Assembly (NCBI RefSeq): GCF_023238205.1
Contig: NZ_CP096659.1
Coordinates: 2,993,626 to 3,057,625, forward strand
Length of the DNA stretch: 64,000 nucleotides
Source of the DNA: Halorussus limi
GTDB taxonomy: Archaea > Halobacteriota > Halobacteria > Halobacteriales > Haladaptataceae
Direction: 5' to 3'
Within the stretch, counting starts at the first letter, position 1. Every line of letters begins with the position of its first letter. A model generated the notes under the pieces. That model did no database searches and was not told the DNA's origin. It was given only the letters and a program-made list of their open reading frames with translations. Made by a program: the position numbers and the translations under genes. Below, piece after piece: positions 1 through 64,000 of the stretch.

Positions 1-226
1 TATCATCGACTGACTGAGCGTAACTTATATCCGGGGCCTCCATCATATATCAAGGTACCCGAGACTCCGTCCCGTCCTTTCTTCGTTCGCCCATCGGGGT
101 GCCGCCAGTATGGAGGCATCATTCGATGGCACTGCTCTGAGATGCGCCGTGCCGGATGATTCCGCCGACCATTGGTGGCCAGCCGTGGGGCTACCAACTG
201 ACGGGGCTGGGCAGCCATCTACAATC

Positions 227-439
227 ATGACCACTGAAACTGACCTTCCCTGTACGGACTGTGGCACGGACCTCCATGAACGAACCCTGCCAGCTCACAC
301 GCTCTTAGCCTCGATTGAAGGCCATCAATACATCAACGTAGCTGACTGTCCCACCTGTGGTGCTCGGTATTATCCCGAGCAGACAGTAACAGTACTTGCA
401 GAGGTATTGGGAGCACAGCGAACGGAGGAGGAGAGTTAA
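227..439 (+). CDS. small CxxC zinc-binding protein
   Basis: This 70-residue acidic protein carries two CxxC pairs, CTDCG at residues 9-13 and CPTCG at about 41-45, which would bind one zinc ion. The frame is open further upstream, but I chose the ATG at 227 because the preceding residues have no protein-like character and the zinc knuckle sits a normal distance from this start. Its TAA overlaps the ATG of the next gene (TAATG), so the two are probably translated together. Such small zinc proteins are common in haloarchaea and mostly uncharacterised. A regulatory or protein-binding role is a guess. Confidence 0.7.
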   Translation: MTTETDLPCTDCGTDLHERTLPAHTLLASIEGHQYINVADCPTCGARYYPEQTVTVLAEVLGAQRTEEES

Positions 440-1092
440 TGCCTGTGGACACCTATTGCGGTGTCGACAACGAGGACCAACTCAGCGACGTTGCGGACGC
501 TGTTTCAGCACCAACCACGATGCTCATTGCGGGCACAGTCGACCCGACGGAATACGCACTCGGTCTCCGCCTATTAGCGCACGCGGGAAGTGCTGATGAT
601 ACTGCGATCATCGTCACGACCACAGAAGGCCGTGAGCAGGTGATTGCTCACACCCGGGATGGCGTCGTCGAAGACGAGGTGCCTTCGGTGGCCGTGGTCG
701 ATACCGTGTCTGAAGATCAGTACCTTACCGCACCGTACGCAGATATCCCCACGGTCTATATGCCCTCAGCGGGGGATCTAGAACGGGTTGTAATCGGCCT
801 ATCAGATTTGACCGGGACTGTCGTACCGTCTACGGGAACTCGACACTTTGTCATCCGGTCGCTCACACCACTGATTGAGGGAGCAACTACGGAACGGGTC
901 TGTCGGCTTCTTGAACGAGTGAAGGGACTTCGAGTGGGTGACGGACTCGGAATCTTTGGCATCGATTTTACGGCCCACGACGAAGAGACAATGAACGAGT
1001 TGACAGCGGTGGTAGACCGCCTGCTGTGGGTGTCCGAGGATTCTGACGGGGGATTACAGTTCGAACTCCGAACAACGAGACGTCGCCTCTAG
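439..1092 (+). CDS. DUF7504-type haloarchaeal protein
   Basis: A 217-residue soluble protein with a degenerate RecA/KaiC-like look: hydrophobic strand TMLIAGTV near residue 27, a second strand AIIVTTTEG near 56, and conserved-looking segments near VVDTVSEDQ and HFVIRSLTPL. It lacks a clear Walker A lysine, as is usual for the halophile DUF7504 (formerly 'HTR-like') family, to which I assign it from overall pattern. It is coupled to the zinc protein upstream by a TAATG overlap. Function is unknown. A signalling or regulatory role linked to transducer-like proteins has been suggested for the family only by name. Confidence 0.65.
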   Translation: MPVDTYCGVDNEDQLSDVADAVSAPTTMLIAGTVDPTEYALGLRLLAHAGSADDTAIIVTTTEGREQVIAHTRDGVVEDEVPSVAVVDTVSEDQYLTAPYADIPTVYMPSAGDLERVVIGLSDLTGTVVPSTGTRHFVIRSLTPLIEGATTERVCRLLERVKGLRVGDGLGIFGIDFTAHDEETMNELTAVVDRLLWVSEDSDGGLQFELRTTRRRL

Positions 1093-1376
1093 CACTAACG
1101 CATACTGTTAAGAAGGCCGTCAGTAGAGGTGTAGCATCGAACTTCACATCTCTCGTGGCCACACAGGAACTAGTCTCATCACAGCAGAACTTGATAGGTC
1201 GGGTGAGATGGACATCTGCGGAGAAAGGCGATAGGATGAAATCGACCACGTTTGAGCTTGTAATTAAGGACAAACAGGTTTAGTTCGTACTCACCGGAGA
1301 TGGAAGTGGCGACGCCGATGCACCGGTCATCGAACGGCGGAACCAACTCGGTCGATTATATCCCCCGGCAGATGGC

Positions 1377-1535
1377 CTACGATTCGACGTATTCGATGTA
1401 TTCGCGATAGACGAGGTTTCGGGAGAGCCCATGTTCAAGCGCGGCTTCCGAGATTGCGTCTGCCGTATCCATTCCCTCGTCCACATAGCGTTCCGCCGTT
1501 CGAACAGCGGGACCCAAACTTGGATACTGGTTCAT
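1377..1535 (-). CDS. small hypothetical protein (52 aa)
   Basis: A short acidic frame beginning at the ATG at 1535. Upstream extension of the frame is basic and cysteine-containing and unlikely to be translated. The product contains an EALEHGLSRNLVYREY segment that looks like the recognition half of a helix-turn-helix. It could be a small DNA-binding protein or the tail of a decayed one. No neighbour is clearly co-transcribed. Confidence 0.4.
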   Translation of the reverse strand: MNQYPSLGPAVRTAERYVDEGMDTADAISEAALEHGLSRNLVYREYIEYVES

Positions 1536-1706
1536 GACTGCCTCGGTCGGACGAAAATACCGCTCGCCCAGTACACGTCTTTCATGTAGTCCTTCCCGTA
1601 AAAAAGTGTGTGTAAGGACACCACACACTACGTCCGATAACGCGGTGGCCAAAGGACAAGAGAACAATTGAAGTAGATCGATTGGATAGACCGAAGACGC
1701 ACATTA

Positions 1707-1958
1707 ATGACCGAGATACTCCAATTTTCGACGCCCTCTTGCGGCCAGTGTCCGCAGCAAGCAGAAATCCTCCAATCGCTGGCAGCAGACCGACCAGATG
1801 TACAGTTCGAGAAAATTGATGCGACGGAGGCGACGGCCAAAGCCAACGAGTACGGTGTGCGGTCCGTCCCGTCAACAATCGTTCTTGACGATGATGGAAC
1901 GGTCATCTCGAAGTTCGATGGTCTGACGCAAGCCAACGCAATTGAGAACGTTCTGTAG
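1707..1958 (+). CDS. thioredoxin-like redox protein
   Basis: An 83-residue thioredoxin/glutaredoxin-fold protein. The active-site motif CGQC lies at residues 12-15 after the first beta-strand (ILQFSTPSCGQC). The cis-proline segment SVPSTIVL is near residues 53-60, followed by the last strand and helix. Length matches minimal archaeal thioredoxin-like proteins. It would act in the cytoplasm as a dithiol oxidoreductase. The CGQC dipeptide differs from the CGPC of classic thioredoxin, so partner and redox potential cannot be stated. It appears monocistronic. Confidence 0.85.
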   Translation: MTEILQFSTPSCGQCPQQAEILQSLAADRPDVQFEKIDATEATAKANEYGVRSVPSTIVLDDDGTVISKFDGLTQANAIENVL

Positions 1959-2107
1959 CAACGATTTCTCCATATAGCATTCGTCCCTTCAAGTCACGAT
2001 TTTAGGTAGGCTGTACTATGAACGGATTCTTACCTTGCAAAACCCTCTTCTTCTAATAGAACCGCTCCGACCGTATACAATGCAGAGCGTGAATTGAATA
2101 GCGGTGA

Positions 2108-2416
2108 TTATAATTTGTGTTGAACAATTCGTCTTTCTTGGTCATACTCGATAATGTTGGCCTCTTTGAGCTTCGGGATATGAACGTGATAGAGTGACGC
2201 ATGAACACGCGTGACCGCCTCTGTGGTCGGAGAAGCTTCGCCATTCTCACGTTTCGCAACTTCATGAGCTAAATCTGTCAAGCTCATCGACGTCTCGTGA
2301 CTCTGTAATGTCGAAAGGACGTATCGTCGCCGTTCAGCCCGTAGCACGTCAAAAAGAGTATTGACAGACACGGTGTCGCTCTCAACGAGGTCAAGAAACT
2401 CCTCCAACTCGTCCAT
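2108..2416 (-). CDS. DUF7344-type winged-helix protein
   Basis: A 102-residue acidic protein with a haloarchaeal winged-helix pattern. LFDVLRAERRRYVLSTL at residues 22-38 is the typical first helix. It is followed by SLTDLAHEVAKRE, then SLYHVHIPKLKEANIIEYD, the recognition helix and wing. This matches the DUF7344 group of halophile regulators, which resemble ArsR-type repressors without metal-binding cysteines. It is likely a small DNA-binding regulator. Its targets are unknown. It stands alone and points away from the NUDIX gene. Confidence 0.75.
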   Translation of the reverse strand: MDELEEFLDLVESDTVSVNTLFDVLRAERRRYVLSTLQSHETSMSLTDLAHEVAKRENGEASPTTEAVTRVHASLYHVHIPKLKEANIIEYDQERRIVQHKL

Positions 2417-2620
2417 TGGTAACGACTATCAATCTACTAGTCTATATTATTATGGTTTTGGGAAAGAGCAACTATACAACGTCTGCGGATGCGATAAATT
2501 GTGTGTCACGTTCCCACATTTAGAGAACCGGAATCAGGTTATCTGTACCAAGCTGTTTGATGCGATAGTTTCGACAGCGAGACCTGTACCTCCTTGTGGT
2601 CGGCCGGCTGACTGTCTCTT

Positions 2621-3013
2621 ATGGTGGAAGTTCGAGCACTCACGACCGATGCCGTGATCGTGCTCGACGGGGAAGTACTGCTCCTCGAACGTGACCATCC
2701 TCCGTTCGACGGGTATTGGGTGCTCCCCGGTGGCGTCGTCGAACGGGACGAGACCGCACGGGAGGCGTGCGTCCGCGAAACGAGAGAGGAGGTCGGACTC
2801 GACGTCACTGTCGAGGAGTTCGTCGGTCTCTACGACGATCCAGACCGCGACGAGCGCGGGAACGTCAGTGCGGCGTATCGGTGTACGCCCGCCACTGACG
2901 ACCCGCCGGTTCCCCGCGAGGAGGCCCGACAGGTAGCGACGTTCGATCCGACTGACCTCCCGGGAATGGGCTTCGATAACGAACGGATCGTCACGGACGC
3001 GCTCCACGAATGA
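2621..3013 (+). CDS. NUDIX hydrolase
   Basis: A 130-residue NUDIX-fold protein. The Nudix box is complete: GGVVERDETAREACVRETRE followed by EVGLD, at about residues 37-61, giving the G-x5-E-x7-RE-x2-EE-x-G pattern that coordinates the divalent metal. The sequence before it (YWVLPGG) is also typical. It hydrolyses a nucleoside diphosphate linked to another moiety, but the substrate cannot be told from sequence. Candidates are oxidised nucleotides or ADP-sugars. It stands alone in its neighbourhood. Confidence 0.9.
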   Translation: MVEVRALTTDAVIVLDGEVLLLERDHPPFDGYWVLPGGVVERDETAREACVRETREEVGLDVTVEEFVGLYDDPDRDERGNVSAAYRCTPATDDPPVPREEARQVATFDPTDLPGMGFDNERIVTDALHE

Positions 3014-3043
3014 GATGTCAACCGTCGAGGGGGCGCGGGTTTA

Positions 3044-3250
3044 CTATCTCAACCGCGTCGTCGGACTGTCTAATTCGAATCGATTCCCCGACGGCAGGTC
3101 GTACATCTCCTTGGTGTTGTCCCGAGTCAGAACGGCGCTGGACGCGTGTTCGGATTCCAGCATCTCGACTTCGACGACGCTATCGTCCGGGAGTACCATG
3201 TACTCAGGCCAGTTGAAGACGAAAGTCACGACGAGACCGTCAGCCAACAT
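3044..3250 (-). CDS. small hypothetical protein (68 aa)
   Basis: An acidic 68-residue frame with a beta-rich pattern (LVVTFVFNWPEYMVLPDDS, then VVEVEMLES). Its composition is typical of halophile proteins, unlike the basic frame on the opposite strand. It has no motif I recognise. It lies between the NUDIX gene and the broken dehydrogenase with little spare space, which supports a real gene. Confidence 0.5.
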   Translation of the reverse strand: MLADGLVVTFVFNWPEYMVLPDDSVVEVEMLESEHASSAVLTRDNTKEMYDLPSGNRFELDSPTTRLR

Positions 3251-3319
3251 GTCTTACACGTTCGATTCCGGATTAGTAGGCAGTAATGCTCAGGAGGAAT
3301 CCGGTCAAAGCACGAAACG

Positions 3320-4342
3320 ATGAGCAGTCAAATCGTCGTCCATCCTGAATTCGACCGAGTGTGGCCGTTCGCAGCCGACCACCTACACAGTCTCTGGGCC
3401 GAGCAGGGACCAGTTGAGTTCACTCGACTGGACGACACCGACAGCCGCGATTTGTGCCAGGTACTTCCAGATCCGCAGACGGTCACCCGGTTGGTCTCTC
3501 TCGGGGTGCCTATCTCCAACGACTGTCTCGATCAACTTACTGCGCTCGAAGAAGCAGTCGTCTACTCGCCATCTTCGATGTATTCCACGGACGAGGAGAT
3601 CGCTACCCAACTCGAAGCGAGCGGGGTAACCGTCTATCGCCAACCGTCAGAGGGGTTCTGGGGCCAGTCGGTCGCCGAATTCGCAGTCGGGTTGACGATC
3701 GCAGGCCTTCGCCGGATTCCCCAACTCCACAAGGAGATTATCACCAACCAAGAGCCCTGGGACTACGATCCGGATGAGACGCCCGAACCAGGTGGACGCG
3801 GCCACCAGTTCGGTGACGACCCCGCGTTCACCAACGGGACGATTGCAGGCAAACGCGTCCGAATTGTCGGCGTTGGCAACATCGGGAGCCGATACGCGGA
3901 CTTCACCTCCAGCATGGGAGCGACTGTCGCCGCGTACGATCCGTATGCCGATGAGCCCTGTTTCCACCGGTCAGACGCCCGCAAGGTCTGGCGGCTTGAC
4001 GAACTCGTGACTAACGCCGACATCTTCGCTCCGATGGTCCCGCTGACTGAGGAGACAGAAGGACTGGTGACAGCCGAGCACATTAACGCACTCCCAAGCG
4101 GCTGTCTCATTGTGCTTGTCACTAGAGCACAGGTTTGCGATATGGAGGCGGTGCGTGACCGCGTCAGCGCCGATGAGATTGCGCTTGCCGCGGACGTCTA
4201 GGACATCGAACCGCTCCCCCTCGACGATCCGCTTCTTGATCGACATAACGTCGTTCATACACCTCATCTCGCCGGACGTACACGCCACGCAAACGAACAG
4301 TGGGCTGAAACGCTTGCTGCACAGTTCAAACCGAGGAACTAG
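3320..4342 (+). pseudogene. D-2-hydroxyacid dehydrogenase, interrupted by an in-frame TAG
   Basis: The frame encodes an NAD(P)-dependent D-2-hydroxyacid dehydrogenase. The N-terminal catalytic half is followed by a Rossmann motif VGVGNIGSRYADF near residue 190. The open frame stops at TAG 4199-4201 just after AADV. Behind that codon the same frame continues to a TAG at 4340-4342 and encodes the missing tail, DIEPLPLDDPLL then VVHTPHLAG. The catalytic histidine (in TPH) lies in this tail. Family members have DVFxxEPLP here, so the TAG replaces an aromatic codon: one change from TAC/TAT. The truncated product should be inactive. Readthrough is possible but unlikely. The gene after it is on the opposite strand. 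Confidence 0.85.
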
Positions 4343-4484
4343 AGGTTCAGTTTCTACTCACACTTCTCGGCAGTTACTGACGTCAAACCTAGTAGGGATC
4401 TGTCATAAAGAGATATAGAATCCATATCGAACAAATACCGGATTTTTACGCTAATCGGACGCCTGCGAGACGCTTGTTAACCGG

Positions 4485-6350
4485 TCAGGCGTGGAGTTCG
4501 GGGTGACACCGTTCAAGCGCTTCGTGGACTGCGTTGCGGCGACCGACAAATGTGAGGTGGTCACCCTGCTGGAGCAACAAGTCCGGTTCGGGAATTTGTG
4601 ACTCGCCGTCGCGACTGACCAGCGCAATTAGCACCCCATCGGGGAGTTCCCGATCGAGATCGCTGATGGTTTTTCCGACGAGTCGCTCTGCCGTCACCTC
4701 GATTTCTTGGACATCACCGGTCCGCCCGAGTTCCGACATCCACTCCGAAAGTGCGGGCCGCTCGACCGCGTTGTCCATCGATTGGGCAATGGACTCGTCC
4801 GCCGAAATCGCACGAACACCGAGTTCCTCGAACGCCTCCGCGTTGCCCGGTGTATTCACGCGTGCAATCACCGTCTCGACATCGAACTTCGAGTTGGCCA
4901 GTTGGGCGACGAGCAGGTTCGCATCGTCATCCCCAGTTGCAGCGGCGACGATCTTGGCGTTCTCCGCGCCGGCGGATGTAAGCACATCGCTGTTAGCACC
5001 GTTACCATGGTGGACGGTGAACCCGGCGTTCCGTGCTGTCTCGACCGTTGCTTGGTCCTGCTCGATGATGACGACGTTCTCGCCCCGGTCCTCCAGTCGT
5101 TCGGCGAGACCACGACCGACGCGGCCCCCGCCAACGATGATGACACGCATTGGAATGACGTCGAGTACTTCTGCGATGTGTCTGGCAAAACCTCCTTCGA
5201 AAACGACCGTTGCCAAAATTACGAGGAATACCGTTCCGACGAGGGTCGTTGCTGCCTCGGGACTGGACGACCGAAGTTGTAACGCGAAGAGGGTCGCGAC
5301 GCTCGCCGGGATGATTCCGCGCGGGGCGACGGTACTCATGAAGAGTTGTTCCCGAAACGTGAACTGATCGCCGTAGGTACTAATCAAGACTTGAAGTGGG
5401 CGAACGAGACACGTGACTCCAAGGACCACGAGGAGACCCCCAACGCCCAGTGCCAGCAAGTCGTCGAACGAGAGCAGTGATGCAAGGACAATGAAGACAA
5501 ATGATAGCACGACGAGAGTGATATCGCCCTTGAACGCGGCGATTTCGTCTTCGTAGGGGAGATCGGCATTGCCGAGGAGGACGCCAGCTGTTGCGACAGC
5601 GGCGATCCCTGATTCGTGGGACAGCGCTTCTGCAACCCCATAGGTTGCGATTGCACCGATAAGGATAATGAGCCGTGAGTTCTGGACGGCGTTCGTTGGC
5701 GATAAGTCAACGTGTTTGAGCAGGTACCACAGGATGCTCGCGGCGAGCACGCCGACGAGGATACCAACACCGAGTCGAGTGATGAACGATTGAAACAGGC
5801 TCGTCGTCTCGGGATTCCCTGGCGTAACGAGATCGAACACGACGACGGAGAGAATCGCTGCCGTCACGTCGTTGACGATCCCTTCCGTTTCGAGTGCTGC
5901 CCCAACCCGGTCACGCACCGGCACGACGTCTAGGAGCGGTGTAATGACGGTGGGTCCTGTTGCGACGAGTAAAGCTCCAATGAGAAGTGCCAGTCCCCAT
6001 GAAGTACCGAGCGCGAGTCGGACAACGATGGCAGTTCCGACCAGCCCGATGATTGCACCGACCGTTCCGAGACGGAACGCGGCCCGTGGCGTCTGGCGAA
6101 GCTTCTCCCGTTTCAGGTGGAAGGCGCCCTCGAACACGATGATTGCGACACTCAGGCCAACGATTGCCGGGAGTGACGAGCCGAAGGCCGCTGGCGTGAT
6201 AATGCCGAGTCCCTCTGGTCCCACCGCAATGCCGGCAAGGATGAGAAACAGGACGCTTGGAATTTCCAGCCGGTCGGCTAACACCTGGGCAGCGACACCC
6301 AACCCTAAGATGGTCACCACAAGGGGAAGTAATCCAGTCCCCGCACTCAC
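4485..6350 (-). CDS. cation:proton antiporter with TrkA-type NAD-binding domain
   Basis: A 621-residue integral membrane protein. Residues 1 to about 395 form the roughly 12-13 membrane helices of an NhaP/CPA-type exchanger, including the GIVNDVTAAI and SGIAAVATAG segments seen in the transport core. A cytoplasmic RCK_N domain begins at residue 401 with MRVIIVGGGRVGRG, a dinucleotide-binding glycine motif. A TrkA_C-like domain follows near 540-615 (VGKTISDLD, then LTFVGRR). It probably exchanges Na+ or K+ for H+ across the cell membrane, gated by a nucleotide bound to the RCK domain. This is a typical halophile ion-homeostasis gene. The ion specificity is unknown. Confidence 0.9.
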   Translation of the reverse strand: MSAGTGLLPLVVTILGLGVAAQVLADRLEIPSVLFLILAGIAVGPEGLGIITPAAFGSSLPAIVGLSVAIIVFEGAFHLKREKLRQTPRAAFRLGTVGAIIGLVGTAIVVRLALGTSWGLALLIGALLVATGPTVITPLLDVVPVRDRVGAALETEGIVNDVTAAILSVVVFDLVTPGNPETTSLFQSFITRLGVGILVGVLAASILWYLLKHVDLSPTNAVQNSRLIILIGAIATYGVAEALSHESGIAAVATAGVLLGNADLPYEDEIAAFKGDITLVVLSFVFIVLASLLSFDDLLALGVGGLLVVLGVTCLVRPLQVLISTYGDQFTFREQLFMSTVAPRGIIPASVATLFALQLRSSSPEAATTLVGTVFLVILATVVFEGGFARHIAEVLDVIPMRVIIVGGGRVGRGLAERLEDRGENVVIIEQDQATVETARNAGFTVHHGNGANSDVLTSAGAENAKIVAAATGDDDANLLVAQLANSKFDVETVIARVNTPGNAEAFEELGVRAISADESIAQSMDNAVERPALSEWMSELGRTGDVQEIEVTAERLVGKTISDLDRELPDGVLIALVSRDGESQIPEPDLLLQQGDHLTFVGRRNAVHEALERCHPELHA

Positions 6351-6490
6351 GATCGAGACACCTGTCTGGATGAATTCGCCCGTGATATAAAGGTGCCGTG
6401 AAATTCAGGTACTATTGAGAATCCTCTACGCCCAGTGGAGAGGATTGACTGAACCGGAACCCCTTTTCGGGCCGTTGTAAAAGGGTTTGT

Positions 6491-7642
6491 ATGCGAGTCA
6501 CAGACGTCGAGACGTTCGTGGTTGATGCCGACTGGCGCAACTGGTTCTTCGTCCAAGTTGAAACAGATAAAGGGATTACTGGTGTCGGAGAAGCACTGAG
6601 TGGTGAAGGACTCACAGCCGCGTTAGAGGCGACTGCGGAGGCCCACAAACACTACGTCATCGGGGAGGACCCCCTCAACCGAAAGAAGATCAATCGCCAA
6701 CTCCGCCGATATCCGTTTGCATGGCGGGCTGGGAAGCTCATTAACGCCGTCTCCGCAGCGTTCGATATCGCGCTCTGGGACATCGCCGGGAAGTATTACG
6801 ATGAGCCCGTCTGGAAACTCCTCGGCGGGAAGGTGCGGGACGAGATCCCCGTCTATGCCAACGGCTGGCACATCGGCGAACGTACCCCCGAGAACTACGC
6901 CCATCACGCCAAGAAGGCCGTCGAGGAACAGGGCTATCCCGCGTTGAAGTGCGATCCGTTCGCCCACTATGAGTACTCGCTGTCAGACGATCAGATCGAG
7001 GAGGTTGCGGAACTCCTCGAAGCGGTTCGTGACGCCGTCGGTTGGGACGTCGGTATCGCGCTCGACTGCCACGGTCGATTCACGCGGCGAGGTGCAATCG
7101 AGGTCGCAGATGCCCTCGAAGAGTACGACATCATGTTCCTCGAAGAACCCGTCGAGCTGGAGGACCGGGACGTGATGGCGGACGTCACCCAGCACGTCGA
7201 CATGCCGGTGGCGACGGGTGAACGCCTATACAACAACGAAACGCTGGAAGATGTCGTCCGCAAGCAGGCCTGCGATATCGTCCAACCGGACGTAACCAAC
7301 TACGGGAGCCTTCAGGAGGTCCAGCACGCCGCAGCCATCGCGAAGTCACGCTACCTGACGGTCGCGCCGCACAATCCGAATGCAGGCATCAGTACGGCAG
7401 CGTCCGTCCATCTCTGCGCAGGGATCGAGAATCTCGAAGTGCTTGAACATATGAGCCGTGACGTCGAGTGGGGCGACGAGATCATCTAACACGACTTCGA
7501 GGTCGAAGATGGGACGATAGCGGTTCCCGACGAACCGGGGCTCGGTGTCGAGTTCGATGCCGACGCCGCACGTGAGTATCCCGGCGAGCCCAAGGATAGT
7601 CACAGTCTCTTCGACGAGGAGGGCGCGCTAAAGCGGCCATAA
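6491..7642 (+). pseudogene. enolase-superfamily sugar-acid dehydratase, interrupted by an in-frame TAA
   Basis: This mandelate racemase/muconate lactonizing enzyme relative resembles galactonate/gluconate dehydratases. It has ALKCDPF near 155, the metal/acid motif DCHGRF near 191, FLEEP near 217, TGERLY near 242 and the catalytic VAPHNP near 292. The open frame ends at TAA 7487-7489 after GDEII. The same frame then continues to TAA 7640-7642 and gives the expected C-terminal tail (HDFEVEDG, then VPDEPGLGVEFD). About 50 residues that normally pack on the barrel and capping domain are therefore lost. It is likely a recent nonsense mutant of a sugar-acid catabolic gene. Confidence 0.85.
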
Positions 7643-7681
7643 CCAGTTTTAGGGGAAATTGGAAGTCATCGGACAGTACCG

Positions 7682-7936
7682 TTACTCCTCACCCGTCGTG
7701 GCATCCGGACGGGTGAGGAGGTATCCGAAACCGTACAGCACTGCTGCAACGACGACTGCGAGGAGTGTAACGAGTCCTGCTGGGATACCGCTTAGGAGAC
7801 GTACCGTGCGGCCATAGCTGTCACGGTCGAGTTGCAATCGATTCCAGCAGCGGGAACCGACTACCTGAGGGTGAATGCGGTCGAGCCACGATGGCTCCGC
7901 AAGTGCAACATTCGTGTCATCCGAATCGGCCTCCAT
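7682..7936 (-). CDS. small single-span membrane protein
   Basis: An 84-residue frame with an acidic soluble N-terminal half. One strongly hydrophobic segment at about residues 51-73 (PAGLVTLLAVVVAAVLYGFG) is followed by a short acidic tail. It is probably an integral membrane protein with the N-terminus outside or inside undetermined. No family is recognised. The roughly 330 bp between its start and the RNase J gene hold no other convincing frame and probably contain the promoters of both divergent genes. Confidence 0.5.
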   Translation of the reverse strand: MEADSDDTNVALAEPSWLDRIHPQVVGSRCWNRLQLDRDSYGRTVRLLSGIPAGLVTLLAVVVAAVLYGFGYLLTRPDATTGEE

Positions 7937-8267
7937 ATCGGGGAGAGGGTACTGCTCTCAGAAATACGTAGTGCTCCGATTGTCATTCCACACGGTAGCG
8001 TCTTCATTGCTAGTGTAGCAGACGATTGACCGTATTCTGGATCAACGGGCACAACTTCCGGGAGTATTTATGGCTCGCCTGCGAAGAAGTACGTAACCGA
8101 AAGACGCGCAGTCCCGTGTCCGGTCACAGGGAATTTCGTCCGCGAGGTGGTTTTGGCTAGCGGTTCATCGAAGACCTTCCTCATCGGACGGGAGTCCACA
8201 CGGTACTGTGGTGACGGGACTCCAAGCCGTTACCGTGCTCGTGGACTGCTATGATCGGCAGGTAACT

Positions 8268-9611
8268 ATGGAAATCGAAATTGCGACAATCGGCGGCTAC
8301 GAGGAAGTTGGCCGCCAGATGACCGCGGTCCGTGCCGGAGAGGACATCGTCATCTTCGACATGGGGCTCAACCTCTCGAACGTACTGATTCACGACAACG
8401 TCCAGACCGAACAACTGCACTCGCTCGACCTCATCGACATGGATGCGATTCCGGACGACCGCATCATGAGCGATCTCGAAGGCGATGTGCAGGCCATTGT
8501 GCCGACCCATGGTCACCTCGACCACATCGGCGCGATTAGCAAACTCGCCCATCGCTATAATGCTCCGATCGTGGCGTCGCCGTTTACGCTGGAACTCGTC
8601 AGAGAGGAAATCCAGGACGAGGGGAAGTTCAACGTCGAAAACGACCTGGTGGAGATGGACGCGGGCGAAACGATGGGCATCGGCGAACACTGCGAGCTTG
8701 AATTCGTCAACGTGACCCACTCCATTATCGACGCCATCAACCCGGTCCTCCACACGCCCGAGGGTGCAATCGTCTACGGCCTCGACAAGCGGATGGACCA
8801 CACGCCGGTGCTCGGTGACCCCATCGACATGAAACGGTTTCGGGAACTAGGTCGTGAGAGGAACGGCGTGTTGTGTTACATTGAAGATTGTACCAACGCA
8901 AACAAGAAGGGTCGGACCCCCAGCGAAGCCGTCGCTAGAAGTCAACTCCGAGACCTCATGATGAGCCTTGAGGACTTCGACGGCGGCATCCTTGCCACGA
9001 CGTTTGCCAGTCACATCGCTCGGGTCACGAATCTCGTCGAATTCGCAAAGGAAATCGGACGCCAACCAGTCCTCCTCGGGCGGTCGATGGAGAAGTACTC
9101 CGGGGCAGCCGAACGCCTCGGGGCCACAACCTTCCCCGAGGATCTCGGCATGTACGGCCATCGCAAGTCCGTAGACCGGACATTCAAACGCATCATGAAA
9201 GAGGGCAAGGAGAACTTCCTGCCAGTCGTGACGGGCCACCAGGGCGAACCGCGGGCAATGCTCACTCGGATGGGCCGTGGGGAGACACCGTACGATCTTG
9301 ACAACGGCGACAAGGTTATCTTCTCGGCAGGGATCATTCCTGAGCCGACCAACGAGGGCCAGCGCTACCAGTCCGAGCGCCTCCTGAAGATGCAGGGCGC
9401 CCGCATCTACGACGACGTCCACGTCTCTGGCCATATCTCGCAGGAAGGGCATTACCAGATGCTCAATACGCTCCAGCCCCAGCACGTAATTCCGGCGCAC
9501 CAGAACATGCAGGGCTTTTCGGGCTATGTTGACCTCGCAGAGAGTCAAGGCTACAAGCTTGGCCGTGACCTGCACGTGACTTCCAACGGAAATACGATTC
9601 AGTTGGTGTAA
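8268..9611 (+). CDS. archaeal RNase J (MBL/beta-CASP exoribonuclease)
   Basis: A 447-residue metallo-beta-lactamase/beta-CASP nuclease. The zinc motif HGHLDH is at residues 81-86. Downstream motifs include [18 protein letters not shown], the beta-CASP region (TFASHIARV, then LLGRSMEKY) and the C-terminal [11 protein letters not shown] and VIPAHQNM segments. Archaeal RNase J is a 5'-3' exoribonuclease in mRNA and rRNA turnover. I start at the ATG at 8268. The longer frame adds about 20 residues that do not look conserved, and length and N-terminus ([15 protein letters not shown]) fit the family. It lies 65 bp ahead of hisI. Confidence 0.92.
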
Positions 9612-9676
9612 AGAACGTTCGTTAATCGCGCTCGAAAACGACAACTCATATCCCCGTTCTACTGTACTGTCTCTCC

Positions 9677-10054
9677 ATGCAAGATAACTCTCTTACCGTC
9701 GATCTAGAGTTTGGTGAAACTGAACTGATACCTGCGATTGCACAGGACGTCGAGACGGACGAGATTCTGATGCTCGCGTACGTCTCACCGGACGCGCTTG
9801 CGAAAACCCAGAATACGGGTCTCGCTCACTACTACTCTCGTAGCCGCGATGAGCTGTGGCAGAAGGGCGGCTCTAGCGGACACGTCCAACGCGTCGAGGA
9901 GATCCGAGTTGATTGCGATGGGGATGCGCTGCTCTACCGTGTTGAACAGGAGGGCGGGGCCTGCCATACGGGGTACCGCTCGTGTTTCTATCGAACGCTC
10001 GACGGGGACATCGTCGGAGAGAAAGTATTCGATCCTGACGAAGTATACGAGTAG
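9677..10054 (+). CDS. hisI: phosphoribosyl-AMP cyclohydrolase
   Basis: This 125-residue HisI opens the adenine ring of phosphoribosyl-AMP in the third step of histidine synthesis. The sequence shows [20 protein letters not shown] and the metal/zinc motifs VDCDGDALL and [12 protein letters not shown], giving the conserved Asp and Cys residues. It is a stand-alone HisI without a fused HisE domain, as usual in archaea. Start ATG 9677 gives the normal length. It is probably transcribed alone or with rnj upstream. Confidence 0.95.
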
Positions 10055-10082
10055 CCCCCACCAACGAACGGCGTGGAACTGA

Positions 10083-10157
10083 TAGCGGGAGGTGGAGTTG
10101 AACCACCGATCTCCAGGTCATGAGCCTGGCGGAATCACCGGGCTATCCTATCCCGCT
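10083..10157 (-). tRNA. tRNA-Met (CAT anticodon), possibly initiator
   Basis: Read on the minus strand, the cloverleaf has acceptor arms AGCGGGA and TCCCGCT (10151-10157 pairing with 10084-10090) and an anticodon stem CCAGG/CCTGG around the loop CTCATGA with anticodon CAT. The T-arm is GGTGG-TTCAACT-CCACC. The A1-U72 type first pair is the archaeal initiator pattern. The anticodon stem has only two of the three G-C pairs expected of an initiator, so elongator Met or tRNA-Ile2 cannot be excluded. CCA is not encoded. A decayed insertion element lies about 0.4 kb away. Confidence 0.9.
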
Positions 10158-10236
10158 GTACCGCCGTTTGGACACCGAGCAGTTAACGGTTTGGAACACG
10201 CCGTCCCATCACCACGATGAATTCAGCGATACTCAC

Positions 10237-10398
10237 TTATCGGGTCCATCGCCAACTGATTTCGTCTACTCCAGAATGATACATTCCTTTAGAGACGTTC
10301 CCACAGTTGGGACAATTAACGGTGAAAATCGAGTACTCATCGGGCGTGACTTCCTGATCGGAGTCGCAGGCAGGACACACAACCTCAATCGGTGCCAT
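10237..10398 (-). CDS. small zinc-ribbon protein (53 aa)
   Basis: A short protein with two CPxC knuckles, CPACD near residue 7 and CPNCG near 31, forming one likely zinc ribbon. Start is set at the ATG at 10398. The longer frame begins with basic residues that look untranslated. It resembles the many tiny haloarchaeal zinc-ribbon proteins of unknown function. No operon partner. Confidence 0.55.
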   Translation of the reverse strand: MAPIEVVCPACDSDQEVTPDEYSIFTVNCPNCGNVSKGMYHSGVDEISWRWTR

Positions 10399-10542
10399 CA
10401 CCGATACTTTCAGTCTCCGATATCTAATGGTTGTTGCCCAATCTAAATGCACTCCTTCTGTACGAGGCGTAACGGTTCAGTGTACCCACTGTCCATTGAC
10501 GTTTGACAAAATAAGATTCTAAAAGCTCGATGTGCATATTCC

Positions 10543-10905
10543 GAGGGCTTTGTTGAAACCCTTGCTGAGGAGCATGACGAATGATTACTAGGAGATAAGA
10601 TGGATGTCCTCCCGAAATCACGTCTTCTCCGATTCGTTGAGCGTGCTATGGTGCTGGCTCGACGTGCTGTTACACGGTTCTCAACCCGATATTCACGGAA
10701 GCGATTTACATTTCGGCAACACGTCGTTCTGCTCTGTCTAAAGGTCAAGAAGACAACGACGTACCCGACCTTGTTGACGAACTCATCTACCGCACCGATA
10801 ATCGGAGGAATGAACATCCCAACAACGGCTCTTGTGACCGCGGTCGTTGATAGCCTCACGAACGTTGTGGGAATTGGGTTGGAGTCGATGTGTGGCCCCA
10901 CTTGA
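10543..10905 (+). mobile_element. insertion-sequence remnant (IS end plus broken transposase N-terminus)
   Basis: The block opens with GAGGGCTTTGTTGAAACCCTT (10543-10563), which matches the terminal-inverted-repeat style of haloarchaeal IS5-type elements. From 10600 the frame reads like the N-terminus of such a transposase (RFVERAMVLARRAV, then QHVVLLCLKVKKTTTY). It then shifts frame: the expected DLVDELI sequence is found one base off, and only a scrambled piece (NVVGIG) follows. No right end or full DDE catalytic core is present. It is therefore an inactive relic, oriented toward the TFS-like gene. Confidence 0.7.
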
Positions 10906-10984
10906 GACCGAGTACCCCCGGGAGTTGAGAGTCTGCTGTGGCGGTCTGTGCATATGTACGCGGCGGGGTTCGCGGGATGCGCCG

Positions 10985-11302
10985 TCAGGACTCGCGCCAC
11001 TTGTGGCCGCACTCGACGCAGGTGAACAGCCGAACCTCGTAGGAGCCGCCCGGCTTCGGCATCATCTCGTAGTCGGCCCGGTCGCTGTCGCAATCGTCCG
11101 CCGGACAGGGCTCCTGCATCGTCTCGGTGGCACCCTGGGTCGCGTCGGCCACGACGGGTGCCCCGTCGTCCCGCTGTCCATCCTGGGTCGTCATCGCCGC
11201 TTCTGCGTGCGAGTCCCGCACCTCCTCGTTCTCACAGGAGCGACACACCCACGTATCGCCCTCCGTGTGCATCAGCGAACCACACTCGTCACAGAATTGC
11301 AT
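10985..11302 (-). CDS. transcription factor S-like protein lacking the acidic catalytic pair
   Basis: A 105-residue protein with the two-zinc architecture of archaeal TFS/TFIIS. The N-terminal ribbon has CDECG and CRSCE pairs (residues 4-22). A variable acidic linker follows, and the C-terminal ribbon ends in FTCVECGHKWRE. TFS enters the RNA polymerase pore and stimulates transcript cleavage with an Asp-Glu pair at the tip of the C-terminal hairpin (RSADE-type sequence). Here the tip reads MMPKPGGSYEV, so the DE pair is absent. This is probably a non-canonical paralogue that may bind polymerase without cleaving. It lies among decayed genes. Confidence 0.85.
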   Translation of the reverse strand: MQFCDECGSLMHTEGDTWVCRSCENEEVRDSHAEAAMTTQDGQRDDGAPVVADATQGATETMQEPCPADDCDSDRADYEMMPKPGGSYEVRLFTCVECGHKWRES

Positions 11303-11700
11303 ACAGAGTAAGAATACACGAGTGTCGGATAAATGTGTTAACTTCTGATCCGTCGTGGATTTCGGGCAACTGCTTATGCTGACTGTACTGAGTTATCGAA
11401 GAGACAACAGGCACCGGATCCTTCTCATCGTAGCCGGGGGAAAGCGTGTTTTCGCAGACGTAGTAGAAGTTCGCCGCGGCGGTCCAGAGGTCAGACGACA
11501 GGGCATCGTCGTACATGTGGAGCGCGACGTGGATGTCAGCCTCCGCGTCCGCTTCGATCCGTTTCGAACGGCACTCTCGGACATCCCGCTAGACGGACGC
11601 GACGTCCCCGGAGATTTCGATTTCCTCGGGTATCTCGTTCATTCCGAGCAACGCGGTCGCAGAATTGCCCAGAGAGAGTTGAGACTGATACTTCAGCGCG
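11289..11700 (-). pseudogene. decayed unknown gene with internal TAG
   Basis: One minus-strand frame reads as plausible acidic protein on both sides of a TAG at 11589-11591. Upstream of it is QLSLGNSATALLGMNE with EEIEISGDVAS; downstream is RIEADAEADIHVALH then DLWTAAANFYYVCEN. The frame drifts into unlikely sequence near its end and overlaps the start of the TFS-like gene. No clear upstream start codon is visible. The family is not recognised. I read this as a gene inactivated by a nonsense change and erosion at both ends. Confidence 0.4.
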
Positions 11701-11893
11701 CCCCTCCCTGATGTGTAGGCCCCAGATACTACTTCGTGGCGGACGGGTGTACAACGCGAGTACCGGCGTGTCAGCGCTGTCCCCTCGAACCTGAGTGCCA
11801 GTACGCAGACCCCGGTTCGAGGAGGTGAGAAACCAGTACGTACTTACATGGATTTGGGAGTGGATTGAAGAGCACCGCCGTTTATGTCGACAC

Positions 11894-12238
11894 ATGCTCC
11901 GACGTACGTTCCTGCGAGCGCTTGCGGGTCTCTCGGCACTCCCGTTCGTTCCTGGCCGTCTTGACCCGACGCCGAAAAGATTCCCTGCTGACGGACATCT
12001 TATGTTCTGGTACCATTTCCGGCAAGCGGTCATCACCGACCACGGAATGAGCACGGAATGGTCCCGAGAAACCCTCGTCGAGAATTTAGAGCTCACCCAG
12101 TGCTCCCGCAACGAGGCGAAACTAGCATTGGAACTCGCGCACAACGGGTACTACTCTCTCGACACAGTCCCCGAAGAGTGGCGAGAATACTTTGACCGGG
12201 TTGATCGAGTTGACCGGCAACACGAAGAGACGGCGTGA
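11894..12238 (+). CDS. small protein with possible Tat signal
   Basis: A 114-residue protein beginning MLRRTFLRALAGLSALPFVPG. This twin-arginine motif plus hydrophobic stretch looks like a Tat signal, the main export route in haloarchaea. The rest is a helical acidic domain (STEWSRETLVENLELTQCS, then AKLALELAHNGYYSLDTV). Start ATG 11894 was chosen over a longer frame because it puts the twin arginine at the N-terminus. No family is recognised. The signal call is uncertain because the downstream part looks like a helical DNA-binding domain. Confidence 0.5.
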   Translation: MLRRTFLRALAGLSALPFVPGRLDPTPKRFPADGHLMFWYHFRQAVITDHGMSTEWSRETLVENLELTQCSRNEAKLALELAHNGYYSLDTVPEEWREYFDRVDRVDRQHEETA

Positions 12239-12336
12239 GATATGTAGGATCACGGAATTTACATTGGACATTCGGTGTGGTCACCGACTCAGTAACTATC
12301 CGAGCGTTGAAGTCGGTCAGTGGCCGTCGACAAAGC

Positions 12337-12522
12337 ATGCTCCGCGAAATCATCGCTGATACCGACAACGACGACGGAACACCTGTCGTCCGCCTCCGAT
12401 GCCCCGAGTGCCGATCCCGGATCGACCGCGAGTACTCTGTCCGGTACGGCGAACGGATCAAGTGCGACCAGTGCCGAGAACCCGTGCTCGTCACGTTCCA
12501 AGTCGAGCAGGTCCCACAGTAA
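12337..12522 (+). CDS. small zinc-ribbon protein (61 aa)
   Basis: A 61-residue protein with CPECRSRI at about residues 21-28 and CDQCREPV near 41-48, a four-cysteine zinc ribbon, and a beta-strand tail (VLVTFQVEQV). I use the ATG at 12337. The longer frame adds residues without conservation signs. Function unknown. It is about 100 bp downstream of the preceding gene on the same strand. Confidence 0.6.
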   Translation: MLREIIADTDNDDGTPVVRLRCPECRSRIDREYSVRYGERIKCDQCREPVLVTFQVEQVPQ

Positions 12523-12599
12523 CGAACCCCCTATACCGGGTCAAACAAAAGCCCGATTCACCCAACTTTTTATCGTTATTTCCCCGGAGAGTTCGTTAA

Positions 12600-12791
12600 G
12601 TGTCTGACCATCGGCGTGCCGGAGTTCAGAGGTTCCGGATCATCCGCGGCCTCAACAGTGTAGACGGTCTCTTCACGAAGACGGGGAAGAACACGATTCG
12701 TCTCAGAACCAACGCCGACCAGGCGGAACTCCTTGACAACAGGGATCCGCCGGAGGTACTCATTCTAGCTCCGCGTCCGAAGGCAATCTAA
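12600..12791 (+). CDS. possible small protein (63 aa), GTG start
   Basis: A short frame with GTG start whose 3' end overlaps the methyltransferase tail by 32 nt in the convergent direction. The product (RFRIIRGLNSVDGLFTKTG, then EVLILAPRPK) looks protein-like but is less acidic than its neighbours and has no motif I know. I list it with low confidence. Confidence 0.25.
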   Translation: MSDHRRAGVQRFRIIRGLNSVDGLFTKTGKNTIRLRTNADQAELLDNRDPPEVLILAPRPKAI

Positions 12792-15063
12792 GCTGGAGCT
12801 CCTGTTCCAGTATCGTCATAATTCGTTTCTTCGCGGAGTCAGAGTTCCCACTCCGTCGCGTGGCCGTTCGGAGTTCCTCGAAAGCGTCAGCAAGTGCGGA
12901 CACGACATCGTCCGGTAAAGTCTGCGGATCAATTACCGGAAGTTCTCGGAGGTCACTGATACTGAGCGACTCGTAGCCATCCTGGCGTGTGTACGTCTCC
13001 TCGGTGAGGAGTTGCGCGGTGAACTCGCTGTTGAGGTACGCGAGTAACGCCTTCATCTCGACCTCGGCGAGTCGGATACCGTGAAGTCCGTGGAAATTAT
13101 GGACGTTTCGAGCCCGCACCTCGTTGAGAACGAACGGGAATCCGTCACGGCTCGTATCCGGCACCACGATCTGCGGCGGGTCGTGACGCGGCGGGCGATA
13201 CCAGTACGTCCGCCGGTCGAACGCGTCGGTCCCAACGAGATCGTGGACCGTTACCGCAGTCCGTAGATACGGCTGCAACCCGGTCTCGTCTCCGTCGTTC
13301 TGTAGCGAATCCGGGACGGACCGCACCTGCTCGGCGAAAGTGGCGATCTCGTCGGGAACGTTCGACAGTTCGTCCGGATCGAGAAGCCACACCGCCGCAC
13401 CGCTCTCCCGCAACTCCGCCCAGCCTATCTCGGTGAAGTCGTAGCCATCGACGACCGACGGGCGTCGAATCAGGCGGGAGAGCTGCTCCTCGGAAATACC
13501 GTACTCGTCCACAGTCTGCTGTGACAAGCAGAAGAAGTTGACTGCCCCGGTGACGGCCCCGCGTCGACACGTTGCGAGTGTACGTAGCGGTACGAGTCCG
13601 TGCGTCTCAATGCTTTCCCGGTCGAAGAGCGACTGCCAGTTGCTAGTTGGATCGAGCTGTTCTTGTTGGCGACAGACCACCTCACCCCACAAAGTTTCGC
13701 CGTCGACAACGCCGTCGATGGCGTCGCGGATTTCGTTCGTATCGACATCCTCGTCAACGCGCACGAACCGCGTGTCTCCAGTAGGAGCGTCTTCTGCGGG
13801 CACTTCGAGGCACACGAGAAGCGCGGTCTCGTCGGCCGTATCGAAGATTGACGTCGCTTCCGGATTGAACCGGACGAGGGACTTGATCCGGTACTCGTCG
13901 AGGAGGAATCGCTTGAGCGTCTCGCCGAATTTGCGGCTGAGCCAACTCTGGGGCGTGATGAACGCGGCTCGATCTCCGGGACCTAAGAACTCCCGCGAAT
14001 GGTACAGGAAGTACGTATACAACGGCGATTTGCCGCTGATCGTGCGCCCGGTGCTGTCCTCGAACCGCGCGTTGCAGCGTCGCTTGTAGCTCGCTGGCAG
14101 CGCTTGGGCACCGGTGAACGGTGGATTCGAGACGATGCCGTCAACCTCACCGGGAAGGTCATCCGGCGAGAGAGTGAGGAAATCCACTGTCTGCGGCTCG
14201 TGAGACTGTCCAGACAACGTCAGCGCAGTCGTCCCCATCAGCATCGAGAGTGGGCTCTGATCGACACCGAAGACCTTCTTCGGGTCTAAGTCCGTCAGCC
14301 AGTGGGGATGGAACGGGCTGGACAGGACTCCGGACCCTATCCCCGGATCGAGTACTGTGTCGTCGCCAGTGGTAACCCACGAGCGCAGCAGTCGGCCGAC
14401 GGCTGGCGGCGTGCGGAACTGCCCCAGCGATTGGCGGCTCTCACTCGTCGTGAGTCTCTCATAGACCTGCCCGATGTCTTCTGCCGGGTTCCGAGAGGTG
14501 AGGAGGCAATCGCGGGCTTCGACGACGGGCGTGACGATGTCGTCGTCGGCCCGCCAGATGATTCTGTCGACGGGCAGTTCTCGAAACGCTGCATCCCCCG
14601 TTTCGTGGTACGCGTGCTGAAGGGCAGCGCGGATGTCTGCCGAGAGTGCTGACAGGTCGCCACGCCGCTGATACCACTCGTAGAGAGTCGTCTTCAGTAG
14701 GATGCTAATCACACTATGCCTGGCCAGGACCGTCCGGCGCTCGTCTTGAGGGAGCGTATCGAGACCGTGACGTTCACTCCACGTCTGTATAGCCGTCTCT
14801 AGTGAGGCTGAGTCAACCGTCGCCGCGAGGTGATCGGCCGCCGCTGAGAGGCGGTCAAGAAGGTCGTCATCGACGACGGACTCGTCCAGTCGGGGGAATG
14901 ACGCTGGTGTCTCCGGTGTGACCCTTGGAGGGACAGGGGTCGTGATCGGACAGTCGTCCGGGGTACAGCTGGTATCGACATCTGTCCTTCTCGTCGTTCG
15001 ATACGCCCCAGGTTGTGAACCTGAATTCGGGAGTGCCAGGTTCGTTCCGGCGAGTCTATCCAT
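12760..15063 (-). CDS. N6-adenine DNA methyltransferase, orphan
   Basis: A 767-residue SAM-dependent DNA methyltransferase. Motif I reads DPGIGSG at 239-245 and binds AdoMet. Motif IV is NPPF at 313-316, the catalytic motif of adenine-N6 enzymes. QFRTPP at 215-220 is the usual lead-in seen in type I HsdM and type IIG/BREX-like enzymes. The C-terminal 350 residues resemble a target-recognition region. No HsdR, nuclease motif or HsdS gene is adjacent, and I see no PD-ExK motif in the N-terminal 200 residues. It may be an orphan epigenetic methylase or the remnant of a restriction or BREX/DISARM-type system. Confidence 0.85.
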   Translation of the reverse strand: MDRLAGTNLALPNSGSQPGAYRTTRRTDVDTSCTPDDCPITTPVPPRVTPETPASFPRLDESVVDDDLLDRLSAAADHLAATVDSASLETAIQTWSERHGLDTLPQDERRTVLARHSVISILLKTTLYEWYQRRGDLSALSADIRAALQHAYHETGDAAFRELPVDRIIWRADDDIVTPVVEARDCLLTSRNPAEDIGQVYERLTTSESRQSLGQFRTPPAVGRLLRSWVTTGDDTVLDPGIGSGVLSSPFHPHWLTDLDPKKVFGVDQSPLSMLMGTTALTLSGQSHEPQTVDFLTLSPDDLPGEVDGIVSNPPFTGAQALPASYKRRCNARFEDSTGRTISGKSPLYTYFLYHSREFLGPGDRAAFITPQSWLSRKFGETLKRFLLDEYRIKSLVRFNPEATSIFDTADETALLVCLEVPAEDAPTGDTRFVRVDEDVDTNEIRDAIDGVVDGETLWGEVVCRQQEQLDPTSNWQSLFDRESIETHGLVPLRTLATCRRGAVTGAVNFFCLSQQTVDEYGISEEQLSRLIRRPSVVDGYDFTEIGWAELRESGAAVWLLDPDELSNVPDEIATFAEQVRSVPDSLQNDGDETGLQPYLRTAVTVHDLVGTDAFDRRTYWYRPPRHDPPQIVVPDTSRDGFPFVLNEVRARNVHNFHGLHGIRLAEVEMKALLAYLNSEFTAQLLTEETYTRQDGYESLSISDLRELPVIDPQTLPDDVVSALADAFEELRTATRRSGNSDSAKKRIMTILEQELQLRLPSDAELE

Positions 15064-15550
15064 CGTGATGGACCGGTCTCATGAACCACTCGTTTATATA
15101 TGTTAGTCAGACGGGTATACTCGAATTCTAACGGTACGTGTCATTAGAAGGCAGATTCGGGCATAATTGGGGTATACTACGAGATCTCCGCTATAGAAAG
15201 GAGTAGATGAGGTCGCGGCTCGGAATGTCGGTACTGACTTTCGAGGATGAACGTCGTGAGACCAGGATTGCTTGGCCCGGAACTGTTCAGACCGTGCAGA
15301 GCTCGCGCGGCTCAATTCCATCGCTCTCAGTTACCCACTCATGAGGTTACCTCGGTCACAAGTCGGAGCCGTCTCCGACTTCCGAGGTAGTCATCGTGAT
15401 TCTCAATTTGCGGAGCCGTCCTGCACTTCCGAAGGGTCCGCCGAGAAAACCAATATATGTTTTCCGCAGAGTAGCGGAGTACGACGCCGGTTTTCGGGAA
15501 CTGTCTATCTAGTGTTAGGACAATCAATATCCCAGTATTCCCTTCAAAGC

Positions 15551-15842
15551 GTCGCTGTACGGTGGTTCTGCATGATTCCCAGGAGAAGTTAATGTACCTC
15601 CGCCGTGTGGTGGTTCTTAACGAACCATCGTATTCCCAATGGAAGTGACTGTAGGAAGCTGATACTTTTTAGAGGCCAGAGAACCTCGATATCTGATTAC
15701 TGATATTTTGTGGGCTAAGAATGGATAGAAAATGGAGTTGATCGCCGTCGCGTAATGTGGTTCCCGAAGATTCACTGTGAATGTACATTACTCCGCGCTG
15801 TACGGCGGTTCCGAAGAGTTCGGCGCGTGAGCAATGTGAACC
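15551..15842. repeat. paired GGTTC-box repeats
   Basis: Two similar blocks each hold a pair of boxes of the type CGCYGTNNGGYGGTTC. In the first, GGTTC ends at 15568 and 15616; in the second, at 15763 and 15811. The spacing is 48 nt in both. Each block has an AATGTAC run between its boxes, and an inverted GAACCGGACGGCG lies at 15838-15850. Duplicated, phased boxes in gene-less DNA suggest iterons or operators, but nothing here proves it. Confidence 0.4.
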
Positions 15843-15883
15843 GGACGGCGCGAATTCACGCTTTGACAGCACGCTCGCGCGAT

Positions 15884-15904
15884 TGAGCGCACGACCATAT
15901 CGTC
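15884..15904 (+). repeat. 21-bp direct repeat, copy 1
   Basis: TGAGCGCACGACCATATCGTC occurs here (21 nt, 15884-15904) and again at 18307-18327 in the same orientation. Partial similarity extends upstream of both copies (CGGACGGCG, then CACGCTT). The copies bracket the genes at 16162-17451 and 17694-18176. Confidence 0.75.
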
Positions 15905-16161
15905 CGCGACCCTGGCCATGTCAGCCGATTCTCAACAATTCGTGTATCACTTCCATTACCACCCACGAAGAGCCTCCAAACCGTTCTTGACAGAATCTGT
16001 ACATAGTTTAGCGAAGCGCACGCGTTCCGCAGTTGATTCAAGCGTTTGAACCCCTCAGACCCACCGTTATCCGCCTAATCAACCCCTTGCTCCGAGACCA
16101 GTATAATTAGGGTACTGTCCCCCATTCAGGGGCGACAGCAGGGGTACTGCGGAAGAGTGAG

Positions 16162-17451
16162 TTACCAGTTGGTTGAGAATATGATGGCCGGGTCGATTGT
16201 GGTGGTCGGGTCACCTATTGTGGAGGACCAGAGATCGGAGGTCGTTGTCCAGCTCTCGACCACCCAGCTCGTGGCTCCCTCGTAGGCCTCGCGGATTTGC
16301 TTTTGTCCCGTCGAGACGTTCGGCTCGGAACCAAACGGGCCGTTCGGAAGTTCCGCGCTGAGGGCTTCGTGGTTGTGCCAGTGGTTGAAGATTTGGTAGG
16401 CGGTTTCGCGCGTGTCGAAGACGGCGCACGGAATTATCCCCTGATTGTGGAGGTCAACGAGCTTCCGGTACGTGTTGCGGTGAAGCGTCCAGTTGTGGTG
16501 GCTCGTCAGTACTTCACCGGCGTAGAGCTGTCCGTTTGGGTTCCTGCTCACGATGTCGACGGTGTAGCCGTTCAGGTTGCAGTACGTCTCGACGTCGCGG
16601 CCGTGGTGGCGTTCTCGGATGGTGGCCAACCCGACGGCGACGCGGTGTGGGAGACCCTCTCTGGGATCGCCTTTGAGCGGTGGGAATGCGCTGTGTTGGT
16701 TGATGAGCGTTCGACCCTTGAGCGTCGGGCTGTACCAGACCTTTTTCCGCAAGATCGTCTTCGGAGCCAGGTAGACGGACGCCTCTTGTTCGTACCACGG
16801 GTGGTCTCCGAACGCTTCGGCGAACTCGTAGTCGTGGTCGGGGTCAATGACGAGTCGCTTGAGGTCGTCTTGGTCGAGGTCGCCGAAGAGGTCGGTCCAG
16901 CTCGGGAGTTTGTCCCGGAGGAGGTGGTGACCGCGAACGCGTTCCCCGTTCCACAGCCTCCCGAGGCGCTCAAGTGCAACACGGCGGTCGTGAGTGAGCC
17001 TCATCTGTCGGCCCGCCGCACCACCAGGCACGACGTCGGCGGTGCCTTCGTACTTCGCCGTGTCTGATTGTTGCCACGGGGGGAGTTCTTCGACGTCGAG
17101 TGTCTGTCGACGAGGATTGTACCCGTAGACGGACTTGAGGTACTCTTCGGTCACCCACGCGACGTGTGGAGCCGGGAACGAGTTCCCCCAGAGGATGAGG
17201 TCGTCGACGTCGGCGGGGTGACCGGGGTCGTAGCCTTCCAGTGGCCACACGTCGGGGTCGGGATCATCGTCTGTCGGAGAGAAATCCCCGAATAAGCGCG
17301 GTTCCATGTACGGACCGTCGAACATACTGTCGCCTCCGAGGTAGATGAGTCGAATGTCACGGTCGGGGTAGTCGAGGGACGTCGTCATCTTCTCCAAGTT
17401 TTCCGGAGGCGACGTCGCACGATCTGGTCGGAATGGAGGTCCGGTCGACAT
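16162..17451 (-). CDS. uncharacterised accessory protein, possible nuclease fold
   Basis: A 429-residue soluble protein with no family I can name. The N-terminal third starts with a strand-rich segment (DIRLIYLGGDSMFDG). The C-terminal third contains GYTVDIVSRNPNGQLYAGEV at about 305-325, followed by helices. A D then GEV arrangement recalls a PD-(D/E)XK core, but the usual lysine is not evident. It lies inside the segment bounded by 21-bp direct repeats, with the neighbour at 17694. A viral or plasmid origin is plausible. A helical DNA-binding or nuclease role is speculation. Confidence 0.6.
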   Translation of the reverse strand: MSTGPPFRPDRATSPPENLEKMTTSLDYPDRDIRLIYLGGDSMFDGPYMEPRLFGDFSPTDDDPDPDVWPLEGYDPGHPADVDDLILWGNSFPAPHVAWVTEEYLKSVYGYNPRRQTLDVEELPPWQQSDTAKYEGTADVVPGGAAGRQMRLTHDRRVALERLGRLWNGERVRGHHLLRDKLPSWTDLFGDLDQDDLKRLVIDPDHDYEFAEAFGDHPWYEQEASVYLAPKTILRKKVWYSPTLKGRTLINQHSAFPPLKGDPREGLPHRVAVGLATIRERHHGRDVETYCNLNGYTVDIVSRNPNGQLYAGEVLTSHHNWTLHRNTYRKLVDLHNQGIIPCAVFDTRETAYQIFNHWHNHEALSAELPNGPFGSEPNVSTGQKQIREAYEGATSWVVESWTTTSDLWSSTIGDPTTTIDPAIIFSTNW

Positions 17452-17693
17452 ACACTTGGTATGCCCGTGCCACGTTTAATGGTCTGGACTTAGTCGTTAT
17501 TGGTGGTGCAGAGACTGTCGAAACAACAGGACAGCACGCGCGGCACGAATCCAGCTGGAACTTATGCATTAGCTAGGTCTACGTGATGAATTAGGGGGTC
17601 TGCCTCTTCGTTTAGTACTGGTTCCTCTTAGAACGGATTTGCGTTCGTTGCAGGTGGTGAGCCGTGTCGCTGTAGTCTGAAAGATCGAGGCTG

Positions 17694-18176
17694 CTAGTCG
17701 CCGACTTCTTCGATGACCTCCGATTCCTCCAGACCGGACTCCGGCGTGTAGTAGAGCGCTGCGTCGGTCAGTTCGACGATGCGGTAGTACCGGTGCTTCT
17801 TGTTGTTGTGGCTCGCACCGCTGACTTTGACGATGTCACCGCTGGACAGCTCGCTGATGTCCATGTGGTAGTCACTGTCGATTGTCTGCTTGTCGAGCCA
17901 GTCGCCGTCGACGGCGTACGTGTCGTGGGTGCCGGTGACCTTCATGATCCATGCCTTGCCCGCTTTGCGGTTGGGGTGCGCTGAGAGGTCCGTCCACGCG
18001 ACGTACCGGCCGTTGACTAAATCAACTCTCTCTGCGTCGTCCGTGTCGATGTCGTACTTACGTCGCTCCAGTTCTTCTTCGATTTCTTCGCGCTGCTCTT
18101 CTAACTCCTCGGTCGTGAACTCGTAGAGCTCACTTTGTCTGTGGTCGTGGGGGGTCGCTTGTTCTACCATCGGCAC
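17694..18176 (-). CDS. uncharacterised coiled-coil protein
   Basis: A 160-residue acidic protein. Residues 18-42 form a charged coiled coil (TTEELEEQREEIEEELERR). The rest is a beta-rich domain with VNGRYVAWTDL, AGKAWIMKVTGTHDTYAV and a SGDIVKVSGASHNNKKHRYY stretch that has the feel of a small barrel such as KOW or Tudor. Function unknown. It shares the direct-repeat-bounded segment with the gene at 16162. Confidence 0.6.
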   Translation of the reverse strand: MPMVEQATPHDHRQSELYEFTTEELEEQREEIEEELERRKYDIDTDDAERVDLVNGRYVAWTDLSAHPNRKAGKAWIMKVTGTHDTYAVDGDWLDKQTIDSDYHMDISELSSGDIVKVSGASHNNKKHRYYRIVELTDAALYYTPESGLEESEVIEEVGD

Positions 18177-18306
18177 ACCTCGAAAACCGCCAGCCCCTTT
18201 TCAATGTAAGGCCTGAACGGGGGAAGGAACAGTGCTTCTCGACACAGCGGACGGCGGAAAACACGCTTCTTACCCCGGTTTGAGACTGTCAGCGCGACCT
18301 CCTGAC

Positions 18307-18327
18307 TGAGCGCACGACCATATCGTC
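18307..18327 (+). repeat. 21-bp direct repeat, copy 2
   Basis: Second copy of the element at 15884-15904. It sits in the 366-bp gap between the coiled-coil gene and the RHH regulator, in which I see no gene. The pair could mark the ends of an inserted cassette, a site-specific recombination scar or a shared operator. Confidence 0.75.
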
Positions 18328-18542
18328 GTTTGCCGGTAACAGAAGTCCTGCGCGCGTCGCTTGCGATGGATCGTTCAGAATCACACCACGGGGCCGAGCT
18401 CAGACTGTATTGAACCGGTAGACAGCGATACTCACCACCCGCAAACTGCCAGCTACGGAACCCGTGTCGGGCTGACCGACGAAGTCTGTTCTGCGTCTTG
18501 TCATAGTCAGACTCTCGATATTCTACCGGCCTGTAAGGTCGC

Positions 18543-19217
18543 CTAAAAGGCCTCGTCAATTTTTAGATCGTCACCATCAGCCATCGAGTCAGGCAACGCG
18601 TCACGATACTCTTTCACTGAGAATTTTCCGAGTGTCTCTAGCGAATCAACCAACTCGGCGATGTTCTCTGCACTAAGGTCTGGGTCCTGTTCACAGACGA
18701 GAGCGAATTTCCTCGGGGAGCTAAACCACTTGTAGTCTGAAGACGTTCGCGGATCAGGGAGGAGGATCCCGCGTGATTCGAGGAGGTTCTTGTACTTCTC
18801 TACTGTCCGCGGGTCGGTACGCCCTGCCTTGTGAACCGCCTGTTCGAAGTCTGACTCACTGACGTTGTCAGGCAGATGCTCTATCGTGCTCTTCACTCCC
18901 TGTCTCACCTGCGGCTCCAAGTCATCCAGGTTCGCAAGTCGATCTGTGTGTGAGTGTGTGCGGTCAGTTTGGGCGGGGGCGGCCTCGTTCCTCAGGAGAT
19001 GTAGGAGTTCGTCCTGCTGCTCTTCGATTCGTTCGAGTCGTTCGTCTAATCGTGCGAGGCGGTCCCGTTCCATGTACTCTTGCATCGCTCTCTCGACTAA
19101 ACGACCGAATTCTCCCCTGACCTGCCCTTTTACCTCGTGGGTGTACTCTCGGAACGCGTCTCGTACGTCCTCGTCTACTCGGGCATTCAGCGGAATACGA
19201 TTGCTCAACGAGAACAC
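18543..19217 (-). CDS. RHH/coiled-coil DNA-binding protein
   Basis: A 224-residue protein. Its N-terminus (RIPLNARVDEDVRDAFREY) has the strand-helix-helix pattern of a ribbon-helix-helix domain. A coiled coil follows at about 50-80 (DRLARLDERLERIEEQQDE). A C-terminal helical domain near 105-200 resembles a winged helix (SDFEQAVHKAGRTDPRTVEKY). This combination is common on haloarchaeal plasmids and viruses, in partition or copy-control proteins. A role in maintaining an element is an inference. The 560 bp beyond its start (19218-19781) hold no gene I can support. Confidence 0.65.
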   Translation of the reverse strand: MFSLSNRIPLNARVDEDVRDAFREYTHEVKGQVRGEFGRLVERAMQEYMERDRLARLDERLERIEEQQDELLHLLRNEAAPAQTDRTHSHTDRLANLDDLEPQVRQGVKSTIEHLPDNVSESDFEQAVHKAGRTDPRTVEKYKNLLESRGILLPDPRTSSDYKWFSSPRKFALVCEQDPDLSAENIAELVDSLETLGKFSVKEYRDALPDSMADGDDLKIDEAF

Positions 19218-19781
19218 CCCCCAGATCGGGAGACTAGTTCAGGTGCGATTACAGCACGATTACGTTCACATCTGATCAAGCGCGGATAGAGTACAGTACG
19301 ATTACGCAGTAGTGTTTGTTGTCTGCTATAGTGGTCGAGTTCTAGATGAATCTCAGCCGTCTTCAGGCCCGTACCTTGACGCCCTCTTTGGTTTTTGTCG
19401 CAACTTGTTTCTCTACACCTCCCGGCTATTGGATGGAGTCTCCCACACGCACACAGAGTGTTTTGTCCTCGTCTGAATTGAGAACAGTACTGTGTAGGTT
19501 GTATTCTCTCCGTCGGTTCTTCGTCAGTCATCGCCTTATCCCCGGCTAACCACCACCCCTTTAATGCAGTAAGGGTTCAGCGAAGAAACCGGCAAAATAT
19601 CCCTCTTTCTTTGCCAGAGTTGGGTGCTATAATGGGTTGATTCCCCGCAGATACCTACCGGGACCATCCCCAAATCACCGCGCTTGCTGTCGGTTTCAAA
19701 AGTTCCATCGAAGCGAGCAGAGATCAGAGAACGACTAAATGTAGTTTCCAAGGAATCCATCAACGAGTGAACTACCGTACC

Positions 19782-19898
19782 CTACTCGCTCATGGCTGAC
19801 GTCGTTCGCTCCTTGAGGGTAGGGCTTCCTGCTTCCACGACGCGCTTTGCAGACACAGGTGTATCCACAGAGAGTGCAGTCTCCGTCTCTATCGCCAC
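19782..19898 (-). pseudogene. TnpB (IS200/IS605 family) C-terminal remnant
   Basis: On the minus strand the frame ending at TAG 19782-19784 reads ETETALSVDTPVSAKRVVEA, then GSPTLKERTTSAMSE. This is the characteristic C-terminal tail of haloarchaeal TnpB/OrfB proteins. A TGA closes the frame just upstream. The RuvC and zinc-finger regions are gone. It is a relic of a transposon next to the HNH gene. Confidence 0.7.
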
Positions 19899-20004
19899 TC
19901 AGAAAGCCTATCACTATTGGCGATACCGGGCGACGAGACCGTTCAGTATACATCATCGGCACCAATCACTGTTATTACACAGCGGAAGCAACGACACTAC
20001 GGAC

Positions 20005-21048
20005 ATGCAGCACAGGTTCCGTGTCGGCGAACAATACCGAGACACCGGCAGTTATCGGAACTCTTCTGACCAGTTCCTCAGATGGATTCGCGGCCCGCTC
20101 GACAGCGGCATCAAAAACACCGGCGGAATCCGTGACCTCCGTGCGAATCGGTCTGAGACGCCTGCAGCGCTCGTACTCGTCTCGAACGACAGCGGTATCT
20201 CCCAACATGACGACCCGTGGGAAGACACACTCGCCGTCAACGCCGGCTACATCAGCTACTGGGGCGACGCGAAAGCCGACAATCCATACGACGACTCTAT
20301 CAAGAACCAGAAAATCAAGACCGCGTTCGACCGAGCCGCGGCTAGACGACGCGAAGACGTTCCACCAGTCCTCGTATTCCGGAAACCTGAATCCGGAGTC
20401 GTCGAATTCTGCGGATTGTGCGTACCAGACCACTTCGAGGTCCGCACCTACCAAGCCGACTCCGGGACACAAATCCCAAATTACCTGTTCCACTTCTCAA
20501 TCCTCAACACCCAGTCCATCCCCATCTCTTGGCTACACGACCGCGCCCGGATGAACGATGACGCCCGAGCGCCGGATGTCTGGAAGCGCTGGGTCGAAAC
20601 TGGCGACGTCGCCCAATGGCCGACCGGCGAGACGCTCGACCAGAGCGGGCGGGTCCGACGCTACGAAACCTCCGAAACCGCCGTGAGCGACGCCTTTCGA
20701 ACAGAGACGTTCGAACGGTACGGCCACGCCTGTACCATGACCGATATTCGAGAAGACGACCTCCTCGACCTGGCACATGTCCTCCCGCGAAGCCAGCATC
20801 CCGAACTCGCCGAACATCCGGAGAACGTCCTCGTGCTGAACTCACTCCATCACCGAGCGTTCGACGCTGCATTATTTACTATCGACAGCGATTACCGGAT
20901 TCGAACTAGTCCGTCCTTCGACCCTGCTCACCCGTTCCTCCGCCGAACAATCCTCGAACGAGCGGGCGAGCAGCTTTCATTCCCGTCCACTATTCAAGTC
21001 CGGCCGTCGTTTCTTGAAGAACTCAATACCGGCCTATCTTGGTTATAG
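20005..21048 (+). CDS. HNH endonuclease with modified-base-reader-like N-terminus
   Basis: A 347-residue protein. The C-terminal part has an HNH-type core: YGHACTMTDI, then LDLAHVLPRSQHPELAEHPENVLVLNSLHHRAFD (shown here as motifs at about 235-285). The N-terminal half contains SGIKNTGGIRDL and GYISYWGDAKADNP, a pattern I associate with the SRA-like domain of methylation-dependent enzymes such as AspBHI. This suggests a type IV-like nuclease that cuts modified DNA. Start is set at ATG 20005, because upstream codons overlap the TnpB relic. No methylase is adjacent. Domain calls are from pattern memory. Confidence 0.75.
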   Translation: MQHRFRVGEQYRDTGSYRNSSDQFLRWIRGPLDSGIKNTGGIRDLRANRSETPAALVLVSNDSGISQHDDPWEDTLAVNAGYISYWGDAKADNPYDDSIKNQKIKTAFDRAAARRREDVPPVLVFRKPESGVVEFCGLCVPDHFEVRTYQADSGTQIPNYLFHFSILNTQSIPISWLHDRARMNDDARAPDVWKRWVETGDVAQWPTGETLDQSGRVRRYETSETAVSDAFRTETFERYGHACTMTDIREDDLLDLAHVLPRSQHPELAEHPENVLVLNSLHHRAFDAALFTIDSDYRIRTSPSFDPAHPFLRRTILERAGEQLSFPSTIQVRPSFLEELNTGLSWL

Positions 21049-21214
21049 CACGCCAAGCTTCTCTATTGAATCGATGACCGAAACTCAGCAGAGACGTAGG
21101 TAGCTCATCTCCTCCTGTAAATAGTGAAGTAGTCCTTAGGTAGGAATGGGGTCTAACTGAGTGACAATAACCGGAGTTCTATTTCCAACGATGAAAGACA
21201 GTGAAGCGGGCGAT

Positions 21215-22021
21215 TCAATGGACTTTGTTAAAAGTAACAGTCTCACTGTCGAGGTCTGGTTCTGCAGCCCATCCGAGTTCTGCCCAGCCTTCGGCATGAG
21301 CGTGGCCAGTAGGATTCCACCAAACGGCGTATTTACGAGCAGATGCAGGTAATGGAACACCCAGGATCTCCTCTATCTCTTCAAATGAGAGGTGGAGAGT
21401 GTTCACATCAGCCTTCTTAAGGTGATCATAGAGCGGTGCGTACTTACTACTCGTCAATTGGTGCTGATTTGTGGATTCGTTAAAAATAGACTCTCGGTCT
21501 TTTGCAGGGCCATCAGCTTGCGCGATTTGCTGTGGACTATCAGTCACGGTGGTTGGAGATTCGAAATTCCAGGATGGATCGCACTCTTCGATTAACGCCG
21601 CTTCCCGTTGTTTCCTGTCCTCGGCCTCCATTGCCCAGAGTGCGACCTGCCCTTCGTTGCGGATGACTTCGAGAATGGCGTTATTGATTCGACAGTTGGT
21701 CTGCTGTCCACCCTCAAAACAGTTCTTGGGAGAAATGTTGGAGTATCCGTATTGAATTCGACTATGTATATCCACAGCCTCTCCGACATACACTATCTGA
21801 TGGTTTGCGGTGAAGATATAAACACCTGATCTCTCTTGGAAGCTGGAGGTGTCAACGTGGAATTTACAAAACGGTCCCCAACCGTACTGATGGACAGACG
21901 TTTCGTCTGATTTTTCGTAGCGTTGTTGAGGCATTTTGAGATCGATCTGCCCTGCCTCATTCCGTTCTACTGTGACGGTGTCTACAAACTCGAACTTCTG
22001 AGTGAGATCAGAGATATCCAT
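21215..22021 (-). CDS. GIY-YIG nuclease-domain protein with DUF7662-like tail
   Basis: A 268-residue protein. A GIY-YIG-type domain spans about residues 60-150: SGVYIFTANHQIVYVGEA supplies the two strand motifs, followed by DIHSRIQYGY and a later glutamate in the REAALIEECDPSWN helix. The C-terminal 85 residues (YAPLYDHLKKADVNTLHLSF, then GVPLPASARKYAVWW) match the DUF7662 pattern, a DNA-binding-like module often attached to restriction proteins. It is likely a sequence- or structure-specific endonuclease in defence. It lies in a run of nuclease genes. Base composition is lower in GC than the flanking housekeeping DNA. Confidence 0.75.
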   Translation of the reverse strand: MDISDLTQKFEFVDTVTVERNEAGQIDLKMPQQRYEKSDETSVHQYGWGPFCKFHVDTSSFQERSGVYIFTANHQIVYVGEAVDIHSRIQYGYSNISPKNCFEGGQQTNCRINNAILEVIRNEGQVALWAMEAEDRKQREAALIEECDPSWNFESPTTVTDSPQQIAQADGPAKDRESIFNESTNQHQLTSSKYAPLYDHLKKADVNTLHLSFEEIEEILGVPLPASARKYAVWWNPTGHAHAEGWAELGWAAEPDLDSETVTFNKVH

Positions 22022-22086
22022 AATTTGGATTCAAAGCCATTTGGTATAATAATCGGGTCAGTGAGTCCATTGACAGCTGCTTCCAT

Positions 22087-23328
22087 TTACTCGCCGGCAA
22101 TGACCTTGTTATGGTACGTGAGATGGTCGTCGCTGATTTGGTGTGGGTCTGCGATATTCAATACAGTTCCATCAACGGCCTCTTCGTAGGTGTGGGTGAC
22201 GCGGTACGTCTCTGGGTCAACGGTGAGTCGGCCGTAGTCGAAATCGGCGTGGTGGTTCGGACAGAGAACGAGAATATTCTCCGGCTCATCGGGTCCATCG
22301 TGCGGGCGACCGAGCGGACGGATATGGTGTGCCTCAGCGTACGGATTCCCATCCGGACCACGCCGAGAGACGCTACAGACCTGGCATGTATGATTGTACA
22401 TACGCTTCATATCGTGGGCGAGGTCAGTATTGCGCACCACGCGACTACGCGTCGTCTCGACACGATCCGGGTCAGGGGCTATCAAGTCCAGTGCCGGTTC
22501 CTTACGATCCGCACGCCCGTCGCGGTCCAACTGAACTATCTCTTCCGGACTGAACTTGCTCAATCCGTCGTCGGCGTCCACTCCCGACTCCAACAGATCT
22601 TGGACTGCATCAACATCGGTTACTAAGGCATCTACAGGCGGGTGCGAGCATCTGAACGTAATATGGCGCTCAATTGTCGTCCGCGAACAGTCGTACTCCT
22701 CAGCAATGTCGCTAAAGTCGACATCAGGACTGGACCGATACGTTTCCCGGATTGCCTGACAATCTGAGTTCGAGATATCCCGACGCCGATCATTCGGCTC
22801 ACGGGGAGGTTCGTCAACCTCGTGCGCACACTCACCGTTCACGTGAGCAAGAACCACTTGATACTCGTGGTCAACGGTGTCCGCATAGGCCATCACGCTC
22901 GCTGCATCGTGAACGCCACGGCGGAGTTGGGCACATTCCTCCGCTGTAACATGGTCTCGTTGGAGAATCTCCTGCTTCGCAACTGTCGGGGACTCGACGG
23001 CAACCTCGTGCGAACAATTTCCAGTAAGATGCCGGACAAGCGTCTGCCAGCGACGACCCGTTGACGCCCGTAGGGCCTCAATCGCCTCCCCAGCGGCATA
23101 TCGATCTCTAATGTCACGACATTCAGGAGCGGTCACGTTGTGAGTCCGGCCACGTGAAATCGGGGTTTCGTCACAATCGTGAGAACACTCGCCAATCAAG
23201 TGGTCGTAGACGTCTCTCCGAGGATGATCGCTCTCGACCGCGAGTTCATACGGTGACTTGCCGTTGCGGTATGATACCCGCCACTCCTGGCACTGCCGTT
23301 CTGAAATTGTCTCGTCTTCAACTCTCAT
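22087..23328 (-). CDS. HNH endonuclease with four zinc/HTH repeats
   Basis: A 413-residue protein. Residues 1-235 contain four tandem HTH-like repeats of about 58 residues, each with the same metal-ligand layout: C13/H43/C48/H50, C70/H100/C105/H107, C132/H162/C167/H169 and C190/H222/C227/H229. The C-terminus is an HNH nuclease with CQVC, AEAHHIRPLG and LVLCPNHHADFDYG. I place the start at ATG 23328, which overlaps the end of the TFIIB-like gene by 11 nt. The longer frame is less likely. The repeats probably read DNA sequence, like a multi-finger array, and direct the nuclease. Co-transcribed with the TFIIB paralogue. Confidence 0.85.
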   Translation of the reverse strand: MRVEDETISERQCQEWRVSYRNGKSPYELAVESDHPRRDVYDHLIGECSHDCDETPISRGRTHNVTAPECRDIRDRYAAGEAIEALRASTGRRWQTLVRHLTGNCSHEVAVESPTVAKQEILQRDHVTAEECAQLRRGVHDAASVMAYADTVDHEYQVVLAHVNGECAHEVDEPPREPNDRRRDISNSDCQAIRETYRSSPDVDFSDIAEEYDCSRTTIERHITFRCSHPPVDALVTDVDAVQDLLESGVDADDGLSKFSPEEIVQLDRDGRADRKEPALDLIAPDPDRVETTRSRVVRNTDLAHDMKRMYNHTCQVCSVSRRGPDGNPYAEAHHIRPLGRPHDGPDEPENILVLCPNHHADFDYGRLTVDPETYRVTHTYEEAVDGTVLNIADPHQISDDHLTYHNKVIAGE

Positions 23329-24190
23329 AGTCGAACCTCTCGTTGTACTTCGCAATTGTCTGAGTTCCAACACCGAGCGCGGAGCTAATATCGCTGGCAG
23401 TCAGGTGCACCCCGTTCGCCTGGGCGACGCTCAAGTATGCACCTCCAGTGACCCCAGCACGACTGGCACTGTCTCCGACGTCCGCATCAGTCGCAATGTC
23501 ACGGGCATCGTCAGCATACACAGCCGGATGTTCGGAGAAGGCTGTCTGGAGCGTCGCAATTGCCTCATCAATTGTCTGGGGTGGAAGTACATCTACTGGG
23601 ACATCGTCCGCCAGTTTCAGGAACGTTTTGTAGTTCTTGCGGATGGAGACCGGAGTTTTGTTTACGAAGTCTGCGACATCCCGCTGGCGAATTTCGAGCC
23701 CGTGTTTCTGCGCGACGGCATAGAGGATCGCACCGGCGACCGTCGTCGGGGCAAATCCACTATGGAGATTACGTTCTTTCCCGCGTTCAAGCAGATCGAA
23801 ACACTCCGCTGCCTGGTCTTCCGTGAAGCCGAACTCATCAATCCCGTCATCCAAGTAGGTGTCAGGTTCGACTGGGGTCGGCTGAATATCCAACTCTGAC
23901 ATCAGCCTCGCACTCAAGTGTTGAATGTTCTTCTGGGACTTCCGAGCATGATCGGCAATGTCCGGCAGCGAAATTGGTTCCTCCTGACGGGTACACGCGA
24001 GGTAGAAACAGGCACCCGCAACGCTATCGATGGAATCATACTCGTATCCCGACCGGAGGACATCTCCACATAACCGAATTCCATCGACCATCGTGTCCTC
24101 TGCCGCGTCGAGCGTCTCACCCATCCGCTCAATCTCGGTCCCCACATAGAGCAGAACCGAGCGACGGGAGTACCGCGCTTGCATCATCAT
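23318..24190 (-). CDS. TFIIB (TFB) paralogue without zinc ribbon
   Basis: A 290-residue protein consisting of two cyclin-like repeats of archaeal TFB. The first has SIDSVAGACFYLACTRQEE and the second APTTVAGAILYAVAQKHG, each followed by the typical SLPDIADHA or RQRDVADFV helix. A third helical segment near 265-285 (TASDISSALGVGTQTIAKY) is the recognition HTH. The N-terminal zinc ribbon and B-reader that contact RNA polymerase are missing. It could bind TBP/BRE promoter DNA but not recruit polymerase normally. It overlaps the HNH gene downstream, suggesting a joint role such as targeting or repression. Confidence 0.85.
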   Translation of the reverse strand: MMMQARYSRRSVLLYVGTEIERMGETLDAAEDTMVDGIRLCGDVLRSGYEYDSIDSVAGACFYLACTRQEEPISLPDIADHARKSQKNIQHLSARLMSELDIQPTPVEPDTYLDDGIDEFGFTEDQAAECFDLLERGKERNLHSGFAPTTVAGAILYAVAQKHGLEIRQRDVADFVNKTPVSIRKNYKTFLKLADDVPVDVLPPQTIDEAIATLQTAFSEHPAVYADDARDIATDADVGDSASRAGVTGGAYLSVAQANGVHLTASDISSALGVGTQTIAKYNERFDYES

Positions 24191-24242
24191 TAAGATGACT
24201 TATTTCTCTTATTTACCTTTCGTTACTAGCAATTAGATTCCA

Positions 24243-24425
24243 TCATCGCCATATTTTACTGTAAATGAGGTGTGGTGGCCGAACCACGATGTACCAGTTC
24301 GGTTTGCCTGCCCTATTAACGAGATTCTGATCCTGAATCACCCAGATCTCGTGGCGAGTCTCGTACACCCAGTACCGCACCTCGTCAAATTCCGGTGGAA
24401 AGCTAACACCTGCATCACGCCATCT
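24243..24425 (-). other. start-less open frame, possible gene fragment
   Basis: On the minus strand a 61-codon frame without an ATG reads FPPEFDEVRYWVYETRHE and then NRAGKPNWYIVVRPP before TGA. Its composition is protein-like. It begins just inside the end of the ADP-ribosylglycohydrolase gene. It may be the eroded tail of a lost gene. I do not recognise the family. Confidence 0.25.
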
Positions 24426-25323
24426 TCAAGAGACTATCCGCAAGCGATTCGAGTTCATCGGTTTCGTCGATCATGGAAAGCCATTGGCGGGGGAGCCCCG
24501 ACGCACCGAATCGCGCCCCGGCAATGGCTCCCGTGATCGCGCCGATGGTATCAGTATCACCGCCACGGTTGACGGCAGTGACAATCGCCTCCTCGGCACT
24601 CTTGGACGCTAACCCGTCGTGGAGAGCCGTTTGAATCGAATGGACAACATAGCCAGACGTCTCTAGTGTACCAGGGGAAGTAGCACGGGTGAGAGGACTA
24701 AGCGCAGCGGTGAGCTCGTTTGGTGCACTTGCATCGACATAGTCAAGGGCGTCCTGCAGTGGTGCGTTAGCATCGTCAAGGATGCCCGCGAGTGTGAGAT
24801 TTAGAATGGCGCAGCCATAGGTACACCGCGGGTCAGCGTGCGTAATCTGCGAGGACTGCCGACTCACTTCGACGAGTCGATCCCAGTCAGTGGCATACGG
24901 GATGGCGAGCGGCGGGCACCGCATCACACTCCCGTTCCCAGCATTCTGGCCTTCAGGGCTGTTCTCCCAGACCTGCTGGCCCGCCTCGTCCCACTCGTCG
25001 CCGCGCTTGAGGCGGCTGAGCGCTCGTCTCGTCATCCCTCCGATGTCGAACGGGCCGCTGTCGTACCACGCGACGAACCTATCGGCAATGTCCGCCGGGT
25101 CGAACGCTTGGTGTTCGACGAGGCTTCGAGCGATGCACAGCGCCTGCTCGGTGTCGTCTGTAATCGTTCCAGCAGGCTGGTTCCACGTGCCGTGCCCGAC
25201 CATCTCGTCAAGCCGCCCGTGCTCAGCACTGATCTCCGACGCAGACGCGAACTCGACTGGCCGGCCAAGCGCATCCCCGCACGCTAACCCAAGGAGGATC
25301 CCACGCGCTCGATCTGAACTCAT
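24415..25323 (-). CDS. ADP-ribosylglycohydrolase family protein
   Basis: A 302-residue ARH/DraG-type hydrolase. The two-metal active-site signatures are present: GLACGDALGRPVEF near residue 11, TDDTEQALCIA near 56 and NRGGDTDTIGAITGAIAGA near 250. The family removes ADP-ribose from proteins or nucleic acids, or hydrolyses related metabolites. Length is normal. Neighbours give no substrate hint, although ADP-ribosylation also features in toxin-antitoxin and phage defence. Start ATG 25323. Confidence 0.92.
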   Translation of the reverse strand: MSSDRARGILLGLACGDALGRPVEFASASEISAEHGRLDEMVGHGTWNQPAGTITDDTEQALCIARSLVEHQAFDPADIADRFVAWYDSGPFDIGGMTRRALSRLKRGDEWDEAGQQVWENSPEGQNAGNGSVMRCPPLAIPYATDWDRLVEVSRQSSQITHADPRCTYGCAILNLTLAGILDDANAPLQDALDYVDASAPNELTAALSPLTRATSPGTLETSGYVVHSIQTALHDGLASKSAEEAIVTAVNRGGDTDTIGAITGAIAGARFGASGLPRQWLSMIDETDELESLADSLLKMA

Positions 25324-25366
25324 ACGTGACCCAACGAAGACCCATGAGAAAAATGTAGGGTAGCAG

Positions 25367-25636
25367 TCACTCGTCAGGCTTCGTTCCCGTACGGAGATTC
25401 TCCCGATACTTCGCCCACGACTGGTACATTTCCACCCGTTCTTCTTCCGTCATCGTGTCGTGCTCGTCCTCGTCGTAGAACGGGAGTTCGTCCTTCTCGG
25501 GCATCTCTATGAGCCTTCCGAGCGGGTAGAGTTGCTCGTAATAGTGCTCCAACACCCAGTCTTCGCCATGCTCGTCAACGGCTTGCTGAATGTACGCGGC
25601 AGCCCCTGGATAGTCGTCTTCCAACATACCGGTCAT
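25367..25636 (-). CDS. small acidic hypothetical protein (89 aa)
   Basis: An 89-residue, strongly acidic protein (YPGAAAYIQQAVDEHGEDWV, then EQLYPLGRLIEMPEKDEL). Only this C-terminal part of a long frame is believable, and the ATG at 25636 starts it. The upstream part is the serine-rich shadow of the next gene. Helical, no motif known. It follows the gene at 25677-26045 by 40 bp and may be co-transcribed with it. Confidence 0.6.
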   Translation of the reverse strand: MTGMLEDDYPGAAAYIQQAVDEHGEDWVLEHYYEQLYPLGRLIEMPEKDELPFYDEDEHDTMTEEERVEMYQSWAKYRENLRTGTKPDE

Positions 25637-25676
25637 TGTGTATGCTCGATGACCCTGTGTCTCTACGTACTGGCAG

Positions 25677-26045
25677 TTAGGCGTCCGTGAATTCGGTGAG
25701 CGAGTGGTTCGAGCTGTTACTGTTCCACTTTCCGATTTGGATGAATTCGAACGTATCGAGGGGAGTCTCAAGCGCGGCGTCGATCTGTGTCTGAACCCCG
25801 GTGGGGAGACTGTCGACAGGGATCGCGGTGAGTGCGTGCTGGGTGAGGAAGTAGCTGGTTGCGAGGCTCGTCGGGGCGACGACGATGACGCTTGATCCAT
25901 CGACATCGTCGAGCGCGAGTTGGGCATCTCGGTACTGGAGCACTGTCGTGTCAAGCTCGTCGACAGGGAAGAGACAGACAGCATCCCCGTAGTCGATACT
26001 GGGTCCTGCCGATTTGAAATGCCCTTTGAGCATAATTATTCTCAT
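25677..26045 (-). CDS. hypothetical protein (122 aa)
   Basis: A 122-residue protein starting at ATG 26045 (a GTG five codons upstream is possible). It has an alternating strand-helix pattern (GDAVCLFPVDELDTTVLQY, then DGSSVIVVAPTSLATSYFL) and an STAS/MTH538-like feel, but I cannot assign a family. Its start is bordered by nested inverted repeats at 26054-26122, which may control it. The 89-residue protein follows on the same strand. Confidence 0.6.
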   Translation of the reverse strand: MRIIMLKGHFKSAGPSIDYGDAVCLFPVDELDTTVLQYRDAQLALDDVDGSSVIVVAPTSLATSYFLTQHALTAIPVDSLPTGVQTQIDAALETPLDTFEFIQIGKWNSNSSNHSLTEFTDA

Positions 26046-26053
26046 ATCTATTC

Positions 26054-26122
26054 CCACCACTCATTAATTTTGCGGTGGATAGATACCGCAATCCGTTTTG
26101 TTAAAAATCCCATGAGTGGTGG
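26054..26122. promoter_or_regulatory. nested inverted repeats upstream of the gene at 25677-26045
   Basis: An 11-bp perfect inverted repeat, CCACCACTCAT (26054-26064) and ATGAGTGGTGG (26112-26122), encloses a 7-bp one, TTGCGGT (26070-26076) and ACCGCAA (26085-26091). It begins 9 bp upstream of the start codon at 26045. An operator or a folded leader is likely. A terminator is less likely given the position. Confidence 0.5.
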
Positions 26123-26255
26123 CTTCTGGGAGTAGTACTTAATACATCGAATATTACGCAGCAACACGTAGTTCAACCGGGCTAATGAATGATCGATACA
26201 GGATGTCTTCATAACTCCGCTTGGGAACTTCACTAATCAGATCGGTTGATGATTC

Positions 26256-26576
26256 CTATGCGAGTGGGTTCGCATCGTCACCGAATCCAGTCCCGTATGT
26301 CTCAACGACTTCTGTAACAGTAACCTCATACGCATCGTACCACTCCGTCCACCGCTGTTTCGCGCGTTTGTGGTCTGCATCTACTCCAAACGACTCAATC
26401 GCGTCCAACGACTCCCAGTAGTAGACGACAAGAACCTCCTCACTATTCGGTGCATGCCACGTCTGTTTGCCCAGATATCCCTCCGTGTCCTCGGCAGCCG
26501 CTTGTATCGCGTCATTCAACTCGTAAAACTCCGCATCATACTCTCCAGGAGCGAGGCGGAACGTTACCAAATACAT
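26256..26576 (-). CDS. ABM-domain (antibiotic biosynthesis monooxygenase-like) protein
   Basis: A 106-residue protein with a ferredoxin-like dimeric alpha/beta-barrel pattern: MYLVTFRLAPGEYDAEFYEL, then EGYLGKQTWHAPNSEEVLVV and YYWESLDAIESFG. This is the ABM fold used by small monooxygenases and stress proteins. Start ATG 26576 places strand 1 at the N-terminus. The longer frame adds non-conserved residues. The actual reaction is unknown, and many family members are enzymatically uncharacterised. It stands alone. Confidence 0.75.
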   Translation of the reverse strand: MYLVTFRLAPGEYDAEFYELNDAIQAAAEDTEGYLGKQTWHAPNSEEVLVVYYWESLDAIESFGVDADHKRAKQRWTEWYDAYEVTVTEVVETYGTGFGDDANPLA

Positions 26577-26784
26577 CGTGATAGTCCCTCGTCCATACGA
26601 ACAAAATGCTTCCCCTCGGAGCATCAAACGGATAGCAACCAACGCCTTGCTCATCCACGCCCAAGTCGGGGTTGGGATTCCTGCCACCTTCGCCGGGAAC
26701 TCCACACCTATCCTCCGCCACTGAGAACAGGCCTACAAACACTCCGCCAAATCGGGTCCGAGTGAGTCTTGTGGTGAGTATCCG

Positions 26785-27969
26785 ATGACACGACACAATA
26801 ACCGATCCGACAATGACCGATTCGCAACCATCGCAGTCGGTGCAGCTGAAACTGAAATACATCCGCACAGAGAGGGAACGAACGACGTCGTCCCGCCGAT
26901 TCACCTTTCGACTACGTTCGAGTGGGCTAACGGAGAGGACGCCAACGAACACGACTATTCGCGCGAGAGCAATCCGACGCGGGCAGCCCTCGAAGAGCAG
27001 TTAGCCCGCCTCGAAGGTGGCGAGCATGCGTTGGCGTTCGCCTCCGGAATGGCCGCCACATCAACGACGATGCTAGCGCTGGTCCCTCCGGGCGGCCACG
27101 TCGTCTCCTCGGACACCATCTATAGCGGGACCGAAAAACTGCTCACGGAACACATGGCCGGGCATCTCGGTGTTGACATCGACTTCGTTGACGCTCGTGA
27201 CCCCGGCAACGTTGCCGATGCAGTCAACGCAGACACTGACTTGATCTGGGCAGAAACCCCGTCGAACCCCTTGATCCGGTTATGCGATATCCAGACGATA
27301 GCCGACATCGCCGATGACCACGATGTCCTGTTCGGCGTGGACAGTACGTTTGCGAGTCCGTACTATCAAGCCCCACTCAACCTGGGTGCCGACATCGTCG
27401 TTCACAGCACCACTAAGTATCTCAACGGACACTCCGACTCGATTGGTGGTGCTGTCATCACCGACAACGATGGGGTTTTCGAGCGATTAGCGTTCGCGCA
27501 GCGGGTTGGACTCGGGAATATGCTTTCGCCGTTCGACTGCTACCTCGTTGCGCGAGGCATCAAGACGCTGCCCGCACGGATGGAACATCACGAGAGGAAC
27601 GCGATGGCAGTTGCCCGGTTCCTCGAAGGCCATGATCGGATCGCTCGGGTCCACTATCCTGGTCTTGAAAGCCACCCGCAACACGACCTTGCGACCGAGC
27701 AGATGTCGGGGTACAGCGGGATGCTATCCTTCGAGTTCGATGGGACGCTCATCGAACTTGAAGCGTTTGTCGAGGGACTTGAGGTATTCACGCCGGGGGC
27801 CAGTCTCGGCGGGGTCGAAAGCCTTGTTGAGGTACCGTCACTCATGATCCCCGACGAGTTCAGTCGTAGTGAGGAGTCAGCGGAGATTCCCGAAACGTTA
27901 GTCCGGGTGTCCGTTGGCCTCGAAGATGCCGATGACCTCTGCGAGGACCTCCGGACGGCGCTACCGTGA
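26785..27969 (+). CDS. PLP-dependent cystathionine synthase/lyase family enzyme
   Basis: A 394-residue Cys/Met-metabolism PLP enzyme. It shows YSRESNPTRAALE near 55, ASGMAAT near 85, AETPSNPL near 153 and the PLP-lysine motif HSTTKYLNGHSD near 210, with RVSVGLED at the C-terminus. These are the marks of cystathionine gamma-synthase, gamma-lyase and methionine gamma-lyase. The active-site aromatic at the YSGTEKL position is present. The sequence alone does not separate synthase from lyase. In halophiles the enzyme acts in methionine/cysteine transsulfuration. Start ATG 26785 gives family length. Confidence 0.93.
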   Translation: MTRHNNRSDNDRFATIAVGAAETEIHPHREGTNDVVPPIHLSTTFEWANGEDANEHDYSRESNPTRAALEEQLARLEGGEHALAFASGMAATSTTMLALVPPGGHVVSSDTIYSGTEKLLTEHMAGHLGVDIDFVDARDPGNVADAVNADTDLIWAETPSNPLIRLCDIQTIADIADDHDVLFGVDSTFASPYYQAPLNLGADIVVHSTTKYLNGHSDSIGGAVITDNDGVFERLAFAQRVGLGNMLSPFDCYLVARGIKTLPARMEHHERNAMAVARFLEGHDRIARVHYPGLESHPQHDLATEQMSGYSGMLSFEFDGTLIELEAFVEGLEVFTPGASLGGVESLVEVPSLMIPDEFSRSEESAEIPETLVRVSVGLEDADDLCEDLRTALP

Positions 27970-28159
27970 ACTCCCCCTTTGCCTCATTCCCTATTCTTTG
28001 ACCTGATGAGCGCGGAAACGCACGCTGTGCTGCTGAATACAACCTCCGCTTCTCACACACAGTACGGTCAACTATTGAGAACTTCAACAGGGTCTTCGAT
28101 CTGTTATTTATGTGAGTTGAATCCCCAGTTTGACTATCCCTGCCTTCCCAGCTGACGTT

Positions 28160-28981
28160 ATGCCTCGTGATCTCTATGACTGTACTGCGGCCGAACTCGC
28201 CACGTACTCCGTCGAACACCTCGACCACGGCACGCCACCTGGCGACGCCGCCGCGTGGCTTGATGAGAACGGGTACGATGCTGCCCCGGTCTACGCTGAC
28301 GACGACCCAATCGGGTTCATCCACACGGACGATGTCACGACTGACGACGACGGCGACACTCTCGACGACCATCTCACCCCGCTCACCATCGACTACATGA
28401 TCAGCGGCGACACCTCGTTCACAGACGTCCTCTCCGCACTCATTGAGAAACCCGTTTATTTCCTCGGCGGGCACAATCACGTCACCGGTATCCTCACTCG
28501 CGCCGATCTCAACACCGCCCCAGCGCGCATCTACTTGTTCGACCGGATCACGTACCTCGAAGAACATCTCCGCGAACTCATCCTCGAAAATGCACCGAAC
28601 TGGAAGCAAACCTCCGTCACGAGGGACGAACTCGACGATATCGAAGACCGGTACGAAGACGCACAAGCCGCCAACGTCGCCCTAGAGGAGATCCACTACG
28701 CACAATTCTCGACGCTCAAAACTATCGTCAAAAGCGTCGAACCCTGCTGGGAGGCCTGCGGCTTCTCGACGAAAGGAGAAGCCGACTCTCGACTCCACGA
28801 AATCAAAGAACTCCGCAACGACGTCGCCCACGCCAACCTCCTCGTCGAAAACACCGACAGCAACGACTTCCTCAGTAGCGGTCGCACCACAGAAAATCTC
28901 CACAACGCCCTCGAAACTATCGAGCAAGTCCTCATACATCTCCAAAACGCAGGGTACGACCCAGGGTCGTCAGAGACATAA
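28160..28981 (+). CDS. CBS-pair protein with HEPN-like C-terminal domain
   Basis: A 273-residue protein. The N-terminal 120 residues are a CBS pair (PGDAAAWLDENGYDAAPVYA, then TSFTDVLSALIEKPVYFLGG), which usually senses adenosine nucleotides. The C-terminal half is helical and holds ELRNDVAH, an R-x4-H motif that is the catalytic signature of HEPN ribonucleases. A nucleotide-gated RNase, as seen in defence systems, is an attractive reading. The HEPN call rests on this motif and the helical context. Start is ATG 28160 rather than an upstream TTG. It stands alone. Confidence 0.75.
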   Translation: MPRDLYDCTAAELATYSVEHLDHGTPPGDAAAWLDENGYDAAPVYADDDPIGFIHTDDVTTDDDGDTLDDHLTPLTIDYMISGDTSFTDVLSALIEKPVYFLGGHNHVTGILTRADLNTAPARIYLFDRITYLEEHLRELILENAPNWKQTSVTRDELDDIEDRYEDAQAANVALEEIHYAQFSTLKTIVKSVEPCWEACGFSTKGEADSRLHEIKELRNDVAHANLLVENTDSNDFLSSGRTTENLHNALETIEQVLIHLQNAGYDPGSSET

Positions 28982-29141
28982 GCGCCAGGGTACGCTTCGA
29001 TCTTGACCCTCTCTTGAACTACCGTGTCTGGTAGCATCGCTACTTCTCAGTACTAGAGTCGAAATCTGGATCTTCGTAGCAAGTGGTTTGCTGCACCTCC
29101 TGAACTCTGCAGCGCCGCCTGTGATCTCCTGTTCTACGCGG

Positions 29142-30260
29142 TTATTCCGTTGCTTGTCGCTTGATGAACATGTCGAATAGCGGCGTCTGTTTGACCACCC
29201 CGTTGCGCAGTCGCCGAAGATATTTCGATTCGAGGAATGTAACCGTGGCCTCGACGCGTGCCATGCGTTTCACGCGTGCTGCGTCGGGTCGACGCCGGGA
29301 CTCGAACCTGGTAAGTGCCTTGGACAGATGGTCGGAGCGGGACGTGGCGAGTTCCTGTGCGAGAACACGCGCGTCTTGGAGTGCGAGCGACGCGCCCATC
29401 CCTGAAATTGGATGCACTGCATGGGCGGCATCACCGAGTAACGCAATTCGGTCAGTATGCCAGGTGTCACAGGTCACGTCGCGGACGCGGTCAAAGAAGG
29501 GCTCGTCGTCGGTCCCGTCAAGAAGAGCGGGTAGCTGCCAGCCGATTGTTTCGGCTTGCGCCCGCAGTTCCTCACGCCCCGGTGGGTTTGGAGGACTGTC
29601 GAGTCGTGCAGCGAGATTGAATCCGACGCGGTCACCGACACGAGCGACGAATCCCTCACTTCCGGGGCCCCAGACACTGACCATATCCTGCCCGACGTCC
29701 ACATCCTGTTGGGCCCATAGCGACCACACGTAGGTATCGTATTCCCGTTTCGACCAGTCATCGAAGCACTGACTGCGAACGACGGAATGGATACCGTCAG
29801 CACCGATTACGAGGTCAAATACTTCAGTCGTCCCGTCATCAAAGGTGACGGTCACACCGTCGGCGTGCTCGTTGATGTGCTCAGGAGATGTTCCCATTCG
29901 AATCCAGTCTGACGGGACGTTTTCTCGTAGTGCCGCGTGGAGGTCAGCACGGTGGATGACCAGTAGGAGTGTCTGTTCGGGGGAAAGAGATGTGCGTGTG
30001 AGAACCTCACCGCCGCTCGCGCGAATCTCAAATCCATTAGGATCGGCTGCTCGCTTATGGGCGGCATCGAGGAGTCCGAGTTCGTCGAGGACGGCGAGTC
30101 CGTCTTCCCAAAGCCCAATCCCGTACCCAGAACCTCGCCACTCGGTTGCTTGTTCGATGATCGTCGGCTCATACTCCTGGCGTTGAAGGTACCCTGCCAA
30201 GCTTAGCCCGGCAAGACCCCCGCCGACAATCAGTACGTCAGTCTTCGAGTGGTGGGTCAT
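29142..30260 (-). CDS. FAD-dependent monooxygenase
   Basis: A 372-residue class A flavin monooxygenase of the p-hydroxybenzoate/salicylate hydroxylase type. The FAD Rossmann motif VLIVGGGLAGLSLAG is at residues 9-23. DLVIGADGIHSVVR near 150 and the second FAD motif LLGDAAHAVHPISGMGA near 275 complete the family set. It hydroxylates an unidentified, probably aromatic, substrate with NAD(P)H. Its ATG overlaps the TGA of the upstream nuclease gene by 4 nt (ATGA), so the two are translationally coupled. That is unusual for a metabolic enzyme. Confidence 0.92.
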   Translation of the reverse strand: MTHHSKTDVLIVGGGLAGLSLAGYLQRQEYEPTIIEQATEWRGSGYGIGLWEDGLAVLDELGLLDAAHKRAADPNGFEIRASGGEVLTRTSLSPEQTLLLVIHRADLHAALRENVPSDWIRMGTSPEHINEHADGVTVTFDDGTTEVFDLVIGADGIHSVVRSQCFDDWSKREYDTYVWSLWAQQDVDVGQDMVSVWGPGSEGFVARVGDRVGFNLAARLDSPPNPPGREELRAQAETIGWQLPALLDGTDDEPFFDRVRDVTCDTWHTDRIALLGDAAHAVHPISGMGASLALQDARVLAQELATSRSDHLSKALTRFESRRRPDAARVKRMARVEATVTFLESKYLRRLRNGVVKQTPLFDMFIKRQATE

Positions 30261-31606
30261 ACTGACACGTCGTCCGTTATCGTCGTCTCGTAGAGCCGGT
30301 CAATCGTCTCGATCAGTTCGGGGTTCGAGAGAACGCCCTCCTTGACGGCCCGGGAGAGTGCGTCGAGATACGCTTCGAAGAAATCATCGTGACGGTCAAC
30401 GTCGATCTCGTACTCTGCTCGGAGAACGTTTGATTTGTTCCCCGTGATTGTGAGTTTCGTCCCGTTGATGGCGTCGCTAATCTCGGACTGTGTATTCGAG
30501 AACCGGTCGGCGAACCCGTTGTAGAAGTCCTCGTGCCCAGACGGAGCGTTCCTGACGTAGACGACGAGCGTGTGATCCCGGACAGCGTCTTCTCGATTAC
30601 GCTCAAGTCGATGCAGGAAACCAACCCGCGCATTCGGTTTAATCGCATCCGAAACTGGACGGTCCTCATCGACCTTCCGCCACCACTCTCGCGGGAACAG
30701 CCACGCCCAATCAGACGTCCCTTGTCGGAACGTCCACTGTCGCCGCTCACCGGTCGCCATCTCCAGCTCTACTGCCGCGTACTCATCAGGCACGTCCGGA
30801 TCATCGAGAAGCTCAGCCGCATCCAGCGTTTGCGCCAGCCGTGTCCCCCAGATCTCCTCGAATTCCGACCACTCCTCCTCGAACGCCGCCTCCAAGTCCG
30901 AGATTACACCGTAGTTCTCAACGTACAGTTCCACCATTTCGTGCTGATTCTCCTGATACTCGGTCATCGTGAGTTCACTCCGAATCGTGTCGACAAAGTC
31001 TTTCAACTGCGCTGTGGTCCGCGCCGGGTACTCGTCGTAGCTTTCCACCAAGAATGACTGTAGCTCTGCAGCCAGCCACTCCCACGAGACATGCACAAAT
31101 TCCTCAGCGTCCGGTGACGACGCAGATTCCGGGGCCAAGAAAACGTAGTGCTGGCCATCAACTGGTACCTCGGACTTGTCAAGCCCGATTCCATCGAACG
31201 AATCCACACCGACGTACCGTGGTGTCTGGTCGTCGCCTTCTGACGCATGGACTTTCAATTCCCAGCAGATGAACCACTCGTCGGACGCCCACAACACGAC
31301 ATCGGGAATCCCGTCCGACGTCGCCACCTCCTGTGCGATCTGGATATCGTCAATGTCGAACCGCGAAAACTCGTACTCCAAGTCATCTCGATCAGACAAC
31401 GCCGCCAACACGTGTTCTAACAACGCATGGTTCAGCCCGTGCGGCGCGTCCGGCGTCAAGAAATGAACGAGGAACTGCTGCCAGTCACGCTCCTGCGTAC
31501 TCCGGCCAAGCACCTGCAGCGTTGTCGGCGGCGGCTCCTCCGCCTCCGGAAGCGCAGCGAGCCGCTGCCGGACCGCCGCTAATTCCGCCTCAATACTTCG
31601 AGTCAT
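30257..31606 (-). CDS. PD-(D/E)XK nuclease family protein
   Basis: A 449-residue protein with a PD-(D/E)XK core: D102 in GIPDVVL and E116-x-K118 in FICWELKV, preceded by the helix ERDWQQFLVHFL. This resembles the PDDEXK_4-type nucleases found in defence loci. The C-terminal 250 residues are helical with beta stretches (VGFLHRLERNRE, then TLVVYVRNAP) and may bind nucleic acid or a partner. I start at ATG 31606, where the conserved helix begins soon after. It overlaps the monooxygenase gene by 4 nt. Confidence 0.8.
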   Translation of the reverse strand: MTRSIEAELAAVRQRLAALPEAEEPPPTTLQVLGRSTQERDWQQFLVHFLTPDAPHGLNHALLEHVLAALSDRDDLEYEFSRFDIDDIQIAQEVATSDGIPDVVLWASDEWFICWELKVHASEGDDQTPRYVGVDSFDGIGLDKSEVPVDGQHYVFLAPESASSPDAEEFVHVSWEWLAAELQSFLVESYDEYPARTTAQLKDFVDTIRSELTMTEYQENQHEMVELYVENYGVISDLEAAFEEEWSEFEEIWGTRLAQTLDAAELLDDPDVPDEYAAVELEMATGERRQWTFRQGTSDWAWLFPREWWRKVDEDRPVSDAIKPNARVGFLHRLERNREDAVRDHTLVVYVRNAPSGHEDFYNGFADRFSNTQSEISDAINGTKLTITGNKSNVLRAEYEIDVDRHDDFFEAYLDALSRAVKEGVLSNPELIETIDRLYETTITDDVSV

Positions 31607-32169
31607 ACCGCTACAATCACACACGGTGAAAATCAAAGTGACGCCACCCTCACTGCGTAGAGCAACCCACCAAGAGACCAGGACTACAGGGCAAATGCCG
31701 ACCGTACGTGAGCGAAGGTGTCATCTCAGGGTAGACGAGGACAGTATTCGATTGGCTCCACTCTCCCGGTTTTGCAACAATCATCGCGGACACCAAGCGC
31801 CTCTCGTGGAATCGGAAGTCAGATCTCTTACTCCCGTTGTACCCCTCGCTCTCAGGCATTGACGAAGTCTGCCCAAACGTCCGCGATGGAATTTTCGTAA
31901 CCGCGTCACCGCGAGCAGCTCGTTAGCCAAGACACGCCCTTAGATAGACTGTTAGGACTGATAAACGGCTATAAGGGATTATTTTGAGGGCGAGGGTTTA
32001 TAACTAACTGCGAGATAAACGGTTTGCCGTTCCAACACGACGGGAGCGCAGAACAACGTGACGCACCCATCGACCAAACCCGGGCCTACCCCTGCGAAGA
32101 TGGGAGCAGAGCCCACGGTATGATCGAAATAGTCGCTCGAACGGCACACCGAACCCGAGAAAAAGAAAC
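31607..32169 (+). other. 563-bp stretch without a supported gene
   Basis: Frames in both directions are short and lack halophile-type composition. One minus-strand frame (31650-31859) is open but basic and serine-rich, and I do not support it. The last 150 bp before 32170 are AT-richer, with TAAACGG repeated at 31962 and 32022, and probably hold the promoter of the following gene. Confidence 0.5.
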
Positions 32170-33111
32170 ATGACGCACGATACGGACTCAGAACAGACCG
32201 TCCGAGCACAGCTCAACGAAATAGCAGACCATTGTGAGACTCACGACGAGTACCCAGAGGACGTCTCCAAGACCGACGTGCAGGAACTCGGCCAAACCCT
32301 GCACGACCAACTCGCAGACCGCATCGAAACGTACGTCGCTGAGACGAACTTCACGCGCCGCGAAGCCGAAGTCTGGGCACTCTACAAGTACGTTGACGAG
32401 TACAACAACTTCGTGACCTACGACGGAGCAACGCTCCTCCTCTCCACACCCGGCACGGGATTCAGCGAGACGACCGAAGCGGACGAGGGAGCGGCGGTGA
32501 GCCAGTCGGTCACAAGCGAGGACGCCGAGCAGTTGTTCAGAGCTGCAGAGGAGAAGGTCGAAGACGCACGGCAGACCGTCGGCGCAGTCACTTTCCCCGA
32601 CCGAGATGAAGTCCTCACCAGCCCAAACCTGGTGTGGCTCAATCATCACACGGTGCAACGCTTACGCAGCCAACAACAGTCCGGCGAAACCACCCTCGAC
32701 GACGTCGCCACACGCATCCTGGATGAAACAGAAACGCAGCGCTCGCTCGAAGAGTTCGTCCACGGATACCTGGGCACCCGCGGCGAGGACAACGTAACTC
32801 AACTCGCCGTTGAGCGGGAGAGCTTCAAAACGGGTGCTCTTCAAATCACCTCGCACACGCTCACCCAAGAAGAACTGCCAGACATCGTCACGGAAACCGA
32901 CGCCATCATCCACCACGGCCACCGGTACGACCTCCACTTCCACGAAGACCCATTCGGACCGCGGGACCTCAATCGACTCACGCTGTATGCCGGAAACAAC
33001 ATCATCGGGATGGACGCAGTCTCGCTGAAGGAAGGGCTCGCCGCCGCAAACGAGCACATGAAGGACCTGCTCGAAAGCGACGAACCACTCGCCAGTCGAA
33101 CCGTAGAGTAA
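32170..33111 (+). CDS. uncharacterised haloarchaeal protein (313 aa)
   Basis: A 313-residue acidic protein beginning MTHDTDSEQTVRAQLNEIAD. An N-terminal helical region (ETNFTRREAEVWALYKYVD) could be a winged helix. The mid-part is a charged linker. The C-terminus contains IIHHGHRYDLHFHEDPFGPR and ends in a helical segment. The histidine-rich HHGHRYDLHFHED stretch could bind metal. I do not recognise the family. It faces away from the RAMP operon, with its stop about 110 bp from the HNH gene's end in a convergent arrangement. Confidence 0.65.
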   Translation: MTHDTDSEQTVRAQLNEIADHCETHDEYPEDVSKTDVQELGQTLHDQLADRIETYVAETNFTRREAEVWALYKYVDEYNNFVTYDGATLLLSTPGTGFSETTEADEGAAVSQSVTSEDAEQLFRAAEEKVEDARQTVGAVTFPDRDEVLTSPNLVWLNHHTVQRLRSQQQSGETTLDDVATRILDETETQRSLEEFVHGYLGTRGEDNVTQLAVERESFKTGALQITSHTLTQEELPDIVTETDAIIHHGHRYDLHFHEDPFGPRDLNRLTLYAGNNIIGMDAVSLKEGLAAANEHMKDLLESDEPLASRTVE

Positions 33112-33224
33112 ACACGACGTCGACGCCTCACCAACGCTCATTTTTCACGGAGAGACCCATCTATCGCATCTCCAATGGACTACTGCCGCAACCGATACTG
33201 ACTCATCCGCGTCCAACTCGTCAG

Positions 33225-34280
33225 TCAGAGCGCCGAATTCGCCTCTTGTAACGAATCGATTGCTTGCTGCAGATGCGTCCGCAGCTCATCACTGAGGTCA
33301 TCGTCATCTGCTGATCGGTCGTTCCGTCGGTCACCATCACGCGCTGCCTGTCCATCCGTGTTCGACTCGCGCGTCCCCCAGGTTTCAGTCCGCCCTAACG
33401 CTGCATCCTCTTGCTCGGCGACATCATCGAGCCGTTGCTGCTGGTCCGACTCGCTCTTCGTGGCCTGCGTGTTCCGTTCCCGTCTGGACTCATCAGTCGG
33501 GCGTCCACCCCGCCCGAACGCATCCAACGGGAAATCATAGGCGTACGCTCTCTTCACCTTGTTGAACGTTGTGCGGCGGGAGATACCCAGCACCTCAGTA
33601 ACGTCACTTCGGTCACACCCGCGTTCCAGCGCTTGCCGGACTTGTTCATCTTCCATGCGCTGCAACAGCAACTGCCGGTCGTCTGGGATGTGCCCGCGAG
33701 CAGAGTTCTCAATCTGATCGACGAGCCCCCACTCGCCGGTCTCGACATCCTTATCCACGATCTGCCGATCACGCGACTCGACACGGTTGTCAAGTCCCAT
33801 GAGCACCCAGAGTCGCTCCCGGACCGCAGACACCGACAGGTCCGCGGTCATCCCGGACGCGATATCCCCAGTCCGGCTTGGCCCGTGTGCCGCGAGGAAC
33901 TGCAGCACCTCAACGTCCTGCGGGAGCAACACGCTGCGATCCGCGTCCGTAATCGTCACCGGCGAGTCACCCGGCGTCGCCTGCTGATGTAGCCAACTGT
34001 GACACGGCCGGCACAGCAACGTCAAGTTCTCCATATCGTGCTCGCCCATCTCGTCCGGGTTACGTTCGATGTGGTGGACATGCAGCGTCGCCAACCCGCC
34101 TTTTTCGGGACCACGCCGCCCGCACGATTGACATCGATGCTTGTACTCCTCCAAGACATCCTGACGCGTGTCCGGGTCAACCGTCTCGTGACACTCACAG
34201 TGCCCCGGCCGATCAGCCCCGCTACTACCCGTTCGTTCGCCGCTCGATTCACCATGCCGTCGTGGTTCAGTCTCTGCCAT
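33225..34280 (-). CDS. HNH endonuclease with C-terminal HTH
   Basis: A 351-residue protein. The HNH core spans about residues 48-98: CQSCGRRGPEKGG, LHVHHIERNPDEMG and LTLLCRPCHSWLH, with zinc CxxC pairs and the catalytic His-His. A helical domain near 110-215 is followed by a HTH, DRSDVTEVLGISRRTTFNK. A long acidic, disordered tail follows. It lies 186 bp behind the exonuclease of the RAMP operon in the same direction and could supply a DNA-cutting function. Halophile RAMP (HRAMP) loci are known to carry variable nucleases. Confidence 0.85.
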   Translation of the reverse strand: MAETEPRRHGESSGERTGSSGADRPGHCECHETVDPDTRQDVLEEYKHRCQSCGRRGPEKGGLATLHVHHIERNPDEMGEHDMENLTLLCRPCHSWLHQQATPGDSPVTITDADRSVLLPQDVEVLQFLAAHGPSRTGDIASGMTADLSVSAVRERLWVLMGLDNRVESRDRQIVDKDVETGEWGLVDQIENSARGHIPDDRQLLLQRMEDEQVRQALERGCDRSDVTEVLGISRRTTFNKVKRAYAYDFPLDAFGRGGRPTDESRRERNTQATKSESDQQQRLDDVAEQEDAALGRTETWGTRESNTDGQAARDGDRRNDRSADDDDLSDELRTHLQQAIDSLQEANSAL

Positions 34281-34465
34281 GCTTCGTCCTCGCGTTGATC
34301 GGTCACTCGTCGACGCTCCGAGTGCTGAGTGATGTATCGCTTCAAACCGCAGGTACTCAGACGGCTCTCCATTGAATCAAGATCGGCAGTCACCCCGGAT
34401 CCCACGGGGCACTGTAGCTCCTCTGCCGACCTACAGATCCCGGGGATAGGTGAGTTCGAATCACG

Positions 34466-35128
34466 TCACACCTCTCTGGTCGGGGTAAGCGACTTCACTT
34501 TGAACTCCGATTTCGAGCAGTACCGCTCAGCGACACGGCCAAGCGCCCGCGTCCGCAACACGTCCGCGACATTATGCTGCACTAACTCTGCGAACCACCC
34601 GTTCTCAAACGCCGGAACGGCCGCGTCACTCCCATCAAACGGATCGAGGTCGCCGTACTCGCCATCACACAACAGGTCGTACACGCTGCCCAGATCGTGC
34701 TGGTCATCGCCGTTGACGGTCGTGTTGAACCGGTCAGTGACGAGCGGCATCACATCCGCGTACGGCACGTCCACGAACGGCCACTGCATGTCGAGCTGCG
34801 CATACCGCGTCCGGAGGAACGGCACGTCGAACCCGCCGTTCCACCGCTCACCATTGTACGCGACCAACAACACGTCCGAGCCGCTGAGTCGCTCCGCAAC
34901 AAACTCCGTCACGGCCGCGAGCACACTTTCCTCGCACTCGTGTGTCGAGACGTCTACGTGCACCGGCACCTGCTCTTGCACTGTCGCCTGCAGCTCTCGC
35001 GCCGGACGATTCCCCGTCTGAACGAACACCTGCACACCCATCGACACCGCGAACCCGACCACCGTCACTTCGTCATCAACGCCGAACCCAGTCGTCTCAA
35101 TATCGAACGCCACCTGCTCCAACACCAC
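34466..35128 (-). CDS. DEDD-family 3'-5' exonuclease, RAMP operon
   Basis: A 220-residue RNase H-fold exonuclease. ExoI motif FDIETTG is at residues 8-14, a D-containing middle motif is LLVAYNGERWNGGFDVPF near 90, and a final Asp sits in VQHNVADVLRTRAL near 195. This is the DEDD set of predicted RNase_H_2-type 3'-5' exonucleases. The GTG start overlaps the TAG stop of the gene upstream in the operon. Within an array-less CRISPR-like operon it is the best candidate for processing guide RNA or degrading target nucleic acid. Confidence 0.85.
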   Translation of the reverse strand: MVLEQVAFDIETTGFGVDDEVTVVGFAVSMGVQVFVQTGNRPARELQATVQEQVPVHVDVSTHECEESVLAAVTEFVAERLSGSDVLLVAYNGERWNGGFDVPFLRTRYAQLDMQWPFVDVPYADVMPLVTDRFNTTVNGDDQHDLGSVYDLLCDGEYGDLDPFDGSDAAVPAFENGWFAELVQHNVADVLRTRALGRVAERYCSKSEFKVKSLTPTREV

Positions 35129-36099
35129 TACACCTCACCTCCAGCCCCGGCAGCCCTACGCTCCGAGACGCGATCCTCACTCGCCGGGCGGACACAGAAC
35201 TCACCGAACCCGAACCGCGAATGCGTCCCAACACGCAACACACCATTCCGCGCCGTCTCGACCGGCTCATCACCAGCATACTGCACGACTTGCCCGTGAT
35301 CCACCGTCGTCACTGCGTACGTCTCGTCACCGTCCACGAGCCGTGTCGCCCGGCGACGCAACCCGCCCTGTGACACGGGACTCAGTTCGTCCGTGTCGAC
35401 ACGCCACCACCACGGCACGTCCTGCGCATCGCCACTCGGATGCTCCGACTCCAACACGAACGGCGACACCAACTCAATCCGGCACGACTCGCCACTCGCC
35501 TGCGCTGCCTTCAGCCGCGAGAAGTCGAGTGCGTCCAGATCCACGATCTGCGTGTCAACGACTGAGACCTCGCCGAACCCGTAGTTCCGCGCACCACCGA
35601 CCTGCAGGCCGTCAAGCACATCCTCATCAACCGGGACAACACTGCCGTCACCCTGCCTACTGTGGAGGTAGCAGTGCAGGTACCACGACACCGACCGCCG
35701 CCGATTCCGCTGCCCCGCTGGCCGCCCAAACCAGCACGTATCGTCGAACGCTACCCGACCACCGTGCAGTTGCAAGTCGTGGACGTTATGCGCGTCCCGC
35801 GGCCGCGAATCCAGCAACCACCGCTGCGCCGCATCACGAAACACGAACAAATCCTCGTACACCTCAACGTCCGGCAGCGACTGCCCGAGCTTCCCAGCAT
35901 ACCCATCCTGCGACGCCCCAGCCGGGTACTCACCGTACTCCCCCGGCACGAACACCCCATGACTTACGCGCAGCGACCGGCGCGTCTCCGCATCAACACG
36001 CCGTGCGACCGCATTGAACAACGCGTTCCCCGTCACGAAGTACGGATGCCCGAGGTACTGCCCGTCGAACTCAAACAGCACCTGCTGGATCCGCGTCAC
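35128..36099 (-). CDS. RAMP-superfamily Cas5/Cas6-like protein
   Basis: A 323-residue protein with two glycine-rich loops of the RAMP type, GGARNYGFGEV at 168-178 and GTHSRFGFGEF at 291-301. This suggests two ferredoxin-like RRM domains. Cas5/Cas6 relatives bind the 5' or 3' part of CRISPR RNA. No clear catalytic histidine of Cas6 can be assigned. It is the fourth gene in a minus-strand operon and overlaps its upstream neighbour by 4 nt. I read it as the diverged Cas5 (or Cas6) component of an HRAMP-like system. Confidence 0.8.
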   Translation of the reverse strand: MTRIQQVLFEFDGQYLGHPYFVTGNALFNAVARRVDAETRRSLRVSHGVFVPGEYGEYPAGASQDGYAGKLGQSLPDVEVYEDLFVFRDAAQRWLLDSRPRDAHNVHDLQLHGGRVAFDDTCWFGRPAGQRNRRRSVSWYLHCYLHSRQGDGSVVPVDEDVLDGLQVGGARNYGFGEVSVVDTQIVDLDALDFSRLKAAQASGESCRIELVSPFVLESEHPSGDAQDVPWWWRVDTDELSPVSQGGLRRRATRLVDGDETYAVTTVDHGQVVQYAGDEPVETARNGVLRVGTHSRFGFGEFCVRPASEDRVSERRAAGAGGEV

Positions 36100-36995
36100 A
36101 CCCCATCACCCCCAGGCCCAGCACCATCAAGCGGCGATGGGGCGAGCGCCGCACTGTATTCCTCAATGAACTGGAGCGCCACCGACCACGACCGAACCCG
36201 GCGCAACTGCGCGTCAAGCACACGCCACCGACGCTCCCCATCCACATCGAACGGGACCTCCGGCAGGCGCGCCCACACGTCCGCAAACAACCGCGCCGGC
36301 CCCGACCCGAGCCGCGCCGCCGGCCGATCACCCGGCTCACTCGTCACGTGCAGCGCGAACCCGCTCGTCGACACGACCGTCCGATGTGGTACCACCGCCG
36401 GGTCGCCGTCACTCGGCGTCACCGCGAGGAACAACTCATCGAACGACACCCCCGCCCGGTAATTATCCAGCAACGCCGCCACGAGCAACGTATGATACTT
36501 CAAAGACGTGTACGGGTAGTACGGCGACTCACTGAACAACGACGGCACCGTCGCATGCAACCACGCCGCATGCAACGCCGCCGGATCCTTGATGCGAACC
36601 ACCTTGAACAGCGACCCGCCAATATCACTAACTGGCTCCACCGACGACGCAACCTGCCCAGTCAACAGCGAGACGCGAAACCACGACTCGTGCGCATCCA
36701 CCGTCTGCTCCGGCTCCCCGCGCGGCCGACTCAACAACGCCGCATCCCGATCCGCACCAAACGGCACGGACTCGTTCACACGCACGCCACGGAACGTTTC
36801 CTCAGCATGCTCATGACCACGCATCCGCGCCTTGTGGACGTCATGGCGATACACCGCAACCATTGGATTCACACATGACCCGTCGTCCTCCGATTCACCG
36901 GCCGCTTGTTTCGAGTCAATCTTCGACACCGAGGGGCGAATCGACTCCGTCGGCGGCTGCAACGACTCCCCGGACGACTCGTTAGGATCCGTCAC
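36096..36995 (-). CDS. uncharacterised HRAMP operon protein
   Basis: A 299-residue acidic protein with no motif I recognise. A disordered N-terminus of about 40 residues is followed by a mixed domain containing VNPMVAVYRHDVHKARMRG, DIGGSLFKVVRIKDPAALHA and PYTSLKYHTLLVAALLDNYR. It sits between the Cas7-like and Cas5-like genes with 4-nt overlaps on both sides, so it is almost certainly part of the same complex. HRAMP loci are known to include one conserved uncharacterised protein, and this is probably it. It may stand in for a large or small effector subunit. Confidence 0.7.
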   Translation of the reverse strand: MTDPNESSGESLQPPTESIRPSVSKIDSKQAAGESEDDGSCVNPMVAVYRHDVHKARMRGHEHAEETFRGVRVNESVPFGADRDAALLSRPRGEPEQTVDAHESWFRVSLLTGQVASSVEPVSDIGGSLFKVVRIKDPAALHAAWLHATVPSLFSESPYYPYTSLKYHTLLVAALLDNYRAGVSFDELFLAVTPSDGDPAVVPHRTVVSTSGFALHVTSEPGDRPAARLGSGPARLFADVWARLPEVPFDVDGERRWRVLDAQLRRVRSWSVALQFIEEYSAALAPSPLDGAGPGGDGV

Positions 36996-37960
36996 GCCGA
37001 ACCACCTCCCGACACACCGTCCGGCATCGGCACATCACCATCACGCGCCGCCACGCGCGCCTGCAACGCCCGGACGAACTCCGGCCGGCATTCCGACCGC
37101 CACACTTCGTCCTTCTCCTCCATCGCCGACGTCGTCGCCTTCGCACGGTCGAACACGCGGCGCACCTCTCGGTCGCTGTACAGCGGATTGATCACCCACA
37201 CATTAGCGATGCCTGCACCGAAATTCCGTGCGCCGCCGAGCTGGAACTCGAACTCATCACTATGCGCGTCAAGGAACGACACAGCTTCCAAGAGCAACCC
37301 CACGAACTCCGGCTTCAGTTCCCGGAGCGTCAACTTCCATGTCCCCTCGACGTTCCCGAGCACGTCACGATCCGCCTGCCGAAGCGGCTCGCCACCGTCC
37401 TCCTCGTTCCGCGACCGAACTTGATTCGACACCTGCCGGTAGTGCGCTTCCGCCTCACCCTTCAAGACATCCACATTCCGCCGGATCGGCGAGAACGACA
37501 CCGGACGACGCAGCAACTTCCCCGGCTGATCGCCGAACCCACCGAACAAGTCATAGACAACACACCCATCACCGTGCTCATTGAGGCACGCTCCCTTCTC
37601 GTGGTACCCCGACTCTAAATCGCGCTCGTACGTCTCCGCCCGCATATAATCCGCATCCGGCTCACCCGGATGACACGCCGTCGCCCCAGCAACCTGGACA
37701 ACTTGCTCACACCCATGACGCAGCCACCCGCTCAGAGTGAACGGCGAAATCTGTCCCTCAATCTGATTCATCGGATCATCCGCCTCATACCGATCCGCCG
37801 ACGCATGATGCCGATCCGTAACGATACCATCACCAGGCGACAGCAGATCGATTTCGAGCCCGACGTACACATTTGGCAACAACATCTCCTCCACCGACCG
37901 CGGTACGTCCAGCTCGACATCGAGATGCGAATCTCTGAGTATTGAACCGCTCAACGTCAT
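36992..37960 (-). CDS. Cas7-like RAMP backbone protein
   Basis: A 322-residue RAMP protein with the Csm3/Cmr4/Cas7 layout: SPFTLSGWLRHG near 72-83, CVVYDLFGGFGDQPGKLLRR near 133-152 and the glycine-rich LGGARNFGAG at 241-250. In class 1 CRISPR effectors Cas7 forms the filament that coats the guide RNA. A catalytic Asp like that of Csm3 cannot be assigned. It overlaps both neighbours by 4 nt. This is the strongest single piece of evidence that the operon is CRISPR-derived. Confidence 0.85.
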   Translation of the reverse strand: MTLSGSILRDSHLDVELDVPRSVEEMLLPNVYVGLEIDLLSPGDGIVTDRHHASADRYEADDPMNQIEGQISPFTLSGWLRHGCEQVVQVAGATACHPGEPDADYMRAETYERDLESGYHEKGACLNEHGDGCVVYDLFGGFGDQPGKLLRRPVSFSPIRRNVDVLKGEAEAHYRQVSNQVRSRNEEDGGEPLRQADRDVLGNVEGTWKLTLRELKPEFVGLLLEAVSFLDAHSDEFEFQLGGARNFGAGIANVWVINPLYSDREVRRVFDRAKATTSAMEEKDEVWRSECRPEFVRALQARVAARDGDVPMPDGVSGGGSA

Positions 37961-38478
37961 CGCTGATCACTCCAGAACAACCTGCGAACCTCGTCGACGT
38001 CAGGCCGGTCCGCTCGCCGTCGTGCCTCGCCAAAGGACATCTTTTCCGACGGTTCACGATTTTCGAAACTAGTCGTAGCGTTCACAGCCGTACCGCCATC
38101 CGGAATCCTCCGCACCGACTTCGTCGCCGCCGCACTCACCAACAAAACCTCCGGATCCAACAACACTGGCCACGACGACTGCGTCGCCCCGTCTGAACAC
38201 CAGCCAACATGACCCGACACAACAAGTTCACGCACACCCAGCGTGAACTCCTTCGGCAACTCGTGCCTCCCGTCACCACAAATCACGTGTCCAACCTGAA
38301 ACATCACCTCACTAGCCGGCCGAAACACGTACACAACGACAGACTCACCTTCACGAAGAAAGGAACCGCACACTTGACACGTCGCGGCCCCTTCCCCGAG
38401 CGAAATTTGTTTTAATTGGGATATATCTTCAGTTAGTCTATCAGCAGCTTCTTCATCCTCTGCGGTTAATTCTTTCAT
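37957..38478 (-). CDS. zinc-binding first gene of the RAMP operon
   Basis: A 173-residue protein starting at ATG 38478 (MKELTAEDEEAADRL). A helical N-terminus is followed by CQVCGSFLREGESVVVYVF and, later, GHVICGDGRHELP and SGHVGWCSDG, a cysteine/histidine set that could bind zinc in an HNH-like or treble-clef arrangement. The rest is unremarkable. It leads the operon and overlaps the Cas7-like gene by 4 nt. A nucleic-acid-binding or regulatory role is an inference. The TTTGCA repeat cluster lies 109 bp upstream. Confidence 0.65.
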   Translation of the reverse strand: MKELTAEDEEAADRLTEDISQLKQISLGEGAATCQVCGSFLREGESVVVYVFRPASEVMFQVGHVICGDGRHELPKEFTLGVRELVVSGHVGWCSDGATQSSWPVLLDPEVLLVSAAATKSVRRIPDGGTAVNATTSFENREPSEKMSFGEARRRADRPDVDEVRRLFWSDQR

Positions 38479-38586
38479 GGGTTCTTTGGCGTTGGTGCTG
38501 AGAACCCGCCTCGGCGGCCCTACCCGCCGGGATTTCTCCGGGACACGGGTTCTCACTTAGTTCTCGAATTCCCACTGACTTAGTAG

Positions 38587-38655
38587 TTTGCATATTTGCA
38601 TATGTTTGCCCATTCGCAAAGTTTGTGTATTTGCAAATGGTGGGTATATTTGCAA
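38587..38655. promoter_or_regulatory. TTTGCA repeat cluster in the divergent gap
   Basis: TTTGCA or a one-base variant occurs at 38587, 38595, 38605 (TTTGCC), 38630 (within palindromic TTTGCAAA) and 38649, with an inverted CGCAAA at 38615-38620. The cluster lies between the RAMP operon (minus) and the small gene at 38679 (plus). Spacing of 8-10 bp at first suggests a multimeric operator. Confidence 0.45.
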
Positions 38656-38678
38656 TGGGCGGCGGAAGCAAGGGCAAG

Positions 38679-38891
38679 ATGGCGCGGACCCGAGCATTAC
38701 TGACAAAGACTGACAGAAAGCAAATCTCGAATACAGAGGAGGCCGATGAAAATAAGCGGTATCAAGCGATTTCACGTGTTAGGAGCCGTATCCAAGATGA
38801 ACTTCCTAAAGACGTAGAAGTACTACGGGAACACCATCCAGAACTCTATGAAGAACTACAGGATGTAGTCTGCCAGAGAGACTCTAAATGA
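38679..38891 (+). CDS. small haloarchaeal protein (70 aa)
   Basis: A 70-residue charged helical protein beginning MARTRALLTKTDRKQISNTE, with RYQAISRVRSRIQDELPKDV and HHPELYEELQDVV. I recall similar tiny proteins in many haloarchaeal genomes near phage or defence genes, without assigned function. It could be a small DNA-binding or antitoxin-like regulator. The ATG at 38679 was preferred over in-frame upstream ATGs because the family-like sequence starts there. Confidence 0.65.
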   Translation: MARTRALLTKTDRKQISNTEEADENKRYQAISRVRSRIQDELPKDVEVLREHHPELYEELQDVVCQRDSK

Positions 38892-39370
38892 CAGTGTGAG
38901 GAAACACTTTAGCCGTACAACCCAACAACTTCCATGACTGCGTCCGTCAAAGGGACATTCCAAGACATTGAAAACATCGCTCGCCATTAATGCCCGGAAC
39001 TGGCTCAGGAATCGGACCCTTCCGGGCCGGCCGTATACCGCCGACGATCTGACGGCCATCCTCTATGATCGCGTCAAAGATGCGTTCAACCAGATTTCGT
39101 CTCCTCGGAAGTGATGGATCGGATTGTGGCTACCGTGGCTGATAACTGGTATGACTGCCTACATACATTCACCATCCGTCTATTGGTTAAGTCCACTGAT
39201 AACCGTCTGTGCCGAATTTATCTCGCCCCATGTCTTCCTCGACATAGTGACTCCTTAAGAGGGCAATTCGGGCTCCTCGTAAGACATATTGAACTACCCG
39301 TTCCTTAACAAGAATTAGTATCTCTAGAACACTCAATATCTTCATCCAAGGAGTAGATGTTGATCGGCTC
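38892..39370 (+). other. 480-bp stretch with gene fragments
   Basis: Fragments on the plus strand look like pieces of protein: an ATG at 38934 opens TASVKGTFQDIENIARH before a TAA, and another frame gives TADDLTAILYDRVKDAFNQI (about 39045-39105) before TGA. They are in different frames and do not make a whole gene. The frame of the following MBL gene is open back to 39293 without ATG or GTG. This looks like an eroded junction. Confidence 0.4.
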
Positions 39371-41629
39371 TTGGAATCGAATGATCGGCTGGCTGGGATA
39401 TGCTTGACACACGCCCACCTGGATCATTACTCTAGCCTCTCGGCGGCTCACCGTGACGGAATTCCTATCTTTACTTCGCCGGCAACCGCCAGTGTTCTCG
39501 GTGACGTCTTTGATGTTGCGAGCGATGAGTATGGAGTCCGAGCGAGTGGCGAGGTTACCAACGCGATCACACCGGTTGAAGATTGGAGGTCTATCACCTC
39601 CGAAGTTGAGATCCATCCTGTTCCTACCGGGCATATTCCGGGAGCTGTTGGGTTTCTAGTGCGGGTAGTGGATGATGGAGAGACCTATCACTTGTTGGCC
39701 ACCGGTGACTTTACGTGTCGGAGTGCTGGCGGATTTACGGGCTTCCCTCCAGAGGAGTTCATCGATATTGATGCGCTGTTTTTACCTGCTGCAACGAACG
39801 AGTCGTTTAGCAGGTCGCTCACTAACGCGCTTGGGACGGCGCTTGAACACGCACATGGCGGTGCGCCGACGCTCGTGGCGACCAGCGGTTTGGTCGGTGT
39901 CCAAGTGGCCTACCTGTTAGATGCGTTGCGGGAAGAGTATGATCTCGGTGTGCCGATTCGTGTTGTCGGTCAGGTCGCTAAACTCTATGAGCGACTTGAC
40001 TACGATTGCGCTGGCATAGAGCAAATCCCGGTGTTCGAGGACCCGCAAACGTGTCTTGGGCACGGTGTCATCACGATTGCCGGCCCGGAGATCCCCCGTG
40101 AACGTAGTAGCGGACGGTTGTTCGATTGTCTTCGTGAGAACGCGAATGCATGTGTTGTGCAGTTAGTGGGCTCTGGCAATGACCCGGTGGCAGAAGGTCG
40201 GTGCACGATTCACGAGTACGAGTTGGTGAACCATCCTACTCCACAGACCCTCAAGTCCGTCCACGATGCTGTGGATCCGACGGAGACCGTTATCATTCAC
40301 CGTCACGGCGGTGCCGGCGGGAAATTCAATGATTTCGACAGCGTCGTCTGGGGGACCGGCGATACAAACAAGCACACACTATTTGATGGCGAGCAGTGGC
40401 GGTTACCTCCGGCAGCAGGTGGTGGAACCGTCGTGTCGAATGGTGAGCGGAACCTCCAGCAGTTTGCCAGTACGGAACTCCTCCATTCGTTCTCAGTACC
40501 GTCACTTACTCGTCATGACGACCCCGACCTCGAAGCTGAAGGGATCAACCAAGCAGAAATCGCCTCGTTACTTCATCACGGTCCCAACGCAGCGACAAGC
40601 TTGGACGCACCAAACCACTCCGAAGAAACGCAAGCGACAATGTCTGATACGGAATCCATGACAGCAGACGATGATTCGACGAACGATGACGCTGAGGAGA
40701 AAGCGACGCATCGACAGACTGGATTAATCGATACGACTGGTGTTACCCGCGGTGACCAGACGTCTATGGAGGCGACAGAACAACTGGACACCTCGTCGCT
40801 TACACCGAAGAACATGGTTTCTCAACGAGCCGCCAAACAACTCAGAGAATCGCAATCCGAAGCCGACCTTGATAACTCGGTGAACGATGACAACGGTGAG
40901 CCCGGCACGGGCCAAGAGATTGATTCTACAGCGGAGACGGAGGGTGCGCAAACGACCGGGAACACGGAGGCAGAAGATAACGAGCCTGAACAAGAACCGG
41001 AAGGCGAGTCGGCTAGCCCTGAACAGAGCAGTCCCGTCGAAGAGGCCAGTCAAGAACGCCAAGACCCCCAGACAGGCGAAGGCAATCCCACTACTGAAAG
41101 TACAGTTACTCCTGAGGGTGACAAGTCCGCTAAGGAGGCGGATACCGAATCAGAGCGCGAGAACGGAAATGCTGAAACGACTGAGGGAGACAGCATAACT
41201 GTCTCTCTTGATCCATTGGCAGTGGCATTAGCCGAATGGTCCGTCACGACATCTGACCAGGAAGATGTTCAGACAGTAGATGACTTCGTGACTGAAGCCG
41301 TGCGACAGTACGTCGTAGCATTGCTCGCCGGTGAGGCTTCGGGGAGTGAGAAACAGGGGTTCGCTGTCAACCTAACTGGTAGTCCTACTGTCGAGCAAAC
41401 GATTGAGGACCTTGTTCGTAATAGTGGCGAACTCGATTCGACCATGGATATACTTGCAAAAGGGATTGCAGCCACTCTTGACACCGACATAGACTCAGCA
41501 GTTGAAATCCGCAATATGGATGATCACCGTGAATACTTAGACGCCATAGTACGGAATGAGTCCAACACCTTTACCAACCACGAGGAAATCGTCGAAGCAG
41601 CCATTAACTGGCAACTATGCACGGAATAG
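39371..41629 (+). CDS. MBL-fold nuclease-like protein with C-terminal helical domain
   Basis: A 752-residue protein in the annotated frame. The zinc motif THAHLDH is at residues 13-19. Later ligands follow in VPTGHIPGAVG and LLATGDFT, with HRHGGAGG near 315, giving an RNase J/CPSF-like metallo-beta-lactamase. A 200-residue acidic linker (about 400-620) leads to a C-terminal domain with VSLDPLAVALAEW and DFVTEAVRQYVVALL, which looks like ribbon-helix-helix. The frame opens at TTG with the motif almost immediately after it, whereas MBL folds need about 50 residues first. The gene is probably 5' truncated or its start is frameshifted. It is near the HRAMP operon but on the opposite strand. Confidence 0.7.
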   Translation: MESNDRLAGICLTHAHLDHYSSLSAAHRDGIPIFTSPATASVLGDVFDVASDEYGVRASGEVTNAITPVEDWRSITSEVEIHPVPTGHIPGAVGFLVRVVDDGETYHLLATGDFTCRSAGGFTGFPPEEFIDIDALFLPAATNESFSRSLTNALGTALEHAHGGAPTLVATSGLVGVQVAYLLDALREEYDLGVPIRVVGQVAKLYERLDYDCAGIEQIPVFEDPQTCLGHGVITIAGPEIPRERSSGRLFDCLRENANACVVQLVGSGNDPVAEGRCTIHEYELVNHPTPQTLKSVHDAVDPTETVIIHRHGGAGGKFNDFDSVVWGTGDTNKHTLFDGEQWRLPPAAGGGTVVSNGERNLQQFASTELLHSFSVPSLTRHDDPDLEAEGINQAEIASLLHHGPNAATSLDAPNHSEETQATMSDTESMTADDDSTNDDAEEKATHRQTGLIDTTGVTRGDQTSMEATEQLDTSSLTPKNMVSQRAAKQLRESQSEADLDNSVNDDNGEPGTGQEIDSTAETEGAQTTGNTEAEDNEPEQEPEGESASPEQSSPVEEASQERQDPQTGEGNPTTESTVTPEGDKSAKEADTESERENGNAETTEGDSITVSLDPLAVALAEWSVTTSDQEDVQTVDDFVTEAVRQYVVALLAGEASGSEKQGFAVNLTGSPTVEQTIEDLVRNSGELDSTMDILAKGIAATLDTDIDSAVEIRNMDDHREYLDAIVRNESNTFTNHEEIVEAAINWQLCTE

Positions 41630-41833
41630 AATCAACGTTATAGGCGCTAACTTGCCAATACTGTCGTAAATGAAGTCTCGATTATTATTTTAAAGCCTGC
41701 ATCTGATTAACACCGTCCTTCGTCTTTAGAAGAACGCTGTAAGACGTGAGAATGAGGAGACGACCGATTACTACACCTGCTACGGTGAGAATGGAGTGTT
41801 GGGTGAGGAATATGGAGTGAATAGAGAGGGGGG

Positions 41834-42307
41834 TTATTCCTTTAGGCGGATCGGCCGACCAATCAAGTACCCTTTCCCTTTCTCAAGTTTTACACGCCGG
41901 GTTTCGCCGGGAACTCCGCCCTCGACGTGTATTTGGTGGTTCTTGTACTGGGCCATCGTGTCTAAGGTGCCGCCGTCGCTCTCAATCTCGACTTCAACGG
42001 TCTTCCCGGCGATTTCGTCTTGAGAGACCTTCGGCCCTTGATACTTGTTCTTCCCGGAGGACCGGTTCTCCTTTTTTGGCTTCGACGATTTTGCGGATTG
42101 CTTGGAGGAACCGGTTTCCTTTACGGACCGCTGGTAGGACTCTTGAGACTGTACCTTGCCATCGACGATAACATTGGAATCTGCCATCGCTCGGTCGTGG
42201 AATGTCCCCTTACTATCACCGACATCCCCCGGTTTGGATTCGCCCATCTGATAGGCATCGTCAGAACGGTGTCGATAGCCGTACCGGTCTTTGTTATCGC
42301 GTGCCAC
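41834..42307 (-). CDS. TRAM-domain protein with DNxD/RHRS N-terminal motif
   Basis: A 157-residue protein from a likely GTG start at 42307. Residues 1-50 carry DNKDRYGYRHRSDDA and then GESKPGDVGDSKGTFHDR. A Lys/Ser-rich linker follows, and the C-terminal 65 residues fit a TRAM domain, an RNA-binding barrel: GKTVEVEIESDGG, then HVEGGVPGETRRVKLEKGKG. The N-terminal motif is shared with the small protein at 45319-45564. It is divergent from the helicase gene. RNA binding is inferred from the TRAM call. Confidence 0.65.
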   Translation of the reverse strand: MARDNKDRYGYRHRSDDAYQMGESKPGDVGDSKGTFHDRAMADSNVIVDGKVQSQESYQRSVKETGSSKQSAKSSKPKKENRSSGKNKYQGPKVSQDEIAGKTVEVEIESDGGTLDTMAQYKNHQIHVEGGVPGETRRVKLEKGKGYLIGRPIRLKE

Positions 42308-42456
42308 GAAAGAAGGACCTATGTCTGACAAGATAAGTTTTCTGGAGCAGGAACTCTGGGTGAAGGTATCCGATCCCGGAGGGGTTGAATCCACGAATCA
42401 TCAAATCAGCAGATTTATAATTGGCGGGAAAGCCGTATCCCGGTAGATTACAGAGC

Positions 42457-44748
42457 ATGGCCGAGTCCTCCACAGTCTCGAACCAGAAAGCCCTCGCCGG
42501 TCTCTTTAAGAACTGGCAAGCGGCAAATGCGTCCCTCTATCAATCTCACGGCAAACCTTCAAACGGAAGCGGTGACGGCGTAGAGGAGATCAACACCGCC
42601 GAGGATGTCAAAGACACTGTAGAACATGCAAAGGCCGTTGTCAAGCCAGACCAGCAGAATAAGAAGAGCTACCCGATTCCCCTACACCAGGAAAACGATC
42701 CAACCCCTACCCAGCAGTACGTTCTTTGGCGCCCTGATTCGGAGCAAATCGGCTGGTATGATTCGTCATTTGGGGTGAACGGTGTCACTCGGTTCACCTC
42801 TGCTGACACACTGCTTGGAACAGTCGTCTGTGAACGCCTCCAATTCTGGCATCCTGACGCAACTCTCGTTGAGGACAGTGAGCTCGAAGACATCGACTTT
42901 CCGGAGACGCGGGTGAATCCGCGGTCGGAATCCTCCTCGGCTGAACAGGATGCATTCTTCAACGACCTCTTGGAGTTTGTCCGAACGGAACGAGACACCG
43001 AACGTGAAACGAACTGGGATCAACACTGTGAGACCGGGATTGAAACACTCGTCGACCGTGGGTCTGCGGTCGGGCCATTCGTTCCCGTAACCCAAGGTAG
43101 AGGGAACGATGGAAATCCCAAGTTCATCTTCCAAATTACCGCTGAGGATGATGAGGATATCGACCTCTTCGAGGACGAAGATGTGTACCCGAATAACCTC
43201 TATATCCTAGATACGGTGAGCGACACCGATGAGTTCCCCATTGCTACTGAAGTAACGAATGTGAGTGGCCCCTCGTTGACGCTTCAACCGGACTGGGAGA
43301 CCGTTGAGAATCGTCCCGTTGTCGAAAAGCTACTGGCAAACGAACAGACCGACTTCTGGGTAACTCCGCTTCTTAATCCAATTCCGTTTGAGCGGCGGTT
43401 AGACGCGATCAACGAGGTGAAATCAGACACAGGAAAACGAAAGTTGCTTACCGGGAGTCGGCCAGTCAGGTTCTCGCCGAACAAGTTTGCGGTCCCTAGT
43501 GTGGAGGTGGACCTTAACCCGTATCAGAAGCAGGCGTTGGTCTGGGCTGACAGTGCGGAGGATATGGTTTGTATCCACGGGCCACCTGGCACTGGGAAGA
43601 CGCGTACCCTCACAGCGTACGTCAAGCATGCTGTTACCCAAGGGCAGTCTGTGCTGGTGGCCGCTCACTCAAACCAAGCGGTCGATAATCTCTTAGTGGG
43701 AGACAGTACGGTGAATGACCCCGAATCTGATACACTTCACGCGTTTGTATGCGATGAGGAAAGAGGTGAAGCCGAACTGACGATTGCCCGAGTCGGGCAT
43801 AACTCGCGGAACAAAGTCGTTCAATCACACTACATGGATGTCTCCCCGAAGAGTGCGGATGTCGTCGCAGCAACAACGAGTGGTGCAGCGCAGTTCGATA
43901 AGAATGAGTTTGACGTTGCAGTCGTTGATGAGGCGACGCAGGCGAGTCGTCCAGCGACTGCGATTGTCGTCAACTGTGCGCAGAAGGTAGTGCTGGCAGG
44001 CGATCACAAGCAGCTCCCGCCGTATTGTGCTGATGAGTCAATGAAGACTGAGGATATGCATATCTCGCTCTTTGAGCACCTCTTGGATCAGTACGGAGAC
44101 AATGTTTCTGTCCTTCTGCGCCGCCAGTATCGGATGAACGAAGAGATCGCCGAGTTCCCCAACCAAGCGTTCTACGACGGGAATCTGGAAACCGCGGACA
44201 AAAACGCAGATTGGCAAATTGACGATCTAAAACCGGTGGCACTCATCGATATCGAAGGAACGGAAAAACAGGAGACTCACGGGAACTCGCGGTATAACGT
44301 CGCTGAAGCGGAGGCCGTTGCGAAGCAGGTCAAACTCCTCATGATGTCTGGGCTTGAACCGGCAGATATCGGCATCATTTCCGCGTATAGTGGACAAATT
44401 GGGAAGATTTGGTCACAACTACATAGACTTGATGCTGACGATGTGGACCAGGTATCAGTCGATACGGTTGACTCCTTCCAAGGAGGTGAACGGGAAGCGA
44501 TCATAGTCTCGTTCGTACGGAGTAACCCGGAGGGAAACAGTGGGTTCCTGACGTTCCCCGAGGAAGGGCCACGGCGATTGAACGTCGCACTCACGCGTGC
44601 CCGGAAGCGACTGGTTGTGGTCGGGGACTTTGACACCTTGTCAACCGTTGCTCCACATCGGACGACAGCTAATAGTTGTGCTAATCTCTATGGGGAACTA
44701 TACGAGCTGTTGGATTCGCAGGATCGGGTCTTGAGTATGCGGTCGTAG
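42457..44748 (+). CDS. SF1 helicase of the Upf1/Dna2 type
   Basis: A 763-residue superfamily 1 helicase. Walker A GPPGTGKT is at 375-382, motif II DEAT at 491-494, motif III LAGDHKQLPP follows, and motifs IV-VI include QYRMNEEIAEFPN, VDTVDSFQGGE and LNVALTRARKRL. This is the AAA_11/AAA_12 Upf1/Dna2 class of 5'-3' helicases acting on RNA or DNA. The N-terminal 350 residues hold a barrel-like region (TEDDEDIDLFEDEDVYP) without a nuclease motif. It is flanked by two genes sharing an N-terminal motif. A defence role is likely by context. Confidence 0.88.
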   Translation: MAESSTVSNQKALAGLFKNWQAANASLYQSHGKPSNGSGDGVEEINTAEDVKDTVEHAKAVVKPDQQNKKSYPIPLHQENDPTPTQQYVLWRPDSEQIGWYDSSFGVNGVTRFTSADTLLGTVVCERLQFWHPDATLVEDSELEDIDFPETRVNPRSESSSAEQDAFFNDLLEFVRTERDTERETNWDQHCETGIETLVDRGSAVGPFVPVTQGRGNDGNPKFIFQITAEDDEDIDLFEDEDVYPNNLYILDTVSDTDEFPIATEVTNVSGPSLTLQPDWETVENRPVVEKLLANEQTDFWVTPLLNPIPFERRLDAINEVKSDTGKRKLLTGSRPVRFSPNKFAVPSVEVDLNPYQKQALVWADSAEDMVCIHGPPGTGKTRTLTAYVKHAVTQGQSVLVAAHSNQAVDNLLVGDSTVNDPESDTLHAFVCDEERGEAELTIARVGHNSRNKVVQSHYMDVSPKSADVVAATTSGAAQFDKNEFDVAVVDEATQASRPATAIVVNCAQKVVLAGDHKQLPPYCADESMKTEDMHISLFEHLLDQYGDNVSVLLRRQYRMNEEIAEFPNQAFYDGNLETADKNADWQIDDLKPVALIDIEGTEKQETHGNSRYNVAEAEAVAKQVKLLMMSGLEPADIGIISAYSGQIGKIWSQLHRLDADDVDQVSVDTVDSFQGGEREAIIVSFVRSNPEGNSGFLTFPEEGPRRLNVALTRARKRLVVVGDFDTLSTVAPHRTTANSCANLYGELYELLDSQDRVLSMRS

Positions 44749-44794
44749 GTGCCCCATTGTATAGATCAGAGGCATTTCAGCCAAGGACTCTTCC

Positions 44795-45106
44795 TTACCG
44801 GAGTTTGGCATTGAGAAGTTCTGCGTGACCGTTTAGAACTGCTTTCCAGTCCTTTCTTTCGTTAGCCCAGGATTCAATAGTGTTATTTGCGAATTTGGTT
44901 TTGGACTGGAAATCGGTCCATCCAATACTGTGTTGTTGTAGTGTCTCTTTCCAATTCTCCCAAAGGTAAGAATTCACGGCGCTTTGGATTTCCCAGCTAT
45001 CCACTATTCGGTCACCACCTTCTGCATACATTCTTGCTACTTCTTCAGAATCTACTCGCTTTCGAACCTCGCTATCAGACGGTTCGGGAATATAAGGAAG
45101 CTCCAT
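44795..45106 (-). CDS. hypothetical helical protein (103 aa)
   Basis: A 103-residue acidic, tryptophan-rich helical protein (RVDSEEVARMYAEGGDRIVD, then AVNSYLWENWKETL). No family is recognised. The DNA here is visibly AT-richer than the flanking regions, a sign of recent transfer. It is convergent with the helicase gene. Confidence 0.6.
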   Translation of the reverse strand: MELPYIPEPSDSEVRKRVDSEEVARMYAEGGDRIVDSWEIQSAVNSYLWENWKETLQQHSIGWTDFQSKTKFANNTIESWANERKDWKAVLNGHAELLNAKLR

Positions 45107-45318
45107 ACGCCTTGTCGATTATCTATTCAGAATAATCTTACTCTATACAGAATTTACTTCTGCTAGAGGAGGTTCAGCTCATGCTCAGCGAAGGAGCCTA
45201 TGTCGAAGAATGGGAGCCGAAAAGGTAGGGGAGACACTAACCCCTTTTTCGATTTCTCTCAGTAGTCATTCTGCGTAGTTTGATTTTGGCGGAGGAAGGG
45301 CAGACGCGTGGTGGCGAC

Positions 45319-45564
45319 TTAGCTTCGTAGTTTTGCTACGAGATCTTCAACTTCTATACCGTTGTCCTCAGTCGTCTCTTCGGTCTGACGTTCTTGGTGT
45401 TCGGACGGTACTTCCACGGTCTCGTTGATCACCGGCGTCTGCTCGTATCTGTCGTGGAGTGTCCGTTGCGCGTCACCGACAGTACCTGGCATTGAATCGC
45501 CAATACTGTGGTCTCCAGTCGAGCGGTGTCGCCAGTTGAACGCGTCGCGGTTATCGTTGGACCC
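45319..45564 (-). CDS. small protein with DNxD/RHRS N-terminal motif
   Basis: An 81-residue protein from GTG 45564, supported by a GAGGTGG sequence a few bases upstream. It shares with the TRAM protein at 41834-42307 the pattern DNxD-x4-RHRS, PGxVGD and T-x-HDR (here DNRDAFNWRHRS, then PGTVGDAQRTLHDR). Its C-terminus is acidic and lacks the TRAM domain. The shared segment suggests both bind the same partner, perhaps the helicase between them or the exonuclease 44 bp downstream. Confidence 0.6.
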   Translation of the reverse strand, partial: GSNDNRDAFNWRHRSTGDHSIGDSMPGTVGDAQRTLHDRYEQTPVINETVEVPSEHQERQTEETTEDNGIEVEDLVAKLRS

Positions 45565-45608
45565 CACAACTACCACCTCGTAAAGGTGTTATTTAATTTT
45601 ATCTCTGG

Positions 45609-46346
45609 TCAAACAATCTCCATTGCAGTACGCCTGTACATATCGTCAAGATCAGGACCACCGAGTACGGTGTAGAGTTCTATTAGGTCCGCGACATCGC
45701 TTGTACAATAATCTTCGAGTAATTGAGTGAACTCTTGGTGGACACTGGTTGCTTCGATACCCGCTTCAACGTTTTCGACGTATTGTTCACCGAGAACTTT
45801 CCCGATGTGTTTGCCCTGTACAGCAGAACCATCTATCTCTGAAAGGTATCCACCTGGGAAATCATAATCGTCATACCAGATGCTGTCGTTGTCGATACCC
45901 GCAATCTCGTATGCTTTCCAATCGGGGAGTATATGCTGGTCTTCCCATAGTTCGTCAGCATACTCGTCAGCCGCGGCGAGTGCGACATCGATATGGTTCT
46001 CGAATAGCCTTTCAGTACGTTTACGAAAGTCGTTGTCGGTAGTCGCGTCTATATCTTTAGCCCAATTGAGAAGATGCTTACCGTCAAACCAAGTGCCGTT
46101 GTACGTAAGGAGTCTTTCGACATTCCGTTGATTGCACCACTCAAACAGTCGCTGGTAGAGGTCCTTAGTATAGGAATCTTCCCAGTTCCCGGCCCGGAAC
46201 AACACTTCTGTTTCTGGCGTTTCTTCAAGCTCGTCAACGTATGCGAGGCTGACGGCAAACCATTCGTAATACTTCGTTTTGTTTGAGTTCTCGGGTGGCT
46301 CTTCGAATGGACTTGCAGTTTCGATATCGAGTACCAGCGTCCCCAT
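45609..46346 (-). CDS. DEDD-family exonuclease (RNase_H_2-like)
   Basis: A 245-residue RNase H-fold protein. LVLDIETASP near residue 3 gives the first D and E. LLTYNGTWFDGKHLL near 80 holds the second D, and the C-terminal LEDYCTSDVADLIELY supplies the final Asp. This is the DEDD set of predicted 3'-5' exonucleases. Start ATG 46346 puts the first strand at the N-terminus. It follows the DNxD/RHRS small protein's stop in the order of the DNA but the gene direction runs toward it, so co-transcription is plausible. AT-richer than its GC-rich neighbour at 46524. Confidence 0.8.
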   Translation of the reverse strand: MGTLVLDIETASPFEEPPENSNKTKYYEWFAVSLAYVDELEETPETEVLFRAGNWEDSYTKDLYQRLFEWCNQRNVERLLTYNGTWFDGKHLLNWAKDIDATTDNDFRKRTERLFENHIDVALAAADEYADELWEDQHILPDWKAYEIAGIDNDSIWYDDYDFPGGYLSEIDGSAVQGKHIGKVLGEQYVENVEAGIEATSVHQEFTQLLEDYCTSDVADLIELYTVLGGPDLDDMYRRTAMEIV

Positions 46347-46523
46347 ACTAGGAAAGCACCTCCACACCACCCTGTCCAAGGAAGTCTACAAGAATGTTTT
46401 CAAATCAATACATATTGAATTCTGGTTTACCAGTTTGGGGAACCAGAATATCCATTGTGATTCTGGAATAAACATTCTAACGAGACTAGAACTCACTTCC
46501 CAAATTGGTTCTCCCTGAACTAC

Positions 46524-49256
46524 TTACGAGTAGAAGACGACGGGGCGGCGGTCGCCACCATGTTCATCCTCAGGAAGGTGCTCTGAGAGATCCTCGCGGG
46601 TGTCGTCGCCGAGGAGTTGGTTGAGGACGTCGACGGCAGAGGCCCGGAGGAGGGGTTTGTTGTCGTTGCCGCAGTTTTCGTCGAAAGTGCAGGCAGGGCA
46701 GCCGTTGGGTTGACCGCAGTGGCAGTCGCGGAGCTGATCGCGGGCGCGTTCGGCGAGCGCTTCGAAGTTTTCGTAGATGGCGCGAGCGAAGCCGAGGCCT
46801 CCGTCGACGCCGTCGTAGATGAACCAGCCGGAGGCGGTGCGGCCGGTGAGCTCCTGAGTGCGTTGTTCGAGTGCGTGGGTGGCGGCTTCGAAGGAGTCGC
46901 CGATGGAGTCGGTGATGTCGTCGTAGTCGGGGTGGGCGTAGTGGGTGTCCATGACGAGCGTGGCGAGGCCGCCGAGGTCGTTTTTGTCGACGCGGAGTTC
47001 GAGCGGGGCGGTTTGGATAGTGGCGTGTTCTGCGGCGTGGAGCCCAGCGATGTATCCGAGGTGGGCGATACCGGTGTTTTCGGGGTCGACGCCGGTTTCG
47101 ATGCCGTAGTCCTGGTACTTGCGGGTGAGGGCGGTTTCGACGTCTTCCGGGACTTCCACCCAGCAAAGCTGCGTATCCATCAGGATCGGCGGGGTTTCTG
47201 TCGGGATTGCTTGTTGTTTCGGGTCGCTATTGCCAATGTAGAGCTGGTCGTAGGAGTGGTGGTGGACGAGCACGGTTCCGCGGCCGAAGTGGAGAGTGAA
47301 TCCGTTGACCTCGCGGGATTCTTCGGACTCGGCGTCAAGAACGTTGACTTTGTTTCGGGTACGGGTGTAGTACTCGCAATCGACTGGTTTGAGTTCGATG
47401 ATGGGTTGCGGGCGGTCTTCGTCGACGTTGACGACTTCGAACTGCTGACCGTTCTGGAGGCGGACTGCGCCTTCGTGGTAGTCGCGGTAGGCGCGGTTCT
47501 GTTCGATTGGTTCTAAGTCGAGATCGTCGGGGAGGCCCCACTTGTCACGGTCGACATCGGCTGCGAGTTGAAGGCGGTAGTCCGTGTCGGTGGTGCCGTA
47601 CAGGTTGACGCGTGTCTGTGGGCGGCTCGGGCCGGAGTAGTGAACGGCGGCGTCAAGGTAGCCGTCGACGAAGCCAGCTTCGCGCCACATCTTGACGGCA
47701 GCCCGAAGTCGGTCTTCATCCGCGAACGTACCGATATCTGATTCATCGAGTGCGATTTCGTCGGCGGCGGCGAGGACGTGAGTCGCAAAGACAGAGTTGT
47801 TCGATGTGTCGACGACGGCGTCTTCGACGTCGTTTTCGAGGAGGTACTCGGGATGGTTGAGGATGTACTGATCGAGTGTGCGGTGATCGCCGACGAGGAC
47901 AGCGAGGCTGCGGCTTGCTTCGCGGCCGGCGCGGCCGATGCGTTGCCAGAAGGACTGTCGCTGGCCGGGATAGCCCATGAGAACGGTCGCGTCGAGATTG
48001 CCGATATCGATCCCGAGTTCGAGTGCGGATGTCGTTGCGAGGCCGGTGAGGACGCCGGTTTTGAACTGGTGTTCGCGGGAGTGACGGGTGTGGCGACCGA
48101 GGCCAGCGTTGTACGCTTCTCTCCCGACGGTGGTCGGATGGTCGTATTCGCGGGGGTTGTTCCGGCGGTGTTCGTCTGCCCGCTGGATGCTAAGCTCGGT
48201 GAGTTTGCGGCTGTCGCAGAACAATAACGTGCGGATGCCGCGCGAGGTCAGATGGTTGAAGACTTTCGGCGCTTCGACGCTGGCCGGGACGCGCTCGGCG
48301 ATGAACTCTTCGCCTTCCTCTTCTGGATCATTCGCATCGTCGATGTCGATATCGAAGGTTTCCTCTTCGGGCGTAGGGTCCTGTGTTTTGTCCCGCGGCG
48401 GCGGGTTCCAGAGGATGACGTCGCGGGGGCCGTGCGGCGAGCCGTCGTCATCGATAACGGTCACGGAGGCGTTAATAAGTTCCTCGGAGTGATCCCGGGG
48501 GTTCCCGATTGTGGCGGAGGTGAGGACGTATTGCGGGTCACCGCCCCAGTAATCGGCGACGCGTTGCATCCGGCGGAGGATCCACGCGACGTGCATGCCT
48601 TCGATGCCAGTGTACGTGTGCGACTCGTCGATGGCGACGAGGTCAAGGGCGCTGTAGAATCGGCTCCACTTGTCGTGGTGTTCGAGGTAGACGTTGAGCC
48701 CGGCGAAGTTCGTGAGGATGACGTCGGCTTGCTCGCGGATGGCGCGTCGGTTGCCTGTTGTATCGCCGTCGTAGATTTCGACGCGGATGTCTAACCCGAG
48801 TTGGTCGTACAGTTCGTCGAGTGCTTCTTGCTGGTCTTTGGTGAGCGCCTTCATCGGATACACGCACAACGCGGTTGAAGCGTCGTTGTGTTCGGCGGCT
48901 CTCGTTCCGTCGGGGTTGAGCACGCCAGCATCGAGGAGATTCCGTGCGATTTGGAGGCCGTAAATGTGAGTTTTCCCGCTGGACGTTGATGTCGTGACGG
49001 CGACGTTGTCACCTGTTTCGAGTGCATTGAGCGCGTCGGCTTGGTGGCTGAACAGGTCGTGCGGGTATGGCTCGGCGAGCTCTGGACGGAGGACTTCCGC
49101 TGTCGGGACCGTGTCCGCTGGTTCGGCTGGTAAGCCGATGGTTTCGAGGTATTCCGAGTCGGGGGTGAGAGAGGTTCTCGGGAACGTGTCTATAATGGTG
49201 TCCGCATCAACGTCGGCTCGTGCGTTCGCGTCGGTCGAGGTGGTGTTGTCACTCAT
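46524..49256 (-). CDS. MrfA/YprA-like DUF1998 helicase
   Basis: A 910-residue superfamily 2 helicase. Motif I TSSGKTH has its Gly-Lys at 94-95, and motif II DESH is at 210-213. The second RecA domain has GIDIGNLDATVLMGYPGQ and QRIGRAGR. The C-terminal DUF1998 region carries cysteines C845, C847, C853, C856 and C862, the zinc cluster of MrfA. Bacillus MrfA (YprA) is a 3'-5' helicase that acts with the exonuclease MrfB in mitomycin damage repair. Here the MrfB-like gene is 2 bp upstream and the Argonaute gene precedes it, so it is the last gene of a six-gene operon. Confidence 0.9.
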   Translation of the reverse strand: MSDNTTSTDANARADVDADTIIDTFPRTSLTPDSEYLETIGLPAEPADTVPTAEVLRPELAEPYPHDLFSHQADALNALETGDNVAVTTSTSSGKTHIYGLQIARNLLDAGVLNPDGTRAAEHNDASTALCVYPMKALTKDQQEALDELYDQLGLDIRVEIYDGDTTGNRRAIREQADVILTNFAGLNVYLEHHDKWSRFYSALDLVAIDESHTYTGIEGMHVAWILRRMQRVADYWGGDPQYVLTSATIGNPRDHSEELINASVTVIDDDGSPHGPRDVILWNPPPRDKTQDPTPEEETFDIDIDDANDPEEEGEEFIAERVPASVEAPKVFNHLTSRGIRTLLFCDSRKLTELSIQRADEHRRNNPREYDHPTTVGREAYNAGLGRHTRHSREHQFKTGVLTGLATTSALELGIDIGNLDATVLMGYPGQRQSFWQRIGRAGREASRSLAVLVGDHRTLDQYILNHPEYLLENDVEDAVVDTSNNSVFATHVLAAADEIALDESDIGTFADEDRLRAAVKMWREAGFVDGYLDAAVHYSGPSRPQTRVNLYGTTDTDYRLQLAADVDRDKWGLPDDLDLEPIEQNRAYRDYHEGAVRLQNGQQFEVVNVDEDRPQPIIELKPVDCEYYTRTRNKVNVLDAESEESREVNGFTLHFGRGTVLVHHHSYDQLYIGNSDPKQQAIPTETPPILMDTQLCWVEVPEDVETALTRKYQDYGIETGVDPENTGIAHLGYIAGLHAAEHATIQTAPLELRVDKNDLGGLATLVMDTHYAHPDYDDITDSIGDSFEAATHALEQRTQELTGRTASGWFIYDGVDGGLGFARAIYENFEALAERARDQLRDCHCGQPNGCPACTFDENCGNDNKPLLRASAVDVLNQLLGDDTREDLSEHLPEDEHGGDRRPVVFYS

Positions 49257-49258
49257 GG

Positions 49259-50806
49259 TTAGAAGTCGGTGAGGCCAGCTTGTTGTCCGGTTGCGCCGCC
49301 AGTGCCGCTGTCGGTCATATCACGTCGCGTGGCATTCGTGATTGCTTGGTAGACGTGCCAGAGTGCCCGGCAGTCGTCTTCGCAGTACGCCTTATGGCGT
49401 TCCCAGTCCGGTTCAGCCGCTGGAGAGTCCGGGTTGCGCATAAATTCTTGATACGCAGCAGCGGTTTGCGCGCCAGTTAACCCGGTTCCGGCAGGATCGT
49501 AGCCGAGCGCGCGAGCAACGTGGTCGAGTTTGTTCGTTCGACCGGGGAGGAGGGCATTCCCGTCGCGGACGGCCCATTTGTATAGGTCATATGTCCAAAT
49601 GTCGTTCCAGGCCTCGACGTATTCGGGGAGGTGCTGTTCAAGGAACTGGGTGATCTGTGGATAGTCGAAGTTGTACCCGTTCCATGTGAGCACTGTTCTG
49701 TCTTGGTGGTTGGCGAGGAACCACGTGATGAACGCTTCAAGTACTGGCTTCGGGTCGTTTGGGTGTTGCTTCTCGATGAACGCTTGATGTGTGTCAGTTG
49801 CTGGGTCGTAGACGCCGAACTGCCAGATGATGGTAGGGGAGAGCCCGTCGGTTTCGATGTCGAGGCAGAGCGGTGGGCGGTCGTCACGTGTCTTGACTGG
49901 TGTCTTGTTTGTGAGAACGATGGGTTCGCCTGAGTCGATGACGTCTGCGTGAGCGTGTATCTTCTCGGCAGTCGTCTGTCCAATGCCGGAAAGGTCCGTG
50001 AGCGTACTGATGGCGAGGTTCTGGACATCGCCCGTTGTTTGACATCCCTGTCTGCGGAGCCGCTTCGCAGTAGACTCGGCGACACCGTTCAGCGCTTTGA
50101 GCCCGAACTGATCGGCGTCGACAGCTTCTGCTGCAACCGTCCCTTGAGGCGTGCAGGTGTACTGTGCGAACTTCAGTCCGTGTTCCTCAGACGCTCCGAG
50201 TCCAGAAATCGGGACCTGCACTGATGAGTGATTATACGAGAGTGACCACTTGTGGTAGTACTCTGCTGGCTGGCCGCCTGCGAGGACCGTGACTGGTTCG
50301 GACAGGGTAGCAGTGATCGCCGCCAACTGCTCAGCCTGAGGGAGGGTCGTGGAGAGGGTCGTCGTATCCCACTCAACGGAGAGTTGGGGGACGAAGAGGT
50401 ACGTCGCCGCCTCGGAGCCTGTCTGCCGCTCACCCGATGACAGCTGGGTCTGAAGTCGAGGGAGGACGTCCCCGCTTTGGACGGCGAGAATGTCTATCGT
50501 CTCGGGGGGTGGCGCTGTGTCAGGTGCTCCGTGAACGCCCGCGTCAGAGGAGTATCGATAGTGGTGGACGCGGTCAGCACCGTGGCCGCGTTGCGGGTGG
50601 AGAACTGGGAGGTCCGGTGCGGCGTCACGGGCGGTCGCATACGCAGTCGGGGTTCGGGCCCCAGGGACAGTAATGAGCGCAGCCGTGAAGTACTGGACAG
50701 CGTCACGGACCGCAGGCTGTGACACGCGGTCGAGGGTAGACGCGGGAAGTGCCAGTAACTCCAGGGGTGTTTCGCCGTCCGTGGTCGAATCGGTGTCTCC
50801 GGTCAT
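49259..50806 (-). CDS. MrfB/YprB-like DEDD exonuclease with HhH
   Basis: A 515-residue protein. The N-terminal 230 residues are uncharacterised. A helix-hairpin-helix region lies at about 238-290 (LNGVAESTAKRL, then LSGIGQTTAEKIHAH). The C-terminal 200 residues are a DEDD exonuclease with D316 and E318 in LDIETDG, TWNGYNFDYP and the final YCEDDCRALW. HhH plus RNase_H_2 is the pattern of YprB/MrfB, the exonuclease partner of MrfA. It ends 2 bp from the helicase gene and starts 12 bp after the Argonaute gene. A 3'-5' exonuclease resecting DNA opened by the helicase is the likely role. Confidence 0.85.
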   Translation of the reverse strand: MTGDTDSTTDGETPLELLALPASTLDRVSQPAVRDAVQYFTAALITVPGARTPTAYATARDAAPDLPVLHPQRGHGADRVHHYRYSSDAGVHGAPDTAPPPETIDILAVQSGDVLPRLQTQLSSGERQTGSEAATYLFVPQLSVEWDTTTLSTTLPQAEQLAAITATLSEPVTVLAGGQPAEYYHKWSLSYNHSSVQVPISGLGASEEHGLKFAQYTCTPQGTVAAEAVDADQFGLKALNGVAESTAKRLRRQGCQTTGDVQNLAISTLTDLSGIGQTTAEKIHAHADVIDSGEPIVLTNKTPVKTRDDRPPLCLDIETDGLSPTIIWQFGVYDPATDTHQAFIEKQHPNDPKPVLEAFITWFLANHQDRTVLTWNGYNFDYPQITQFLEQHLPEYVEAWNDIWTYDLYKWAVRDGNALLPGRTNKLDHVARALGYDPAGTGLTGAQTAAAYQEFMRNPDSPAAEPDWERHKAYCEDDCRALWHVYQAITNATRRDMTDSGTGGATGQQAGLTDF

Positions 50807-50818
50807 TGTTGGGGTTAG

Positions 50819-53428
50819 TTAGATGAAGCCGATTTTATCTCGGAGTTTGTTGGTCGGTGGGAGGTGCTGGCGAGCGGCCGCAGTGCTTGCCAGGTCCGCG
50901 TACATTGTCGTGATTGGAAGGCGAGCGGTGGCATTGGATGCGCCGACGTGCGCTTGCGACAGGAGGTACGTTTGCGCAGTTAACGTCTCGATGGGGGTAT
51001 CGCCGTGGACGCGTTCGACAGTGATGGGTTGTGGGAGTCCGGTGCTTTCTCTGCTGGCGAGGGTTTCGGGTTCCCCAAAGGTGGCGACGATGGCTTTAGG
51101 AAGGTCCTCGTAGATGGCTGCGGTCGCTTTCTGCGGTGTGTCGAAGTGAGCGCCGCTGTATTTCAGTACGCGGGCTGGAGCTTGCTTCCGGATCTCGACG
51201 ACATCGTACGCGACGTCGAGTTCCGTGAGGAACTTCTCGACTTCGCCGAGGTCTTCGTTTGCGAATCCATCTCGGTGGATCGTGATGTGGTTCGGGTACC
51301 GGTCGTATCGGGTCCGGAAGCCCATCACGGCCTGTTTGACGATCTCTTTGAGATCTTTCGGCGGGATCTTCTCTCCAGACTGCGGTCGAGAGGAGGTGTA
51401 TCCGAGGACGGCCCCGTCAGCGTGAATCGCGGTGGTTGCGGCGGCGAGATGGACGTGGTTACCGTTCGCTGATTCGTCGTACTGATGGGTGACGTCGATT
51501 CCAAGGTGGAGTTCTGACTCGCCAGGCAACGCACGCTCAATAGTGAACGGAATGCCTCCTGCAGCCGCGACCAATCCGAGGGCGATGTTGATGATCGTGA
51601 ATCGCTCGTCGAGTGTTTCCTCGTGGGCGAACTGGCTGTTGAGGTCCTTCGTAGCGAGAACCTTTTTCACCTCGTCGTAGACTCGCTCCGGATCCGCCGT
51701 GTCGAAGTACCCGGTGTTCTTCGGCGGGAGCGTGCAGAACACGGCGTCGTAATCGTGGTCGTCCGGGATTTCCGCCGCAATTTCCATGCCCAGCTGGTCA
51801 GGTGACATCGTCGCGTCGAAGGTGACCTCTTCGACGCTGTCTGGCGGAGCTCCGATCTGTTCTAGTTTGCTTTCGAGGGTGGACCATCCCCGCTGGATTC
51901 GCTTATCCCGTTTCTCCATCCGGACGTGGCACACGCGGAAGGAATCCGGTGCTTCGTAAACCCCGAGGCTCGTGACGTCACTCGGATGCGTTCCGGTTTT
52001 CCCATCACTGAACTGCAAGACGTCTGCCTCTGGGTCGAAGAGCCCACGGATTGAGACGTTCTCATCGCCGACCAACGGATCTGACTCGAACTCGACGGTG
52101 TGCCCGTCGAACTGAAGTGGGTCAAGTTGTTTGACGAAGTCCTCAGCCTTCGAGATGCATTGCTCGGCTGACAAACGTGTATTGAGCCGTTGTTTCTCCG
52201 CAAACTCCGGCGCGAATCGAGCGAGATTCTCAGGGTGACCTTGGAGTGCCAGGAGTTCAGGTGGGAACGCCATCTCTGTTCCATCGCCCCGCTGACGGAC
52301 CGTCCAGATAACCTTACGATCTGCGTCCTCGATTTTCTGTACTTTCGCTGGATCGACCCAGGGTTCCTCGCGGTGATACTGGACGAGGCTTTTGTTCCCC
52401 TCGATATGGAGCTTGTCAGTGACGGTTTCTGACCCCACGCCGATAACGTACAATCCCATATCTCGGTACGTTGGTGTCACCCTGAGCCCAGGATGAATCT
52501 CGTCTTCATCGAGTTGATCGAGCGTCTTGTCCGAGAGAATCCGATGGCGGTAATCGACGTGCAGATAGGCTGCACGCGTGGGGAGGACCTCAACGGTGAG
52601 GTTGTATCGCTCGTGAAGGCGGAACCCCTCTTTCTCGATAACGGGTTCGATTTCTAGGATTTTATCGATTCCGTGGATGTCGTACTGGTCGCGTTTCGAG
52701 TCCTTCAGAACTTCACCGAGCATTTCACCCAGAATCTCCCGGTCATCTTCGTCCGCGAAAGCGACCGGTCGCTTACCAACCTCGTTAATCTCGAAGCGGG
52801 GAAGGTCCACTCGTTCATGCGCGAGTTTCACGAGGGAAACCAGTTTGAACGCACTCCCAACCACGACCGGCGTGACGTCAAGTTGTTGCCGGACTTTGCG
52901 GCGCGCGCGGTACGTCGCTCGCAGCGCGTTCTCGCCAGAAGGTCGGAACCCTCGCTTCGGAACGAGTTCGTACTCGTAGACGTCGTAGTCTGGAAGATTC
53001 TCTGTGGCACGGAACGTCGTAAGACCGTGATCGCCACTAGTAGCAGATGTGTCTGGAGTTTCAGCCAGACCGTCTTCGAGAGCTTCCTCTGTACTCGGTG
53101 GGCCCGACATTTCGAGAAGCTTAGCATCACTCTGAACAGTAAGATTCTGGTATCTCTCCCCGTCGTTTCCTTCGTCGATTTCGTACTCGACAGCTGTGAT
53201 GAGGTAGGTAGCCCCCCTATCGTAATCTGCTTCGTAGATCTCCTCTGGTGCAGAGTTTTTCCAGATCGTGACGGTCCGGTCATCACCGCCGCCGTCTGTG
53301 AATTTCAGGTTGCGTCGAGGGTACTGACCCTCGTTCTCGAAGACCGCGTCTAAGGTGAATCGAACGGCGTAGGTGTCTCCAACCGGTACGTCGTTGAGTG
53401 AGTTCTTGTCAAGATTAACTGGTTTCAT
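50819..53428 (-). CDS. long prokaryotic Argonaute with N-terminal OB-like domain
   Basis: An 869-residue Argonaute. The PIWI catalytic tetrad is complete: D645 in GIDVTH, E686 in SGEKIP, D720 in HRDG and D844 in YADL. In Natronobacterium gregoryi Argonaute the equivalents are D663, E704, D738 and D863, a near-constant offset. The C-terminus ends in hydrophobic GFI, as usual. The N-terminal 110 residues read like a single-strand-binding OB fold (TVTIWKNSAPEEIYEADYD), as in the repA-type domain of NgAgo. Start ATG 53428 overlaps the DUF2797 gene's TGA by 4 nt. It should use short nucleic-acid guides to bind or cut DNA. Activity and guide type cannot be read from sequence. Confidence 0.93.
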   Translation of the reverse strand: MKPVNLDKNSLNDVPVGDTYAVRFTLDAVFENEGQYPRRNLKFTDGGGDDRTVTIWKNSAPEEIYEADYDRGATYLITAVEYEIDEGNDGERYQNLTVQSDAKLLEMSGPPSTEEALEDGLAETPDTSATSGDHGLTTFRATENLPDYDVYEYELVPKRGFRPSGENALRATYRARRKVRQQLDVTPVVVGSAFKLVSLVKLAHERVDLPRFEINEVGKRPVAFADEDDREILGEMLGEVLKDSKRDQYDIHGIDKILEIEPVIEKEGFRLHERYNLTVEVLPTRAAYLHVDYRHRILSDKTLDQLDEDEIHPGLRVTPTYRDMGLYVIGVGSETVTDKLHIEGNKSLVQYHREEPWVDPAKVQKIEDADRKVIWTVRQRGDGTEMAFPPELLALQGHPENLARFAPEFAEKQRLNTRLSAEQCISKAEDFVKQLDPLQFDGHTVEFESDPLVGDENVSIRGLFDPEADVLQFSDGKTGTHPSDVTSLGVYEAPDSFRVCHVRMEKRDKRIQRGWSTLESKLEQIGAPPDSVEEVTFDATMSPDQLGMEIAAEIPDDHDYDAVFCTLPPKNTGYFDTADPERVYDEVKKVLATKDLNSQFAHEETLDERFTIINIALGLVAAAGGIPFTIERALPGESELHLGIDVTHQYDESANGNHVHLAAATTAIHADGAVLGYTSSRPQSGEKIPPKDLKEIVKQAVMGFRTRYDRYPNHITIHRDGFANEDLGEVEKFLTELDVAYDVVEIRKQAPARVLKYSGAHFDTPQKATAAIYEDLPKAIVATFGEPETLASRESTGLPQPITVERVHGDTPIETLTAQTYLLSQAHVGASNATARLPITTMYADLASTAAARQHLPPTNKLRDKIGFI

Positions 53429-54291
53429 TGTGCGTCCTCCATTGCCGGGATGCACTCAGCAGGTGCTTCGACCGTGAGCTGTTCTCCTTTTAAATGATCG
53501 AAGTTCACTACAGCGTCCTTCGTCGCCAAAATCTGTCCCCGGACCCCAAGTACCTCTGACTGGAGTTCGTCACCAACAGTGACTTCGGGCAGGTTCAGGA
53601 CAGTCGCGTCATCGCCAGAGAAGTGAACCGGGACCGTGATAATCCGATCATCGAAACCGTCCTCGTCATCCGGAAGGACTGAGAACGGTTCTAGAGACCC
53701 AGTTAGTACCTCACGACAGGAATTTGCAGCCGTGACGAGTTCCTGTTTCGGGTCATCCAGCGGCTCGTACCATTCTTTCGTCGATTCCGTCGACACCACA
53801 TCATCCAGAGCTTCTTCGATGATCCCGGCGACACGACGATTCGGTGTTCTCGCAACGACCATACCGTGCGTCGCTCCTTGCTCTGCCCAGCGACTGACAT
53901 ACCGATCTGCCTGCGTGATGCCAGCCTTCACACAGTCTTTGGCAACTAGGTAGACGACGAAGTTGTGCGCACACGACCGTCGTTTGAACGACGGGAACGG
54001 GCAGTCCTGATACGTACAAGACGTTCCAGGAGTGAAGATGCACTGCTGGTGTGGCGGCTTCGACTGGCACTCCTGGCACGGCGATGTGTCTGCTTGATCT
54101 CCGCAGTGCTGGCACCGGAATCCAGGCTGGATATCGACGCAGATCTCTTCACCGACGAGACCTGCGAGGTCTATCGGCCCATCCGTATCAGCGAGGTATA
54201 GTCGTGGTTTTCCCCGTGACCAGGAGACCATTGTCGGGTGAGCACTCACTGTAGCCCGAGAGCGGAGCGTAGTAGTCTGTCGAACTGTCAT
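53425..54291 (-). CDS. DUF2797 zinc protein of the Argonaute operon
   Basis: A 288-residue protein. Eight cysteines at 60, 63, 72, 75, 84, 92, 97 and 107 form probable zinc clusters. They precede a GIY-YIG-like segment, FVVYLVAKDCVKAGITQADR (111-130), then SRWAEQGATHGMVVARTP and an invariant-looking glutamate in AGIIEEAL. This is the DUF2797 pattern. The C-terminal third is a beta-rich domain. The family has no firm function; a nuclease-like or nucleic-acid-binding role is inferred. It overlaps both neighbours by 4 nt, including the Argonaute start, so tight co-expression is expected. Confidence 0.8.
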   Translation of the reverse strand: MTVRQTTTLRSRATVSAHPTMVSWSRGKPRLYLADTDGPIDLAGLVGEEICVDIQPGFRCQHCGDQADTSPCQECQSKPPHQQCIFTPGTSCTYQDCPFPSFKRRSCAHNFVVYLVAKDCVKAGITQADRYVSRWAEQGATHGMVVARTPNRRVAGIIEEALDDVVSTESTKEWYEPLDDPKQELVTAANSCREVLTGSLEPFSVLPDDEDGFDDRIITVPVHFSGDDATVLNLPEVTVGDELQSEVLGVRGQILATKDAVVNFDHLKGEQLTVEAPAECIPAMEDAQ

Positions 54292-55007
54292 TTGTACCCT
54301 CCGAGAGTTCCCTGAAAATCGGTCGGGCTTCGATACGGATCGATAATTTCGTCGGTCAAGTGTCGCATCGCCTCAGCCTGGATCGCCATCTCGATCTTGC
54401 GGCCGTAGAGCGTGATACGACCGGTATCGTCGAACCCAACTTCGACCTGGATATTTCGGTCCGGGAGATCGACACGGACCTGTTCGAATGGATCCCCGAA
54501 GTATTGCTCCCACCAGTCCGTGTCTCTCAGGTCGCCCCTATCTTGAGCCGAAACGTGGTCTGGTCTTTCGCGCCTGCTCGGACTGACGTCGACACGTTGG
54601 ACGCGGCTGGATTCCTCGATGACCGTTCGCAGGTCATCTTCGTCGAACTCTACCGTCTCAAATCTCACGTCCTCATCGAGAACTCCCGTGAGTGTCGTGA
54701 GAATCTCCTGTTCAACCTCCTTTGTCGCCTTCTCGATGGCGACATATCCGTTCTGGAGGAAGAGGATCGGATACCGTTTCGCGCGTTTCGTTTGTTCGGT
54801 GCCTTCGAGCGTGGTCCGGTCGTAGTACGTCTCACGACCATACTCAGCCCAGCATAGCCCATCTACTCCCTCGGTGAACGTGTGCGGAAGCATTCCGCTG
54901 TGAAGGTCGACGTCCGAGTCGAACGCCGAGGTAGCCTCGATTCCGGCTTCGATCTCTTCCGTGTCGATGCTCTCGTCTCGCAGTGGCACAATTTTGTAAC
55001 TAGCCAT
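54288..55007 (-). CDS. uncharacterised Argonaute-operon protein (239 aa)
   Basis: A 239-residue acidic protein with no motif I know. It has alternating strands and helices (ASYKIVPLRDESIDTEEIEA, YPILFLQNGYVAIEKATKEV, then RITLYGRKIEMAIQAEAMRH). The TVIEESSRVQRVDV segment and a C-terminal helical part suggest a compact alpha/beta fold. It overlaps the AAA ATPase gene by 8 nt and the DUF2797 gene by 4 nt. Its fixed position suggests it forms a complex with the ATPase or adapts it to Argonaute. Function unknown. Confidence 0.75.
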   Translation of the reverse strand: MASYKIVPLRDESIDTEEIEAGIEATSAFDSDVDLHSGMLPHTFTEGVDGLCWAEYGRETYYDRTTLEGTEQTKRAKRYPILFLQNGYVAIEKATKEVEQEILTTLTGVLDEDVRFETVEFDEDDLRTVIEESSRVQRVDVSPSRRERPDHVSAQDRGDLRDTDWWEQYFGDPFEQVRVDLPDRNIQVEVGFDDTGRITLYGRKIEMAIQAEAMRHLTDEIIDPYRSPTDFQGTLGGYK

Positions 55008-56130
55008 CGAACTCGGCCTCCTGGTTGATTCGTCGTTGGATGAACGGTTCCAATGTCTCGGTCACTCGATAGAACGCGCGTCGTCCCTCTCGGTCGCGTT
55101 CTACAAATCCTCTGTCGCTGAGTTCCCGGAGGTGGTAGGAGATGGTCGATTTGTCGCGGTGGAGTTCCTCAACCAGTGTGCCTGGTTGGACACCCCGGTC
55201 ATTTGGAAGTTGGAGTATCTGTTTCAATACTGTAAGCTTTGACTCTGAGAGGTTCTGGACACGTGTACTCGCATCGGCCAAGTGGAGTCGGTCAGCAGCC
55301 GAGTTCGTGGCTGCTACGTCTCCTGGATCCAGTTCTTTCCGGAAGGCCTCTTGGAGCGACTCTAACGCGAGGATGTGAATCAAGCGCGGGATCCCCTCGC
55401 TTAGCTCATGGATGCGCTCCATGGTGTCCGACGGGAGTGTAAACTCGTTCTCGGAGAGCACCTCGAAGATGATGCGTAGCGTTTTGTCGGTGTCTTTGCG
55501 GGGGAACGCATCAAGGTAGATCTCTTTCGAGGGCGGGAGGGCGTCTTGGATTCGCCCTCGGTTGATGCCCCACCGTTCAGGCGTCCAAGTCGTCACGAAT
55601 AGGCCGCTGTCTACAGCCTGTCTGAGTTCGGTGAGTGAGGTTTCGATTCGCTTGTCTAGGCCACAATCATCGATACAGACGATTGGGGTTTCGAGTTCGG
55701 TCAGCCCGTGAGCGAACTCATCGAGAAGGAATCCTTTGTCGGCCTTCTTTCCGAGATCCGTCGCGTCGATGAACTTCGTATCGATGTCCTCGGAGAGTCC
55801 CGTGAGAAACGAGATGACCGTGTGGAGTAACTGAGTCTTCCCGATCCCTGACGGTCCGATTACAGGGGTGTGATAGACATCCTGTTGCTGGGTTACGAAG
55901 CCCGCGTACTCACCGACTTCGTCAAGCGCATCTTCGTGATTCACCGCTTTTTCAGGGTAGTTTCGGAAGTATTCTGTGAGTCGGTTGCGGCTGGCTTGTT
56001 CTGCTTGGAACCCGTGATCCGACAACCAGACTTCGTAGCTTCCGATGTGCCCCTGTTGTCCGCGTTCGAAGGCTTCTCGGAAGCGGTTTTTCTTGTCTTC
56101 GTCTCCGTTGCCCGGTTCCATCAGTTCCAA
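55000..56130 (-). CDS. AAA ATPase with C-terminal winged helix
   Basis: A 376-residue protein. Walker A GPSGIGKT is at 92-99 and Walker B VCIDD ends near 155. A lid-type helical domain has LSEGIPRLIHILALES near 265. A C-terminal winged helix spans about 290-370 (SESKLTVLKQILQLPNDRGV, then HRDKSTISYHLRELSDRGFV). The architecture resembles Orc1/Cdc6-like or STAND-related regulators. It is the first gene of the Argonaute operon and could act as an invader sensor, a loader, or the operon's own regulator. Start ATG 56130 lies next to the shared divergent promoter. Confidence 0.85.
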   Translation of the reverse strand: MELMEPGNGDEDKKNRFREAFERGQQGHIGSYEVWLSDHGFQAEQASRNRLTEYFRNYPEKAVNHEDALDEVGEYAGFVTQQQDVYHTPVIGPSGIGKTQLLHTVISFLTGLSEDIDTKFIDATDLGKKADKGFLLDEFAHGLTELETPIVCIDDCGLDKRIETSLTELRQAVDSGLFVTTWTPERWGINRGRIQDALPPSKEIYLDAFPRKDTDKTLRIIFEVLSENEFTLPSDTMERIHELSEGIPRLIHILALESLQEAFRKELDPGDVAATNSAADRLHLADASTRVQNLSESKLTVLKQILQLPNDRGVQPGTLVEELHRDKSTISYHLRELSDRGFVERDREGRRAFYRVTETLEPFIQRRINQEAEFDG

Positions 56131-56201
56131 CGCCTCAAACTATCCAAGATATCCAAAACTATTAAAACCTATTGCTTTGATTGACTATCTGTGGTAGCCA
56201 C
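56131..56201. promoter_or_regulatory. 71-bp divergent promoter region
   Basis: The gap between the AAA ATPase and Mre11 genes is only 71 bp. An AT-rich core, CTATTAAAACC (56158-56168), is placed about 30-40 bp from both start codons, so it could serve as TATA box for leaderless transcripts in both directions. Repeated TATCCAA (56143-56149 and 56151-56157) lies beside it. TGTGG-TAG-CCACA (56190-56202) overlaps the Mre11 start. Confidence 0.5.
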
Positions 56202-57710
56202 ATGTTGACGCTCACGCACATCGCGGACACGCACCTCGGCCACCGGCAGTACGGGTTGAAACAACGAGAGGACGACATGGTGTCGACGACGCGTGCTGCA
56301 TTCCGTGAAATGGTCGAGGAGCACGAGACGGACGCGATTCTGCTACCCGGGGATCTGTTCCACTCGCGGGATCTCCGCCCGAAGGTCCTCGACCAAGCAG
56401 AACAGGAACTAAGCAGATTACCGGACGACGTGCCGGTGTTAGTATCCCGAGGGAACCACGACGAGAACTTGACGCCACGCGAGGTGACGTGGCTAAATTA
56501 TCTGCATCGGCGTGGCCACATCGTGTTTCTGAAGGCAGACCTGGAGGCGGATCCGGAAACCGCTCGGTTCGACCCGTACGACCCGAGTGACCCGGGGGAT
56601 TACGCTGGATTCTACGACATCGAGGTCGAGGAGTGCGACGGGCCGGTTCGGGTGTTCGGACTCCAATGGCGAGGCGCAAGAACGAGGCAAGCGTTGCAAC
56701 AGGTGGCAAACGGGATTGAAGCAGCGAACGCCGAGCACGGTGAACCGGCAGCGACCGTGCTACTGGCGCATTTCGGAATGGAGGATGAGGTCCCGACGCT
56801 CGGCGGGACGGTAACGCACGGGGAACTCCGAGATGTGAAAGAGCACGTGGATTATTTGGCACTCGGACATATCCACAAGCGGTACGAGGCTGCTGACTGG
56901 ATCTATAACCCTGGCTCCCCGGAAGCGCACAACACGCGCGAAGGCCGCCACGACTGGGAGCACGGCTACTGTTCAATTGCGCTATCTTCCAACGGAAACG
57001 AGGCCGAAGACGCGGTTGAGTACGAAGTGGACCACCACTCGACCAAGCGACGGCCGTACTACCAGGTGGAGTTCGATGTAACGTCGTACGACTCGCCGAG
57101 TGAACTCAAAACCGGGTTCCAAGAGCATGTCCGAGGAGAGCAATCGAACATTGACGAGTATTGCCAGAAGGAGGCGTTCACAGCGAATGGTAATCCCCGC
57201 GCGCCGATCATCGATCTGCGGTTCACCGGGACATTACAGTTCAGTCGGGGAGACTTCCGGACGGATGAGCTCGCAGAGTGGCTGAAAGACGAGTGTGATG
57301 CTCTGTACGTGCAGGTGAACACAGGGATCCGGACGGCGGACGTGCAGCAACTGATCTCCGAAATCGACGAAGAGGAAGTGTTCCAGGATGGGCGGTTGAA
57401 CACGAACGCGTTGGAACACCGGGTGTTCGAGACGATAGCGAAGGAGTCCATCTACGATGACCACGCGGAAGACGTCGCCGACGTGCTGGGGAACGCACAC
57501 CAGATGGCGCAAGCGGAAGAGGCAGTCGAAGATATCCGCGATTCGGTGAGCTCCGCACGGCAGGAACTGTTCCCTGAATTGACTGGCAACATCGTGCTTG
57601 ACATCGATGAGGACCCCTTCTCGGACACGGATCCCGATGAGGAGACTGAGTCAGGAGATGAAGAACCCAGTCGAGAGGTCAGCGATGAAGCGGAGGTGGT
57701 GCAGCAATGA
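56202..57710 (+). CDS. mre11: Mre11-type DNA double-strand-break nuclease
   Basis: A 502-residue calcineurin-like phosphoesterase. Metal motifs are D9 and H11 in ADTHLGH, D51 in LPGDLFHS, GNHD at 84-87, and LAHFG and LGHIHKR further on. Mre11 is the Mn-dependent 3'-5' exonuclease and endonuclease of the Mre11-Rad50 complex. A C-terminal acidic tail (DIDEDPFSDTDPDEETESGD) is typical of halophiles. The ATG at 56202 was chosen over an upstream frame as it starts the first strand. Its TGA overlaps the Rad50 ATG by 4 nt. It is divergent from the Argonaute operon and may be an accessory copy. Confidence 0.93.
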   Translation: MLTLTHIADTHLGHRQYGLKQREDDMVSTTRAAFREMVEEHETDAILLPGDLFHSRDLRPKVLDQAEQELSRLPDDVPVLVSRGNHDENLTPREVTWLNYLHRRGHIVFLKADLEADPETARFDPYDPSDPGDYAGFYDIEVEECDGPVRVFGLQWRGARTRQALQQVANGIEAANAEHGEPAATVLLAHFGMEDEVPTLGGTVTHGELRDVKEHVDYLALGHIHKRYEAADWIYNPGSPEAHNTREGRHDWEHGYCSIALSSNGNEAEDAVEYEVDHHSTKRRPYYQVEFDVTSYDSPSELKTGFQEHVRGEQSNIDEYCQKEAFTANGNPRAPIIDLRFTGTLQFSRGDFRTDELAEWLKDECDALYVQVNTGIRTADVQQLISEIDEEEVFQDGRLNTNALEHRVFETIAKESIYDDHAEDVADVLGNAHQMAQAEEAVEDIRDSVSSARQELFPELTGNIVLDIDEDPFSDTDPDEETESGDEEPSREVSDEAEVVQQ

Positions 57711-60418
57711 AGATTACTGAGGTAGCGTTAGAGGATATCAAGTCGTACGAGGGGCGGACAGTCGTGTCGATTGAAGGCGGTGTGACCGCAATCCTCGGTG
57801 AGAACGGCGCGGGGAAATCGACGATTCAGGAAGCGATTGGGTTCGCATTATTTGACTCGCTGCCGTTCAACAATAAGGACTTCGTGCGCGAGGACGCGAG
57901 TTCTGGGACTGTTGAGGTCACATTTGAGCAGGAGACCGCAAAGGGACAGCAACGCTTCCGCGTGACGCGGTCAGCCGGGCGGTCAAACTACGGCGTCCAC
58001 AGGTACGATTCCGAGAACGAAGAGTGGATCAACCAAGACATCGATTCCAAATCCCAACTCATCAAATGGTTGTGCGCCCGGTTCGACGTCGAAGATAAAG
58101 AGGAGCTGCAGAGCCTGTGGAAGTCGTGTATCGGCGTTCCGCAGACACGATTCCTCTCTGACTTTGCGGACAATCCGAAGCCACGGAAGGAGAAGTTCGA
58201 TGCGCTGCTGAATCTGGATGCGTACGAAGAGTCCTGGAATCGGCTCAAGGACATTCCGGATGCGATTGAGCAGGAGGAACAGAAGCTCCGTGAGGAGATT
58301 GCAGGGCTCACGAGTACGGTACAGGACCTGCCGGACAAGCGGGCGAAAGCGGAATCGCTGGCCGACGAGGTCGCATCAATCGAAGCCGAGATTGAGCGGA
58401 AAACCGACGAGCTGACTGAGAAAAAAACAGAGCACGAAGAGTTAGAAGCCGTCCAGAATGAAATCGACAGCCTCGAACAGGAGGTGCGGTCACAGGAGCA
58501 GGAGATCGAGGCTACCAAGCGAGAGCTAGAAGCTGCAGAGAAGGAACTTCGCGCCGCTCAGAAGGCACAGGAGAAATGTGAGGAGAACCGTGAGGGGTAT
58601 CGCCGGCACGAGGAAGCGAGTAAGCGGCTGGACGAGCTGGAGGAACGAGAGAGCGAGCGGGACACGCTTGCTGAGCGGAAAGACGAGCAGAAACAGGAGG
58701 TCTCGTCGGTCGAATTCGAGGTGAACCAGCTTGAAGATGACTTAGAGACGCTGCAGTCGGCGCAGGAAACGTTGGAGGAGCGTGAGGACGAGAAACAGCG
58801 GTACGAAGAACTTGACGAGAAGATCAACTCGCTACAGCAGCGTGAGGGCGAGGTCGAGGAACTACAGGAACGAATCGACGATCTCACCGGAGATATTAGC
58901 GAGAAGCAAGAGAAGGTGGAGTCGCTCGAAGCGAAAGTTGAGGTCATCGAGGAAGAGTGGGAGGCGACGACGCGTCCGGGGGAACTCGACGAGAAGATTA
59001 ACGAGCGGAAGGCGCGCCGGAAGCAACTGAAGAACGAACGGGAACAGCTCGAAGAGCAGTTGGAGCGACTGCGAGATACGGATGTGGATGCGCCGTGTCC
59101 GACGTGTGACCGACCACTGAAGGAGGAACACCGGTCGGACGCAATCGACCAGCGCGAAGAACGGATCGAAGATATCGACACAGAACGTAAGGAGCTCAGC
59201 GAGGAACTCTCTGTTCTACGCGACCGTCGGGAGGAGGCCCGAAACGTCAAGCAACGTGCCGATAAGCTCCCGGTTCACCGTGAGAAGATCGAATCGTTGG
59301 AAGGAGAGGTCGAGAATCTCCAGGCAGAGAAGTCGGAGGCAGAGGAGACACTAGAGGACCTCGAAGAAGAACTGGCGGAACTGCCAGAACTCGAAGCAGA
59401 ACGGGATGAACTGCAGGAAGCGTATGACGAGTACGAGACTGCGGAGTTCCGAGTGCAGGAGCACGCGGACATCCCTGACGAATTAGAGGAGAAACGGGCA
59501 GAGCTTGATGCTACCAACTCGAAGTTGGAGGAGATCAACGACGAGTTGGCGGAATACGAAGGGCTGGACGAGAAACTGGCCGAGGTCAAGGAGACACTGG
59601 AGGAGACCGAGTCGGCGTATCAGACGTACATCAAGCACGAGCAACAGGCCTCCCAGGTAGAGGAACGGCAACAGGCCGTCAACGAGACGGAAGAGGAACT
59701 GGCCGAGCTCAAAGACGCCCTTGACGAGACGAAAGCCGAGCTCGAAGAGACGAAAGCAGCGTTCGACGAGGAGCGACTTCAGGCGCTTGAGTCGAACATC
59801 GAGGACCTCAAAGGTGAGATAGAGCGAGCGAAAGGCTCGCTCGAAGAAAAGAAGGAGAATCTCACCGAGACGCGCGAGGAAACCCAGCGCTTAGAGACGG
59901 CGTTGGAGGAACGGCAGGAGAAGCTCCAGCAGTTGAAGGAGCTGAAAGCCGATCACCAGTTCGCGGAGTGGGTCCGGGAGAATGTTCGGGAGGCAGGGCC
60001 GAAGATGCGGGAAATCATCACCGACCGAATCGGGGCGCGGGCGAACGAGTTGTTCCGGACGATCCGCGGTGCGTCCGCGGAAACGCTTGAGTGGACGAGT
60101 GATTACGAGATCGTCGTTCACGACGCGGACGTGAAGAAGTCGTTCTCGACGCTAAGCGGTGGTGAGAAGATGGCGGCTGCGCTCGCGGTTCGGCTCGCCA
60201 TCCTCGAACAGCTGGCGTCGGTCGGCGTCGCGTTCCTGGACGAGCCGACGGCGAATCTCGACCGGCAGAAGAAACGCAACCTGGTGTCACAACTGAAGCA
60301 GCTGGATAGCTTCGAGCAGCTCACTGTCATCAGTCACGACGAGACGTTCGACTCGATGACGGACTACACGATCTCCGTGACGAAAGACCGGCAGACGTCG
60401 GAGGTGACGGTCAATTAA
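57707..60418 (+). CDS. rad50: Rad50-type SMC ATPase
   Basis: A 903-residue SMC-family ATPase. Walker A GENGAGKS is at 31-38. Two long coiled-coil arms are joined by the zinc hook CPTC at 464-467, which dimerises two Rad50 molecules. The signature LSGGEK is at 816-821 and Walker B reads VAFLDEPTANLD. Rad50 tethers DNA ends and gates the Mre11 nuclease with ATP. Length fits archaeal Rad50. It overlaps the Mre11 gene by 4 nt and the NurA gene by one base (TAATG), so the three are co-translated. Confidence 0.95.
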   Translation: MKITEVALEDIKSYEGRTVVSIEGGVTAILGENGAGKSTIQEAIGFALFDSLPFNNKDFVREDASSGTVEVTFEQETAKGQQRFRVTRSAGRSNYGVHRYDSENEEWINQDIDSKSQLIKWLCARFDVEDKEELQSLWKSCIGVPQTRFLSDFADNPKPRKEKFDALLNLDAYEESWNRLKDIPDAIEQEEQKLREEIAGLTSTVQDLPDKRAKAESLADEVASIEAEIERKTDELTEKKTEHEELEAVQNEIDSLEQEVRSQEQEIEATKRELEAAEKELRAAQKAQEKCEENREGYRRHEEASKRLDELEERESERDTLAERKDEQKQEVSSVEFEVNQLEDDLETLQSAQETLEEREDEKQRYEELDEKINSLQQREGEVEELQERIDDLTGDISEKQEKVESLEAKVEVIEEEWEATTRPGELDEKINERKARRKQLKNEREQLEEQLERLRDTDVDAPCPTCDRPLKEEHRSDAIDQREERIEDIDTERKELSEELSVLRDRREEARNVKQRADKLPVHREKIESLEGEVENLQAEKSEAEETLEDLEEELAELPELEAERDELQEAYDEYETAEFRVQEHADIPDELEEKRAELDATNSKLEEINDELAEYEGLDEKLAEVKETLEETESAYQTYIKHEQQASQVEERQQAVNETEEELAELKDALDETKAELEETKAAFDEERLQALESNIEDLKGEIERAKGSLEEKKENLTETREETQRLETALEERQEKLQQLKELKADHQFAEWVRENVREAGPKMREIITDRIGARANELFRTIRGASAETLEWTSDYEIVVHDADVKKSFSTLSGGEKMAAALAVRLAILEQLASVGVAFLDEPTANLDRQKKRNLVSQLKQLDSFEQLTVISHDETFDSMTDYTISVTKDRQTSEVTVN

Positions 60419-61683
60419 TGCCGATTGATAAACGCGGGGTCGCCAGCGAGTTAGAGGCCAACGTCGAGACGATTGAGTCGTACCTGGAAGACGACTCCGG
60501 AATCGTCGAACGCTACTTGGACGCGTTTCAGCGCCTCCCAGACGAGTGGACGAGCGATGAGATTCGAATGGCGTTACAGGACACGTCGTATCCGGGCGCA
60601 TACCCCACGGACGCGTTCGACAACGCGACCAATGTCATCGTTCCGCACCCGGAGAGTGACGGATGGGAAAACCATGAGGAAGTCAACGAGTGGGCACGCG
60701 ACATCGTCCGGGACGTGCCCGTGATGGCTGTCGACGGGTCACAGCTCCCGCCGACCACGCAGTTCAACGTCCCGGTCGCATACGTGCAGTCGGCATGGGC
60801 GGTGAATCATCACCACGCGGAAGGCCGACTCGACCGGAGCGTCGAAGGACGACTACTGACGCCTGACGAGGTGACACAGGAATCGGAAGACGGCGATTAC
60901 CGGTTCGTCGATTCGCAGCTCGTCGGTCATCATCGCTACGAACACGAAGGGCAGCTCCTGATCGAGAAGTTGTCAGATCTGGCCGCTGCTCGTGACGCGG
61001 GAGATATCGAATACGCGCCAATCGTGTTCTACGACGGGCCGTTGATCGCGTCGTTTGCGAACCCGTTGAAGCCTGAAACCCGGGAGCGATATCTCTCGAC
61101 GTTGAGCCGGGTGATCGCGGCAAGCCAACACCATGAAATTCCGCTGGTCGGATACGTCGCGGGTTCGAGTGCGACGGAGTTGGTGAAAATGACGCGGCTC
61201 CTGTGGCGTGAGGAGTTCGAAGATGATCGCGTCATTCCGGACGCTCACGTACTGGCAGAGTTGATGAGTCCCTGGGGCGACACGACGGTTCCGTTTATCT
61301 CGAAGCGAGACGGAAGTGTCGACGCGTTACAGGCGACGTACGAGGGTGAGACCTACGAGTTCCGTGATGACATTCTGTTCTCGTATCTGAACGTGCCACC
61401 GGGGGCTGGACTAGACCGTATCGAATTCCCCGGGTGGCTGTGCCGTCGTGACGGTCCTGACGGGTACGAGTCGATGTACGAGTACACCGTCGAGATTGTC
61501 CGCGCAGAGGCCGGTATCGGGCGCGGCTACCCCGAGATCCTCCAGCAGGTGGACAGTGATGCTGTGCTGGACCACCAAGACCGCCAAGAGTTTCACCGGG
61601 TCGTGCAGCGCTGGGCCGAATCGAACGACGTGCCACTGGAATGGAACGCCAAGGCACTAAGCAAGGAACTCCGCCGCCGATGA
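60418..61683 (+). CDS. nurA: NurA-domain nuclease
   Basis: A 421-residue NurA nuclease. AVDGSQ has its metal Asp at 106, and FYDGPL has Asp at 206, the two signature motifs. NurA is a 5'-3' nuclease that acts with the HerA translocase in resecting DNA ends after Mre11-Rad50. Length is at the upper end of the family. A TAATG junction links it to Rad50. The next gene starts 73 bp later. In many archaea, NurA and HerA flank Mre11-Rad50, and the same set is seen here. Confidence 0.92.
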   Translation: MPIDKRGVASELEANVETIESYLEDDSGIVERYLDAFQRLPDEWTSDEIRMALQDTSYPGAYPTDAFDNATNVIVPHPESDGWENHEEVNEWARDIVRDVPVMAVDGSQLPPTTQFNVPVAYVQSAWAVNHHHAEGRLDRSVEGRLLTPDEVTQESEDGDYRFVDSQLVGHHRYEHEGQLLIEKLSDLAAARDAGDIEYAPIVFYDGPLIASFANPLKPETRERYLSTLSRVIAASQHHEIPLVGYVAGSSATELVKMTRLLWREEFEDDRVIPDAHVLAELMSPWGDTTVPFISKRDGSVDALQATYEGETYEFRDDILFSYLNVPPGAGLDRIEFPGWLCRRDGPDGYESMYEYTVEIVRAEAGIGRGYPEILQQVDSDAVLDHQDRQEFHRVVQRWAESNDVPLEWNAKALSKELRRR

Positions 61684-61756
61684 CAGACCCACATATATCA
61701 GAGATGATCAGAGCACCGCTCGTCCGACAACCCCGAAGCACCCTAGAGGTGAACCT

Positions 61757-62422
61757 ATGACAGAGTCAGTAACAGAACTCGATACCCCGGACCTCGACTC
61801 GTGTGTCCGGATCGGGAGCATCGTTTCTTCAAACAGCCACCTCGACTACGTCGTCGAGATCTTCAAAGAGCGAGATTGTGACCGGCCGCCAAAGCTTCAC
61901 GAGCGCGAATTCGGGCAACCCGTCTTCATCAAGAAGGTCATTGACGGGACGGAGCATGCGGTCATGGGTGTGATTTACGACACGAAGCTCGTCGATCCTG
62001 ACCAAGGTCGAACCGGTCCGCGATTAGCCCAAGACGACCAAGCGCAGTTCACACCTGGATACATCGAGGAGCGAACCACGCTCGCTGGCGTGGCGCTCCT
62101 CGGGACAGCTGTCGTGACCGACGACCGGTCGATTACCGATCCGACGCATCGGATGCCGCGGTGGACGTTAGAGGTCGATGATACGGTCTACCACTGTCCG
62201 GATGAGGTGACCGTCTCCTTCCACACCGTCGACGGGCAGATCCAGCTGGCCTACCTCGACCGACTCATCGACATTGCAGGTGACCTCGGTGCTGAGGTCA
62301 TCGTCGCACTGATCGACCGGCTCCGACGGATGCTCCCCGAGGACGATTCGAACCAGCGGGTACTCGATGTGGTGGAGCAAAACATCGAGTGGCAGGCGCA
62401 CGAGCGCCGGGGGGTGGTCTAA
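61757..62422 (+). CDS. uncharacterised protein between NurA and HerA
   Basis: A 221-residue protein. RIGSIVSSNSHLDYVVEIFK near residue 18, KVIDGTEHAVMGVIYDTKLV and AGVALLGTAVVTDD have the strand pattern of the HAS-barrel found at the N-terminus of HerA-type ATPases. A helical C-terminus follows (YLDRLIDIAGDLGAEVIVAL, then QRVLDVVEQNIE). It overlaps the HerA gene by TAATG. I infer a split or auxiliary barrel subunit that docks HerA to NurA. No motif proves it. Confidence 0.7.
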   Translation: MTESVTELDTPDLDSCVRIGSIVSSNSHLDYVVEIFKERDCDRPPKLHEREFGQPVFIKKVIDGTEHAVMGVIYDTKLVDPDQGRTGPRLAQDDQAQFTPGYIEERTTLAGVALLGTAVVTDDRSITDPTHRMPRWTLEVDDTVYHCPDEVTVSFHTVDGQIQLAYLDRLIDIAGDLGAEVIVALIDRLRRMLPEDDSNQRVLDVVEQNIEWQAHERRGVV

Positions 62423-64000
62423 TGTCCGGGAAGTCCTCCGTTGTCGGTACTGTTGCCGGACCAGGTGATGACCCGAACGAGTTCGTCTTCGTCACCCCTG
62501 CGGACAAGTCGATAAAGACCGGGGAGTTCATCACCTACACTGTCTCCGTCGATGGAGGGAACCGGTCTGTGCTCGCCAGGGTAACGAACCGTGAGTTGAT
62601 TCGCGGGCTACCCGAGGGCTTTCTCGCAGATCCCGAGGTTGGTCCAGATACGGTCGCGGCAACCCTCGGCGTCCCGACCGACGACACCGAATTGTACCGG
62701 CTGACGGCGACGGTCATCGGGTACTATGACACTGAGATGACCACGTTCGCTAATCCGCGACAGCTCCCGGCCCCAGGGACACCACTATCGATTGCTCCCG
62801 ACCAACAGCTCGAAACAGTTCTCCCGAACCTCGGCTGCGAGACGGACAGTACTGACGTCACGGAGCTAGAAGGGACTGCGCACCTGGGATGGTTACTGAA
62901 TCGGTCACCGAAGGCGACGAATATCCACATTCCAATTGAGGAGTTCGCTTCGACGCACCTGGCAATCCTCGCATCCACTGGGAGCGGGAAATCGTACACA
63001 GCCTCTGTGTTGATCGAGGAAATGATGGGGGCTGATTCCCGTGCCTCACTACTCGTGTTCGACCCGCACGGGGAATACGATACCCTCGCGGAGATGCAGG
63101 GGAACGAGGCATTCCGAGGCGAGGACGGGTACGAGCCGGAGGTCGTATACTACGACCCTGAACGACTTCGGGTTCGTATCTCGGAACTGGAGATAGGCGA
63201 CGTCATGGCCGTCTTAGACAATCCGAGCAACCGGATGCAAGAGCGTTTGTCGACGGCATGGCGTGCGATGCAGCGACAGGAGAGTCGGACGTGGGGTATC
63301 GATGAGCTTATCGGTGAAATGGAAGCGAGATACGGGGAGGATGACGCGAGTGTCGGTGCGTTAGAGTGGCGACTTCGCCAGTCGATTGAGCGGAACGATC
63401 TGTTCCACCCCGAAGACAACGTTCCGCTGAACGAGATCGTGGATCCAGGTCAGTGTACAGTGTTGCAGATGGATACGTTGGATCGGTGGAATCAGCAACT
63501 CATCACGACCGTTCTCTTGCGACGGATGTATCGAGAGCGGCTCGATGCCGTCCGAGACCGAGACTCTCAGATTGAACATCCGCTCTTCGCGCTGTTCGAA
63601 GAGGGGCACCGGTTCGCACCAGCGTCTGGTGATGCGCCGTCACTTGGAATCATGCGAACGATCACGTCCGAGGGCCGCAAGTTCGGCTTCGGGCTGGGAA
63701 TCATCAGTCAACGTCCGTCGAAGATCGACCAAGACGTGCTGTCACAGTGCGGGACGCAGATCTCGATGCAAATCAAGAACCCGAATGACCAGGACGCGAT
63801 CAAGAACTCTGTTGAGGCTGCCGGTGAAGACGTTCTCCGTGAGTTACCTGGTCTGACGCCTGGGCAAGCGGTCGTCTCTGGCGATGCGATGAATACGCCG
63901 GCGCTGATACAAGTTCGGCAGCGCCGGACGTCCCACGGGGCAGGGAGCCGTCCCGTTATTGAGGAATGGCGTGACGCCTACGATCAGCGGCAGCGTGAAC
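62422..64000 (+). CDS. herA: HerA-type DNA translocase (partial, runs off window)
   Basis: The first 526 residues of a HerA/FtsK-like ATPase; the 3' end lies beyond the window. An N-terminal barrel domain (residues 1-110) is followed by Walker A in ASTGSGKSYTAS, with Lys at 190. Walker B reads LFALFEEGHRFAP, and a sensor-like IISQRPSKIDQ and QIKNPNDQDAI follow. HerA pumps DNA through a hexameric ring and with NurA performs processive end resection. It is translationally coupled to the preceding unknown gene. Confidence 0.93.
   Translation, partial: MSGKSSVVGTVAGPGDDPNEFVFVTPADKSIKTGEFITYTVSVDGGNRSVLARVTNRELIRGLPEGFLADPEVGPDTVAATLGVPTDDTELYRLTATVIGYYDTEMTTFANPRQLPAPGTPLSIAPDQQLETVLPNLGCETDSTDVTELEGTAHLGWLLNRSPKATNIHIPIEEFASTHLAILASTGSGKSYTASVLIEEMMGADSRASLLVFDPHGEYDTLAEMQGNEAFRGEDGYEPEVVYYDPERLRVRISELEIGDVMAVLDNPSNRMQERLSTAWRAMQRQESRTWGIDELIGEMEARYGEDDASVGALEWRLRQSIERNDLFHPEDNVPLNEIVDPGQCTVLQMDTLDRWNQQLITTVLLRRMYRERLDAVRDRDSQIEHPLFALFEEGHRFAPASGDAPSLGIMRTITSEGRKFGFGLGIISQRPSKIDQDVLSQCGTQISMQIKNPNDQDAIKNSVEAAGEDVLRELPGLTPGQAVVSGDAMNTPALIQVRQRRTSHGAGSRPVIEEWRDAYDQRQRE

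What the first reader, a model, noticed from the sequence alone, without database searches (positions are those of the whole stretch)
46524..64000. Argonaute operon divergent from a Mre11-Rad50-NurA-HerA operon: a candidate joint defence/repair system
Seen: six minus-strand genes with 2-12 bp gaps or 4-8 nt overlaps (AAA-wHTH, unknown, DUF2797, pAgo, MrfB-like, MrfA-like) start 71 bp from a plus-strand operon for Mre11, Rad50, NurA, an unknown protein and HerA. Known: long pAgos use guides against invading DNA; Mre11-Rad50 and HerA-NurA resect ends; MrfAB excises damage. Inference: Argonaute marks or nicks DNA, MrfAB opens and trims it, and the resection machine degrades it or makes guides. 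I know of no described system with this set.
Basis: partly seen in the sequence, partly recalled or inferred. Interest (0 to 1): 0.92.

Follow-up and report, generated by a model that had tools for sequence, protein, structure and literature searches.

The report
Argonaute paired with DNA-end resection machine
In salt-loving archaea an Argonaute gene cluster sits back to back with a second, non-housekeeping set of DNA-break-processing genes, and this pairing was rebuilt several times in evolution, which suggests that the two machines work together, most likely against invading DNA.

Summary
In detail: eleven genes with intact key motifs, perhaps a twelfth (exonuclease, 45609-46346). Both refuters were tested. 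The neighbours recur: all eleven genes, same order, in 6 of 6 cassettes with enough flank. The Mre11-Rad50-NurA-p221-HerA block is not the ordinary copy: the genome has another Rad50 (28% identical) and NurA, and the block is patchy (36 strong hits in 392 genomes). But 29 of those 36 have no adjacent Argonaute, so it is an independent module. On a Rad50 tree the Argonaute-linked copies need five label changes; the same Argonaute operon (91-92% identical) stands before Rad50s only 70-71% identical, with its own divergent promoter region. Of 44 haloarchaeal Argonaute loci, 29 lie near a helicase-nuclease end-processing set: this block (7), a second HerA-NurA-Rad50-Mre11 block (7) or AddAB-like genes (17). 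Best reading: an Argonaute defence system wired to its own DNA-end processor, resembling bacterial Argonautes fed by RecBCD. Function and order of steps are inferred; defence-island neighbourhood without a shared mechanism is the main rival.

The parts
45609..46346 (-). DEDD-type exonuclease candidate (245 aa), possible seventh gene of the Argonaute operon, 177 bp beyond MrfA
   Evidence: 80% identical gene three genes from MrfA in Halobellus; distant relatives (26-33%) with an N-terminal extension right next to MrfA in Halopiger and G129; also found at two loci without MrfA beside it. No Pfam match at E 0.001; exonuclease motifs read by eye
46524..49256 (-). MrfA-like (YprA family) helicase
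   Evidence: Pfam DEAD, Helicase_C, MZB; motifs
49259..50806 (-). MrfB-like exonuclease
   Evidence: Pfam RNase_H_2 and HHH_5; motifs
50819..53428 (-). long prokaryotic Argonaute with catalytic D645/E686/D720/D845
   Evidence: Pfam Piwi; PADLOC pAgo 1153 bits; PIWI match to CpAgo, entry 6qzk and KmAgo; motifs
53425..54291 (-). DUF2797 protein with invariant cysteine pairs; constant companion of this Argonaute clade
   Evidence: Pfam; alignment; next to 14 of 15 clade-A Argonautes
54288..55007 (-). 239-aa protein of unknown family
   Evidence: no Pfam match; found only in window-type cassettes among the loci examined
55000..56130 (-). AAA ATPase-winged-helix protein, likely regulator
   Evidence: Pfam MarR_2 and weak AAA_22; Walker motifs
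56153..56174 (.). conserved A+T-rich core of the divergent intergenic region, likely shared promoter
   Evidence: conserved in four cassette lineages and absent from the other Mre11 upstream regions compared
56202..57710 (+). Mre11 (ORF open from TTG 56181)
   Evidence: Pfam Metallophos; motifs I-V
57707..60418 (+). Rad50
   Evidence: Pfam SMC_N, AAA_15; motifs; 28% identical to the genome's other Rad50
60418..61683 (+). NurA
   Evidence: Pfam NurA; second NurA elsewhere in the genome
61757..62422 (+). p221, unknown protein, marker of the block
   Evidence: no Pfam match in the window protein or convincing match in 29 relatives; conserved across the block
62422..64000 (+). HerA (continues beyond the window; ORF open from GTG 62389)
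   Evidence: Pfam DUF87; PADLOC HerA models

Best explanation
The two divergent operons act as one system against foreign DNA: a catalytically competent long Argonaute coupled to its own DNA-end processing machine. SHOWN here: the genes, their motifs, their recurrence, repeated re-assembly of the two halves, the conserved shared upstream region, and the varied end-processing neighbours of haloarchaeal Argonautes. INFERRED: (1) Mre11-Rad50 and HerA-NurA (with p221) engage free double-stranded ends (linear viral genomes, broken forks, Argonaute cuts), unwind and trim them. (2) Single-stranded products become DNA guides, as reported for bacterial Argonautes with RecBCD. (3) Guided Argonaute nicks matching multicopy DNA. 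(4) MrfA/MrfB and perhaps the extra exonuclease unwind and remove the nicked strand. (5) New ends feed back to step 1, an amplifying loop. DUF2797 is probably an Argonaute-specific helper; AAA-wHTH probably controls the shared promoter.
For: Full cassette in 6 of 6 assessable cases. Accessory second copy of the block. Argonaute-linked block copies need five label changes on the Rad50 tree, all forced by supported branches. Same Argonaute operon at 91-92% next to Rad50s at 70-71%, with the same intergenic core, while Argonaute-free relatives have other upstream sequence. 29 of 44 Argonaute loci lie near one of three end-processing sets; without Argonaute AddAB-like genes were seen at 0 of 47 control loci, 0 of 20 if only equally centred controls are used (p 5e-4). 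The partner type changes at least 10 times on the Argonaute tree, 'none' counted as a type (quick tree). Intact catalytic residues. Bacterial Argonautes load small DNAs made during RecBCD processing (PMC10269773 abstract and passages).
Against: 29 of 36 block copies have no adjacent Argonaute. AddB-like genes occur in 58 of 195 genomes, and 8 of the 15 closest relatives are in genomes without Argonaute. 11 of 44 Argonaute loci have none of the partners looked for (two of them on contigs under 8 kb). The Argonaute of G177 has an in-frame stop and that of G169 is split. MrfAB enrichment is weak when copies are collapsed (p 0.08) or only centred controls are used (p 0.17). Strong clumping of defence genes could explain part of the pattern. 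No activity was tested.
Confidence: 0.5

Rival explanations
1. Two independent defence modules that share an island and a promoter region but no mechanism: the Mre11-Rad50-NurA-p221-HerA block degrades linear foreign DNA by itself, and the Argonaute operon works by itself.
For: 29 of 36 block copies have no adjacent Argonaute; examined neighbours of such copies include GmrSD, Eco57I-type methylase with SNF2 helicase, and McrB-like AAA genes; HerA-NurA of Thermococcus is proposed to degrade viral dsDNA (PMC12977600, abstract and passages). With 30-fold clumping the block-Argonaute link would have p 0.05 after collapsing copies.
Against: Repeated joining with the same divergent region; the end-processing sets rarely lie near one another without Argonaute; partners differ in kind but share a task.
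Confidence: 0.28
2. Joint system, but the block acts only downstream: it shreds DNA that Argonaute has cut, while guides are made by Argonaute itself or by host nucleases.
For: A review discusses unguided DNA chopping by pAgos as a guide source (PMC6279821, passages); in APAP the partner nuclease rather than pAgo restricts plasmid DNA (PMC11442185, abstract).
Against: Nothing direct here; RecBCD/AddAB-type enzymes are linked with guide supply in bacteria.
Confidence: 0.2
3. A repair or replication-completion system, with Argonaute helping to resolve or mark broken chromosomal DNA, rather than defence.
For: TtAgo associates with AddAB and helps decatenation (as told in PMC10269773, passages); MrfAB repairs mitomycin damage in Bacillus (PMC11194089, start of abstract).
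Against: Patchy distribution and horizontal spread, restriction-type neighbours in the window and around.
Confidence: 0.12

Closest known systems
APAP system (haloarchaeal long-A pAgo + PLD protein AgaP; PMC11442185)
   Same: Active haloarchaeal Argonaute with a nuclease partner; a helicase gene near some operons is mentioned there.
   Different: No PLD gene in this cassette (one lies 8.7 kb beyond HerA, L034); partners here are DUF2797, MrfAB and the Mre11-Rad50-NurA-p221-HerA block. The paper's text does not contain Mre11, HerA, NurA or DUF2797.
Bacterial pAgos fed by RecBCD (CbAgo, SeAgo; PMC10269773, PMC9040764)
   Same: CbAgo-like PIWI (entry 6qzk, recalled as CbAgo) and a helicase-nuclease that processes DNA ends.
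   Different: There RecBCD is the host's own repair enzyme; here a separate archaeal-type end processor is encoded beside the Argonaute.
Archaeal mre11-rad50-herA-nurA operon of thermophiles (PMC7776575, PMC12977600)
   Same: The same four enzymes in one operon.
   Different: Accessory and patchy in Halobacteria, with p221 between NurA and HerA, beside other Mre11/Rad50/NurA genes.
MrfAB / YprAB (PMC11194089, PMC12458937)
   Same: MZB-bearing helicase next to an RNase H-like exonuclease.
   Different: Here in an Argonaute operon; the YprA survey's text does not contain Argonaute.
HerA-SIR2 and HerA-DUF4297 defence
   Same: HerA motor plus nuclease partner in defence (PMC12948488, passages).
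   Different: Partner here is NurA with Mre11-Rad50.

Membership tests
long-A (catalytically active) prokaryotic Argonaute | PIWI domain with DEDX tetrad | tested here: met
   (DEDD; 46 of 50 aligned rows DEDD, the rest truncated, broken or a false row)
long-A (catalytically active) prokaryotic Argonaute | MID and PAZ domains, guide binding | not tested
   only a near full-length PADLOC profile match (residues 114-869)
APAP (pAgo + AgaP) | PLD gene adjacent to the Argonaute gene | tested here: not met
   no PLD gene in the cassettes with mod1 and clade-A Argonaute
archaeal Mre11-Rad50-NurA-HerA end-processing operon | all four genes with motifs, in one operon | tested here: met
   activity not tested
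archaeal Mre11-Rad50-NurA-HerA end-processing operon | core repair function of the host | tested here: not met
   patchy (36 of 392) and beside other copies; genomic evidence only
MrfAB | helicase with MZB domain plus RNase H-like exonuclease as neighbours | tested here: met
RecBCD-like guide supply to pAgo | guides depend on the end processor | not testable with these tools
   needs sequencing of Argonaute-bound DNA
GIY-YIG nuclease (for DUF2797) | GIY-YIG fold and catalytic residues | tested here: inconclusive
   resemblance recalled from memory; no GIY-YIG Pfam match in 12 members; model too poor, pLDDT 30

The most novel reading that the evidence does not exclude
Haloarchaeal Argonautes are the targeting half of a modular 'Argonaute-resection' immune system whose other half, the DNA-end engine, is swapped between at least three kinds (Mre11-Rad50-NurA-p221-HerA, a second HerA-NurA-Rad50-Mre11, AddAB-like). 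The engine makes guides from foreign DNA ends and destroys what Argonaute cuts: a self-amplifying, DNA-only interference loop encoded in one cassette.
Probability: 0.36. Interest if true: 0.86.

Novelty: new variant of a known kind. Interest (0 to 1): 0.72.

Why it matters
How prokaryotic Argonautes obtain guides, and how their nicks become destruction of foreign DNA, has been studied largely with the host's own RecBCD. Here an end-processing engine is encoded beside the Argonaute, separate from the genome's other Rad50 and NurA, so it could be deleted without touching those. That would make the guide-supply question testable in tractable haloarchaea. It also shows HerA-NurA, called 'not apparent' in halophiles (PMC12977600, passage), as an accessory module there, and points to two unstudied parts, p221 and DUF2797.

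Tried and rejected
Structure prediction of p221 and DUF2797 from four close sequences each gave pLDDT 38 and 30, so no fold search was run. That p221 is a free HerA-type barrel was tested by profile comparison and not supported (probability 0.2%). DUF2797 relatives in viral contigs: none confirmed. PDB profile searches with DUF2797 and the NurA-like c18 gave nothing useful. Search for T5orf172 genes as a GIY-YIG comparison set: 0 of 18 genomes. Plasmid records: 13 with a related Argonaute, all under 60% identity, so no close plasmid copy. 'Ordinary chromosomal copy' rejected; 'chance neighbourhood' rejected.

Rows dropped and limits. Of 51 genomes with an Argonaute match, six weak ones (E above 1e-40) and G040 (4.6-kb contig) were left out, leaving 44. 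Three weak p221 hits were left out of 39. Of 34 block regions fetched, 31 show all five genes in order, L095 lacks Mre11 and Rad50, and L115 and L116 are cut by contig ends; the last two were left out of the 27 block controls. Six of those 27 have under 8 kb upstream of Mre11, and block stretches look mainly upstream (about 12 kb), whereas Argonaute stretches are centred; hence the second test with the 20 centred controls. The 13 second-block controls are a part of about 43 strong places (7 lie at Argonaute loci); its chance estimate used 45. The 7 MrfB controls are all places of 60% identity or more outside Argonaute loci. G177 (in-frame stop) and G169 (split) were not in the 42-row Argonaute tree, which added N. 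hispanicum and carries long-branch warnings. L105_1 is a false Argonaute row. AddAB counts include L039 (generic UvrD); without it 16 of 44. Gene calls in fetched stretches are from a home-made codon scorer; labels at 150 bits are from home-made profiles. Pfam confirmed AddAB-type genes only in L048 and the nuclease partner in L140.

Full report
What is there. The Argonaute has 869 residues and the catalytic set D645, E686, D720, D845. Among solved structures its PIWI domain is closest to Clostridium perfringens Argonaute, then entry 6qzk (recalled as CbAgo) and KmAgo. A further minus-strand gene, 45609-46346, encodes a DEDD-type exonuclease candidate; an 80% identical gene lies near MrfA in Halobellus and distant relatives lie next to MrfA in Halopiger and G129, so the operon may have seven genes.

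The set recurs. A scan of genome contigs found the Argonaute at 91-94% identity in Halobellus inordinatus, Halopiger djelfimassiliensis, Natrinema hispanicum and a short metagenome contig. All eleven genes lie in the same order in the first three, in G010 and G275, and in the window: 6 of 6 cassettes with enough sequence, though HerA is cut by the stretch end in some. The own genome, G215, G219 and G275 carry four different genus codes; G010 is of the window's genus and nearly identical here.

The resection block is neither housekeeping nor bound to Argonaute. p221 marks it: 39 of 392 Halobacteria genomes match, 36 strongly. Of 34 further copies fetched, 31 show Mre11-Rad50-NurA-p221-HerA in order. 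The own genome has another Rad50 at 28% identity and another NurA. Of the 36 copies, 7 have an Argonaute beside them and 29 do not (in G128 one lies about 21 kb away). In 3 of the 27 examined copies without Argonaute a PLD gene of the AgaP family stands upstream of Mre11 (L099, L103, and in two pieces with a small predicted gene between in L104).

The pairing was made repeatedly. On a Rad50 tree of 32 rows the Argonaute label needs five changes, all forced by supported branches: window with G215 and G275; Halopiger; N. hispanicum; G177; G078. The label is only moderately clustered there (37 of 500 shuffles are as low). The first three groups carry the same Argonaute operon (91-92% identical), although the Halopiger and N. 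hispanicum Rad50s are 70-71% identical to the window's. In these cassettes the region between the operons has a nearly invariant A+T-rich core, 56153-56174. Argonaute-free copies, including the two sisters of the N. hispanicum copy, have a different sequence upstream of Mre11. The simplest account is that the Argonaute operon with its divergent promoter was placed before resident blocks more than once. Losses may also have occurred: G326, sister to the window group, may keep a relic of the AAA-wHTH start (39 bp at 77%, E 0.08), which is weak. A tree of label changes cannot tell gain from loss.

A wider pattern. Argonaute matches occur in 51 of 392 genomes. Of 44 loci examined, 7 hold this block, 7 a second, distantly related block HerA-NurA-like-Rad50-Mre11, 17 AddAB-like helicase-nuclease genes and 11 MrfAB. 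At least one of the first three is present at 29 of 44; with MrfAB 33 of 44; none at 11 of 44. Controls without Argonaute were 27 loci of this block, 13 of the second block and 7 of close MrfB relatives: AddAB-like genes at 0 of 47, MrfAB at 2 of 40, PLD at 7 of 47. Fisher tests: AddAB p 6e-7, or 5e-4 with only the 20 centred controls; MrfAB p 0.011, 0.08 with window-type copies counted once, 0.17 with centred controls. So the AddAB link is firm and the MrfAB link is not. Many AddAB loci are one Argonaute clade and are not independent. Chance placement of this block beside Argonaute is unlikely even with copies collapsed (3 of 40, p 3e-6), but 30-fold clumping of defence genes would bring it to 0.05. 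None of these machines is exclusive to Argonaute: AddB-like genes occur in 58 of 195 genomes and 8 of the 15 closest are in genomes without Argonaute; MrfB-like genes occur in 216 of 392. On a quick Argonaute tree of 42 rows the partner type, 'none' included, changes at least 10 times, and the sisters L045 and L051 have different partners.

How it most likely works. Argonautes expressed in E. coli load small DNAs made during RecBCD processing of breaks (PMC10269773, abstract and passages), and a review says pAgo guides usually come from products of RecBCD or AddAB (PMC12948488, passages). The cassette looks like an archaeal answer with its own engine. The engine may make guides, shred cut DNA, or both; nothing here decides. 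HerA-NurA of Thermococcus has been proposed to degrade viral dsDNA (PMC12977600, abstract and passages), which fits either role. DUF2797 accompanies 14 of 15 Argonautes of this clade and carries invariant cysteine pairs. A GIY-YIG-like motif is my recollection and was not confirmed.

What is known. The APAP paper reports haloarchaeal Argonautes with PLD partners and a helicase gene near some operons (PMC11442185: abstract, section 6 and passages). A survey reports nucleases and helicases in pAgo operons, including a UvrD-PDDEXK group (PMC6299218, passages). Word searches within PMC2743648, PMC6299218 and PMC6279821 found no Mre11, Rad50 or NurA, and none for Argonaute in the YprA survey. Library searches for Argonaute with Mre11/Rad50/NurA/HerA, with haloarchaea, with AddAB, with haloarchaea-operon-helicase-nuclease, with HerA and phage, for HerA/NurA/Mre11/Rad50 and for DUF2797 showed no title or abstract start describing this set. 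Long listings were capped, most subscription papers are missing, and figures cannot be read.

Verdict. I file it as a new variant of a known kind (Argonaute defence with partner nucleases), notable for a dedicated and apparently interchangeable DNA-end engine.

Noticed in passing
L099, L103, L104: A PLD gene of the AgaP family stands upstream of the Mre11 block without any Argonaute; four of 13 second-block control loci also hold a PLD gene. AgaP-type proteins may have a role apart from Argonaute.
   Followed up: partly
L046-L050, L132-L134, L137-L139: APAP-type Argonautes are followed by PLD and then AddB-like, PD-(D/E)XK and UvrD/PD-(D/E)XK genes on one strand.
   Followed up: partly
L085 (G326), about 36 bp upstream of Mre11: Possible relic of the AAA-wHTH start in a genome whose block has no Argonaute operon: 39 bp at 77%, E 0.08.
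   Followed up: partly
window 12760-14712, 19792-21048, 30257-31606, 39371-44748: Other defence-like genes in the window: an N6 methylase, an AspBHI/HNH restriction enzyme, a PD-(D/E)XK protein and an AAA_11/AAA_12 helicase.
   Followed up: no
G000:C1:479545-480477 and controls: NurA-family genes are present outside the block, also over the cut-off in the Haloferax volcanii control genome, although PMC7776575 says HerA and NurA are not present in H. volcanii.
   Followed up: no
G177:C1:1409198-1411585: The Argonaute between MrfAB and the resection block has one in-frame TAA, so this copy may be decaying.
   Followed up: no
G299:C34:249354-250409 and 263461-265662: A second-block NurA-like gene lies about 13 kb from an AddAB-linked Argonaute, outside the stretch counted.
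   Followed up: no
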